A stretch of DNA of 64,000 nucleotides. Origin: Allacma fusca (lineage: Eukaryota; Arthropoda; Collembola; Symphypleona; Sminthuridae). The DNA lies in assembly GCA_947179485.1 (NCBI GenBank), contig OX359247.1, forward strand, positions 2,199,060-2,263,059, given 5' to 3'. The notes beneath the pieces were generated by a model. The model saw only the letters and a program-made list of their open reading frames with translations, was not told the origin of the DNA and did not search any database. How positions within the stretch are numbered: the stretch's first letter is position 1; every line of letters starts with the position of its first letter. Below are positions 1-64,000 of the stretch, piece after piece. The position numbers were made by a program, and so were the translations under genes.

Positions 1-3000
1 AAAAGGCCGGGAATTTTCTTCTTAGCTAAAAGGCCGAGAATTTTCTTCTTAGCTAAAAGGCCGAGAATTTTCTTCTTAGCCAAATAACTAAGAAGTTTTT
101 GTTCTTAGCAAAATAACTAAGAAGTTTTTGTTCTTAGCCAAATAACTAAGAAGTTTTTGTTCTTAGCCAAATAACTAAGAAGTTTTTGTTCTTAGCCAAA
201 TAACTAAGAAGTTTTTGATTTTAGCCAAATAACTGAGAAGTGTTTGTGCTTACCCAATAGGCCTAGAAGTTTTTTTCTTAGCCAAAAGGCCCAAAAGTTT
301 GTTTTTAGAAAGAAGCCGGAAAATTGTTTTGTCTTTACCAAAAAACCCGAAATGTTTTTTTCTTACCTAAAAGGTCCAGAAGTTTTTATTTTTAGCCAAA
401 AGGCTGTGAAGTTTTTGTTCTTAGTAAAAAGGGCTAGGAGGTTTTGTTCTGAGCAAAAGGCCTAGAAGTTTTTGTTCTGAGCCAAAAGGCGGAAAAGTTT
501 TTGTTCTTAGCTAAAATGCAAACAAATTTGGGTTCCCAAAAAAAGGACGGGTGGTTTTTCTCTTAGCCAAAAGGCCGAGAAGTATTTTTTCATAGCCAAA
601 AGGCATAGAAGTTTTTGTTCTTAGCCAAAAGCCCGAGAATTTTTTGGTTTTACCCGAAAGGCCGAGAAGTTTTTTTTCTTAGCCAAAAGGCCGAGAAGAT
701 TTTGTTCTGAGCCAAAAGGCCGTGAAGTTTTTGTTCTTAGCCAAAAGGCCGAGAAGTTTGTGTTCTTATCCAAAAGACCGATGATTTTGTTCTTAGCAAA
801 ATAACTGAGACGTTTCTGTTCTTAGCCAAATAACTGAGAAGGTTTTGTTCTTCTCCAAATAACTGAGAAGGTTTTGTTCTTCTCCAAATAACAGAAGTTT
901 TTGTTCTTAGCCAAATAACAGAAATTTTTGCTCTTAGCCTAAAGGCCGAGAAGTTTGTGTTCTTAGCCAAAAGTCCAAGAAGTTTTTGTTCTTAGCCAAA
1001 TGGCCGAGAAAACTGTTTTCTCAGCCAAAAGGCCCATAAGTTTTCGCTTTTAGATAAAAGGTCTAGAAGTTTCTGTTCTTAGCCAAAACGCCGAAAAACG
1101 TTTCTTCTTAGCCAAAATGCCGAGAAGTTTTTGTTCTTAGCCAAAAGGCCGCGAAGTTTTCGTTCCTAGCCAAAAGGCCGCGAAGTTTTCGTTCCTAGCC
1201 AAAAGACCGCGAAGTTTTCGTTCCTAGCCAAAAGGCCTAGAAGTTTGTGTTCTCAGCTAAAAGGCCGACAATTTTCTTCTTAGCCAAATAACTAAGAAGT
1301 TTTTGTTCTTAGCCAAATAACTAAGAAGTTTTTGTTCTTAGCCAAAAAACTAAGAAGTTTTTGTTCTTAGCCAAATAACTGAGAAGTGTTTGTGCTTACC
1401 TAATAGGCCTAGAAGTGTTTTTCTTAGCCAAAAGGCCCAAACGTTTGTTTTTAGAAAGAAGCCCGAAAATTGTTTTGTCTTTACCAAAAAACCCGAAACG
1501 TTTTTTTCTTACCTAAAAGGTCCAGAAGTTTTTATTTTTAGCCAAAAGGCTGTGAAGTTTTTGTTCTTAGCCAAAAGGCCTAGAAGTTTGTGTTCTTAGC
1601 CAAAAGGCCAAGAAGTTTTAGTTCTTAGCCAAATGGCAGAGAAAATTGTTTTCTCATCCAAAAGGCTCATAAGTTTTTGCTTTTCGATTAAAGGCCTAGA
1701 AGTTTGTGTTCTTAGCTAAAAGGCCGAAAAGTTTTTTTCTAAGCAAAAATGCCGAGAAGTTTCTGTTCTTAGCCAAAACGCCGAAAAACGTTTCTTCTTA
1801 GCCAAAACGCCGAGAAGTTTTTGTTCTTAGCCAAAAGATCGCGAAGTTTTTGTTCCTAGCCAAAAGGCCTAGAAGTTTGTGTTCTTAGCTAAAAAGCCGG
1901 GAATTTTCTTCTTAGCTAAAAGGCCGAGAATTTTCTTCTTAGCTAAAAGGCCGAGAATTTTCTTCTTAGCCAAATAACTAAGAAGTTTTTGTTCTTAGCA
2001 AAATAACTAAGAAGTTTTTGTTCTTAGCCAAATAACTAAGAAGTTTTTGTTCTTAGCCAAATAACTAAGAAGTTTTTGTTCTTAGCCAAATAACTAAGAA
2101 GTTTTTGATTTTAGCCAAATAACTGAGAAGTGTTTGTGCTTACCCAATAGGCCTAGAAGTTTTTTTCTTAGCCAAAAGGCCCAAAAGTTTGTTTTTAGAA
2201 AGAAGCCGGAAAATTGTTTTGTCTTTACCAAAAAACCCGAAATGTTTTTTTCTTACCTAAAAGGTCCAGAAGTTTTTATTTTTAGCCAAAAGGCTGTGAA
2301 GTTTTTGTTCTTAGTAAAAAGGGCTAGGAGGTTTTGTTCTGAGCAAAAGGCCTAGAAGTTTTTGTTCTGAGCCAAAAGGCGGAAAAGTTTTTGTTCTTAG
2401 CTAAAATGCAAACAAATTTGGGTTCCCAAAAAAAGGACGGGTGGTTTTTCTCTTAGCCAAAAGGCCGAGAAGTATTTTTTCATAGCCAAAAGGCATAGAA
2501 GTTTTTGTTCTTAGCCAAAAGCCCGAGAATTTTTTGGTTTTACCCGAAAGGCCGAGAAGTTTTTTTTCTTAGCCAAAAGGCCGAGAAGATTTTGTTCTGA
2601 GCCAAAAGGCCGTGAAGTTTTTGTTCTTAGCCAAAAGGCCGAGAAGTTTGTGTTCTTATCCAAAAGACCGATGATTTTGTTCTTAGCAAAATAACTGAGA
2701 CGTTTCTGTTCTTAGCCAAATAACTGAGAAGGTTTTGTTCTTCTCCAAATAACTGAGAAGGTTTTGTTCTTCTCCAAATAACAGAAGTTTTTGTTCTTAG
2801 CCAAATAACAGAAATTTTTGCTCTTAGCCTAAAGGCCGAGAAGTTTGTGTTCTTAGCCAAAAGTCCAAGAAGTTTTTGTTCTTAGCCAAATGGCCGAGAA
2901 AACTGTTTTCTCAGCCAAAAGGCCCATAAGTTTTCGCTTTTAGATAAAAGGTCTAGAAGTTTCTGTTCTTAGCCAAAACGCCGAAAAACGTTTCTTCTTA

Positions 3001-6000
3001 GCCAAAATGCCGAGAAGTTTTTGTTCTTAGCCAAAAGGCCGCGAAGTTTTCGTTCCTAGCCAAAAGGCCGCGAAGTTTTCGTTCCTAGCCAAAAGACCGC
3101 GAAGTTTTCGTTCCTAGCCAAAAGGCCTAGAAGTTTGTGTTCTCAGCTAAAAGGCCGACAATTTTCTTCTTAGCCAAATAACTAAGAAGTTTTTGTTCTT
3201 AGCCAAATAACTAAGAAGTTTTTGTTCTTAGCCAAATAACTAAGAAGTTTTTGTTCTTAGCCAAATAACTAAGAAGTTTTTGTTCTTAGCCAAATAACTA
3301 AGAAGTTTTTGTTCTTAGCCAAAAGGTCGCGAAGTTTTTGTTCTTAGCCAAAAGGTCGCGAAGTTTTTGTTCCTAGCCAAAAGGCCTAGAAGTTTGTGTT
3401 CTCAGCTAAAAGGCCGACAATTTTCTTCTTAGCCAAATAACTAAGAAGTTTTTGTTCTTAGCCAAATAACTAAGAAGTTTTTGTTCTTAGCCAAATAACT
3501 AAGAAGTTTTTGTTCTTAGCCAAATAACTAAGAAGTTTTTGTTCTTAGCCAAATAACTAAGAAGTTTTTGTTCTTAGCCAAATAACTAAGAAGTTTTTGT
3601 TCTTAGCCAAATAACTAAGAAGTTTTTGATTTTAGCCAAATAACTGAGAAGTGTTTGTGCTTACCCAATAGGCCTAGAAGTTTTTTTCTTAGCCAAAAGG
3701 CCCAAAAGTTTGTTTTTAGAAAGAAGCCGGAAAATTGTTTTGTCTTTACCAAAAAACCCGAAATGTTTTTTTCTTACCTAAAAGGTCCAGAAGTTTTTAT
3801 TTTTAGCCAAAAGGCTGTGAAGTTTTTGTTCTTAGTAAAAAGGGCTAGGAGGTTTTGTTCTGAGCAAAAGGCCTAGAAGTTTTTGTTCTGAGCCAAAAGG
3901 CGGAAAAGTTTTTGTTCTTAGCTAAAATGCAAACAAATTTGGGTTCCCAAAAAAAGGACGGGTGGTTTTTCTCTTAGCCAAAAGGCCGAGAAGTATTTTT
4001 TCATAGCCAAAAGGCATAGAAGTTTTTGTTCTTAGCCAAAAGCCCGAGAATTTTTTGGTTTTACCCGAAAGGCCGAGAAGTTTTTTTTCTTAGCCAAAAG
4101 GCCGAGAAGATTTTGTTCTGAGCCAAAAGGCCGTGAAGTTTTTGTTCTTAGCCAAAAGGCCGAGAAGTTTGTGTTCTTATCCAAAAGACCGATGATTTTG
4201 TTCTTAGCAAAATAACTGAGACGTTTCTGTTCTTAGCCAAATAACTGAGAAGGTTTTGTTCTTCTCCAAATAACTGAGAAGGTTTTGTTCTTCTCCAAAT
4301 AACAGAAGTTTTTGTTCTTAGCCAAATAACAGAAATTTTTGCTCTTAGCCTAAAGGCCGAGAAGTTTGTGTTCTTAGCCAAAAGTCCAAGAAGTTTTTGT
4401 TCTTAGCCAAATGGCCGAGAAAACTGTTTTCTCAGCCAAAAGGCCCATAAGTTTTCGCTTTTAGATAAAAGGTCTAGAAGTTTCTGTTCTTAGCCAAAAC
4501 GCCGAAAAACGTTTCTTCTTAGCCAAAATGCCGAGAAGTTTTTGTTCTTAGCCAAAAGGCCGCGAAGTTTTCGTTCCTAGCCAAAAGGCCGCGAAGTTTT
4601 CGTTCCTAGCCAAAAGACCGCGAAGTTTTCGTTCCTAGCCAAAAGGCCTAGAAGTTTGTGTTCTCAGCTAAAAGGCCGACAATTTTCTTCTTAGCCAAAT
4701 AACTAAGAAGTTTTTGTTCTTAGCCAAATAACTAAGAAGTTTTTGTTCTTAGCCAAAAAACTAAGAAGTTTTTGTTCTTAGCCAAATAACTGAGAAGTGT
4801 TTGTGCTTACCTAATAGGCCTAGAAGTGTTTTTCTTAGCCAAAAGGCCCAAACGTTTGTTTTTAGAAAGAAGCCCGAAAATTGTTTTGTCTTTACCAAAA
4901 AACCCGAAACGTTTTTTTCTTACCTAAAAGGTCCAGAAGTTTTTATTTTTAGCCAAAAGGCTGTGAAGTTTTTGTTCTTAGCCAAAAGGCCTAGAAGTTT
5001 GTGTTCTTAGCCAAAAGGCCAAGAAGTTTTAGTTCTTAGCCAAATGGCAGAGAAAATTGTTTTCTCATCCAAAAGGCTCATAAGTTTTTGCTTTTCGATT
5101 AAAGGCCTAGAAGTTTGTGTTCTTAGCTAAAAGGCCGAAAAGTTTTTTTCTAAGCAAAAATGCCGAGAAGTTTCTGTTCTTAGCCAAAACGCCGAAAAAC
5201 GTTTCTTCTTAGCCAAAACGCCGAGAAGTTTTTGTTCTTAGCCAAAAGGTCGCGAAGTTTTTGTTCCTAGCCAAAAGGCCTAGAAGTTTGTGTTCTTAGC
5301 TAAAAAGCCGGGAATTTTCTTCTTAGCTAAAAGGCCGAGAATTTTCTTCTTAGCTAAAAGGCCGAGAATTTTCTTCTTAGCCAAATAACTAAGAAGTTTT
5401 TGTTCTTAGCAAAATAACTAAGAAGTTTTTGTTCTTAGCCAAATAACTAAGAAGTTTTTGTTCTTAGCCAAATAACTAAGAAGTTTTTGTTCTTAGCCAA
5501 ATAACTAAGAAGTTTTTGATTTTAGCCAAATAACTGAGAAGTGTTTGTGCTTACCCAATAGGCCTAGAAGTTTTTTTCTTAGCCAAAAGGCCCAAAAGTT
5601 TGTTTTTAGAAAGAAGCCGGAAAATTGTTTTGCCTTTACCAAAAAACCCAAAATGTTTTTTTCTTACCTAAAAGGTCCAGAAGTTTTTATTTTTAGCCAA
5701 AAGGCTGTGAAGTTTTTGTTCTTAGTAAAAAGGGCTAGGAGGTTTTGTTCTGAGCAAAAGGCCTAGAAGTTTTTGTTCTGAGCCAAAAGGCGGAAAAGTT
5801 TTTGTTCTTAGCTAAAATGCAAACAAATTTGGGTTCCCAAAAAAAGGACGGGTGGTTTTTCTCTTAGCCAAAAGGCCGAGAAGTATTTTTTCATAGCCAA
5901 AAGGCATAGAAGTTTTTGTTCTTAGCCAAAAGCCCGAGAATTTTTTGGTTTTACCCGAAAGGCCGAGAAGTTTTTTTTCTTAGCCAAAAGGCCGAGAAGA

Positions 6001-7300
6001 TTTTGTTCTGAGCCAAAAGGCCGTGAAGTTTTTGTTCTTAGCCAAAAGGCCGAGAAGTTTGTGTTCTTATCCAAAAGACCGATGATTTTGTTCTTAGCAA
6101 AATAACTGAGACGTTTCTGTTCTTAGCCAAATAACTGAGAAGGTTTTGTTCTTCTCCAAATAACTGAGAAGGTTTTGTTCTTCTCCAAATAACAGAAGTT
6201 TTTGTTCTTAGCCAAATAACAGAAATTTTTGCTCTTAGCCTAAAGGCCGAGAAGTTTGTGTTCTTAGCCAAAAGTCCAAGAAGTTTTTGTTCTTAGCCAA
6301 ATGGCCGAGAAAACTGTTTTCTCAGCCAAAAGGCCCATAAGTTTTCGCTTTTAGATAAAAGGTCTAGAAGTTTCTGTTCTTAGCCAAAACGCCGAAAAAC
6401 GTTTCTTCTTAGCCAAAATGCCGAGAAGTTTTTGTTCTTAGCCAAAAGGCCGCGAAGTTTTCGTTCCTAGCCAAAAGGCCGCGAAGTTTTCGTTCCTAGC
6501 CAAAAGACCGCGAAGTTTTCGTTCCTAGCCAAAAGGCCTAGAAGTTTGTGTTCTCAGCTAAAAGGCCGACAATTTTCTTCTTAGCCAAATAACTAAGAAG
6601 TTTTTGTTCTTAGCCAAATAACTAAGAAGTTTTTGTTCTTAGCCAAATAACTAAGAAGTTTTTGTTCTTAGCCAAATAACTAAGAAGTTTTTGTTCTTAG
6701 CCAAATAACTAAGAAGTTTTTGTTCTTAGCCAAAAGGTCGCGAAGTTTTTGTTCTTAGCCAAAAGGTCGCGAAGTTTTTGTTCCTAGCCAAAAGGCCTAG
6801 AAGTTTGTGTTCTTAGCTAAAAGGCCGGGAATTTTCTTCTTAGCTAAAAGGCCGAGAATTTTCTTCTTAGCTAAAAGGCCGAGAATTTTCTTCTTAGCTA
6901 AAAGGCCGAGAATTTTCTTCTTAGCCAAATAACTAAGAAGTTTTTGTTCTTAGCAAAATAACTAAGAAGTTTTTGTTCTTAGCCAAATAACTGAGAAGTG
7001 TTTGTGCTTACCCAATAGGCCTAGAAGTTTTTTTCTTAGCCAAAAGGCCCAAAAGTTTGTTTTTAGAAAGAAGCCGGAAAATTGTTTTGTCTTTACCAAA
7101 AAACCCGAAATGTTTTTTTCTTACCTAAAAGGTCCAGAAGTTTTTATTTTTAGCCAAAAGGCTGTGAAGTTTTTGTTCTTAGTAAAAAGGGCTAGGAGGT
7201 TTTGTTCTGAGCAAAAGGCCTAGAGGTTTTTGTTCTGAGCCAAAAGGCGGAAAAGTTTTTGTTCTTAGCTAAAATGCAAACAAATTTGGGTTCCCAAAAA
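1..7300. repeat. 3,411-bp higher-order repeat, about two copies
   Basis: The same long segments recur exactly 3,411 bp apart: 244 and 3,655, 737 and 4,148, 1,390 and 4,801, 2,134 and 5,545, 2,627 and 6,038. Inside the unit a shared segment recurs at 1,890 bp and then 1,521 bp, so the large unit is made of two unequal sub-blocks. Copies are almost identical (for instance only a few substitutions near 5,630-5,650), which points to recent amplification or conversion. A truncated fifth sub-block starts near 6,800. Confidence 0.93.
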
Positions 7301-7865
7301 AAGGACGGGTGGTTTTTCTCTTAGCCAAAAGGCCGAGAAGTATTTTTTCATAGTAAAAAGGCATAGAAGTTTTTGTTCTTAGCCAAAAGCCCGAGAATTT
7401 TTTGGTTTTACCCGAAAGGCCCAGAAGTTTTTTTTCTCAGCCAAAAGGCCCAAACGTTTGTTTTTAGAAAGAAGCCCGAAAATTGTTTTGTCTTTACCAA
7501 AAAACCCGAAACGTTTTTTTCTTACCCAAAAGGTCCAGAAGTTCTTATTTTTAGCCAAAAGGCTGTGAAGTTTTTGTTCTTAGTAAAAAGGGCTAGGAGG
7601 TTTTGTTCTGAGCAAAAGGCCTAGAAGTTTTTGTTCTGAGCCAAAAGGCGGAGAAGTTTTTGTTCTTAGCCAAAAGGCCGAAAAGTTTGTGTTCTTATCC
7701 AAAAGACCGATGATTTTGTTCTTAGCAAAATAACTGAGACGTTTCTGTTCTTAGCCAAATAACTGAGAAGATTTTGTTCTTCTCCAAATAACTGAGAAGT
7801 TTTTGTACTTAACCAAATAACTGAGAAGTTTTTGTTCTTAGCCAAATAACTGAGAAGTTTTTGTT

Positions 7866-8760
7866 CTTAGCCAAATGACAGAAGTTTTTGTTCTAAGTTA
7901 AAAGCCCGAAAATTGTTTTGTCTTTACCAAAAAACCCGAAACGCTTTTTCTTACCTAAAAGGTCCAGAAGTTTTTATTTTTAGCCGATGGCTGTGAAAAT
8001 TTTGTTCTTAGTGAAAAGGCATAGGAGGTTTTGTTCTGAGCAAAAGGCCTAGAAGTTTTTGTTCTGATCCAAAATGCAAACAAATTAGGGTTCCCAAAAA
8101 AAGGACGGGTGGTTTTTTTCTTAGCCAAACGGCCTACAAGTTTGTGTTCTTAGTCAAAAGGCCAAGCATTTTGTTCTTAGGCGAACATGACGAGAAGTCT
8201 GTGTTCTTAGCTAAAAGGCCGAAAGGTTTTTGGTTTTCGTGAAAAGGCCGCGAAGTTTTCGTTCCTAGCCAAAAGGCCTAGAAGTTTGTGTTCTTAGCTA
8301 AAAGGCCGAGAATTTTCTTCTTAGCCAAATAACTAAGAAGTTTTTGTTCTTAGCCAAATAACTAAGAAGTTTTTGTTCTTAGCCAAATGACAGAAGTTTT
8401 TGTTCTAAGTGAAAAGCCCGAAAATTGTTTTGTCTTTACCAAAAAACCCGAAACGCTTTTTCTTACCTAAAAGGTCCAGAAGTTTTTATTTTTAGCCGAT
8501 GGCTGTGAAAATTTTGTTCTTAGTGAAAAGGCATAGGAGGTTTTGTTCTGAGCAAAAGGCCTAGAAGTTTTTGTTGTGATCCAAAATGCAAACAAATTAG
8601 GGTTCCCAAAAAAAGGACGGGTGGTTTTTTTCTTAGCCACACGGCCTACAAGTTTGTGTTCTTAGTCAAAAGGCCAAGCATTTTGTTCTTAGGCGAACAT
8701 GACGAGAAGTCTGTGTTCTTAGCTAAAAGGCCGAAAGGTTTTTGGTTTTCGTGAATAGGC
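7866..8760. repeat. 512-bp tandem duplication within the satellite
   Basis: The segment around 7,901-8,245 recurs about 512 bp downstream. Landmarks are AAAGCCCGAAAATTG at 7,901 and 8,413, and CCAAAATGCAAAC at 8,069 and 8,581. A handful of substitutions distinguish the copies. Confidence 0.85.
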
Positions 8761-10669
8761 CGAGAAGTTTTTGTTCTTAGCGAAAAGGCCTAGAAGTTTT
8801 TGTTCTTATCCAAAAGGCCGATGATTTTGTTCTTAGCAAAATAACTGAGACGTTTCTATTCTTAGCCAAATAACTGAGGTTATGTTCTTCTCCAAATAAC
8901 TGAGAAGTTTTTGTACTAAACGAAATAACTTAGAAGTTTTTGTGCATAGGTAAATGGCCGAGAAGTTTTTGTTCTCAGCCAAAAGCCCTAGAAATTTCTG
9001 TTCTTAGATAACAGGCCGAGAAGATTGTGTTCTTAGCAAAATGGCCGAGTAGTTTTCGCTCTTAGCCAAAAGGCCGAGAAGTTTTTCTTTTTACCTGAAA
9101 GGCCGAGAACTTTTTCTTTTTACCCGAAAGGCCGAGCTGTTTTTTCTCACCCAAAAGACCCAGAAGTGTTCGTTTTTAGCCCAAGGGCCGAGAGTTTTTT
9201 TCCTTTAATAAAAAATCCGAAAAGTGTTTTTCTGAGCCAAAAGGCCGAGAAGTATTTTTTCATAGCAAAAAGGCATAGAAGTTTTTGTTCTTAGCCAAAA
9301 GCCCGACAATTTTTTGGTTTTACCCGAAAGGCCGAGAAGTTTTTTTTCTTAGCCAAAAGGCCGAGAAGATTTTGTTCTGAGCCAAAAGGCCGTGAAGTTT
9401 TTGTTCTTAGCCAAAAGGCCGAGAAGTTTGTGTTCTTATCCAAAAGACCGATGATTTTGTTCTTAGCAAAATAACTGAGACGTTTCTGTTCTTAGCCAAA
9501 TAACTGAGAAGGTTTTGTTCTTCTCCAAATAACTGAGAAGTTTTTGTACTTAACCAAATAACTGAGAAGTTTTTGTTCTTTGGTAATTGGCCGAGAAGAT
9601 TTTATTCTTAGCCAAAAGCCCGAGAAATATTTCTTCTTAGCCATACCCAAAAGGCCCAGAAGTGTTCGTTTTTAGCCATAGGGCCGAGAGTTTTTTTCCT
9701 TTAATAAAAAATCCGAAAAGTTTTTTTCTAAGCCAAAAGGCCGAGAAGAATTTTTTCATAGCAAAAAGGCTTAGAGGTTTTTGTTCTTAGCCAAAAGCCC
9801 GAGAATTTTTTCGTTTTACCCGGAAGGCCGAGAAGTTTTTTTGCTTAGCCAAAAGGCCGAGAAGTTTTTGTTTTGAGCCAAAAGGCCTTGAAGTTTTTGT
9901 TCTGAGCCAAAAGGCCTTGAAGTTTTTGTTCTTAGCCAAAAGACCGAGAAGTTTGTGTTCTTAGCAAAAAGGCCAAAAGGGTTTTCCTCTTAGCCAAAAG
10001 GCTGATAAGTTTTTCTTCTAAGCCAACAGGCCTACACGTTTGTGTTCTTAGCCCAAAGGCCAAAAGGGTTTTGCTCTTAGCCAAAAGGCCTAAGTTCTTA
10101 GCCAAATAACTGAAAAGCTTTGTTCTTACCCAATATACCGAAAAGTTTTTTTCTTAGCCAAAAGACCCAGAATTTTGGTTTTTAGCCAGAAGGCCGAAAA
10201 TTTGTTTTGTCTTTACCAAAAAACCTGAAAAGGTTTTTTCTTACCTAAAATGTCCAGTAGTTTTTACATTTAGCCAAAACGCCGATAAGTTTTTTTTCTT
10301 AGCCGAAAAGCCAAAAAGTGCTTGTTCTTAGCGAAAAGGCCGAAAAGTTTTTTTCTAAGCCTAAAGGCCTAGAAGTTCCTTTTCTTAGCCAAAAGGCCTA
10401 GAAGTGTTTGTTTTTAGAAAGAAGCTCGAAAATTGTTTTGTCTTTACCAAAAAACCCGATTTTATTTTTAGCCCAAAAGGCCGTGACGTTTTTGTTCTGA
10501 GCCAAAAGGCCGAGAAGTTTTTGTTCTTAGCTAAAATGCAAACAAATTTTGGTTCCCAAAAAAAGGACGGGTGGTTTTTCTCTTAGCCAAACGGCCGAGA
10601 AGTTTTGCTCTTAGCCAAAAGGCCTAAAAAATTGTGTTCTTAGCCAAATTGCCGAGCAGTTTTCGTTCC

Positions 10670-11350
10670 TAGCGAAAAGGTCCTGAAGTGTTCGTTTTTA
10701 GCCAAAAGCCCGAGAATGTTTTTCCTTTACAAAAAACCCGAAACGTTTTTATTCAGCCAAAAGATTTAGAAGTTTGTGTTCTTAGCCAAAACTCCGAGAA
10801 TTTTGTTCTTAGCCAAATAACAGGTTTTGTTCTTATCCAAATAACTGAGAAGTTTTTGTTCTTAGCCAAATAATTGAGAAGTTTTTGTTGTTAGTTAAAT
10901 AACAGAAATTTTTGCTCTTAGCCTAAAGGCCGAGAATTTTGTGTTCTTAGCCAAATGGCCGAGCAGTTTTCGTTCTTAGCGAAAAGGTCCTGAAGTGTTC
11001 GTTTTTAGCCAAAAGCCCGAGAATGTTTTTCCTTTACAAAAAACCCGAAAAGTTTTTATTCAGCCAAAAGACTTAGAAGTTTGTGTTCTTAGCCAAAACT
11101 CCGAGAATTTTGTTCTTAGCCAAATAACAGGTTTTGTTCTTATCCAAATAACTGAGAAGTTTTTGTTCTTAGCCAAATAATTGAGAAGTTTTTGTTGTTA
11201 GTTAAATAACAGAAATTTTTGCTCTTAGCCTAAAGGCCGAGAATTTTGTGTTCTTAGCCAAATGGCCGAGCAGTTTTCGTTCTTAGCGAAAAGGTCCTGA
11301 AGTGTTCGTTTTTAGCCAAAAGCCCGAGAATGTTTTTCCTTTACAAAAAA
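10670..11350. repeat. 307-bp tandem higher-order repeat
   Basis: The block beginning with the frame at 10,688 recurs at 10,995, 307 bp later, and a third partial copy begins near 11,302. The copies differ at only a few positions. Outside this block the array is more divergent. Confidence 0.88.
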
Positions 11351-12187
11351 CCCGAAAAGTTATTTTCTAAGCCAAATGGCGGAGAAGTTTTCGTTGGTAG
11401 CCAAAACGCCGAAAAACTTTTCTTCTTAGCCAAATAGCCGAGATGTTTGTTCTTAGCGGAAAAGGCAAAACGTTTGTGCTCTTAGCCAAAAGGCCGAGAA
11501 GATTTTTATCTCAGTCAAAAGGCCGAAAAGGTTTTCTTTTAAGTCAGAAAGCCTAGAAGTTTGAGTTCTTAGCCAAAAGGCCGAGAATTTTGTTCTTAGC
11601 CAAATAACTGAGACGTTACTGTTCTTAGCCAAATGGCCGAGAAGTTTTTGTTTTTAGGTAAAAGGCCGAGAGGTTTTTTTCCCTGAAAGATCGAGAAGTT
11701 TTCTTCTTAGCCAAAAATGTTCGTTTTTAGCCAAAGGCCGAGAATTTTTTTCCTTTACCAAAAACTCCGAAAAGTTTTTTCTGCCAAATGGCCTAGGAGT
11801 TTTTGTTCTGAGCCAAACGGCCGTAAAGTATTTTTCTTAGCCAAAAGGCCGAGAAGTTTTTGTTCTGAGCCAAAAGGCCTAGAAGATTGTGTTCTTAGCC
11901 AAAAGGCCGAGAAATATTTGTTCTTAGCCTTACGTCGAGAAGTTTTTGTTTTTGGCGAAAAGGCCTAGAAGTTTTTGTTCTGAGCCAAAAGGCCGTAAAG
12001 GTTTTGTTCTCAGCCAAAAGGCCGAGAAGTTTTTGTTTTAAGCTTAAATGCAAACAAATTTTGGTTCCAAGAAAAAAGGACGAGTGGTTTTTTTCTTAGG
12101 CCAAACGGCCGAGAAGTTTTGTTCTTAGCCAAAAGGCCTATAAATTTGTGTACTTAGCCAAAGGGCCGAGATTTTTTGGTTCTTAAC

Positions 12188-14058
12188 CAGTGCTCGGCAC
12201 GGGTATGGGTAATACTCGGGTAAACGGGTACGGGTATGGGTACTACTCGGGTAGCGATTTTATGTACCCGAACAATTCCGGGTACTAGCCGGGTACACTT
12301 TGGTCGCCTCAAAATTTCGGGTATGGGTATGGGTCTGGGTACAAGTATTTCGAAATGGGTATATACCCACTGGGTACGGGTATATTAGAGTCATTTACTC
12401 GTACCCGCGACCATTGTACCCGAGTATGTGGATACGTTAAGAATTGAGACATTTTGATGAATTTTATGACATCATGCTCGTACATTGGAAACTTTTGTCG
12501 GTATTTTTAGTGTTTCTGAATGCACAGAAGTAGCTTATTGTTCATACCCTTTTAACCTTACAACACACAGTAAATGTATTTCGGACTGTGTAGCTAAAAT
12601 ATATGCTTTTAGGGAAATGTCTTAGGAAGTATAAATAAATAAACAAACGAGGAATAGTAACGAAATAGAAGTTCACAACAGGGTGTCTTCATAATCTAGT
12701 ATTTTGTCACGAAATTACAAAAACAATGTTTGACAAACGTACATGATACTTCATTAGCCACAATGAATATAATTTACAAATTGGAGTTCCGATGAGTTAT
12801 ATGACTAGTTATTTTGTGTTATTGGTAGTTGATTAGGAGAAGGCGGATATTTCTAACAAGCTATTAATAAGTTATTTGTAGACAGAGCTACTGAGATGAG
12901 ACAATTAATGGAAAAGGCCGAATAAATCAAGAAGTGAAAAATCGAGTTGCCAAGTCCCAAGCAAAAACTGCATGTTAATTATCTCTATGTACAAAAATGC
13001 ATGTGCATTTATGCCCAGTACCATAAAGCACTTCGCCCATCAGCCCATAAACAATAAAAAGGGGAAAAGATTTGGCTGCCCTACTTTTTAGTAGTGTCTT
13101 CCAGATTTTTCAAAACTAGTTCCATACTTGTAGCTCAAAACCATGCAGCGGTCAAGAAAGTAACGCAAGAACTTTGCTTTGCTATTTTTCTTACAGGGTT
13201 GCTGCTTCTGTTTTACATGATTCTTTTGAAATAATTTAAATTTAGAAAGCGCTTGATTTCTTCATCTGTAAGTATCATCTGTAACATGTCCACAATTATT
13301 AGGGACCTGCTTGGTAATTGAAAGTCCTTGAAATTTTACAAATGCAGCAGAGGGTATTTTACTTTTTAAAATTCAATAAAAAACTAAACCTTTAGAAGCA
13401 TTCTTTTAGCTAAAATATCTTGACACATTTTTAGAAGCAAGTGGATAATATTGGGAAATGGAATATTTATTTTACCTCTTCTCCTATGCTGATGATGGAA
13501 ATGTTCTACAACTTGTAAATACTTAATGCATGTGGGGCATACTAAAAGACGTGATTCTATGTAGTAATACAGTTTACTTTAAAGATCTTCACTTACTCCA
13601 TTCCACTTTTGATTTTTAAACGGTTCTGTGGGTAATATTTTGATGGATCTGCAAGTATGCAAGTTGATTTTATTTCTAATCAAAAACGCTTCCAGTTTTT
13701 CATCCTTCGATGAAAATATACAATATGAAAAACCGCTCTAGCTAGTTAAAATTACACACTAAGGTGACATACATTATTATCTACATGTAACGTACTATTT
13801 CATTTAAACAAATGGGGATAACTTACCCGGGTATGAGTACGGGTACGACACTGAGATACCCGAGTATGGGTACAATTTTCGAGTATTTTTCGGGTACAGA
13901 TACATCGTTTGAAATTACATTGTGGGTACAGGTATGAAATATTTGTACCCGGATACTCGGGTATGGGTACGGGTATAGATACCAGATATTGCAATACCCG
14001 CATTTCGGGCACGGATACGGGTACGGGTACTGATTTTTCGTACCCGTGCCGAGCACTG
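12188..14058. mobile_element. Non-autonomous hAT element 1 (1,871 bp)
   Basis: The ends are perfect inverted repeats: CAGTGCTCGGCACGGGTA on the left and its reverse complement on the right. The element is flanked by a perfect 8-bp target duplication, TTCTTAAC (12,180-12,187 and 14,059-14,066), taken from the satellite monomer. A CAGTG terminus with 8-bp duplications is the hAT signature. Just inside each end lies a 220-240 bp block of degenerate GGGTAC/GTACCC hexamers (about 12,203-12,425 and 13,826-14,047), in inverted arrangement. The interior (12,430-13,800) is AT-rich and I see no transposase in it, so mobilisation would need an enzyme supplied in trans. Confidence 0.93.
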
Positions 14059-14066
14059 TTCTTAAC

Positions 14067-14398
14067 TATATTGCCGAGAAGTTTTTTTCTAAACCAAAAG
14101 CCGAGACGTTTTTTTCTAAACCAAAAGCCGAGACGTTTTTTTCTAAACCAAAAGCCGAAAAGTTTTTTTCTAAACCAAAAGCCGAGAAGTTTTTTTCTAA
14201 ACCAAAAGCCGAGAAGTTTTTTCTCAGCCAAAAGTCCCAGAAGTGTTCTGGTTTAGCCAAAAACCCGAGAATAATTTCTTCTAAGCCAAACGGCCGACAA
14301 GTTTGTGTTCTTAGCAAAAAGGCCAAAAGGGTTTTCCTCTTAGCAAAAAGGCCGAAAAGTTTTTCTTCTAAGCCAAAAGGCCTACAAATTTGTGTTTT
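14067..14398 (-). repeat. 29-bp U2-like satellite, antisense block 2
   Basis: The array continues between two insertions. It includes a run of near-identical shortened monomers (14,075-14,220, with TTTTTTTCTAAACCAAAAGC) that makes overlapping frames open on both strands. These are not genes. Confidence 0.93.
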
Positions 14399-14639
14399 GG
14401 AGTTCTAGTTTTTCCAAGTCCCCTTTGCAAAGAATCAAAGTAACTGTTTTGGGGAGGTCTGCAGCAACAGCATCAACATTTTCAAAAACCTGTAAACCAA
14501 TGATTAGTACAATTACTCGAACACTTATTATGAATTTGCATATGCATATATTTCATATATTTATATATACATATTTACATTAGTTAGTATTTAGATTATG
14601 CTTATTAGTATTGTATACTAGTCCAATTACATTGATAAC

Positions 14640-16242
14640 ACGAACAAACGATCGCATGCTGTCCAGTTGAGTCATTCTTTTAATTTTTGGACGCAGAAGA
14701 GCAGCTATCATTAGGAATGCCGCTGTAGGCTGTAGCGATTCTAGAAATAAAAAAAACAGCATGTACCAAACATGCTCTTAACAGGCAATTTTGTAAAATC
14801 CGGATGCTTTGACAGTTTACCTGTGAACTCGCGAATTCCAAAAGAGAGTGACGATTTTTTCATGGATGAAAAATAAACCGCAATCTTGCCAGATACCAGT
14901 TGCCGTTTGGATGATAGGCTGTCGGCCACGAGAGGATACATCTGGCTGAAATCATGCTGGATCTATAATAAATAAAAGCAAGTTGTAATATCGGGATAAA
15001 CCCTCCACCCAAAATTCTACAGTTAATAAAATTTTACAGCTCCAGGGGTTTCCAAAAGTCTCGGCCATTCCAACAAAATGGTCGTGTAATCGTTGTCGAG
15101 TTTACACTTGAGCAACTCCATCCTTCGGTATTTGAATGTTTTAACCATGTACTCAAACACCCTCTGCGGAGGAGCTGCGTGATTGACAAGCCAATTTTTC
15201 ATAGAAATGGAATCCGTGTCCGGTTCGTCTATAATACCAGAATTCATAAAATAGTCAATACGATAATAATTATTACGTCAAAATTTGTTCGGAATGCTTG
15301 TATTACTTTCTTCAAAATTCTCTTCTGCAATAGGATCTTTAAGGGGTTTCAACTTGAAGGACCCATTCCCCTGACGCAAGGAGCTCCAGAAGTTTTTAAA
15401 GTGATATTGAATGTGACCGGTAGGTGACAAAGATCGTTTCGTACCGCGTTTCGGATCATAGACGGTAGTGGAGGGGGAAAATAAGAATCCTGCAAAGTTG
15501 CATCAAGTTTACAAACTAAATAGTTTCATAATTATAATAATTTATTGTACTTACTTTTAAATCTTTCCATTCCTTGCCAGTAAATGTTGGATAAAGCTGT
15601 GACACTATACATTCAGCAATTTGGTTCCTCTGATCAGTTGATGGCCTAAACAATATACGAATTAAAATAAAATAATTAGGGTTTAAACATTTTTATAATT
15701 ATTGCTTAGTTCTTACATGGCGGAATGACATTGCTTCACTAAGTTTTGGCATAGGGTTTTCACCAAGAATCTGCGTAATTTAGGTGGAATAGGTTTTAAT
15801 GATTCGGCCATTAATAATTTCCGAGCCAAAGTTCACATGCAGATCCTTGTCATTTTGAATTTAAATCGCCTTCACGTTCTATTTTAGTATTCATAGTAAG
15901 TTTTAAATAGTAAGTACATTTCAGTCAGTTTACAAAAGCCAGCTCATGTTAAATTATAATTTATGTGCATAATATACCAATAATGTGTCTTCCTCATCAA
16001 AAAATAACTTCCATTTTCGGACTCGTTTGTTTGTTACAGTTGCACTGGAAACTTCCGAATTTGAAATCTCTGCTGATTTACTTGTTGTCGGAAAAAATAC
16101 AGTAATGACATTTTCCTAAATTAAACAAATATTTTCAATGTTAATGCATGAGACGCAACATGCTACAAGCTAATAAACGATGTACCTGCTGTACTGTTGC
16201 ACCGACCTCGCGAAGTACCTTTTCTGTTATCTCTTCGGACAT
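14640..16242 (-). pseudogene. Multi-exon transposon-associated protein, decayed
   Basis: Exons with matching phases can be read on the minus strand. They are 16,242-16,186 (ATG, 19 codons, donor GTACAT), 16,115-15,978 (46 codons), one ending near 15,723 at GTAAGA, 15,645-15,555 (donor GTAAGT), about 15,489-15,037, about 14,965-14,825, and a last one near 14,740-14,640. The exon near 15,200-15,040 holds KNWLVNHAAPP and LLEWPRLLETPG. The next continues with DFSQMYPL, as in a family of arthropod and fish proteins of unknown function that neighbour transposase-like genes. An in-frame TGA near 15,273 interrupts the fifth exon, and upstream exon borders near 15,830 are uncertain. It could be the 3' part of the gene above rather than a separate gene. 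Confidence 0.55.
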
Positions 16243-16480
16243 CTGTAAAAGCAAACAATTTGAAAGAAACGAATCTTGCTACGAATTCATTCTAGTGTAA
16301 GTCGTAGGGCAATTGCAAATAGTTGCAAGAATCAATAAAATTGCGAAAGATGTGGAGGGGCTTTTTCCCCAATAGGTTTGAATTCACAAATTTTGATTCC
16401 GTCAATAGATTTAACACGGAATGCCCTGAAATGCGAAATGTATTCTGTGTTCACATCCTCCAATATAAGGAACATTTTGT

Positions 16481-18117
16481 TTAAATGTTTAAATGACATA
16501 ATTTCGGTCCAATTGAAGTGCTTTCAAACAGTACATATTTTCCATGTTTAAATAAGGAAGCCTTGTACATTATTTCGTCCAACACAACGATTTCTACACT
16601 GTCAGAATCGAAATTGTTACAAATAACTTCATTAAAATGTGTATCATTAGCACTAGTAATAACAGCACCAAACTCGTGTATTTCGTCGCTTTTGAAATGT
16701 TCCTGTAGCAAAAACTTGTAACTTGCATAAAGTTGATTCCTTGTTGGAACTGTTTTGCAAATGTTTTTAAAATTTCCACAGTTTCGGGCAACTCCCTTAA
16801 AACATTTGTGTCTTCCTTCATTTCTCATTGACCAATCCCGAATAGGTCGTCCAATTTGTAGTATAATTTCTGGGTAATGAGTCATAAAATGATGCTTGGG
16901 CCTTAAATTACACTTCGATAGCTTTTGATACAAAAAGTGGTGGTCCTCGATAAGGTCTCAAAGAAAATTCACAGCAGTGTCGGCGACGGATGGCGCTAAC
17001 AAAATATTAAGAATGTCAATTAAAATTAAAATGAGATTGTAAAATGAATCATTTTGTCCGAAAAAATCTCCAAACAAAAACAGGAAACAGAATAGAAGCG
17101 ATATAATCTGACCCGCTGTCTGCCCCATTTTTGTATCGCTTCCTGACAATTTCTGTACATTCAGTGGACTGGGCTTTGATTGCCGAAAATGATCATAATC
17201 AAAATTTGCAATTCGATAGTTCAATTGTTCTAACGTAACACCTTCACGCAAAATATGCAGTAAAGCTAATTTAATGTCCAATGGCACAATCCCTTCAAAA
17301 CAATCGTGCATTATATCCACACTGTAGTTATTGGTTACGTGAAAGTATTTCAGTGAGTTAAAAATAGAAGCCGACTTAATTCCCGTTTCTTCTATGTAGC
17401 AAACAACAGTTTTTTCGAAGGTTTCTAAAGCTGATTCAAGAGGGCCTTTAAGACTCTCCAAATCTAAGGGGGTATCTAATACTTGCTCTAAATTGCATGC
17501 GGAATTTATACTATAAACTTCTTTTATTTTAATTTTGGAGCCCTTATCGTGTAAACATACATGCCTTTTGAATGAACTAAACCAAATAAATTCGGAATCG
17601 CACAGAGGGCATCGAAAGTTTCTGCAGCGTGTGTTAAATTTGTGTGCTCGTTTAAAGTGGCTCCAAATAGCATCCCATTTGCGTTCCAAGAATAGATCGC
17701 ATAAAGAACATTTTACCTGACATTCCTCGAGTTCCTTTTGAAAGAACTAATGATGGAGATTCGGTCACCTGCTACGGGAACAATATGTCAAAGTTCTTGC
17801 TTCAGAACCTCGTCTTTCAAGGCCAACTCCATAGTTTTGTCATCGATACATTGATCTTTGAAAAAAACATATTCACAAAGGAAGAGTTAGATCAACACCG
17901 TTTTAATACCGAAATTGTTTAAATACAAAACCCCAACTTGTAGAGTAGGCTTGTTAACTATACAAAACGGATATACAATATACCAACGACTCAATAATAC
18001 AATAATTGTTGGATTGTAAAATAATGTTTAGATTTAAACCATACCTCGGGATTTCTGCAAATAATCAACTGGTAGCTGCAATCCGTTTAGGATTTTCTCC
18101 AGAATAAAGAAATCCAT
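16481..18117 (-). pseudogene. Decayed SAM-like / C2H2 / MHDxxEG transposase-like gene
   Basis: A first exon (18,117 down to 18,045) starts at ATG and ends at a GT donor. It joins in phase to a second exon near 17,865 after an AG acceptor. Together they resemble a SAM-like domain, ending with the pattern VAGDRISI near 17,770. Next come two Cys2-His2-like fingers (CSLC...H..H at about 17,715-17,640, CPLC...H...H at about 17,610-17,555). A long frame from 17,689 carries VDIMHDCFEG near 17,310 and, past an in-frame TGA at 16,958-16,960, RPKHHFMTHYP (near 16,890) and WSMRNEGRHKCFK (near 16,830). These motifs mark a widespread animal family usually annotated as uncharacterised; a nuclease/transposase role is inference. 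A further in-frame TGA lies near 17,790. The downstream frame resumes in the same phase, so the gene is decayed but not scrambled. Confidence 0.7.
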
Positions 18118-18500
18118 GGTGATGGTAGTCGTCCAAAATTAAGGATTTATTCGAAACTTAATTTTTCAGTCATGGATTTCAGGTTCTGCTTTTGTACCAC
18201 GCCGTAAACTGACGGAACATGAGTTTAGATATGGCTACTCTGTGAAAGTATTGCTGTTTACGGGAACAAAAACATTCTAATGCCATACATAAGCTAGATC
18301 CAAAGCAGAACATTTTAATGCTGTCGCCGGCCTAGTTAGGATTCCGTAAGGCCAGGACCATTTTAGTACGGGGTTGAAATTTTCTTGCAATGCAAGATGA
18401 ATTTATGATTGTATATTTTCGGTAAAAAGCATTTCTTCTGCCTGTACATATTCAATTATTATTTATGCTGCATACAGGAAGAACGGTGTTTTTAGAAATA

Positions 18501-20660
18501 TAGTTTTTAATTTTAGCCAAAACGCCGATAAGTTTTTTTCTTAGCCGAAAAGCCAAAAAGTGCTTGTTCTTAGCGAAAAGGCCGAAACGTTTTTTCTATG
18601 CCTACAGGCCTAGAAGTTCGTTTTCTTAGCATAAAGGCCCAAAAGTGTTTGTTTTTAAAAAGAAGCCCGAAACTTGTTTTGTCTTTACCAAAAAACCCGA
18701 AAAGTTTTTATATTTAGCCAAAAGGCCGTGATGTTTTTGTTCTGATCCAAAACGCCGAAAAACGTTTCTTCTTAGCAAAAATGCCGATATGTTTGCTCTT
18801 AGCGGAAAAGGCAAAAAGTTTGTGCTCTTAGCCAAAAGGCGGAGAAGATTTTGATCTCAGTCAAAAGGCCGAAAAGGTTTTCTTTTAAGCCAAAAAGCCT
18901 AGAAGTTTCAGTTCTTAGCAAAAAGGCCGAGAATTTTGTTCTTAGCCAAATAACTGAGACGTTTCTGTTCTTAGCCAAATAACTGAGGAGTTTTTGTTCT
19001 TAGCCAAAATGCCGAGAAGTTTTTTTCTTAGGTAAAAGGCCGAGGTTTTTTTCCCTGAAAGATCGAGAAGTTCTCTTCTAAGCAAAAAATCCCAGCAGTG
19101 TTCGTTTTTAGCCAAAGGCCGAGAATTTTTTTCCTTTACCAAAAAATCCGAAAAGCTTTTTTCTTAGCCAAATGCCCTAGGAGTTTTTTTCTTAGCTAAA
19201 AGTTCGAGAAGTATTTGTTCTGAGCCAAAAGGCCTAGAAGTTTGTGTTCTTAGCCAAAAGGCCGAGAAATATTTGTTCTTAGCCATATGTCGAGAAGTTT
19301 TTGTTTTTGGCGAAAAGGCCTAGAAGTTTTTGGGCTGAGCCAAAAGGCCGTTAAGATTTTGTTCTTAGCCAAAAGGCCGAGAAGCTTTTGTTTTAAGCTT
19401 AAATGCAAACAAATTTTGGTTCCAAGAAAAAAGGACGAGTGGTTTTTTTCTTAGGCCAAACGGCCGAGAAGTTTTGTTCTTAGCCAAAAGGCCTATCAAT
19501 TTGTGTACTTAGCCAAAGGGCCGAGAAGTTTTTTTTAAACCAAAAGCCGAGAAGGCCTAGAAGTTTGTGTTCTTATCCAAAACGCCGATGATTTTGTTCT
19601 TAGCCAAATAACTGAGACGTTTCTATTCTTAGCCAAATAACTGAGGTTTTGTTCTTCTCCAAATAATTGAGAAGTTTTTGTTTTTAACCAAATAACTGAG
19701 AAGTTCTTGTTCTTAGGTAAATGGCCGAGAAGTTTTTGGTCTTAGCCAAAAGCCCTAGAAGTTTTTTTTTACCTGAAAAGCAGAGAAGTTTTTCTTTTTA
19801 CCCGAAAGGCCGAGAAGTTTTTTTCGCAGCCAAAAGGCCCAGAAGTATTTGTTTTTAGCCAAAGGGCCGAGAGTTTTTTTCCTTTAATAAAAAATCCGAA
19901 AAGTTTTTTTCTAAGCCAAAAGGCCCATAAGTTTTTTTTCTTAGCCAAAAACCCGAGAAGTTTTTGTTCTTAGCGGAAAAGGCACAACGTTTGTGTTCTT
20001 AGCCAAATGGCGGAGAAGTGTTCGTTCCTAGCCAAAAGGCCCATAAGTTTTTTTCTCAGCCAAAAGGCCGAAAAGTTTTTCTTCTAAGCCAAAAGGCTTA
20101 GAAGTTTGTGTTCCTAGCCAAAAGTCCGAGAATTTTGTTCTTATCCAAATAACTGAGAAGGTTTTGTTCTTAGCCAAATAATTGAGAAGTTTTTGCTCTT
20201 AGCCTAAAGGCCTAAAAGTTTGTGTTCTTAGGCAAAAGGCCGAGAATTTTGTGTTCTTAGCCAAATGGTAGAGCATTTTTCGTTCTTAGCAAACAGGTCC
20301 AGAAGTGTTCGCTTTTACCCAAAAGCCCGAGAATGTTTTTCCTTTACAAAAAACCCGAAAAGTTTTTTTCTAAGCCAAATGGCGGAGAAGTTTTCGTTGG
20401 TAGCCAAAACGACGAAAAACTGTTCTTCTTGGCCAGAATGTCGAGAATTTTTGATTCTTAGCGGAAAAGGCAAAAAGTTTATGCTCTTAGCCAAAAGGCC
20501 GGGAAGATTTTGATCTCTGTCGAAAGGCCGAAATGGTTTTCTTTTAAGCCAAAAAGCCTAGAAGTTTAAATTCTTAGCCAAAAGGCCGAGAATTTTGTTC
20601 TTAGCAAAATAACTGAGACGTTTCTGTTCTTAGCCAAATAACTGAGAAGTTTTTGTTCTT
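18501..20660 (-). repeat. 29-bp U2-like satellite, antisense block 3
   Basis: The array resumes after the 4.1-kb insert. The first 110 bp (18,505-18,620) closely match 10,262-10,380, and 18,740-19,530 resembles 11,400-12,180. Block 3 therefore looks like a diverged copy of the end of block 1, not just its continuation. Confidence 0.94.
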
Positions 20661-21048
20661 GCTGCCGTTCTGACTGCTCCTGCTGTCCGAAATAGCTATA
20701 GAGTGAGAGTGAAATGTAAAGCTATAGGTACAGAAAGAAGATATGCAGATAAGTGAGGAGACAAGGGCCACGCCACGGACACAATCTTATCCGAATGTCT
20801 GCAGTCGCAGTATATGTAAATACACCGATTCATCTTACGAATCATTATCAGTGTACGGCACACACTACTCCTACTGACACTCTTCCAAAAATGCGCAACA
20901 TGCCTCCAAACCCCATTTGCATACCGATAGTGTATAGGGAAAGATAGAAAGAAACTGAAATTATTTTGGGGTGAGCTAGAGTCGAATGCCAGCTCTTCTG
21001 CAACCTTACAGATTCGCTACACCACCAGACTGCAGGCTCGGTCTTCAA
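20661..21048 (-). mobile_element. Probable tRNA-derived SINE (about 390 bp)
   Basis: Unique sequence interrupts a monomer (…TTTTTGTTCTT, then later …TAAAATACAAACAAATT). Reading the minus strand from 21,048, an A-box-like TGGTGTAGCGA (21,024-21,014) is followed 35 nt later by a B-box-like GCATTCGACTC (20,989-20,979). That is the spacing of an RNA polymerase III promoter in a tRNA-like head. The remaining 300 bp are a non-coding body. I could not define a target duplication, and the 3' tail is not A-rich, so the class is likely but not certain. Confidence 0.6.
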
Positions 21049-21385
21049 CTAAAATACAAACAAATTATGTCCCAGGAAAAAAGGACGAGCAGTTTTTTTC
21101 TTATCCAAACGGCCGAGAAGTTTTTCTTCTTAGCCAAAAGGCCTAGAAGTTTGTATTGTTAGCCGAAAAGCCAAAACGTTTTTGCTCTTAGCCAAAAGGC
21201 CGACAACATTTTGATCTTAGCCAAAAGGCCGACAACATTTTGATCTTAGCCAAAAGACGACAAGATTTTGATCTTAGATGAAAGGCCGACAATTTTGTTG
21301 TTAGCCAAATAACTGAGATGTTTTTGTTCTTATCCAATAGCCCGAAACGTTTTTTTCTTAGCCAAAAGACCCAGAAGTGTTTTAA
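21049..21385 (-). repeat. 29-bp U2-like satellite, antisense block 4
   Basis: Degenerate monomers continue to a junction near 21,380-21,395, where …CAGAAGTGTTTTAAAAAAGACTTA abuts CTTGGCTAAGAAC. From there every monomer is in the opposite orientation. Confidence 0.92.
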
Positions 21386-22302
21386 AAAAGACTTACTTGG
21401 CTAAGAACAAAATCTTCTCGGTCTTTTGGCTAAGAAGAAAATCTACTCGGTCTTCTGGCTAAGAACAAAGACTGCCCAAATTGCCTGGCTAAGAAGAAAT
21501 ACTTCTCGGGCTTTTCCCTAAGAACCAAGAATTCCGGGCCATTTGGCTAAGAAGAAAAGCTTCTCGGCCTTTTGGCTAAAAATTAAAACTTTTCGAAATT
21601 TTTGTAAGAAAAGCTACTCGGCCTTTTGGCTAAGAACGAAAACTTCTCGGCGTTTTGGTTACGAACAAATACTTCTCGTGTTTTTCGGCTAAGAAACAAA
21701 GCTTCTCGGCATTTTGGCTAAGAACTAAAACTTTTGAGACTTTTTGTTAAGAAAAAAATTCTCAGCCCTTTGGCTAAAATTAACGACTTCTATGCCTTTT
21801 GGCTAAGAAAAAAAGTTTTTAGCCGTTTGGCTAAGAACAAAGTCTTCTCGTGTTTTTGGCTACAAAGAAATGCTTCTCGGCCTTTTGGCCAAGAACAAAA
21901 CCTTTTTGGCCTTTTGGTAAAGGACAAAGACTGCCCGTGTTTCTTGGCTAAGAAAAATGCTTCTCGGCCTTTTGGCCAAGAACAAAATCTTCTCGGTCTT
22001 TAGGCTAAAAAGAAAATCTACTCGGTCTTCTGGCTAAGAACAAAGACTGCCCGTGTTTCCTGGCTAAGAAGAAATGCTTCTCGGCCTTTTGGCTAAGAAC
22101 AAAATCTTCTCGGTCTTTTGGCTAAGAACAAAATCTTCTCGGTCTTTTGGCTAAGAACAATATCTACTCGGTCTTCTCGCTAAGAACAAAGTCTGCCCGT
22201 GTTTCCTGGCTATGAAGAAATGCTTCTCGGCCGAAAGAAGAAAAGAAAATCTCCTCCGATAAGTGGCTAAGAACAAAAACTTCCTAGCCGTTTAGCTAAG
22301 AG
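21386..22302 (+). repeat. 29-bp U2-like satellite, sense block 1
   Basis: Monomers now read CTTCTCGGCCTTTTGGCTAA then GAACAAAA on the plus strand. Exact 20-base cores occur for example at 22,077-22,096. A common variant substitutes GACTGCCCGTGTTTCCTGGC. The block ends at the target site of hAT element 2. Confidence 0.96.
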
Positions 22303-23969
22303 CAGTGCTCGGACTGGGTACAGAAACTGTGTACCCGTACCCATACCTGTACCCGAATATTGGGTACTACAAAATGCTGTACCTATACCCGTACCCATAC
22401 CCGAGTACCCGGGTAAATTATTTCGGTACCCGTACCCGTACCTGAAAATACAATGTAGTACCTGTACCCAAAATTTACCCGTACCCGTAATGTACCCAAA
22501 ACCTGTACCCGTACCCGAGTATCTATTGTGTGTACCCGGGTATTACTCGGGTACTGGAAGTTTGGCCGATTTAAAATCCCCGACGACATTATACTGCCCA
22601 GCTGAAAAATTTTAATTTGTCAATTTTTTGACCTCCACGCTTCCGGGATTTTGGGAATTTTCCCTAGGCGTTAAAGACATCCTATTTGAATTTTTTGAAA
22701 AAATTATTTAACGCATTTTGGGATTTTTTAATAAACACTGACCAAATTCAAATCCTACTACCCCAAAATAATAACTTGCTGAATGAATTGAAATGTGTTC
22801 TCGCTAATTGGAATTGGGACGGATTCTTTAATACTAAACTCTCCACAACTTGCTTTTCAACTTGGAGAACACGAAACAATTTTGTTTCCGGCTAATCGAA
22901 CTCTGTGTATAGAAAATGTTATACGGAAAAATTGAGTTGATCATAATTTTTCCAAGTAAAATATTGCGGTTTCAGGAAATAAATGTGGGAGGCAATATTG
23001 AATATTCATTTTATATTACAGCTTTATAAAACAAACATTCGTAAACTGTCTTTCACATTTATGAAGCCCGAGACGGAGATTTTCGAAAAATGCAGGCCCA
23101 TGGAAGTTTTGAGCGCCAAGTTCAGATGTCTGTCAAGTTCTTTTAACATCAAAATTATCTATATTAATCAAAGGGACTGAAATATAAATATTGCGTGCAA
23201 GGAATGATATTTTTCATTCGAAAATGTTATAAATATTCACCCCAATAAATACTCAAAGTGTCATAAATACCCAGAATTGAAAATGCTCAAATTGCCTGCA
23301 TAAAATGCCTTGGCGTTTTCAAATGGGCAACCCTGGGTACTTGTAACATTAAGAAATGGATCTGCTAATAAATGTAAATTTATTCCGATCTTATCTCGTA
23401 ATACGTCTTCAAATAATTGTAATGTTACGCGAAGCTAATTAAATTGAATCCCAAGAACCTCCCTCTTGAAATTCTTCGTTGATGAGCTTCACTATTTAAT
23501 TCGATAAACAGATGATTTCTTTGACTCTACGCTCTATTTCTTTATTAGATTCCTTGGATGAATTATTAGACTACCATGTAAAAAACTACCACGTAATCAT
23601 AAATGAGACGAAGCCACTATCGCAAGTATCTGTATACTACGAAATAAGCAACTCCACGGTTGGTAGGTCTTATTGTTAGCCATAGTAATCCATCCCATCA
23701 GGAATCCTCGAAGTACCCAAAAATACTCGGGTACAGCACCCACGGGTACAGGCATTTTACATACCCGTACCCATTGGGTACTACCCGATTGCCACTGAGT
23801 GAGTACCCATACCCGTACCCGTACCTGTACCCACTTTATTGCCTACAATCAAGAGTACCCGGGTAGTACCCGCGTACTTGCGAGTACGCAACTTCTGTAC
23901 CCGGGTAGTACCCATACCTGTACCCGTACCCATTTACCCGAGTATTACCCGTACCCAGTCCGAGCACTG
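22303..23969. mobile_element. Non-autonomous hAT element 2 (1,667 bp)
   Basis: Perfect inverted termini, CAGTGCTCGGACTGGGTA on the left and its reverse complement on the right, are flanked by the 8-bp duplication GCTAAGAG (22,295-22,302 and 23,970-23,977). Degenerate TACCCG hexamer blocks sit inside each end (about 22,319-22,555 and 23,716-23,960). The first ten terminal bases equal those of element 1, so both belong to one family. The interior between 22,570 and 23,700 is AT-rich and I see no recognisable protein in it. The short frames there lack any motif. Confidence 0.93.
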
Positions 23970-26900
23970 GCTAAGAGCAAAATCTTCTCGTGGTTTTGGC
24001 TACAAAGAAATGCTTCTCGGCCTTTTGGCTAAGAACAAAATCTCGCTCTTTTGGCTAAGAACAAAGACTCTAAGAAAAGTATTCTAAGAAGAATAGCTCC
24101 TGGGATAAATGGCTAAGAACGAAAACTTCCTAGCCGTTTGGCTAACAACAAAATCTTCTCGTGGTTTTGGCTACAAAGAAATGGTTCTCGGCCTTTTGGC
24201 CAAGAACAAAATCTTTTTGGCCTTTTGGCTAAGAACAAAGACTTCCCGTGTTTTTTGACTAAGAAGAATGGCTTCTCGGTCTTTTGGCTCAGGAAAACAT
24301 CTACTCGGCCTTGTGGCTAAGACCAAAGACTGCCCGTGTTTCCAGGCTAAGAAGAAATGCTTCTCGTCCTTTTGGCTAAGAAGCAAAAATTCCGAGCCTT
24401 TTGGCTAAGAAGAAAAGCTTCTCGGCCTTTTGGCTAAAAATTAAAACTTTTCAAACTTTTTCTAACAAGAAACGCTTCTCGGTCTTTTGGCTAAGAACAA
24501 AATCTTCTCGGCCTTTTGGCTAAGAACAATATCTTCTCGGTCTTTTGGCAAAGAAAAAATCTACTCGGTCTTCCGGCTAAGAACAATCACTGCCGTGTTT
24601 TTTGGCTAAGAAGAAATGCTTCTCGGCTTTTTGGGTAAGAACAAAAAAGTCCGAGCATTTTGGCTAAGAAGAAATGCTTCGCGGCCTTTTGGCCAAGAAA
24701 AAAAATCTTTTTGGCCTTTTGGAAAAGAACAAAGACTGCCCCTGTTTGCTGGCTAAGAAGAATTGCTTCTCGGCCTTTTGGCTAAGAACAAAATCTTTTC
24801 GCTCTTTTGGCTAAGAAAAAAATCTTCCCGGCCTTTTAGCTAAGAACAAAGACTGCCGTGTTTCCTGGCTAAGAAGAAATGCTTCGCGGCCTTTTGGCCA
24901 AGAACAAAATCTTTTTGGCCTTTTGGAAAAGAACAAAGACTGTCCGTGTTTCTTGGCTAAGAAGAAATGCTTCTCGGCCTTTTGGCTAAGAACAAAATCT
25001 TCTCGGTCTTTTGGCTAAGAACAAAATCTTTCTGGCCTTTTGGCTACAAATTGAAACTTTTCGAATTTTTTCTAAGGTGAAAAGCTCCTCGGATAATTTT
25101 CTAAGAACAAAAACTTCCTAGCCTTTTGGCTAAGAAGAAAAGCTTCTCGGTCTTTTGGCTAAGAACAAAATCTTCTCGGCCTTTTGATTAAGAACAAAGA
25201 CTGCCCGTGTTTCTTGGGTAAGAAGAAATGCTTCTCGGCCTTTTAGCTAAGAACAAACACTGCCCGTGTTTCCTGGCTACAAAGAAAAGCTTCTCGGTGT
25301 TTTGGCTGAGAACAAAATCTTCTCGGCCTTTTGGAAAAGAACCAAGACTGCCCGTGTTTCCTGGCTAAGAAAAAAGCTTCTCGGCCTTTTGGCTAAAAAT
25401 TAAAATTTTTCGTAGATGAAATGCTTCGCGGCTTTTTGGCCCAGAACAAAATCTTCTCGGTCTTTTGGCTCACAACAAAAGCTTCTCGGCCTTTTTGCTA
25501 AAAATTAAAACTTTTCGAAATTTTTCTAAGAAGAAATGCTTCGCGGCCTTTTGGCCAAGAACAAAATCTTTTTGGCCTTTTGGAAAAGAACAAAGACTGT
25601 CCGTGTTTCTTGGCTAAGAAGAAATGCTTCTCGGCCTTTTGGCTAAGAACAAAATCTTCTCGGTCTTTTGGCTAAGAACAAAAACTTCCTAGCCTTTTGG
25701 CTAAGAAGAAAAGGTTCTCGGTCTTTTGGCTAAGAACAAAATCTTCTCGGCCTTTTGGCTAAGAACAAAGACTGCCCGTGTTTCTTGGCTAAGAAGAAAT
25801 ACTTCTCGGCCTTTTGGCTAAGAACAAAATATTCTCGGCCCTTTGGCTAAACAAGAACAAAGACTGATCGTGTTTCTTGGCTAAAAAGAAATCCGTCTTT
25901 TGGCAAAACAAAAAAACTCTCGGCCTTTTGGCTAAGAACAAAACTTCAGTTTTTTGGCTAAGAAGAAAAGCTTCTAGGCATTTTGGCTAAGAACAAAAAC
26001 CTCTGGGCCTTTGAGCTAAGAACAAACACTTCTCGGCCTTTTGGCTAAGAACAAAAGCTCAGCTTTTTGGCTAAGAAGAAAAGCTTCTCGGCCTTTTGGT
26101 TAAAACAAAGACTGCCCGTGTTTCCTGGCTATGAATAAAAGCTTATCGGCCTTTTGGCTAAGAACAAAAAGCTCTCGGCATTTTGGCTAAGAACAAAAAC
26201 CTCTCGGCCTTTGAGCTAAGAACAAACACTTCTCGGCCTTTTGGCTAAGAACAAAAGCTCAGCTTTTTGGCTAAGAAGAAAAGCTTCTCGGCCTTTTGGT
26301 TAAAACAAAGACTGCCCATGTTTCCTGGCAATGAATAAAAGCTTATCGGCCTTTTGGCTAAGAACAAAAAGCTCTCGGCGTTTTGGTTCAGTACAAAAAC
26401 CTCTCGGCCTTTTAGATAAGAACAAAAAATTCCGAGCCTTTTGGCTAAGAAGAAAAGCTTCTCGGTCTTTTATCTAAGAACAAAATATTCTCGGCCTATA
26501 AGCCAAGAACAAGGACTGACCGTGTTTCCTGGCTACAAAGAAATGCTTCTCGGCCTTTTGGCCATGAACAAAATCTTTTTGGCGTTTTGGCTAAGAACGA
26601 AGACTGCCCGTGTTTCCTGGCTACAAAGAAATGCTTCTCGGCCTTTTGGCTAAGAACAAAGACTGCCCGTGTTTCCTGGCTACAAAGAAATGCTTCTCGG
26701 CCTTTTTGGCCAAGAACAAAATCTTTTTGGCCTTTTGGCTTAGAACTAAGACTGCCCGTGTTTCCTGGCTAAGCAGAAATGCTTCTCAGCCTTTTGGCTA
26801 TGAACAAAAAAGTCCGAGCCTTTTGGCTAAGAAGAAAAGCATCTCGGCCTTTTGGCTAAAAATTAAAACTTTTCGAAATTTTTCTAAGAAAAGCTTCTCG

Positions 26901-29900
26901 GCCTTTTGGCTAAGAACAAAAAGCTCTCCGCGTTTTGGTTAAGAAAAAATACTTCTCGGGTTTTTCGGCTAAGAAAGAAATCTTCTCGGTTTTTTGGGTA
27001 AGAAGAAAATCTACTCGGTCTTCTGGCCAAGAACAAAGACTGCCGTGTTTCCTGGCTAAAAAGAAATCCGTCTTTTGGCTAAGAACAAAAAAGTCCGAGC
27101 CTATTGGCTAAGAAGAAAAAGCTTTCGGCGTTTTGGTTAAGAACAAATACTTCTCAGGTTTGTCGGCTAAGAAAGAAAGCTTCTCGGGCTTTTGGCTAAC
27201 AACTAAAACTTTTGAGCCTTTTTGCTAAGAAAAAAATTTACAGCCCTCTGGCTAAAATCAACGACTTTTATTCCTTTTGGCTAAGAAAAAAACGTTTTTA
27301 GCCTTTTGGCTAAGAAGAATAGCTCTTTGGATAATTGGCTAAGAACTAAAACTTCCTAGCCGTTTGGCTAAGAACAAAGTCTTGTCGTGTTTTTGGCTAC
27401 GAAGAAATGCTTCTCGGCCTTTTGGCCAAGAACAAAATCTTTTTAACCATTTGGTAAAGAACAAAGACTGCCCGTATTTCTTGGCTAAGAAGAAATGCTT
27501 CTCGGCCTTTTGGCTAAGAACAAAATCTTTTTGGCCCTTTGGTAAAGAACAAAGACTGCCCGTGTTTTTGGCAAATAAAAAAAACTTATCGCCTTTTTGG
27601 GTCAGAACAAAAACACCGGTCCCTTTTCGCTGAGAAGAAGAGCTTCTTCACCTTAAAATAACCACCATAAACACCTCTCGGCCTTTTGGATGAGAACAAA
27701 AAGTTCTCGTCCATATTTCTAAGAAAAAAAACCTATCGGCCTTTTGGCTAAGAACAACACTTCTCGGCCTCTTAGCTAGGAACAAAAACTTCCGAGCCTT
27801 TTGGCTACGAAAAAACTACTACTTTTTTTCTACGAGCAAAACTTCTCGGCTTTTTGGCTAAGAAAAAACCTTCTCGGCCACTTGGCTCAGATGAAAAACC
27901 TCTCGGGTTATATTTTAAGAACAAAATTCGCCATTTTGGCGATCAAAAAAAACCTCTCGGATTTTTGTCTAAAAACAAAGACTTTCGCAAACTTAGATTA
28001 GAAAATACATTTTTTCGGATTTCTTGCTAAGAACAAACACTTCTCCGGCATTTTTAAGAAAATAAAATCCCGGACTTATAGCTAAGAACAAACACTTCTC
28101 GGGTTTTTTGGCTACGAAGAAAAGCTTCTCGGCCTTTTGGCTAAGAACAAAGACTTCTCGTGTTTTTTGGCAAAAAATATAACCTACTCGGCTTTTTGTC
28201 TAAGAACACAACCTTCCTAGCCTTTTTCCTAAGAAGAAAAGCTTGACAGCCTTTTGGCTTATAACAACAACACCTGAACCTTTGTGTTACGAAAAAAACT
28301 TCTAGGTCTTTTGGCTAAGAAGAACAGCTATTCGGCCTTTTGGCCAAGAACAAAACCTTCTCGGTCTTTTGGCTGAAAAAAACGACTTCTAAGCGTTTTG
28401 GCTGAGAACAAAACGTTTTTAGCCTTTTGGCTAAGAAGAAACACTCCTCGGCCTTTTGGCTAAGAACAAAAACTTCTCGGTCTTTTGGCTAAGAAAAAAC
28501 TTCTCGGTCTTTTGGCTAAGAAAAAACTTCTCGGTCTTTTGGCTAAGAAAAAACTTCTGGGGCTTTTGGCTACGAACAAAGATTTCTAGTGGTTTTTGGC
28601 TCAGTAGAAAAGCTATTTTAATTTTTGGCTACGAACTAAAACATCTCGGCCTTCTTTTCTAAGAAAATCTAAAATCAAATACTTCTAGGTCTTTTGGCTA
28701 AGAAGAACAGCTATTCGGCCTATTGGCCAATAACAAAAACTTTTTAGCATCTTGGCTAAGAACAAAAACTACTCGGCATTTTGGTTAAGAATAATACCTT
28801 CTGAGCCTTTTGGCTAAGAAAAAAAGCTTATCGGCCTTTTAGCTAAGAACAAAAACACCTGAACCTTTGTGCTAAGAAAAAAACTTCTCAGCTTTTGGCT
28901 AAAATCAAAGACTTATAGGACTTTTGGCTAAGAACAAAAGCTCCTCGGCCTTTTGGGAAGGAACAAAAACATCTCGGAATTTGGGCTATGAAAAAAACTT
29001 ATCATCATCTTGACTCCTCGCCTTTTTGGCCAAGATCAAAAACTTCTGGGAATTTTGGCTAAGAACAAAAACGTCTTGGCCTTTTGGTAAAAAATAAAAC
29101 CTTCTCAGACTTTTGGCTAAGAAGCAAAGCTTCTCGGCCTTTTGGCTAAGAATAAAAACTCCTGAACCTCTGTTCTAAGAAAAAAACTTCTCAGCTTTTG
29201 GCTCAAATCCAAGACTTCTAGGCCTTTTCGCTAAGATGAAAAGCTCCTCGGCCTTTTGGGCAAGAACAAAAACTTCTCCTAATTTTGGCTGAAACCAAAA
29301 ACTGCTCATCGTTTTGGCTTAGAACAAAACTTCTCGGATTTTTGGCTAAGAAAAAAAACTTCACGGGTTTTTCTGGCTAAGAAGATAACTTCGGCGTTTT
29401 GTGTAAGAACAAAAACTTCTAGGCCCTTTGGCTAAGAACAAAACCTTTACAGCATTTTGGCTAAGCAAAAACTTCTCGGCCTTTTGGTCAAGAACAAAAA
29501 AATCTCAGCATTTTGGCTAAGAACAAAAACTTCTCGGCCTTTTGGCTAAGAAAAAACCCTCTGTAAATTTTAGATAATAAAATAATTTCGGCGTTTCACT
29601 TTAGAAAAAAACCTTCGGCGTTTTGCTAAGAACAAAACTTCTAGGCCTTTTGGCAAAGAACAAAATCTTCCCAGCCCTTTGGCTAAGAAAAACGTTTTGG
29701 CCTTTTGGCTAAGAAAAACAAAATCTCAGAATTTTGGATCAGAACAAAGGTTTCTCGGCGTTTTCGTTCAGAATAAAACCTTTTCAGCCTTTTGGCTAAG
29801 AAGAAACTCTTCTCAGCCTTTTGGCTAAAATCAAAAGACTTCCAGGCCTTTTCGCTAGGAAGAAAAGCTAATCGGCCTTTTGGCCAATAAAAAAACTTCT

Positions 29901-29966
29901 CAGCATCTTGGCTAAGAACAAAAACTTCTCGGCATTTTGGTTAAGAATAAAACCTTCTGAGCCTTT
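23970..29966 (+). repeat. 29-bp U2-like satellite, sense block 2
   Basis: Continuous sense monomers, with exact 20-base cores for example at 24,013, 24,418 and 28,125. Subfamilies alternate: GACTGCCCGTGTTTCCTGGC, TCTTTTTGGCC and TCTTCTCGGTC variants. Local higher-order copies exist: a segment at about 24,880-25,020 recurs near 25,530-25,680, and one at 26,010-26,150 recurs near 26,190-26,340. Monomers become more divergent after 27,600. Short open frames rich in F, W, L and K are repeat by-products. Confidence 0.96.
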
Positions 29967-31990
29967 ATTATTATTATTATTATGGTCTTTATTTCAGTGT
30001 CAAAGATATCAATACAAGTATTGGTTTTCATTCCAGACACTACAGAGTCAAAATCATTCACAAGTACAATCAAGAGTAGGCCGAGTCATTTTACCAAGTG
30101 TAGTAATTATTGACATAATTATATAAGTATATTATCTGAGTTACGGTTTACCAGGATAAGTTTAGTTAGATTCCTAAGAAAAGTTTGGCTAAGAAAAAAA
30201 GCTTATCGGCCTTTTAGCTAAGAACAAAAATACCTGAACCTTTGTGCTAAGAAAAAAACTTCTCAGCTTTTGGCTAAAATCAAAGACTTATAGGACTTTT
30301 GGCTAAGAACAAAAGCTCCTCAGTCTTTTGGAAAGGAACAAAAACATCTCGGAATTTGGGCTATGAAAAAAACTAATCATCATCTTGGCTCCTCGCCTTT
30401 TTGGCCAAGATCAAAAACTTCTGGGAATTTTGGCTAAGAACAAAACCTTCTCGGTCTTTTGGCTGAAACCAACGACTTCTAAGCGTTTTGGCTGAGAACA
30501 AAACGTTTTTAGCCTTTTGGCTAAGAAAAAACGCTCCTCGGCTTTTTTGTTAAAGAAAAAACAACTCAGCATTTTGGCTAGGAACAAAGACTTCTCGGCC
30601 TTCTCGTTAAGAATAAAACCCTCTCAGCCTTTTGGCTAGCAAGAAAAACTTCTCGGCGTTTTGGTCAAGAACAAAAACTTGTGGGACTTTTGGCTAAGTA
30701 AAAAAGCTTCTCGGCATTTTGGCCAAGAACAAAAACATCTCGGCCTTTGGGATAAGAACAAAAACTTCTCAGAATAATATTCTACCAATGAAACCTTGTC
30801 GGCCTATTAGCTGAGAAAAAATTGTGTCGGGCTTTTGGCCAAGAAGAAATGCTTCTCGGTCTTGTCACTAAGAATAAAAACTTCTCGTCCTTTTGGCTCA
30901 CAACAAAAACATCTCGACCTTTTGGCTCACAACAAAAACATCTCGACCTTTTGGATAAGAACAAAAACTTCTCGTCCTTTTGGTTGAGAACAAAAACATC
31001 TCGGCCTTTTGGCTCACAACAAAAACATCTCGACCTTTTGGCTCACAACAAAAACATCTCGACCTTTTGGATAAGAACAAAAACTTCTCGTCCTTTTGGT
31101 TGAGAACAAAAACATCTCGGCCTTTTGGCTAAGAACAAAGACTTCTCGCGTTTTTTGGCTAAGATGAAATGCTTCTGGGCGTTTGGGTCAAGAACAAAAA
31201 CTTCTCGTCCTTTTGGTTGAGAACAAAAACATCTCGGCCTTTGGGATAAGAACAAAAAATTCTCGTCCTTTTTGGTTGGGAACAAAAACATCTCGACCTT
31301 TTGGATAAGAACAAAAACTTCTCGTCCTTTTGGTTGAGAACAAAAACATCTCGGCCTTTTGGCTAAGAACAAAGACTTCTCGTGTTTTTTGGCTAAGAAG
31401 AAATTCTTCTCGTCCTTTTGGCTAAGAGCAAAAACTTCTCGGCTTTTGGCTAAGAACAAAAGACTTCTCGTGTTTTTTGGCTAAGAACAAAAACTTCTCG
31501 TGTTTTTTGGCTAAGAAGAAATGCTTCTCGGCGTTTTGGTCAAGAACAAAAACTTGTGGGACTTTTGGCTAAGTAAAAACGCTTCTCGGCATTTTGGCCA
31601 AGAACAAAAACTTCTCGGAATTTTGGCTAAGAACAAAAGGTTCCCGGCCTTTTGGCTCAGAACAAAAGGATCTCGGCCTTTTGGATGAGAACAAAAACTT
31701 CTCGGCCTTTTGGCTAAAACCAAAGAATTCTCGCGTTTTTGGCTAAGATGAAATGCTTCTGGGCGTTTGGGTCAAGAACAAAAACTTCTCGTCCTTTTGG
31801 TTGAGAACAAAAACATCTCGGCCTTTGGGATAAGAACAAAAACTTCTCAGAATAATATTCTACCAATGAAACCTCGTCGGCCTATTAGCTGAGAAAAAAT
31901 TGTGTCGGGCTTTTGGCCAAGAAGAAATGCTTCTCGGTCTTGTCACTAAGAACAAAAACTTCTCGTCCTTTTGGCTCACAACAAAAACAT
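29065..31990. repeat. Duplicated block, copy A (partner 35,315-38,166)
   Basis: Long collinear identity to 35,315-38,166, at an offset of 6,251 bp near 29,109, 6,394 bp near 29,358 and 6,176 bp after 30,183. The first offset change is extra satellite in copy B (about 35,605-35,748). The second is the retrotransposon tail present only in copy A. The four-copy 654-bp repeat lies between the two blocks. Confidence 0.88.
29967..30182 (-). mobile_element. 3' tail of a non-LTR retrotransposon or SINE (about 215 bp)
   Basis: Read on the minus strand the insert ends with AATAAAGACC and then a run of TAA triplets (29,967-29,985 on the plus strand as ATT repeats). This is typical of 5'-truncated LINE or LINE-tailed SINE copies. 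The duplicated block at 36,340-36,370 has uninterrupted satellite at the equivalent point, so the empty site is visible and fixes the borders to within a few bases. Any target duplication is only about 3 bp. Confidence 0.75.
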
Positions 31991-32270
31991 CTCGACCTTT
32001 TGGCTCACAACAAAAACATCTCGACCTTTTGGATAAGAACAAAAACTTCTCGTCCTTTTGGTTGAGAACAAAAACATCTCGGCCTTTTGGCTCACAACAA
32101 AAACATCTCGACCTTTTGGCTCACAACAAAAACATCTCGACCTTTTGGATAAGAACAAAAACTTCTCGTCCTTTTGGTTGAGAACAAAAACATCTCGGCC
32201 TTTTGGCTAGGAACAAAGACTTCTCGCGTTTTTTGGCTAAGATGAAATGCTTCTGGGCGTTTGGGTCAAG

Positions 32271-34890
32271 AACAAACACTTCTCGTCCTTTTGGTTGAGA
32301 ACAAAAACATCTCGGCCTTTGGGATAAGAACAAAAAATTCTCGTCCTTTTTGGTTGGGAACAAAAACATCTCGACCTTTTGGATAAGAACAAAAACTTCT
32401 CGTCCTTTTGGTTGAGAACAAAAACATCTCGGCCTTTTGGCTAAGAACAAAGAATTCTCGTGTTTTTTGGCTAAGAAGAAATTCTTCTCGTCCTTTTGGC
32501 TAAGAGCAAAAGCTCCTCGGCCTTTTGGGAAGGAACAAAAACATCTCGGAATTTGGGCTATGAAAAAAACTTATCATCATCTTGGCTCCTCGACTTTTTG
32601 GCCAAGATCAAAAACTTCTGGGAATTTTGGCTAAGAACAAAAACTTTTCGGCCTTTTATCTAAAAACAAAACTTCTCGGCCTTTTGGCTAAGAAGAACAG
32701 CTATTCGGCCTTTTGGCCAAGAACAAAACCTTCTCGGTCTTTTGGCTGAACAAAACGACTTCTAAGCGTTTTGGCTGAGAACAAAACGTTTTTAGATTTT
32801 TGGCTAAGAAGAAACGCTCCTCGGCCTTTTGGCTAAGAACAAAAACTTCTCGTTCTTTTTGCTCAGAACAAAAACACCTTGGCCTTTTCGCTGAGAAGAA
32901 GAGCTTCGCCACCTTTCGGCTAAGAACAAACACTTCTCGTCCTTTTGGTTGAGAACAAAAACATCTCGGCCTTTGGGATAAGAACAAAAAATTCTCGTCC
33001 TTTTTGGTTGGGAACAAAAACATCTCGACCTTTTGGATAAGAACAAAAACTTTTCGTCCTTTTGGTTGAGAACAAAAACATCTCGGCCTTTTGGCTAAGA
33101 ACAAAGACTTCTCGTGTTTTTTGGCTAAGAAGAAATTCTTCTCGTCCTTTTGGCTAAGAGCAAAAGCTCCTCGGCCTTTTGGGAAGGAACAAAAACATCT
33201 CGGAATTTGGGCTATGAAAAAAACTTATCATCATCTTGGCTCCTCGACTTTTTGGCCAAGATCAAAAACTTCTGGGAATTTTGGCTAAGAACAAAAACTT
33301 TTCGGCCTTTTATCTAAAAACAAAACTTCTCGGCCTTTTGGCTAAGAAGAACAGCTATTCGGCCTTTTGGCCAAGAACAAAACCTTCTCGGTCTTTTGGC
33401 TGAACAAAACGACTTCTAAGCGTTTTGGCTGAGAACAAAACGTTTTTAGATTTTTGGCTAAGAAGAAACGCTCCTCGGCCTTTTGGCTAAGAACAAAAAC
33501 TTCTCGTTCTTTTTGCTCAGAACAAAAACACCTTGGCCTTTTCGCTGAGAAGAAGAGCTTCGCCACCTTTCGGCTAAGAACAAACACTTCTCGTCCTTTT
33601 GGTTGAGAACAAAAACATCTCGGCCTTTGGGATAAGAACAAAAAATTCTCGTCCTTTTTGGTTGGGAACAAAAACATCTCGACCTTTTGGATAAGAACAA
33701 AAACTTCTCGTCCTTTTGGTTGAGAACAAAAACATCTCGGCCTTTTGGCTAAGAACAAAGACTTCTCGTGTTTTTTGGCTAAGAAGAAATTCTTCTCGTC
33801 CTTTTGGCTAAGAGCAAAAGCTCCTCGGCCTTTTGGGAAGGAACAAAAACATCTCGGAATTTGGGCTATGAAAAAAACTTATCATCATCTTGGCTCCTCG
33901 ACTTTTTGGCCAAGATCAAAAACTTCTGGGAATTTTGGCTAAGAACAAAAACTTTTCGGCCTTTTATCTAAAAACAAAACTTCTCGGCCTTTTGGCTAAG
34001 AAGAACAGCTATTCGGCCTTTTGGCCAAGAACAAAACCTTCTCGGTCTTTTGGCTGAACAAAACGACTTCTAAGCGTTTTGGCTGAGAACAAAACGTTTT
34101 TAGATTTTTGGCTAAGAAGAAACGCTCCTCGGCCTTTTGGCTAAGAACAAAAACTTCTCGTTCTTTTTGCTCAGAACAAAAACACCTTGGCCTTTTCGCT
34201 GAGAAGAAGAGCTTCGCCACCTTTCGGCTAAGAACAAACACTTCTCGTCCTTTTGGTTGAGAACAAAAACATCTCGGCCTTTGGGATAAGAACAAAAAAT
34301 TCTCGTCCTTTTTGGTTGGGAACAAAAACATCTCGACCTTTTGGATAAGAACAAAAACTTTTCGTCCTTTTGGTTGAGAACAAAAACATCTCGGCCTTTT
34401 GGCTAAGAACAAAGACTTCTCGTGTTTTTTGGCTAAGAAGAAATTCTTCTCGTCCTTTTGGCTAAGAGCAAAAGCTCCTCGGCCTTTTGGGAAGGAACAA
34501 AAACATCTCGGAATTTGGGCTATGAAAAAAACTTATCATCATCTTGGCTCCTCGACTTTTTGGCCAAGATCAAAAACTTCTGGGAGTTTTGGCTAAGAAC
34601 AAAAACTTTTCGGCCTTTTATCTAAAAACAAAACTTCTCGGCCTTTTGGCTAAGAAGAACAGCTATTCGGCCTTTTGGCCAAGAACAAAACCTTCTCGGT
34701 CTTTTGGCTGAACAAAACGACTTCTAAGCGTTTTGGCTGAGAACAAAACGTTTTTAGATTTTTGGCTAAGAAGAAACGCTCCTCGGCCTTTTGGCTAAGA
34801 ACAAAAACTTCTCGTTCTTTTTGCTCAGAACAAAAACACCTTGGCCTTTTCGCTGAGAAGAAGAGCTTCGCCACCTTTCGGCTAAGAACA
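32271..34890. repeat. 654-bp higher-order repeat, four copies
   Basis: Landmarks recur at exactly 654 bp: AACAAACACTTCTCGTCC at 32,271 and 32,925, and identical frames at 32,437, 33,091, 33,745 and 34,399, and at 32,688, 33,342, 33,996 and 34,650. The central copies differ at only a few bases, so amplification is recent. 654 is not a multiple of 29, so the unit contains monomer-length indels. Confidence 0.95.
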
Positions 34891-35314
34891 AAACTTCTAA
34901 GCCTTTTGGCTAAGAAGAAATGCTTCTCGGTCTTTTGGCTAAGAAGAAATGCTTCTCGGTCTTTTGGCTAAGAACAAAAAGCTTTGGTGCTTTTGGCTCA
35001 GGACAAAAAAATCTCGGCCTTTTGGATAAGAACAAAAACTTATCAGGTAATTTGCTAAAAATCAAACCTTGTCTGCCTTTTGGCTAAGAATCAAGACTTC
35101 TGTACCTTTTAGCTAATAAAAAAAATCTCGGCGTTTCAGCTAAGCAAAAGCCCTCGGTTTTTTGGGTAACAACAAAAAACTCTCGGCCTTTTGGCTAAAA
35201 TCAAAGACTTCTAGGCCTTTTGGCTAAGAACAAAAACTTATGTACCTTTCAGCTATGAAGAAAATCTCTGCAATTCAACTCAGAAAAAGAACATCTCTCC
35301 GCGTTTTGGCTAAG

Positions 35315-38166
35315 AACAAAAACTTCTTGGCCTTTTGGTAAAAAATAAAACCTTTTCAGACTTTTGGCTAAGAAGCAAAGCTTCTCGGCCTTTTGGCTAA
35401 GAATAAAAACTCCTGAACCTTTGTTCTAAGAAAAAAACTTCTCAGCTTTTGGCTCAAATCCAAGACTTCTAGGCCTTTTCGCTAAGATGAAAAGCTCCTC
35501 GGCCTTTTGGGCAAGAACAAAAACTTCTCCTAATTTTGGCTGAAACCAAAAACTGCTCATCGTTTTGGCTTAGAACAAAACTTCTCGGATTTTTGGCTAA
35601 GAAAAAAAACTTCTCGGATAATTTGCTACCAATCAAACCTTGTCGGCCGTTTGGCTAGGAACAAAGACTTCTGTACCTTTTAGCTAATAAAATAAATCCC
35701 GGCGTATCAATTTAGAAAAAAAACCTCTCGGCCCTTTGGCTAAGAACAAAGACTTCACGGGTTTTTCTGGCTAAGAAGATAACTTCGGCGTTTTGTGTAA
35801 GAACAAAAACTTCTAGGCCCTTTGGCTAAGAACAAAACCTTTACAGCATTTTGGCTAAGCAAAAACTTCTCGGCCTTTTGGTCAAGAACAAAAAAATCTC
35901 AGCATTTTGGCTAAGAACAAAAACTTCGCGGCCTTTTGGCTAAGAAAAAAACCCTCTGTAAATTTTAGATAATAAAATAATTTCGGCGTTTCACTTTAGA
36001 AAAAAACCTTCGGCGTTTTGCTAAGAACAAAACTTCTAGGCCTTTTGGCAAACAACAAAATCTTCCCAGCGCTTTGGCTAAGAAAAACATTTTGGACTTT
36101 TGGCTAAGAAAAACAAAATCTCAGAATTTTGGATCAGAACAAAGGTTTCTCGGCGTTTTCGTTCAGAATAAAACCTTTTCAGCCTTTTGGCTAAGAAGAA
36201 ACTCTTCTCAGCCTTTTGGCTAAAATCAAAAGACTTCCAGGCCTTTTCGCTAGGAAGAAAAGCTAATCGGCCTTTTGGCCAATAAAAAAACTTCTCAGCA
36301 TCTTGGCTAAGAACAAAAACTTCTCGGCATTTTGGTTAAGAATAAAACCTTCTGAGCCTTTTGGCTAAGAAAAAAAGCTTATCGGCCTTTTAGCTAAGAA
36401 CAAAAATGCCTGAACCTTTGTGCTAAGAAAAAAACTTCTCAGCTTTTGGCTAAAATCAAAGACTTATAGGACTTTTGGCTAAGAACAAAAGCTCCTCAGT
36501 CTTTTGGAAAGGAACAAAAACATCTCGGAATTTGGGCTATGAAAAAAACTAATCATCATCTTGGCTCCTCGCCTTTTTGGCCAAGATCAAAAACTTCTGG
36601 GAATTTTGGCTAAGAACAAAACCTTCTCGGTCTTTTGGCTGAAACCAACGACTTCTAAGCGTTTTGGCTGAGAACAAAACGTTTTTAGCCTTTTGGCTAA
36701 GAAAAAACGCTCCTCGGCTTTTTTGTTAAAGAAAAAACAACTCTGCATTTTGGCTAGGAACAAAGACTTCTCGGCCTTCTCGTTAAGAATAAAACCCTCT
36801 CAGCCTTTTGGCTAGCAAGAAAAACTTCTCGGCGTTTTGGTCAAGAACAAAAACTTGTGGGACTTTTGGCTAAGTAAAAAAGCTTCTCGGCATTTTGGCC
36901 AAGAACAAAAACATCTCGGCCTTTGGGATAAAAACAAAAACTTCTCAGAATAATATTCTACCAATGAAACCTTGTCGGCCTATTAGCTGAGAAAAAATTG
37001 TGTCGGGCTTTTGGCCAAGAAGAAATGCTTCTCGGTCTTGTCACTAAGAACAAAAACTTCTCGTCCTTTTGGCTCACAACAAAAACATCTCGACCTTTTG
37101 GCTCACAACAAAAACATCTCGACCTTTTGGATAAGAACAAAAACTTCTCGTCCTTTTGGTTGAGAACAAAAACATCTCGGCCTTTTGGCTCACAACAAAA
37201 ACATCTCGACCTTTTGGCTCACAACAAAAACATCTCGACCTTTTGGATAAGAACAAAAACTTCTCGTCCTTTTGGTTGAGAACAAAAACATCTCGGCCTT
37301 TTGGCTAAGAACAAAGACTTCTCGCGTTTTTTGGCTAAGATGAAATGCTTCTGGGCGTTTGGGTCAAGAACAAAAACTTCTCGTCCTTTTGGTTGAGAAC
37401 AAAAACATCTCGGTCTTTGGGATAAGAACAAAAAATTCTCGTCCTTTTTGGTTGGGAACAAAAACATCTCGACCTTTTGGATAAGAACAAAAACTTCTCG
37501 TCCTTTTGGTTGAGAACAAAAACATCTCGGCCTTTTGGCTAAGAACAAAGACTTCTCGTGTTTTTTGGCTAAGAAGAAATTCTTCTCGTCCTTTTGGCTA
37601 AGAGCAAAAACTTCTCGGCTTTTGGCTAAGAACAAAAGACTTCTCGTGTTTTTTGGCTAAGAACAAAAACTTCTCGTGTTTTTTGGCTAAGAAGAAATGC
37701 TTCTCGGCGTTTTGGTCAAGAACAAAAACTTGTGGGACTTTTGGCTAAGTAAAAACGCTTCTCGGCATTTTGGCCAAGAACAAAAACTTCTCGGAATTTT
37801 GGCTAAGAACAAAAGGTTCGCGGCCTTTTGGCTCAGAACAAAAGGATCTCGGCCTTTTGGATGAGAACAAAAACTTCTCGGCCTTTTGGCTAAAAACAAA
37901 GAATTCTCGCGTTTTTGGCTAAGATGAAATGCTTCTGGGCGTTTGGGTCAAGCACAAAAACTTCTCGTCCTTTTGGTTGAGAACAAAAACATCTCGGCCT
38001 TTGGGATAAGAACAAAAACTTCTCAGAATAATATTCTACCAATGAAACCTCGTCGGCCTATTAGCTGAGAAAAAATTGTGTCGGGCTTTTGGCCAAAAAG
38101 AAATGCTTCTCGGTCTTGTCACTAAGAACAAAAACTTCTCGTCCTTTTGGCTCACAACAAAAACGT
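35315..38166. repeat. Duplicated block, copy B (partner 29,065-31,990)
   Basis: Same landmarks as copy A (for example ACTTCACGGGTTTTTCTGGC at 35,752 and 29,358) without the 215-bp insertion. A 1,078-bp spacing (36,958 to 38,036) repeats the one seen in copy A (30,782 to 31,860), so the duplication post-dates that smaller repeat. Confidence 0.88.
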
Positions 38167-39285
38167 CTCGACCTTTTGGATAAGAACAAAAACTTCTCGT
38201 CCTTTTGGTTGAGAACAAAAACATCTCGGCCTTTTGGCTAAGAACAAAGACTTCTCGTGTTTTTTGGCTAAGAAGAAATGCTGTTCTTGTTTTGGTCAAG
38301 AACAAAAACTTGTGGGACTTTTGGCTAAGAAGAAATGCTTCTCGGTCTTTTTTCTAAGAACGAAAACTTCTCGGCTTTTTGGCTAAGAACAAAAACTTCT
38401 CGTGTTTTTTGGCTAAGAAGAAATGCTTCTCGGCGTTTTGGTCAAGAACAAAAACTTGTGGGACTTTTGGCTAAGTAAAAAAGCTTCTCGGCATTTTGGC
38501 CAAGAACAAAAACTTCTCGGAATTTTGGCTAAGAACAAAAGGTTTGCGGCCTTTTGGCTCAGAACAAAAGGATCTCGGCCTTTTGGATGAGAACAAAAAC
38601 TTCTCGGCCTTTTGGCTTAAAACAAAGAATTCTCGCGTTTTTGGCTAAGATGAAATGCTTCTGGGCGTTTGGGTCAAGAACAAAAACTTCTCGTCCTTTT
38701 GGTTGAGAACAAAAACATCTCGGCCTTTGGGATCAGAACAAAAAATTCTCGTCCTTTTTGGTTGGGAACAAAAACATCTCGGCCTTTGGGATAAGAACAA
38801 AAACTTCTCAGAATAATATTCTACCAATGAAACCTCGTCGGCCTATTAGCTGAGAAAAAATTGTGTCGGGCTTTTGGCCAAGAAGAAATGCTTCTCGGTC
38901 TTGTCACTAAGAACAAAAACTTCTCGTCCTTTTGGCTCACAACAAAAACATCTCGACCTTTTGGATAAGAACAAAAACTTCTCGTCCTTTTGGTTGAGAA
39001 CAAAAACATCTCGGCCTTTTGGCTAAGAACAAAGACTTCTCGTGTTTTTTGGCTAAGAAGAAATTCTTCTCGTCCTTTTGGCTAAGAGCAAAAACTTCTC
39101 GGCTTTTGGCTAAGAACAAAAGACTTCTCGTGTTTTTTGGCTAAGAACAAAAACGTTTCGGCCTTTTGGTTAAGAACAAAAGCTTCTCGGCCTTTTGGCT
39201 AAGATGAAAAATTTCTCGGCCTTTTTTCTAAGCACAAAAACTTGCCTTTTTGGCGAAAAACAAACACCTCTCGGGCCGGAAATTT

Positions 39286-39409
39286 AGAAAAGAAAGCCAA
39301 GAACCTTAGCCAAAAGGTTCAGAAGTTTCTATTTTTAGCCAAAAGACCGAGACGTTTTTTTCTTAGCTGAAACGCCGACAAGATTTTGTTTTTAGCTAAA
39401 AGGTACAGA
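39286..39409 (-). repeat. 29-bp U2-like satellite, antisense again (block 5)
   Basis: After CTCTCGGGCCGGAAATTTAG the monomers are TTCTTAGCC-type again, so the sense-oriented stretch is bounded on both sides. The block ends at GGTACAGA, the target duplication of hAT element 3. Confidence 0.9.
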
Positions 39410-40861
39410 CAAAGGTGGGCCTCTCCCCTATATGTAGGACGTACAAGTAGCAAACTATAGGCTACAAAAAAAATCTCATGTTAATTGTAGGTATTATAGG
39501 ATAGGGGGATAACTTGTTGTGTAGATTCCCTATAAAATGTGTTGGGCATAATAACTGATTCATATAAATGTAGGAGTCTTTTTTTTTCAAAAGAGCCATT
39601 CCCATAATGAATCATTTTTTTGGAATATGTACATATAATTCATATACATACAATATAAATAGTGTGAGTAATATTGAGGCCAAATATTTTTGGGCTATAA
39701 CCAACCAATCTTAAATTATTAAAAAAATAATTTGGGTCTAGTTGAGCTGCGGCACGGTTCCAAAGCATGGAGCGTGATAGGGCTTTCTGTTTACCGCGAA
39801 GGCGCTACCCTTATGTTACGTTGGCAGGGGACTCCACTCCTCGTCCACTACAGCGAGCAAAGCAATGCTTGCATGCTGGCTGTATGTATTCGCATACAAT
39901 CCATGCGTGCTTGGTAACATGTGCACAACGCCTTAACTAGATATGTATATAAATTACCCGTTTCGGATTTCCTCCGATTTGACTGCCGGCAGATGCAAAT
40001 ATGCACTTTTTCCAAATTTTAAAATGTAGCTTTTATTCTTCCCTTGAGTTTAGACTGTTTAAAAAGTGCATATTTGCGTCTGCCGGCACTCAAAAAAAAT
40101 TGCATAGTTTCAAAAATGTGCATGTGATTTTTTTAAAAAATCCGAAATTTTGATTTTACAATGGGGAAAAAATCATGAGTGCAGTAGTTAATGGGAGAAT
40201 ATATTTGAGATAGCCAATTTTTTAATATTTAAATTAGTAAGGCTGTAATAAATTATTGTATTTTTCGGGTTTTTTCGGTTTTTTGACCTTCCCATTGGGA
40301 TTCGCGGCAAAAATAAAATTGTAGATTTTTTTTCATTCAATTACGCATCTGATGGGCCCTATAAAAATATTTTATAAAATAGTGACCTTCACGGGTGGCC
40401 CTTTTCAAAAAAACAGACTCGTAGGCTAAATGTTGGCGCACATTTTACATGCATTTATATGTTAGGTTGATGTACTTACTATGCTGTGAACATTTTCTAC
40501 TGTTTAAATAGTGCTTCCTTAAATTTTTTTACTAAAATTGATGAGTAGAAATGAACACCAATTTGACAGGGGAAATCCTTGTGTAGGGTAACAACTCAGC
40601 CGTTCGTATATCAGCGTAGATTCCCTATAAACTGTTACATATTACTCATAGGCGCAAATATAGGCTACAATTATGTAGGCGTAAATGTAGGCTATAGTTT
40701 TACTTTTTAAAAAAGTAGGCATCTAGGCAGGCTGTCGAATAATCCTTCCATATATGTCGGTATATTTTTTAGCGACATTAATGTAGGCAAAATGTAGGCA
40801 TGATCGGGTATTAAAAATATATGTAGAATATAGGCGAGGCAAACTATTTTGCCCACCTTTG
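39410..40861. mobile_element. Non-autonomous hAT element 3 (1,452 bp)
   Basis: Terminal inverted repeats CAAAGGTGGGC and GCCCACCTTTG are flanked by the perfect 8-bp duplication GGTACAGA (39,402-39,409 and 40,862-40,869). Short TGTAGGC-type motifs cluster near both ends (39,436-39,495 and 40,660-40,845), as expected for transposase binding sites. No transposase frame is visible. This is a different family from elements 1 and 2. Confidence 0.92.
39984..40088. repeat. Nested 105-bp inverted repeat inside hAT element 3
   Basis: Arms of about 28 bp (TGCCGGCAGATGCAAATATG… and its inverted partner ending TCTGCCGGCA) differ at one position and flank a 49-bp spacer. It could be a small MITE nested in the hAT, or an internal hairpin of it. 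No target duplication was found. Confidence 0.6.
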
Positions 40862-41330
40862 GGTACAGAAGTATTAGTTCTTAGCCAAAAGGCTGAAAAA
40901 TATTGGCTCTTAGCCAAAAGATCGAGAAGTTTTTGTTCTGAGCCAAAATGCCCAATAAGTTGTGAACTTAGCGAAAACTGGAAAAGATTTGATGTTAGCC
41001 AAGAGGCCGAAAAGATTTTGATCTTAGCCAAAATGCCTTGAAATTTGTGAACTGACCGATATCCCGAGAAGTAATGATCTGAGCCAAGAGGCCGAGAAGT
41101 TCTTGTTCTTAGCCAAAAGGCCGAGAAGTTTTTGTTCTTTGCCAAAAGGCCGAGAAGTTTTTGTTCTTGGCTAAAAAACCCGAGATGGATCAAATAATAA
41201 AAATAAGATCAAAAAACCCGTCTTTGATATTAGCCCGACTTCCCAGAAAGTTGTAAACTTAGAAAATACCAGAAAATCTATGATCTAAGCGGAGAGGCTG
41301 AAAAGTTTTTTTCTTAGCCAAAAGGCTAAG
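40862..41330 (-). repeat. 29-bp U2-like satellite, terminal degenerate edge
   Basis: Recognisable antisense monomers continue to about 41,180. They become ragged to about 41,330 and stop where the minus-strand coding-like frame begins. Higher divergence at the array edge fits the usual decay of satellite borders. Confidence 0.85.
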
Positions 41331-41977
41331 ATAGCTTGAGCCAAACCTGAAATATGGAATAAAAGCTCACGCATGTTAAACTGCCAGAGATCAACTTGAA
41401 AATCTTTTAAAGATCCCTTCAAAGATTCCTTTTTAGTTTCCTTGGGTCCCATGAAAAATCCAACGCACTCCATCGGAACACGGATCGTAGTAGTGTAGAT
41501 TAGTTGACCATTCTCAGACTTCGGTTGACAAAAATACAACGAATCCTCAGGAAAACGGATGTAAGGAGGACTTTCACCTTGATGATTCTTCATATGCGAA
41601 ACGTGAAATGACAGCACAGGCGTATGAAAATTACATCTTTCGCAGCGGGCCTCATTATTCGGATGTTTGATAGACATCATGTTCTCTGGTCGTACAGAAG
41701 CCAATTTCATAGTAGACTTCAGTTTCGTTGAATCCTTAATAACCAGCAAAGACTGAACGGTAGACGGGCCAGGTTTATTAGGATCTTCCGTAGGAAATCT
41801 TAAATCACGGTAATGATTGATGGTATTCACCACTCTGTCCAATTCTAACGCATCTTCTTCTTGAATCTCAAACAAATGTTGTAGATTTCGAATAGCCATG
41901 ACGGATTCATCCCGAGCTTCTCGAATCATATTAGAATACTTAGTCTCCATTACAAGAACTAGGATCATAGAAATCAA
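41285..41977 (-). CDS. Hypothetical ORF with one C2H2-like finger, C-terminus in satellite
   Basis: A 230-codon frame of unknown function. It has a helical N-terminal half, the motif FPTEDPNKPGPS near residue 66 and a Cys2-His2-like finger (CERC…HVSHMKNH, about residues 112-132). The last 20 or so residues (AILAFWLRKKLFSLSA and stop) are translated from U2-like satellite, so the original C-terminus has been lost or replaced. The motif PTEDP..PG also occurs in the 42,480-43,451 ORF, which suggests the two derive from the same element. It lies downstream of the retroelement ORFs on the same strand. No promoter or poly(A) signal was identified. Confidence 0.45.
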   Translation of the reverse strand: MISMILVLVMETKYSNMIREARDESVMAIRNLQHLFEIQEEDALELDRVVNTINHYRDLRFPTEDPNKPGPSTVQSLLVIKDSTKLKSTMKLASVRPENMMSIKHPNNEARCERCNFHTPVLSFHVSHMKNHQGESPPYIRFPEDSLYFCQPKSENGQLIYTTTIRVPMECVGFFMGPKETKKESLKGSLKDFQVDLWQFNMRELLFHISGLAQAILAFWLRKKLFSLSA

Positions 41978-42479
41978 ATAACGTTCTCATTCGACATACA
42001 AGATTAGCATCATTTGACAATGTCACATTGCTATGTTTCACATTATTTTGAAATTAATTATGCACATAGATATTAATGATACTTAATTATAAGTAACATT
42101 TGTATTGAACAGACTCACAACTCACTAGGCACACTAAACTCGAATTCGAGGAAATTATTTCCCAAAATAAAACTTACGAATGTCCACAAATGTCCAAACT
42201 AAGTACGTAACTGAAGGAATGTAGTGTGACTTCCAAATTATAATCGTAAAGTGAGTGGTCTGAAATAAATAAATAAACTGACATATTAGCTATATATCTT
42301 GATATCTTGTATCACACACACATATTAATATTTTTGTTTTAAATTATGCACAAAATACATACTTAATTTTTCAATAAGATTTGACAATAATCAATATTTC
42401 TTATAATAATTCTAAAAGCAATTATTACTAAGCTAATTCAAGCACAAGCACTGCACTGATTTGTAGAACAAGCTAACAA
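41978..42479. other. AT-rich non-coding stretch
   Basis: No gene, repeat family or LTR pair recognised between the two minus-strand ORFs. Confidence 0.5.
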
Positions 42480-43451
42480 CTAAAACGTTAATAATGGCTG
42501 ACACCACGCCGACAAAGGCCAATAGTCTTTGTAAGAAAATGCTTTTAGTTTGATTGTGGCCTGACGCTTAGGGCGTGCCTTAACCTCTGAGGGATCAAAC
42601 CTTGTAGCTTTCTGAAATAATTCCTTAGAAACCCTTGACGCTGATAATCTGCGTTTACCAGGATGACAAGGATCTTCAGTAGGCGGGTCTAACTTGTCTT
42701 CGAACACATCTTCCCCTAAACACACGGGACTGTGAAGTGGAAAATCTGTAGGAATATCTACATTAGTATGTACCACTGTAACAGGAGCACTAGCTATACG
42801 CTGTCTTGAATCAACAATTCGTCTAAATTTGGCAGCAGGAGGAATACAATCTGCACACTTAGGAACAGAATGACCTGAGTCTGGCACTATCTCTAAAGAA
42901 ATAGGATTTACTTTAGTAGATGTAGATTTAGCACTAATGTTTGTATTCACAGCTGTTGATGAAACTATGTTAACTGTTTTGCGTAATGTACTAGGAGATA
43001 ATAGTTTTAAATTTTTAGTTCCTAATTTAGCATTCTTTTTAGTAACTTTTCCATAAGTAACTGGAGATTTGAGTTTAGAAGTCTTAGTTAGCAATCTTTT
43101 AGATTTGCGTGGAGAGAATGCAGGATGTGGATTCACAAATGCTACACTCAATGGGCTTTTCTCTGCAGTGGGTTCAATATGTAAATGAGGCTGAACTGGA
43201 GCACACACAGTAGAAGTGATGATGGACGAGACTGGACAGAAAAGACGGCTCGTCGTTGTGTGACTCAGCGTTGCCAAATCAGTACTCTGAGTACCTATAT
43301 TAGTATTAGCACTTAGCACTACATATGATGTTACAATCATGTTTGGAATGCAAGCCTCAAAAAGTCTTCTCTTCTCCTCTCTCACACACTTAAAGTACTT
43401 TTTCTCCCAGCGTAAATTACAAATGAAAGTTCCTAATGCTGTATATCTCAT
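42480..43451 (-). CDS. Hypothetical basic ORF, probably retroelement-derived
   Basis: A 323-codon frame rich in Ser, Thr, Lys and Val with no domain I recognise. It has a Lys/Arg-rich central stretch (FSPRKSKRLLTK and following, residues about 110-150). The C-terminal part contains DPPTEDPCHPGKRRLSASR, echoing the motif in the ORF at 41,285-41,977. It starts 28 bp after the stop of the Asn-rich ORF upstream on the same strand. This ordered series of long frames in AT-rich DNA argues for real but unassigned coding capacity. Confidence 0.45.
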   Translation of the reverse strand: MRYTALGTFICNLRWEKKYFKCVREEKRRLFEACIPNMIVTSYVVLSANTNIGTQSTDLATLSHTTTSRLFCPVSSIITSTVCAPVQPHLHIEPTAEKSPLSVAFVNPHPAFSPRKSKRLLTKTSKLKSPVTYGKVTKKNAKLGTKNLKLLSPSTLRKTVNIVSSTAVNTNISAKSTSTKVNPISLEIVPDSGHSVPKCADCIPPAAKFRRIVDSRQRIASAPVTVVHTNVDIPTDFPLHSPVCLGEDVFEDKLDPPTEDPCHPGKRRLSASRVSKELFQKATRFDPSEVKARPKRQATIKLKAFSYKDYWPLSAWCQPLLTF

Positions 43452-43478
43452 TGCACACTCAGTTAAATAATTTGTTTC

Positions 43479-44369
43479 CTATTGACGAGTTTTTCTAATG
43501 CTTTTACTAAAATGCATTACAATTCTACTCGTCAATATCAAAGGAAAATCTGTATAAATTGAGTTGTGATGTAAAAATGTATGTTCCTGATGTAGAAAAT
43601 TCATATCAATGTCAGAACTTGTATAGATGTTATTTTCAAGTATTTCACTATTTTCAAAAATTGATGAAATGTCAATCATTAACTTATCCTGATTATGAGC
43701 TAATATAAGTTCTTGACTTGAAATTATGCCTGTATTCTCAGTAGAAATATTAGTCTCACATTGCCCCGGCAATGTGTTAGTATTGGGCACAAATAATAAT
43801 TCAGAGTTATCAACTGATAATTGAGCTGACTGAAAACTGTCATTCAAAGATTCTTGCATAGTATTTGACAAACTCATTATAGATAATCGTGTACGGTGTA
43901 AATAATCATTCAAATAATCATTCATAGGATTATCTTCCTGGGGTATATTAGTATCATCTTCTGTAGGTAAAAATCTCGATGAATCAGGATTATTTACAGA
44001 AGTTATATCACTGTCAACTGAATGAATAGATACAGATTCCTTAGAAGAGTCTGAAGAAATATTAGGATTATTTTGCACACGATAGTTATTTCCAAAAAAC
44101 AGTTCACCTGAAATAGAGTTCTCAAAAACTTCTGTTTCAGGTTGAATTCTTTGAAAGTTGCCAAAAATATCAGTCGTAGCTAAATTATTTGTTATATTTA
44201 TGAAATTATTGGTATTATTTATAGGAGTAACATCCATGTGTAGATGAGTATCATTATTTACTATTTCAACAATTGTAGGTTCTGTAATCATGTCATTTGA
44301 AGGAAAACTGAAATGATGCATATTTTCCTGAGGAAAAGTCATTTCATTATTCAATGTAAACTCATTCAT
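43479..44369 (-). CDS. Asn/Ser/Thr-rich low-complexity ORF (296 aa)
   Basis: An uninterrupted frame with strong Asn, Ser, Thr, Ile and Asp bias (for example NNTNNFINITNNLATTD near residue 52) and no recognised domain. Its ATG overlaps the stop of the preceding ORF in an ATGA tetranucleotide (44,366-44,369), the geometry used for stop-restart coupling. Alternatively the overlap marks a frameshift within one longer low-complexity tail. Staying open for 296 codons in AT-rich DNA supports past selection. Function unknown. Confidence 0.45.
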   Translation of the reverse strand: MNEFTLNNEMTFPQENMHHFSFPSNDMITEPTIVEIVNNDTHLHMDVTPINNTNNFINITNNLATTDIFGNFQRIQPETEVFENSISGELFFGNNYRVQNNPNISSDSSKESVSIHSVDSDITSVNNPDSSRFLPTEDDTNIPQEDNPMNDYLNDYLHRTRLSIMSLSNTMQESLNDSFQSAQLSVDNSELLFVPNTNTLPGQCETNISTENTGIISSQELILAHNQDKLMIDISSIFENSEILENNIYTSSDIDMNFLHQEHTFLHHNSIYTDFPLILTSRIVMHFSKSIRKTRQ

Positions 44370-45271
44370 GACATTAGAGTTAGGATTATGTTAATTGCAA
44401 AATTAATTATAGGACTGGAATTAGGATTAATATTTACTGGCACAGCAGAATCAGAATTTTCTTGCGATATGTCAGTATTTATAGTTATTAATCTTATACT
44501 TGGTCTTTTAATTGAAGGTAAAGCAGAAAAAGTATTTATAATCCTTTTACTACGTGTGTTTCGGTATGGACCAGAACTGAGTCTTGAAGTCTGTTCTGTC
44601 TCATGACCCGAACTTTGAGCAGTATATAAAGACGTATTTATATTATTATTTATATTTTGTCCAGTAGTTTCGTCTACGTGAGATAAACGTGAATTACTGT
44701 TAATATTTCGAACATCTCTGCGCTGAGAATCCGAATTATAAGGAGTAACATTTGAAGTTATTCTTGAGGAATAAACTTGAGAATTTCTGTTTGTATAAGT
44801 GTTATTCGCATTAGTACTACGCTCACGAATGTCGCTTAAATTACAAGTAAAATATGATGTTGAATTTATATTTCGAGCACGCATACTGGACTGGTTAATT
44901 ACTCCAGCATCAGTATGTAGTAGTGTGGTGTTAATAGGAGGATTGACGGTATGGAAGGGAAACGAGTTGATCAGACTGTTTCGACTTGCCCCACCAACGT
45001 ATAAGTCCTTACTACTATCACAGCTTTGAGTAACTAACGATGGAATATTTCTTCTAGTATTTACATGATGTCTCGTTTGTGGTCTTTGCACATCTAATTC
45101 TGATCCACAAAAATTATGTAAACTGTTATTGTCAATATAATTATTTCCTGTAGGAAAAGTCAACGGTTGATAAATTTCACACCAAGGTTCAGTAGTTATG
45201 TACGGTTTTATATTTTCTACGTGAACATTTCTGTCTGTTTCCAGATAAAGTAACAATGGGTTTAACTTCAA
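44366..45271 (-). CDS. Integrase tail plus Asn/Ser/Arg-rich extension (301 aa)
   Basis: The N-terminal 20-25 residues (LETDRNVHVENIKPY near residue 11) match the end of Ty3/gypsy integrases, where a VH..N.KPY motif closes the GPY/F region. This frame is therefore the continuation of the integrase at 45,189-45,727 after a frameshift near 45,243. It extends about 280 residues past the usual integrase end as an Asn/Ser/Thr/Arg-rich, probably disordered sequence with no known domain. The stop overlaps the next ATG. The extension may be an element-specific accessory domain. Confidence 0.5.
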   Translation of the reverse strand: MKLNPLLLYLETDRNVHVENIKPYITTEPWCEIYQPLTFPTGNNYIDNNSLHNFCGSELDVQRPQTRHHVNTRRNIPSLVTQSCDSSKDLYVGGASRNSLINSFPFHTVNPPINTTLLHTDAGVINQSSMRARNINSTSYFTCNLSDIRERSTNANNTYTNRNSQVYSSRITSNVTPYNSDSQRRDVRNINSNSRLSHVDETTGQNINNNINTSLYTAQSSGHETEQTSRLSSGPYRNTRSKRIINTFSALPSIKRPSIRLITINTDISQENSDSAVPVNINPNSSPIINFAINIILTLMS

Positions 45272-45727
45272 ACGAAGAGTTCCCTAATATACGCACAATT
45301 TTGTATGGAGATGACCATTTTGGTCCAAACTTCGGAACATCGTGAATCCTGAGCACTACCAAATCACCAACTTTATACACATGTACACTCCTATTGCAAG
45401 CTTCATCTCTACGTTGCTGTTGAACTTTAGTCAAATTAACAGCATTTTCTGTCGCCTGCAACAGTTTTTGCTGAGAATCTTCTGGAGAAATGTCATTTTC
45501 TGGAGTTAGTACAGGAGTTATCAGGTCGAATTTAGTAAGTGGGTCACGTCCGTGAAAAAGATAATACGGAGAATAGTTAGTTCCTTGATTTACATGAAAA
45601 TTATGCATACGAACTGCTAATGGTAATAAAGTGTCCCATTTAGTACTGTCAGTAGTTATGTATTTCCTTAGGAAAGATTTTAAAGTACGATTTTGACGTT
45701 CCACAAGTCCATTTGACTGCGGGCTAT
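45189..45727 (-). pseudogene. Ty3/gypsy integrase, C-terminal fragment
   Basis: On the minus strand the frame opens with the end of the catalytic core (QSNGLVERQNRTLKSFL, where the conserved Glu follows the S.G pattern). It continues through the KWDTLLPLAVRMHNFHVNQGT and SPYYLFHGRDP segments into the GPY/F-like domain (KFGPKWSSPYKIVRI, about 130 residues in). That order is diagnostic of Ty3/gypsy integrase. The two upstream catalytic Asp residues, the zinc-binding domain and all of protease, RT and RNase H are missing. The fragment meets unrelated DNA at about 45,728, and a frameshift near 45,243 ends the frame early. Confidence 0.85.
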
Positions 45728-46044
45728 TTGGTTATAGTCTATATCTCAGATTTCTTGTTCTCATTTTACGTAGAACCGACATAGCATTCTATCGATTTCA
45801 ATGGAGTAAACGCCTTTGCAGATGGCTGCCTCGTCTCCGGACAGTCACCCACTCCGACCTCAACCCCATTGAATTGATCGAAGTTTGCAAACCGGTAGAG
45901 AGTTTGAAATCTTGTTGTAGTAATGATTGTAGATGAAAGTTTGTTGATTATTTAATTTGCTGTTGAATGTCTATTAAGTTTTTGTGTTGAAATCTGACAT
46001 AATAGTTTGAATTATTTTGATTGAAATTTTGAAATTGCGGTGTT
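45728..46044. other. Deletion junction inside the Ty3/gypsy relic
   Basis: About 317 bp separate the gag-like ORF from the integrase remnant. They contain no readable protease or RT sequence and look like a filler or another insertion. The left border is sharp, at the end of the integrase frame. Confidence 0.4.
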
Positions 46045-46656
46045 TCAGATTACCCTTGGGAATCCGAATTGTTGTTCACCAACTGCATCAGTGTTCAACA
46101 ACGCCAAAGCAAATCTACTAGCGTAAAGTTCAGCGTCTACGGTAATTTCATAAGGAGTAATACGATCTTTGAGTACCTTATACAGACGTTTCTGCTGCTC
46201 CAATGCTTTGGCTGTCCTAGACTTTTCTCGAAATTCTGCTTCATCGTCCTCATCTTCGGAACTTGAAGGCACCTCGAATAGTCTGGTCTTAGGTTGAACT
46301 GATTTTTGACCCATTTTGAAATGTTGAAAATCTCGTTCTAAAGCCTCGAACTTACATTTCCAAAAGTCCATGTTGTTGTCCTTCTGTGATGATTTGATGT
46401 TACTGAATGTATTAGTAGAATTCGCTATCAAAGTTTGCTGACCGAATCCACCAGTTCCAAAAGTATTTGATTTGGAAAAATGTCCTTGAGGAAATAACAA
46501 TGATTCCCCAGCGTTGAAATTACTAACGCCACCGGCTAAACGAAATTCTCGAATTTTGTCTTCAATGTCTTTCTGCTGTTTAGCTAACACTTCTGTTAAT
46601 GAAGGTAATTGTTCCTTTTCACCAACAGAATCTAAGGTTTCTTCGTTGTTACTCAT
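46045..46656 (-). CDS. Gag-like N-terminal ORF of the Ty3/gypsy relic
   Basis: 203 codons beginning MSNNEETLDSVGEKEQ. It has a helical N-terminus (QQKDIEDKIREFR), a Gly/Phe/Asn-rich middle and an acidic stretch (SSSEDEDDEAEF, residues about 131-142) before a charged helical segment. It lies upstream of the integrase fragment on the same strand, where a gag start belongs, and is much shorter than a normal gag. No zinc knuckle is present. Assignment rests on position and general character, not on a recognised domain. Confidence 0.4.
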   Translation of the reverse strand: MSNNEETLDSVGEKEQLPSLTEVLAKQQKDIEDKIREFRLAGGVSNFNAGESLLFPQGHFSKSNTFGTGGFGQQTLIANSTNTFSNIKSSQKDNNMDFWKCKFEALERDFQHFKMGQKSVQPKTRLFEVPSSSEDEDDEAEFREKSRTAKALEQQKRLYKVLKDRITPYEITVDAELYASRFALALLNTDAVGEQQFGFPRVI

Positions 46657-48741
46657 GATTCTCAGTGTGTTTACTATACTTTAGTCAATAGTATCTAATG
46701 TTAATATATGAAGCGAACTGAACCAGAGCGAAACACCGACTGTCACACTGATTGTGAGTGGAATTTTTTATTCTTATGTTTAACAATGTCACAAAATTCC
46801 TAGAGGAAAGTTTCTATCCTTCTCATTTACTTCTAAAAATGAGTGAGTTTGCACAGTTTACTTACACAGTTGTCAAATTGTAAAATTGTTTAGTGCACAG
46901 AGTGGGAGTTGGGTTGTTCCAATTTAGAACAGTAAGCTTTGTGCAATGGCTAACTGGAAAAGATGCGGAAGATGCGGCATGGTTTTAACAAAATGTCCGA
47001 CGCACAACCACATATGTATATTAAATGTCACAGAATACTGTATTGTATTTCCAATGGAAAATGTTTGACAAAGTCACAAATTTTGATGTTTTTCAAAATT
47101 TTAACAATCAATTGTTAGGGTTACACAACACTTGGAGATCGACAAGCATCCTCCACCAGTGAAAGGTATGATATTTTGGTACTTAAATTGTTGATGATAA
47201 AGGACTAAGGAATAGTCTTTAAAGGCGGAAGTCCCTTTCACTAACTTCCTAATTATGAACACTCGCTAATAAGGGGTACGATCTAAGTGATACGAGTAAT
47301 TATGTAACCAGGGGTAACAACTTATGATCCAACACAAGTAACTTGGGTGTAATAATTAATACAATAGTTGGTTTATTAATAATCAATATTGTCAGTGGAC
47401 AATAATATATCGTGACTCTCAAATACTTATTTGAGTCCAAGTCTTACTCTCTTGACTCTCCAACACCCACTGATCTCCTCCTTCGTGAACACAGTCACTC
47501 GTAGGATCCCAGTGTATAGAATTACTTTACAGATTTACATATCCATATCAATTTCCTGAGGAAATTACGGAAGTTTACGGAGGAAAGTTAAAGTATATGT
47601 ATTTTCATATGCTTACAAATTTTAAAAAATAATGATTCATTGTTTTCTTACATTCGTGCGAAAAAATTTTTAATAATAAAAATAACTTTTTTTGCACGAA
47701 TGAAATGGGAAAAAATGATCCCGTATGTTTAACGTGTCATGTACATAAGTGACCTGTAATCCAAATCAAGGATTCAACTAATATTTAAGGGGTGATCCCT
47801 TCAAGATCGCATCACCAAAATATTACAGTTAAACATCCAAAACATCCAAAACATCCTAGTTCTGAAAAGCGTCTCACAATAAGTTTTCATGCGTTTCTGA
47901 TTAGCGGAACACCCTCAAATATTTTCTAATGTTAAATGAATGGTCACCATACAAATTAAATTCGCCATTTGCCTCCAAGTTTTGTTTATTTTTCCGAAGG
48001 GCTCTACGACTTTAAGTGGTACAGAAACACAAAAATTAATGGAGATTCACAATGATCTCCCATTAACTTTAAGCTTTTAATATCAGAAATACATCAATTC
48101 GTTCAGGAGATATCCAGGAAAGCCACTTTTTGAGGTATGTGTGAAAGCATAGAGGTGGCGTTTTTAAGGATTCTGGACAGACCTGGGCATGCACGCAGAC
48201 ATGGGCTGTATATGGCCCCATGCTCAAAAATGGAAGCCGTATCAGTCCGAACACTATGGGAATATATTTTCCAAATAATATTGGGCTTATAGGTTCGTTT
48301 TCCTATAAAATACCTACTGAAATACCAAGGGTGTTTTGAGTACCTCCAATTTCCCCCTTTCCCCACCTGTGTCCAGTACAGGGGTTGCAATGACCCGTAA
48401 ATGGAGAATGTTTTTGAAACCTATATTCAAAACTACAGTTACGTTACCCGGACTGATTGGCTTTAAATGATGGAGGCATACAGGGTGCAGTAAATAATTG
48501 GTTGATTTTAAGAACTTGGAAATTGATGGAATTATTATAAACATTATTAATAATACAAAGGATAATTTATAATTATCCTTTGTAAAGTAAAATCATATTT
48601 AGTGCTTGTAATATACACCAAATTTATTTTCCATATATATACATACACTAAACTCTCGCTATAAGAGCACCCCTAAAAGCACATCAAAAGTGCTCTTATT
48701 GCAGTATGCCTTTATAAGGAACATGCATCTAAATACGTTAC
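46657..48741. other. Non-coding stretch between retroelements
   Basis: AT-rich sequence without a convincing gene; the short frames at 48,069-48,544 overlap on one strand and lack motifs. It holds the hairpin repeat at 47,618-47,725 and a possible Tc1/pogo-type end at 48,648-48,690, whose start (ACACTAAACTCTCGCTATAA) resembles pogo/Tigger termini. No partner end was found. Confidence 0.45.
47618..47725. repeat. Small inverted-repeat (MITE-like) hairpin
   Basis: CATTCGTGCGAAAAAAT and ATTCGTGCAAAAAAAGT (inverse) face each other around an AT-rich loop. Imperfect pairing continues outward through AATGATTCATTG and its counterpart near GGATCATTTTT. About 105 bp, consistent with a tiny foldback element. 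No target duplication was identified. Confidence 0.5.
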
Positions 48742-49222
48742 TGTTAGAACTGTAGAGTGTAGCCAACTATACTCACGTCGACGTGATTCTTCACATCGGG
48801 GAGAATTTGAATCGTATGATTGTGAGCGGTGATTGAATTGTATTGTGTTACTATAGTTTCTAATTTGTTGTCTTAGTATTACCATATAGCTCAGTAAGTT
48901 ATTAATTCTGTTGATATTGTTGAGTCATCACGTTCATCATGTGACAGTGCTTATTTGTATTGATTGGTAATCGGTATGTGTAATGTTCTCGTAGCGTCCT
49001 AGCGACCTAAATTTATTGGTTAAGAAAATTGTACCTAGGATTATTAGGGGACAAGAAAATCTGAGTGATTATTCGCCCTTCTCGCCTTCTGTGTATCGGT
49101 TTGTAATTATTTTACTCCAATAATAATTTCAAGACGACTTGAGAATTTTGTATTTGGCGAATCCACGGTTTATTTGGTTTTCCTATTTTCATATAATATA
49201 GAACCTGTTCCCAGTTGGAACA
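48742..49222 (+). repeat. BEL/Pao 5' LTR (about 481 bp)
   Basis: The sequence starts TGTTAGAACTG and ends …GTTGGAACA, the TG…CA form of an LTR. It lies just upstream of a BEL/Pao gag-pol and is followed one or two bases later by TATTGGCGCAGCC, the place and style of a BEL/Pao primer-binding site. No 3' LTR copy lies in the window, so the boundaries rest on these termini and not on a pairwise match. Confidence 0.6.
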
Positions 49223-49278
49223 TTTATTGGCGCAGCCTGCAGGATAGTGTTAATTTAAACACTTTTTGTTTGAAAATC

Positions 49279-52200
49279 ATGGAAAACCTACGGAAAACTC
49301 GTGCACCCGTTCGAGCAGCTTTTACTCGGACATCGCATGAATTGGAGGAAGAATTAGGGAAGGAAGCTCCCGACTTAATCCGTCTCCAACAGATCCTAGC
49401 CAAACTGGAAAATCATCGATCCAGACTCTTGGATTTTGATGCTAGAATTCAAGGAGTCATGTTGGAAGCAGATGATTTAACCGATGAAGAAGCTAGTCAA
49501 GAATATGAAGTCCAATCGGATTATCAGGATGGTTTTCTGGAACTTGAAATTCGCTACAAGAATTGGTTTCGACACGATGTGGATCGCGTCGACGCGAGTA
49601 GTGCTAGTGTGTACCAAACTGTACGTGAAAGTGCCAGTTCTATTCAATTGCGCCTACCCAAGCTTGAACTAACGAAGTTTTCTGGAAGCGCCAAGGAGTG
49701 GTTGGGGTTCTGGAGTCAGTTTAAGAAGATTCACTCTGATGTCAAGATGGCTCCGGAGGACAAGTTTCAATACCTCATCCAATCTATGAGAGAAGATTCT
49801 AAGGCTAGAGAAGTCGTCGACAGTTTTCAGTTGAGCGGTAGTAATTACCCGAAAGTAATTGATTACCTCAAGGAGCGTTTTGGTCGTGACGACATTCTAT
49901 TGGAAGTTTACGTTTGTGAACGTTTAAGGTTAGTGCTTAAAACCGCTCAGAATTCAAGTGATGTCATATCCATCTCTTCCCTTTATGACAAGTTGGAGAC
50001 TCAGCTTCGTGCGTTAGAATCCCTTGGAGTAACTCAAGACAAGTATGCAGCTATGTTGTATCCGTTGGTCGAGTCGTGCCTTCCGGAGGAAGTACTCCGT
50101 ACGTGGGAGCGCAATCGTCGCATCGATGCGAATAATCAAGGTCGCTTAGAGGGTCTCATGAAGTTCCTGAAGAGTGAAGTTGATGGTGAAACACGAATTT
50201 CAATAGCTAAGGTTGGTCTTGGTTTAGAAGAACCGAAGACAAACAAGCCGAAGTCGAAAAAACAAAGTCAAGAAGAAACTCCTACTGCTACAGGTTTATT
50301 TACTGGAAGCATGAAGTCTGAAGTCAAGAAATGCGGTTTCTGTGATAAAGGTCATTCCAGTCAAGAATGTTTCAAGGCAGCCAAGATGACTCTTGACGAC
50401 AAGAATAAGGTAATCAAAGAGAAAAAACTCTGCTTTGTTTGCTTAAAATCAGGTCATACATCAGCAAATTGTAAGTCGAAACATCGGTGTCAGATATGTT
50501 CGAAGAAGCATTTTGTTATCATGTGTCCTGAACTTTTGAAGTCCAAGGAAGATATAGCTAGTTTTGAGAACAAGAGTGAAGTCAGTATGAGTGCTTCCTG
50601 TGATCCTGAGGTTCTTTTGCAGACATTGGTTATTAAGGTCAGAATTGGGAAGAAGGAGAGGTTGATTCGTGCATTGATCGATCAAGGTTCTCAACGGTCC
50701 CATATACTGTCCGAGCTGGCAAAGGAATTGGATTTGAAATCTTCCAGTCGACTGGAATTAAATCATTCTTTATTTGGAGGGTCGAAAACGGGGCCTATCA
50801 AACATTCACTTTACAATTTTGAACTAGTAAGTAAAGATAATTCTTTTTCTTGCGAGATTAGTGCCTTGGATCATCAAGAAATTTGCGGTAAGATTCCGAA
50901 ACTTTCGAACACAAGGGTTGTTCAAGAATTGAATCAGAAAGGTATTCGGATATTAGATGCCGAATCCAAGGACACCAAGATCCAGCTGTTATTGGGCGCG
51001 GATGTTGTGGGCAAGTTATTTACTGGAAAACTCCATGCAACGAAGTCTGGTCCGGTCGCTTTTGAGACAAAGCTGGGTTGGGTTATAATGGGGGAACAGT
51101 TCGTGTCGACACGAGAGAAGATATCGACTACCTTAGTTTCCTCACTTTGTAATTTAGATACTACCGTGTCGAATATGTGGAAGCTGGATGTTCTGGGGAT
51201 TACTGATCCATGTGAAGTGAAAACCAAAGGTGAAGAGCAAGAATTCATCCTGAAGAGATTTGAAGATTCTCTTCGAAGAGAAAAGGATGGAAGGTATATT
51301 GTTGGTCTTCCTTGGCTTACCGATCAAGTTGATCTTCCGTCTAACGAAGAACTAGCTACACGACGGTTGTATTCTACAACAGGGAAGTTAAAAGGCCTGG
51401 GGAAGTTGGAAGCCTATCAAGACGTGTTTATGGACTGGGTAGAAAGAGGAATCATTGAGGAAGTGCCGACAGAAGAACTGAATGATTTTGGGCACTACCT
51501 GCCTCACCGACCCGTCATCAAGGAGAGTAGTGCAACCACAAAGATCCGCCCTGTGTTTGATGCTTCGGCCAAGTTGAAGAACAAGCCTTCCCTAAATGAC
51601 TGCCTGGAGAAGGGTGTAAATATGTTGGAGTTAATCCCTACCATCCTTTTGAGGTTCAGGTTAAGAAGATTTGGGGTTATTTCAGATATTGAAAAGGCGT
51701 TCTTGCAGCTATCCGTTGCTCCTGTCGACAGGAATTTTTTCAGATTCCTATGGTGGGAGCCTGGCTTTGAGAGAATTAAAAAGTATCGTCATCGTCGAGT
51801 TGTATTTAGCGTGTCTTCAAGTCCGTTTCTTCTGGCAGCTACACTGAACAAACACTTATGTGAGGTTAGTGAAAATGAAAAAACTATTGCTAAAAAACTC
51901 TTAGACTCCCTGTATGTTGACAACTGTGACCAGCGTGAATACTAAAGATGAACTAAATGTTTTCATTTGTGAATCTGTGAGACTCCTTTCGAAAGGACAT
52001 TTTAACCTTAGAGATTGGAGGTGGAACCAAGACGATTTGGCAAACTCCACTACTAATTCCGATGTATCGGTATTGGGGTTGTCTTGGTGTACTGTGGCTG
52101 ATACTCTTACTGTTGCTGTGGACAATGTAGTTTGCGTCGGCACAAGGGTGACGAAAAGAGTAATTTTGCCGTGTGCTCACCGTGTCTTCGATCCCATTGG

Positions 52201-53216
52201 TTTCACATGCCCAGTCACTGTAGTTCCGAAGTTACTACTTCAGAAGTCCTGGTCACTCAAGTTGGGATGGGACGACGAGCTGCCTGAGGAGATCACTAAG
52301 GAGTTTCATCGATGGTCAGAACAAGTTGCGGAGTTGAAGAAAATCAAGATACCAAGGTGGTTAGTCGGTACAATTTCTGATTGTAAACTCTCATTTCATG
52401 TATTTGTGGATGCAAGTTCCTATGCTTATGCTGCAGTGGTTTTCCTTCGTGTCGACACGATGAATACGGTGTCAGTACAGTTGATATCTGCTAAGGTGCG
52501 TGTGGCTCCAATGAAGAAAATTACGATTCCAAGATTAGAGTTGATGGCTTGTTGCATTGGTGTCAGATTAGCTGAATCCGTTAAGAATGCAATAAATCAT
52601 TCCTTTTACCTACTGGTCAGACTCAAGTAATGCCCTTTGTTGGATCAAGAAGCGGAACCAGTGGGGAGTGTTCGTGAAGAATCGGGTGAAGGAGATCAGA
52701 GAGCTGACTGTTCCCTCATCGTGGATTCATGTTCCAGGTGAAATGAACCCAGCTGACCTTCCTTCCAGAGGATGCTCATCTTCTCGTCTACTTCGAAGTA
52801 GTTGGTGGTGTGGTCCAAACTGGCTCAAAGGAGATCCAGATACTTGGCCAAATTCTGATCCAGTCCCGGATGAAGAAATCATCAGAAGCGAGGTAATGAA
52901 GTCAGTTTTGACAAATACTGTCCAGTCGACTGGACCAGCTGACTGGTATTACAGTGGACTGACAAGCTACTGGAAGGTTGTAAGAAGAATTGCTTGGGTG
53001 CTTAGATTTGTTTGTAACTGTAGACGTGGAAACATTTTAATGAAACATTTGAATGATAAAGAATTACGTACTGCTGTGATGAGTTTGTTTAAGTTAATTC
53101 AAGCAGAAACTTATAGTGAAAAATCACAAGTACTCAAGCAGTTAAATGTACAGTTATTTGATGATGGACTCTATAGGTGTCGTCACGAAGTTGTTACGAC
53201 GACGTGATAAAAAGAA
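49279..53216 (+). pseudogene. BEL/Pao retrotransposon gag-pol, frameshifted and truncated
   Basis: The start is the ATG at 49,279 (MENLRKTRAP); an in-frame ATG at 49,174 lies inside the LTR. Domain order: a DUF1759-type gag region (about residues 115-260, with LPKLELTKFSGSAKEWLGFW), zinc knuckles near residues 350-410 (CGFCDKGHSSQEC, CFVCLKSGHTSANC), a retropepsin-like DUF1758 with LIDQGSQ near 465 and LLLGADV near 575, and RT with IRPVFDAS near 755 and the active-site-type YVDN near 878. RNase H follows (VFVDASSYAYA near 52,400; WSDSSNALCWIKK after 52,610). A 2-nt loss near 51,927 and an extra T in the run 52,604-52,607 break the frame. The protein ends in VTTT right where the 53,217 inverted repeat begins, so integrase and 3' LTR are absent. 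Confidence 0.93.
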
Positions 53217-53899
53217 CTAAAGGATCAGATTTCATGCGGTATAGACTTCATTCTGAGGTCCATGTTACCATTGAATTGTTTCACTCCGCATAATAAAAAC
53301 TGTTGTAGTTTTTTAGCACTTTATTTTATGATGACTAAGCATTCATTGAAAAGTTTCATTTATTTATAATATTTTCACATATTTGAGGAACATATAATAG
53401 GCCGGTTGAGATTATCAGAGTCTAGAATCCAGTCTTTGCATTCCAAAATTTGCTAAGCTTAATTTTTGTGCCCACCTCATGCATTGGGAAGTTTCACTCA
53501 ATGAGAGGGAAATTTATGACCCTCCTAAAAGTGTCAGGTAACATGCAGTGGAGGCAGTACGAGATACTGGGCTGGAATCAATTCCATTTCATTTCCTGCT
53601 TCTTGGAACAAATAAGTCAATGGGAAATTAATTAGACGCAACTAGTCATGTAAAGGCTTCTGGACTGGAATATTAAATGACAGCTTGTAATTAAAGCTGC
53701 GTTTTTCACGTATCTTTGCTTAAGTACAAGAAATAAAAAGCATCATAACTTTAATGTTATTTCTAAGCTAACCTTTTTAAGGTCTACTCTTCATTTCTAA
53801 CTTATTCCAGTGATTATCAATAAAACAAAAATAACTCGATTTTATCTTTAAATTGATTCTTCTTTTAGCTCCTTGTAAACACTGGAAATGTTTTAAGGC
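53217..53899 (+). repeat. Left arm of the long inverted repeat (about 683 bp)
   Basis: Reverse-complement of 62,499-63,183, with near-identity over most of its length and few indels. Weaker but collinear similarity continues inward to about 54,030. It is non-coding; frames here are mirrored on the opposite arm and lack motifs. Confidence 0.93.
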
Positions 53900-54290
53900 A
53901 CTGTTGAAATCTGATCTGCTTGAAGTTGGTAAAGATTGAAAATCCTATGCACCTATATCTTATACTAGGTTGGAAGTACGCTATTATCAAATCGACATAT
54001 GCTTCTTAGCTATATACAATATAAATGTGCACACAAAACCTAGTATCTAACATAGAAATATTGAGTGTGCAAATGAAAATGAAATCGCAATTGGTTACTT
54101 TATTTTGTAGGAGTCATCTACACTCTTTTCTAGAGTTTATATATGAGCTCAGCCACAGACAAAATCTCAAACGAGAGTGTTGCAACCGCAATTTTCCAGA
54201 CTATCTTTTGACAGTACTGGTTAAGGTAAGTGTAAGTTTAACTCGTTTTCAGGATTTTAGGTGCGCTCACTCCTTACTAAATTGCAGAAA

Positions 54291-56212
54291 ATGATAATGG
54301 TGTTGATTGTGGTTATTGGAGCCATGCTTCCAGATGTTACTTCGGAACATAGGTTGGACTCCGCCGCATACTTTAAGCAGGTACGTATGATTAAAAAAGT
54401 TAAAATCTAACTGAAAATGTAGGCACGGAATTGGTAAAGACAATTAATGCCCGTTAATACATGTATGTTTAATGTTGTATTTTCAGCATTCGGATGTACT
54501 ACCCTATGAGATATCTGCCAAAGTGGTTTTCAAGGTGACACTTCCCATGTTCAATTCAAGTGATCCTGGTAAATGCGAGGGTACAGATCTCCAGCGCATT
54601 GCTGAAAGCATGATATACAACAGACGATAGGAGCTCAAGAGCATGTTTTGGAAACATCCCAATATACCTAAGATCAAAAGAGTTAAGCGTCAGGCGGGGC
54701 TATTAGCTGTCGGCGTTCTTGGAGGATTAGCACTGCATTCAATTTTCACATCACTTTCTTCAAAATATTCTGGATCCGAAAGCGAAGCAGAGGGAAACAT
54801 AAACAAAGTAAGCAAATTTTGTGCAGTTGCAACTGTGACTTGTTTTGTGGAATAAAATTTAAATTGAAATGTAGTGACATGTGTATAGAATTAATTACGC
54901 CCTTTTATGTTTTTAAAATATGATTGATCCTACACATTCCTGTATTGTATCCACCTCCCTAGCAACGAATTTTTATTTTGGGAAAGATATATTTTTATGT
55001 CTGGCATTTTATTATTTTTACTTTTAGTTATGGAGCTCAATGCAAGGATATCAGAAACAGTTCCTGCTATTTCGAGAGGATGTAAGTCTTTATAGCCAAA
55101 ACCGCTCTAGGGCATTGAATAGATCATGGTGGTTTGACTCAGTTCTGGAAAAGCAAACTCGGTCGCATTTACATTTAACTCAGGTTAATCAGTTTATGGA
55201 TAGAGTAAATTTTGGAATGCAACGATGCGCTAACCATTTTGTCCCATTCCAGTTCATTTCCTCCTTTGATTTTTATTCGAAGCTTCTATTGGTGCGAAAT
55301 CAAACCAAAGCAAATGGATATGCCCTTGCAATTGATCCCGAAGATCTGCACGAGTATTTAGAACTCAAGCTTGGAGGCTGTTTTCTGACTGATTCGAATT
55401 TGTATATTCTAATCAATATACCCATGTATAAGAAACGATGGACTATATACGATATGATTTCTATACCCTTTGCGTATTAAAATCAAACCTGCGCTTTAGA
55501 AACTCGTCATACAGATTTGGTGGCGGTTTCTACAGAGGAGGTTAAAATTCTGGATTTAAATTCACGTCCCTTTTGTGATCTAGTGCAGAAAAAACTTTGC
55601 TTAGTTCCCATGTTTCAATACCCAACTTAACAGTCTGCAACATGCGCTTCCAATGTATTTCACAGAACTTCCGTTGAATATATTGGAAATGCGTGTCTAT
55701 TCAAATGCACGGCTAAACATAATGTGATTGTAACCCCACTGGATAAAAACAAGGTTGCAGTTACGAATGGTAACACATTAAATGTAAAATGCCCGGAATC
55801 TATCAATCGAATTCCTCTTTACTCGTTTGGGGCACTATAAATTTCACTTAAATGCAACTGCTCGTACAACGTGGACGGCAAAAATATTAGCACCGATGGC
55901 GCTTGTATTAATTCTGCGTTGAATGACAAAGATATCAAAAATATAGCACCTCACTTCCTTCTCACTCCTTCCTTGTCTGGAGCAGGTTTCGAGTTGTATC
56001 ATAATTAGTCACTAATTCTTCCAGTTTTGAACTATAAAAATACTGGTAAGAATAATAATGATCCGTTGAGCTATGAACCATTCCCAATGATGGGATATAG
56101 TCTCGATGCCAGTCATCTGTCTGTGTGATTAATAGTTCTTTCAGTGCTTGTCACCGTTTTGGCTTTTTTTGGTATTTTTAATGGTTGCCTCATGAAAATA
56201 AATTTTAAATAA
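54291..56212 (+). pseudogene. Envelope-glycoprotein-like gene (class I fusion type), decayed, with introns
   Basis: The ATG at 54,291 opens a 30-codon exon encoding a hydrophobic signal-peptide-like start and ends at a GTACGT donor (54,381). Exon 2 (54,487-54,807) follows a TTTTCAG acceptor in phase. It contains an in-frame TAG at 54,628-54,630 and then a furin-type RVKR site followed by a Gly/Ala/Leu-rich hydrophobic stretch like a fusion peptide. A GTAAGC donor (54,808) and a TTTTAG acceptor lead to exon 3 (55,028-55,480). Its end has the Gly-Gly-Cys and isoleucine-proline pattern seen in insect errantivirus Env and baculovirus F-type ectodomains. Beyond the stop at 55,480 the frame shifts, and the remaining Cys-bearing ectodomain is readable to a C-terminal membrane segment ending at 56,212. 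Several breaks make it non-functional as it stands. The family is inferred from architecture, not from a search. Confidence 0.65.
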
Positions 56213-56761
56213 GCATACCTGTTTTACCACCAACTGCTGTAAATGTTGGTTTTTAACGGTTAACATTACATTTGCCACATTTTAAAAATCCTAAGTACTT
56301 AGAGAAGTATAATAAACACAAGTTTGAAAATTTACGAACTTATTGTAGGTACTTTATTATATAGTTTTTTTGTATTTGATTGGGTAATTTGTTAGGGTAT
56401 TATGTTGCAATATTTTAAGTCTGTATGTTCGAATTTGAGATGTATTGTAAGTAAAAACTTATGTACGTAATGTTTATGTAGATGTTTGAATATTTAAAAT
56501 CTATGAAGGATGCATCTGAGAAGAAGCAATTTGTAATTAGCCTCTATACTGGAGCTATGAATTTTGGTTCAAAAGTGGACAGATGAATACAATGTTTTAG
56601 CGTAATATTTTAAATTGGTGTAATAAGTTGAAGCTAATACTTTCAGTTCCATGTACATTGTTTTGTTCTATATCCATTGGCATGATATAAAACTTGTATA
56701 TTTGAAATTCATTAAAGTATGCCCGATGATTGACAAGTCAAAGTAAAAATCATTATAATTA
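56213..56761. other. Non-coding gap between convergent genes
   Basis: AT-rich, no gene recognised. It presumably holds the 3' ends of both convergent genes; AATAAA-like strings occur but none could be assigned. Confidence 0.5.
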
Positions 56762-59290
56762 CTAAAGCTGAATATACATAACGAAGTACAAGCAATGAAG
56801 TAATTTCACCCTTTTTAAAGCGGTTTCAACCTCTTTAGCGTTAAATGCATACATCCTGCAACTTGATATCACCGGAGATGGACATGACAGGGAAGAAACA
56901 AATGTTGTAAATGAGAACGTCTTTAAGATAACTGGTTCAGGCCAGTAATATTTATTTCTAGTTTGCTTCATTAGTTGTATTTCAACTTCTCCGGCCTCTA
57001 TTTCATTATTAGTAACCTACCCAACATAAAATATTGACGAACAAGCAAATGAAGCGTATTGCCCTTGCTTAAGAATTTGAATACCCACCGTATTAAATAT
57101 TTCTGCAGTTGTATCGAACTTATGTACATAAGTTTCAATAGACAAAGCAAATCGTTTGCATAGCAAACCCTCATTGGGAAGAACGTCAATGAAATGTAAT
57201 TTTCTAGTTCCTGGAACAGTTTTAAACCGAATATAACGTTGCTCAATTTCTACACTACATTTTGTAATTACAGATTCTTCTATGTACTCGTAATGCTTTA
57301 AAGAGTCTGTGTTTTGCTGTTGTAGAAATGTGCACATATCATTTGCACTTAAAATGTAATTATCTTTCCTTCTGAGGCTTTCCAAGCGGACTAATCGCTT
57401 TGTAATCGCAGATATTGCATCTACAACACCCTTCCCATGGGATGTAGCACTGAAGCACCAACTAGCCTTAATACCGAAATCTTCAAAATGAAGGTACAAA
57501 TTTGGGAAGTTTTTAACGTTTTTATATTGGGATCCTGCGCCATCTGACACGTATTTTAGTTCTGTAATCCAAGGAAATCTTACTTTAATATCTGCAATGA
57601 ATGAACTCCTTAATGCATGGAAAGAATTCGCATCATGTAAAAGACTGTCACTTATCGAACAAATGAATATAACTGAATACTTTCAGTCCTTGGATCCTTA
57701 TAGTATAAACCGAATGGATGAATTGTTGCTTGCGCATTTCCCCAGTAAGAACTTTGTACTGCATTTGGTATGAAAAAGGTGTAATTTTGCCCGAAATCAA
57801 CATTAACTACACCAACATTACACTGCAATTATTTGAACTGTTTCAAGTCTTCAATGAATTGCTGCTCCTTTACATAAATAAAATGATGCTCTGCGGTCTT
57901 ATTTACGCATGCCTTAAACAAGCTACAAAATTGAGACTTCTCCAATTTTTTCTTTGTAAGCTCTATAGCAGGTCCATTAGAAAGTGATTCCCAATACCAA
58001 AATTCAATATAAGGCGTTTCCCACGTTTCTGTAATATCTTCAATACCCTGAAAATTGGGGCAATTTTCACATATCCCCATTAAACATTTTTCGTCTTGAG
58101 AACAAAAAAAAATCCAACAATTCCGATGTCCTTCCCGTCAAACCAATGGATTCACACAGAAGCTTAAAATTTGTGTGAATCGTACAAAGACACGACTTTT
58201 GAAGTCCTTTACGAAACTCCCAAACACACTCTCGAGTTAGAGATGCAGACTTTGACTTTGAGATATTGAGGTCAGGATATTTCTCAACAAATTCCGAATA
58301 TAGTTGTCTCATTTTAGAAAATATTTCTCGCTTTTGAACCAATGTTTTGACCGTTTTACCTTGTATTACCTCTCGAACGAAAATTGTATCCCTTGCTGCA
58401 GGTGACAGTTTACTATTTTCATCGTTTCTGTAAAACTCTGTAACAACATGTACCGTGGATTCTGGGATTTTTCTCCCTAGTCGAGGTGGAGGAGCTGACA
58501 TTGGTCCCCGTTGCTTTCTCAATTTCGAGACCTTTGCGGCAGTACCCTTGGAAACCTTAAATATTTTTCGAATTTTCGAAATCGTTACCCATTTTGGCGT
58601 GTTAGTCATACACTTGTACTGTTCTGCGAGTGTTTCTGCCTCGTTTTTGGAAACAACTAGTTGATCGACTAGTTCATGACAGTCACGACACCCCTTTACC
58701 AAGTCGTAAGCAAAATATAAATCATTTTTTAGGAAAGCTCGCATTAGAAACACAACTTTCTCCTGTACAACCGATCTCAAATTTAAACATTGTTTTATAG
58801 TTCGCAGTTCAGACCTCTTAACCAGAGGAATGCCCAACACATTACAAATTAATTTAAATTTTTCCTCAGCAACCTCCTCGTCAATATAATCTTCATCGCT
58901 GTCAGATAAATCACTAGTGTCTGTTGAGCTTTCATCCGAATTTTCTTGTGTATCAGTGAAGTTTTCATGGACGGGGTCCTCATCCTTATCCATTGCATCA
59001 TCACATGTTTGTTGCTGTAAATATATGTCTTTTTGAATCAAATTTACGCACTTCCAGCAAAGGTGGTCACCTATTACCAAGTGTTTGCCCACCAAGGCCG
59101 CCATGACTATTTGTTCCTGGGTGACTTCCTTAAAAACCGTCAAAGAACCTTTTTTGTTTGGTTTGGGATGTCTCTGGAAAGGATCTGCGCAGTATACACC
59201 CGGACTGATATGAAGGAGAAACGAATCTGTATTTCGTAATTCTAAATGTAGCAATTTCGTTATCTTAATAAGATGGGAAGCAGTTACCAA
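56762..59290 (-). pseudogene. Transposase-like gene of the SDGxxxQYKN / SHGKG family, decayed
   Basis: The minus-strand frame starts at 59,290. Its N-terminal 407 codons include an acidic stretch (SDSDEDYIDEE), PPPRLGRKIPE near residue 280 and CLCTIHTNFKLLCE near 370. A frameshift in the A9 run at 58,104-58,112 moves the reading into CENCPNFQGI (58,070 on). Then come DFGQNYTFF and QATIHPFGLYY (57,790-57,700), a stop near 57,655 with a shift, SDGAGSQYKN (57,545 on), FSATSHGKGVVD (57,455 on) and, past an in-frame TAG at 57,017-57,019, YYWPEP and CPSPVISSCRMY to the end at 56,762. The same motif order marks a family common in hemipterans, crustaceans and Hydra that is annotated as uncharacterised. 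The spaced Asp residues suggest an RNase-H-fold transposase, which is inference. Confidence 0.72.
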
Positions 59291-59489
59291 GCAGTTTGTC
59301 TGAATGATCAGCTTACTATAAAGTCACATTTGACATAAAGCATTTCGAGGAATTCGAAAAAAAAGTTGGGATAGCATTATGCTTGATTTCAAATAGTGTA
59401 CGTTGAAATACTGATTACAATGCAGCTGCCCCAACTATCCGACTTCGACTATTATGTAATAGGTATCATTAAAAATTCTATCAGTTTCA

Positions 59490-60218
59490 ATGGTACACTT
59501 ACAGTGAGCACAGTAAATTTATCTTCGCCTGGGTGGCTCTATCTTTAATATATAATAAGTTTTAACATATGAGCCAAATAACATCGACAATTACCGTAAA
59601 TCGTAGATAATGTTACCAATTTATTTCTCTATTATACTTTATTATAATTTGGTCCCCCACCATATTTAAATCCACCAAAGCGTCGCACCATATAAACATG
59701 ACACCAAAACCGTCGAACCCAGGGTCATGACCCGCTGGTGACCTGGAAAATTGTTTTTGAAGCTTCTGGCAAGCATATAGCTTCCAGTGAAGTAAAAGTG
59801 AACTACCAGTATTTCCAGAATTCCAACATATACTTGTTAATGGGCCTGGATAACACAGATATTTCAAAAATATCCCAAATCAAATTTTCCATTACTTCAC
59901 TTAGCCTCTGGAAGCTATGTGCTTGCCAGAAACTTCCACAATAATTTCCACGTGTCACCAGGGGGTCATGCCCTCGGTGTTGTATAAACTTTTTTAGCGT
60001 CATTGTTATACTGTGTGACGCTGTTTTTGCATTTAAATATGGCGGGGACCACATTATAGTAATAATATAGAAATAAATTGGTAACATTATTACCTACAAT
60101 TTAGCGTAATTGTCGATGTTCCCTGGCTCATAGGCTTAAACTTATTCAATGTTAATTATAGAGCCATACATGGGAGGATAAATATACTGTGCTCGCTGTA
60201 CTTTTTCGAAGTGTGCCT
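59490..60218. repeat. Foldback / large MITE-like inverted repeat (about 730 bp)
   Basis: Arms of roughly 310 bp pair imperfectly: GAGCACAGTAAATTTATC (59,497) with GATAAATATACTGTGCTC (60,177), ATGAGCCAAATAACATCGAC with GTCGATGTTCCCTGGCTCAT, TAATGTTACCAATTTATTTC with its inverse, and TTCTGGCAAGCATATAGCTT with its inverse. The loop between about 59,800 and 59,885 is unrelated. Short frames inside are mirrored by the palindrome and are not genes. No target duplication was established. Confidence 0.82.
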
Positions 60219-61119
60219 TAGGTTTCCCTCAAATCAACGCTATATAAACCCATGTTCCGATAAGTACCACATATTTCCCAATAAGTGAAATGGTGGTGGA
60301 TACCGCAATGGATAGCGTACTCTGCACAGTTCCCTCAAGGGAGCTCGCGCCGGGGTGAGGGAGCATGAATGCATCCAAGTGGAAGCAATTTTGTTTTTGA
60401 CTTCAAGACTTTTTGAAATCTAATTTAAATTATTATTTAATTTAAACCATCATTCCTTTTTTTGCACTCCTATATCAAATCTCACATTATAACCCATGAG
60501 TAGATTTTCATTTGAATAAGTCATAAAAATGTGACTTCTACAAACATTATTACTACTACAAAAAAATTGGTTTAATTTTTAGAAACTAATTTAATGACTA
60601 AAAGTAATAAGCATTCCAGTGTTCCCGTGAAAGTAGACAACTTGATTAACGAGTAGAAAAAAAGGATCAGTGTGATTTAAATTCAATAAAAATTTCAAAA
60701 CCATGAAGAAGTCTTGAAAAGTCAAAAAAAGCTGCTTCTAGTTGAATACAACTACGCTGCCTCACCATAGCGCGAGATCCCTAAAAGGAACTGCGCAGAG
60801 CGCGCTATCAATGGCGGCATACCCCTTCATATGGTTCCATATCAATATATTCGGCAATTGTCAGAACATGCAATTATTATGTAGAAAAGCACTCGATATT
60901 TTAATGTTCAACAATTATCAGATTACTAAGCTCTCTAGTATAAGTGTAAATAGTTCCTCCACAATAAAAATAGAACGCAAGAAGGGAGGGTCATTATACT
61001 GTGCGAACTGAATTTTCGTTAGAATAAAAACGATTTAGGAGTTACATTATGCCATACTTTATAAATTCCTAAATTATAATATCGAGTTAATTATTAATTA
61101 ACATTAATTCAAAACTTAC
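60219..61119. other. AT-rich non-coding stretch
   Basis: No recognised gene. An 89-codon frame at 60,742-61,011 has no motif or composition that supports it. Confidence 0.5.
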
Positions 61120-61399
61120 AAAAATTCCTTAGCATGCTCCATGTAGACCTTGAACTTACACTCGAAGAAAACATAACGTTCTGCAATCACTGGTAAATTC
61201 ATTGGAAGCGCCGAATATTTCTCCAACAGTTTACCAGTTACTCGGAACCACGCCTCCGTTGGCTTTTTTCTCCTAGGTGTAGAGTGATTTCCAAATGGGT
61301 TGGGGCAAACAATCGATTTTCTATTAAAAAATCACAATATTACCAGGTCCATGGAAATGTAAAAATGGGGGGAAAATCCTTAAAACTCTTTTACGCACA
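61120..61399 (-). CDS. Orphan coding-like exon(s), unknown protein
   Basis: On the minus strand an exon-like stretch runs from an acceptor TTTTTTAATAG (just above 61,320) to a consensus donor GTAAGT (61,119 downward). It is open for 66 codons with a protein-like composition, including NPFGNHSTPRRKKPTEAW and ERYVFFECKFKVYMEHAKEF. A preceding open stretch (about 61,480-61,400, with KFSMWWFSRTHPNKAY) ends at a possible GTGCGT donor. The phase joining the two is not proven. It may be an exon of another gene carried by the inverted-repeat element. Confidence 0.35.
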
Positions 61400-61499
61400 T
61401 AGGCTTTGTTTGGGTGTGTTCGGCTGAACCACCACATTGAAAACTTGTTGATGCCGTTTCTGGACATCTCCTTTAAAATATAAAAGGTGTCTTCAGTAA

Positions 61500-62498
61500 C
61501 ATTATAGAATTTTTTTATTCTCAGATTTAGTACTTAAGTAATTATAAGTGCTTAAAGCAAGGCGAAAAGACATATTTTGTTCACCAAATGGTAGGTTTTT
61601 AAGGATTCGTTTCAAGTGCATATTGCTCTGATCGAAAGGGTGCTTACAATTAGATATAATAATATATAAATATTGGTTATAAAAAAGCAGCTCACATTAA
61701 CAAATGGGTAGCGTAAATACTAAATACGTGTTGCTAAAATTTAAAATATGCTTACTCCGAATTCGGGTGGTTCGGTCCAGAAACATCATTGCTAATACAT
61801 AAAATAGTCAAATTGTTACGTGGCAACGAAATTTCAGATACATAAAAGCTCGAGATTCACCTAAGTCTTACTTATTACGCGCTGGTTTCCGCAAAACTGC
61901 AAGTCGGCAAGGATTGCATATGTAAGAGTTCAGAGGAAGCAAAACATCTGAACTTATTCTCAAGTTTTCAGTGATTGAATTTGCACTTGGTTTTCTTAGA
62001 TGCCCTACATGGCTTTAAATGTTTACCGAGGGGATTGCAACAAACATCATCGACACTCATATTATTTATTCTAACGTTATATACGTAAATACAATTTAAA
62101 TGTAAAACAAGTTATTTTCAATTATGACTTTTGTAAAATTATCGCGGACGCAAAAAAAATAGATTCGCCAAATCTACAACTGTTGATTGCAGGGATACAA
62201 ACATTATTGTTCAAGCAGTCAGAAAAGTTAAAATGATGCTTCAGCAATACGCGGTTCTTGGAGGCGACGGGTTGCAAATAGAGAAGGAATACTTAAACAG
62301 TTTGTCTTGAAGCGTTAAATAAAATAAATCCTGTGATGCTTACTATTTCTTGAACCTAAGCAACAATACGTGAGTAACGCGACATATATTAAATATAGCT
62401 AGATAATAGATAACGATCATAATATACTTCCAATCCATATAAGTGCGTATTTTCAATCTGTACTTTAAACAAGCATTTCAGAATTCACTGGGCCATAA
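61500..62498. other. AT-rich non-coding stretch inside the right arm
   Basis: No gene recognised. From about 62,302 it carries the diverged subterminal copy of part of the right arm. Confidence 0.5.
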
Positions 62499-63183
62499 AA
62501 ACATTTCCAATGTTTACAAGGAGCTAAAAGAAGAATCAATTGAAAGATAAATTTGAGTTATTTTTGTTTTATTGATAATCACTGGAATAAGTTAGAAATG
62601 AAGAGTAGACCTTAAAAAGGTTAGCTTGAAGCGTTGAAATAATATTAAAGTTATGATGCTTTTTATTTCTTGTACTTAAGCAAAGATACGTGAAAAACGC
62701 AGCTTTAATTACAAGCTGTCATTTAATATTCCAGTCCAGAAGCCTTTACATGACTAGTTGCGTCTAATTAATTTCCCATTGACTTATTTGTTCCAAGAAG
62801 CAGGAAATGAAATGGAATTGATTCCAGCCCAGTATCTCGTACTGCCTCCACTGCATGTTACCTGACACTTTTAGGAGGGTCATAAATTTCCCTCTCATTG
62901 AGTGAAACTTCCCAATGCATGAGGTGGGGCACAAAAATTAAGCTTAGCAAATTTTGGAATGCAAAGACTGGATTCTAGACTCTGATAATCTCAACCGGCC
63001 TATTATATGTTCCTCAAATATGTGAAAATATTATAAATAAATGAAACTTTTCAATGAATGCTTAGTCATCATAAAATAAAGTGCTAAAAAACTACAACAG
63101 TTTTTATTATGCGGAGTGAAACAATTCAATGGTAACATGGACCTCAGAATGAAGTCTATACCGCATGAAATCTGATCCTTTAG
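62499..63183 (-). repeat. Right arm of the long inverted repeat (about 685 bp)
   Basis: Partner of 53,217-53,899. Just inside this arm a second diverged copy of part of it occurs as a direct repeat: CTTGAAGCGTT…ATGCTT…TTTCTTG…TAAGCAA…ATACGTGA at about 62,307-62,390 and again at 62,624-62,700. The terminal region thus has subterminal repetition of about 318 bp. Confidence 0.92.
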
Positions 63184-64000
63184 GAGGGCTCTAAAAGAGC
63201 CTGGAGTTAGAGCGGTGAGTAGATGGCAAATATTCACGTGCATTTAGGATGGAACGTAATTTCTTTAGATACTTTATTTGTAAGCCATCGTTGAAAGTAC
63301 AATCTCCTCCCGTTTTCCTCCCTTCCTCAGGTAATATAGTAGCACACGGAGTACTTTTATTTAAATATAAGCAACTATTCAGTACTAACGGCCAAAAAAA
63401 TGTTTAATGAAGGTTTCCAATTAATTTTTATTTGTGGTAGTGGTAGTGTGTTCTGCTACTTCTCATTAATGCACTATTGCAGTGTGCTACAGAAATGAAA
63501 ACAATGGACAGAATTCAAATGATGGACCTATACTTCTACATGGAGACTTTAATTATTCGGCAAATTACAGGTGCCAAGTTCTAAAAATTCGAATAAGCGT
63601 CGCTTGACCGTGATCACATTTCCTAGCGCAGAACATTTTTACAATTATTTTATGCAAATCGAAAAAAGTAGATTAGAAGCTTTTTCAATCAAATAGTACC
63701 CAGTGGATCTCACGATTTTTTAAATAATCTGACTGCAGCAAAACAAAAATCACAAAGTAAGCTTCTTCACTCATATATAAAATACTATACTATTACTCAA
63801 TATAAAATTATACCAAGAAAGAATATACTGACATTCACAGTTAATTTCTCCCTTAGAAGCAACATCGTTGAGATCATATTTGCGAATATTACCTACTTGC
63901 AGTAGGATTGACTTTGACTATTATTTCCCCCAAAGTTTGGACAGCAAATACCTTGGACGAATGACAGTTACATAATTATTAAATTAACCTTGCTTAGATG
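63184..64000. other. Right flank, nothing recognised
   Basis: AT-rich sequence with no open frame, repeat or element that I can identify. In particular it does not resume the BEL/Pao integrase expected if the inverted-repeat element had simply split that retrotransposon. Confidence 0.55.

Follow-up and report, generated by a model that had tools for sequence, protein, structure and literature searches.

The stretch of DNA analysed here (the window; 64,000 nucleotides, C10:2199060-2263059) carries a 29-bp tandem repeat that closely resembles the 5' end of U2 snRNA, which raises the question of whether this satellite descends from a U2 gene and, if so, how it arose and whether it does anything for its host. 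We examined the repeat within the window, on the surrounding contig and in searches of the genome (393 Mb in 91 contigs).

The window contains part of a main array of 63 kb of 29-bp monomers (C10:2177474-2240396), present in both orientations and interrupted by transposon insertions. The monomers are arranged head to tail in tandem, as expected of a U2-derived satellite. An earlier note had described positions 1 to 41330 of the window as satellite; the 29-bp array is confirmed, but it begins about 21.6 kb upstream of the window and is broken up by other elements. Tandem Repeats Finder reports period-29 rows, which occupy the greater part of positions 1-41176, in the window at 1-12189, 18513-20660, 21079-21383, 21397-22190, 23968-39239 and 40867-41176. 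A parse against a circular consensus, which spans insertions and in which five low-scoring segments on the other strand (44-60 points) inside the array were ignored, divides the array into segments at C10:2177474-2220441 (-), 2220456-2238333 (+), 2238364-2238462 (-) and 2239926-2240396 (-).

In window coordinates, the left block of the satellite occupies 1-12187 on the minus strand and continues upstream to C10:2177474. On the same strand lie a satellite remnant flanked by two insertions (14059-14400), a diverged block (18513-20660) and a block in which some monomers read GATCAA, that is, have the U2 state T at nucleotide 27 (T27; 21079-21382). The strand switches at about 21383-21397, and the right block is on the plus strand, with its first part at 21397-22302 and the remainder at 23970-39274; a short inverted piece (39305-39403) and a peripheral block (40867-41337) are again on the minus strand. 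Longer periods of about 1890 and 1976 bp are present in the left block, and four Tandem Repeats Finder rows in the right block, at 32487-34636, have a spacing of 654 bp.

Two hAT-like elements have inserted into the satellite, one at 12188-14058, with CAGTG-ended inverted repeats and an 8-bp duplication (TTCTTAAC), and the other at 22303-23969, with an 8-bp duplication (GCTAAGAG). Both have CAGTGCTCGG inverted repeats and GGGTAC-rich subterminal repeats, and a hAT-like relative (C10:259603-261079) adjoins a separate satellite array at 256 kb on the same contig. A further insertion lies between satellite pieces at 39410-40861, with CAAAGGTGGGC inverted repeats and an 8-bp duplication (GGTACAGA), and a stretch of about 4.1 kb (about 14400-18510) that interrupts the satellite contains open reading frames that appear transposase-like by eye. 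Inspection by eye also gave a transposon-derived look to open reading frames of 158, 262, 221 and 418 aa at 16481-17746 (-) and 57017-59323 (-), and a BEL/Pao-type retroelement look to those of 958, 241 and 203 aa at 49069-53207 (+).

When at least 20 of 29 matching bases are required, the consensus monomer has 461 plus-strand and 483 minus-strand matches in positions 1-41330 of the window, and U2 nt 5-33 used as the query has 414 and 436, respectively; neither query has a match in positions 41331-64000. An indel-tolerant parse, which keeps a monomer if it has at most 2 gaps and at least 17 matches in the 26 non-diagnostic columns, yields 1768 monomers in the whole main array and 1041 in the window (522 minus, 519 plus), in line with the earlier estimate of about a thousand copies in both orientations. 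Over all arrays, 1866 of 2161 near-full monomers were kept; the other 295 fell short of 17 matches in the 26 columns and were left out.

As the reference for host U2 we used the complete gene at C10:296665-296855. The consensus monomer (CTTCTCGGCCTTTTGGCTAAGAACAAAAA) differs from host U2 nt 5-33 (CTTCTCGGCCTTTTGGCTAAGATCAAAGT) at three positions and is identical at 26 of 29, which is the figure that the earlier note had given; its observation that the monomer has GAACAA where U2 has GATCAA is likewise correct against host U2, and the host U2 genes carry the 20-base string on which the comparison was built. The monomer can be described as 27 U2 bases (nt 5-31, stem-loop I) followed by two non-U2 bases, which are mostly AA (911 of 1135 monomers in the left block and 63 of 80 in the 256-kb array). 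When 29-nt segments of U2 were slid along the array in the window, those starting at nt 1-9 gave 514-850 matches, the start at nt 5 giving the most (850); from nt 23 onward no segment gave more than 13. The homology ends just ahead of the branch-point-pairing stretch GTGTAGTA, so the monomer does stop short of the branch-point-recognition sequence, as had been proposed. Among the 100 of 174 genome matches listed, CTTCTCGGCCTTTTGGCTAAGATCAA occurs exactly in five places, four of them in U2 genes or U2 5' fragments and one in a satellite monomer. The window itself has no match at the gathering score to any Rfam family, including U2 (RF00004), and by this criterion contains no functional U2 gene. 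A candidate for a longer U2 remnant at window 21203-21235 (U2 nt 6-38, 90.9%) was also considered; intermediate forms nearby suggest, by eye, drift from the consensus, and the extension over U2 nt 32-38 was therefore rejected.

The pattern and DNA searches of the genome place all arrays found on contig C10. This holds for 91 of 91 matches that differ from the main consensus at no more than one base (90 of them belong to the main array and one lies at 256 kb), for 33 of 33 matches to the T27 pattern with one mismatch, and for 10 of 10 matches in a DNA search with the 256-kb array (the array itself, 242 kb and 2213-2270 kb), which was non-exhaustive, with six of eight candidates scored and the left block itself absent from the matches. 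A lone 20/29 match at C10:265560 is at chance level, as a shuffled control gives one.

Diverged arrays outside the main array, above all the 256-kb array (C10:255593-258084), often retain the U2 base T27, which has been mostly lost in the main array. Monomers at C10:255915-256031 read GATCAAAAA, and one of them has U2 nt 5-31 exactly (27/27). Within the main array, T27 is found in 20 of 1135 kept monomers of the left block and 31 of 517 of the right block, in 7 of 85 and 2 of 13 in the smaller mid and 2213-kb blocks, and in 7 of 16 at the window end (40867-41337 counted together with the piece at 39305-39403), and in the separate arrays in 28 of 80 (256 kb), 5 of 13 (242 kb) and 4 of 5 (2270 kb); these monomers are non-independent and three of the groups are small. 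Among distinct monomers lacking A27, the share of T is 26/27 in the 256-kb array, 5/6 at 242 kb, 4/5 at 2270 kb, 7/8 at the window end, 18/27 in the right block and 6/28 in the left block. Of the 707 distinct monomers, 121 have a base other than A at nt 27, and in 75 of these it is T; at six other A columns the corresponding share of T is 13-53%. In the most diverged class (89 monomers) T27 reaches 22.5%, versus a mean of 6.3% and a maximum of 9.9% at the six other A columns. The signal is not unique to this position, since nt 26 shows a similar excess of T in the 256-kb array (16 of 18 non-A bases). At the two non-U2 positions, the most diverged class has 2.2% G32 and 6.7% T33, and the least diverged class 10.5% of each; as diverged monomers do not shift to U2 at nt 32 and 33, those bases may never have been U2 and possibly represent a junction. 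The earlier note had asked whether the most diverged monomers move away from U2, and the answer is divided: in separate and peripheral arrays nt 27 shifts toward U2, and nt 32 and 33 do not. The pattern at nt 27 supports T27 as the ancestral state and, with it, descent from U2.

An Rfam search of the genome returned at least 31 U2 matches, at least 28 of them over the cut-off, with two above 160 bits and 26 at 106-118 bits; the counts are lower bounds, since 46 of 27616 candidates were scored. On C10 there are two U2 loci, one at 287147-296855, which contains the complete gene, and one at 2158161-2163026, which contains a split gene, and their flanks are inverted copies of each other with 92-96% identity. 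In the split gene, which is the one near the main array, 4672 bp separate nt 1-39 (C10:2158161-2158199) from nt 38-192 (2162872-2163026), and both parts are 100% identical to the complete gene. The nearest array edge is 14.4 kb from the split gene; at the other locus it is 29 kb from the nearest U2 3' part and 39 kb from the complete gene, and a small array remnant at 2270 kb is 107 kb from U2. Relative to U2, the array is downstream at both loci, and the block closest to U2 runs in the opposite orientation; the right block of the main array is oriented as U2. Arrays joined to full or partial U2 genes, which had been suggested as a check, were not found in the stretches examined, where the closest monomer block is the one 14.4 kb away, and at four of the six U2 loci no array is present within the 3-70 kb examined at each. 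By our own arithmetic, the probability that an array falls by chance within 60 kb of one of six U2 loci is about 0.2%. Because the two C10 loci are related, the two array regions may go back to one event. Apart from the element described below, hAT-like stretches and a few unidentified repeats, homology of the flanks extends no further than about 1.25 kb beyond the 3' end of U2 (22 of 1972 BLAST rows inspected, with rows starting in the 242-kb and 256-kb satellites left out), so that shared descent of the array regions by a common segmental duplication is possible rather than demonstrated.

The 4.67-kb insert in the split U2 gene has a match to RVT_1 (E 7.4e-22) in its middle piece and none to Pfam in the other two pieces, and by eye it has a zinc-finger-like N-terminus and an RLE-like C-terminus. 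For an open relative of the insert elsewhere in the genome, the best PDB matches are R2 proteins (E 2.4e-52), and a protein search with the element found two matching proteins, both unnamed. In the fetched stretches, U2 3' parts adjoining the element start at nt 38 or 39 in 12 of 12 cases, and four U2 5' fragments run into non-U2 sequence at nt 38/39; host U2 has one extra base before the insertion site relative to human U2. The 3' U2 flank of Utopia is reported to start at nt 39, and both the insertion site and the duplication of at most 2 bp agree with the published description of arthropod Utopia (PMC4640811). Judged from its sequence, the element that splits the U2 genes is a probable Utopia-type element, that is, a U2-specific, RLE-encoding non-LTR retrotransposon of the NeSL clade. 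It shares the U2 insertion site with Utopia, and its RT domain and the R2 proteins as closest solved relatives would be in keeping with this assignment. The element is a neighbour and possible cause of the satellite, not the satellite itself, and none lies inside the array: a 5666-base query that includes the element matches only itself in C10:2140001-2273000 at E<=1e-10. Elsewhere in the genome, at C12:45483221-45614001, U2 3' parts follow one another in a long, regularly spaced run (4510 and about 6713 bp apart); in the fetched stretches they adjoin Utopia-type copies, and the element appears to fill this U2 locus. The U2 copy at C12:22463978-22464169 is complete but diverged (about 84% identical, with altered stem-loop I) and is either a variant U2 gene or a pseudogene.

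The 26/29 identity, the arrays that keep T27 and the placement near U2 loci lead us to conclude that the satellite descends from U2, as the earlier note had proposed on the strength of the 5'-end match, which the identity with host U2 now supports. That the likeness is due to chance or to convergence of an A/T-rich satellite might be argued from the monomer being largely T- and A-rich, but this reading is for practical purposes refuted. It would have to produce 26-27 identical bases in arrays that lie near U2 loci; the reversed pattern has no genome match in five of five pattern searches; and 200 shuffled monomers gave a mean of 0.22 matches in positions 1-41330 of the window with strands summed (maximum 37), versus 944 for the real monomer, which agrees with the earlier judgement that chance identity is very unlikely. 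As to the route, a U2 5' fragment (nt 5-31 plus two junction bases) would have been tandemly duplicated at or near a U2 locus on C10. The Utopia-type element, by splitting U2 at nt 38/39, would leave orphan 5' fragments free of selection, and one of these is the likely seed. The array would then have expanded by slippage and unequal exchange, been partly inverted, been homogenised in its left block as units of about 1.9-2.0 kb, and been invaded by hAT-like transposons; growth by slippage and unequal exchange is suggested by the 29-bp unit together with the long periods of the left block and the regular spacing in the right block. We regard the account as a whole, in which a U2-descended satellite was seeded by an element-orphaned fragment, grew by slippage and unequal exchange and makes no functional RNA, as probable.

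The first duplication could have come about either by slippage or by template jumping of a retrotransposon RT. In the latter case, the RT of a Utopia-type element would have jumped on a short U2 5' RNA, leaving head-to-tail copies with two untemplated joining bases, from which the satellite then grew. Template jumping with nontemplated addition by the RT of a non-LTR element is described (PMC8857657), and both the composition of the monomer, 27 U2 bases and two mostly AA non-U2 bases, and the presence next door of a U2-targeted element with an R2-like RT are in keeping with it. The same monomer would, however, also result from an ordinary 29-bp tandem duplication followed by two base changes, and no array is joined to an element in C10:2140001-2273000 at E<=1e-10; a U2 RNA fragment with such ends is not known to us. 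We therefore consider template jumping unlikely as the starting event.

The earlier note further suggested that the array, if transcribed, could yield decoys of the U2 stem-loop or antisense RNA that titrates U2 or its proteins. For a T27 monomer the predicted fold is hairpin I of U2 (-8.2 kcal/mol, z -2.50); a consensus trimer likewise has a good predicted fold (z -4.67), and monomers are available in both orientations. In the best fold of the trimer, however, only the middle monomer forms a U2-like hairpin and the outer two pair together, and in core columns the mean likeness of kept monomers to the consensus is only 79-85%. No covariation is seen in stem-loop I over the 707 distinct monomers: for each of the seven stem pairs the observed count differs by at most 12 sequences from that expected under independence (551 against 554.1 in one case), and larger deviations occur in two of the three slid controls. 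The motif GAGCCGTTTG, a putative promoter element that is exact in five of six U2 5' flanks inspected, is absent from the main array, and its sole occurrence in C10:2140001-2273000 lies 61 bases before the split U2 gene. The fold, the lack of covariation, the lack of an Rfam match in the window at gathering score and the lack of the motif lead us to read the array as a neutral satellite that most likely makes no functional RNA; a decoy or antisense role, which gains no support here, appears very improbable. Less probable still is a reading in which the array records past Utopia invasion and acts back on the element, with a seed that could stem from the RT jumping on U2 RNA. If this were true, elements inserted in U2 genes and transcribed from the U2 promoter with a leader of U2 nt 1-38 would make hybrid transcripts, and these Utopia-U2 hybrids could be silenced by small RNAs from the array that are complementary to U2 nt 5-31.

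U2-derived satellites are already in print in the form of U2_sat, the U2 gene-derived satellite repeats of Ciona, which are reported to be occasionally hit by Utopia/YURE-type elements (Kojima and Jurka 2015; PMC4640811). As in U2_sat, the monomer here is homologous to the U2 snRNA gene (26/29 in the main array, 27/27 in one 256-kb monomer), and both host genomes carry non-LTR elements that are related to Utopia and, here probably, of the RLE type; judged from the published description of U2_sat, the two differ in that no element was found in the array here (E<=1e-10). Among titles, beginnings of abstracts and selected passages (PMC4935994, PMC4233971), U2_sat (PMC4640811) was the only snRNA-derived satellite found. 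Since U2_sat is in print, we regard the present array as a further U2-derived satellite, a U2 5' fragment probably amplified by slippage and unequal exchange. Sequence derived from snRNA is also present in snRNA-headed SINEs (SINEU), but SINEs are dispersed and retroposed, whereas the array here is local and tandem. Birth from an RNA gene is reported for a tomato satellite derived from rDNA (PMC2679016) and proposed for alpha satellites, whose suggested snoRNA origin rests on unpublished work of its authors (PMC4233971); in both, the RNA genes are others than U2.

The present array adds the exact U2 segment, the intermediate arrays and a connection with U2 loci that a Utopia-type element has split. 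The parent gene of this satellite is known to the base, intermediates keep an ancestral base, and the parent loci are disrupted by a site-specific retrotransposon, which makes it possible to trace in related species how an RNA gene gives rise to a satellite. A function would matter more, and nothing in the present analysis points to one; apart from its unusual ancestor, the array has the look of an ordinary satellite with no function. The host of U2_sat is a tunicate, and the host here is unlike one, as AGA in COX1 reads as serine under code 5 at a position that we take to be an invariant serine. The 14.9-kb contig that carries this gene (C91), taken as mitochondrial, reads well with invertebrate code 5. 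Besides this contig, near-full-length COX1 with TGA codons has four matches on C5, C8 and C12, which are either nuclear mitochondrial insertions or misassembly.
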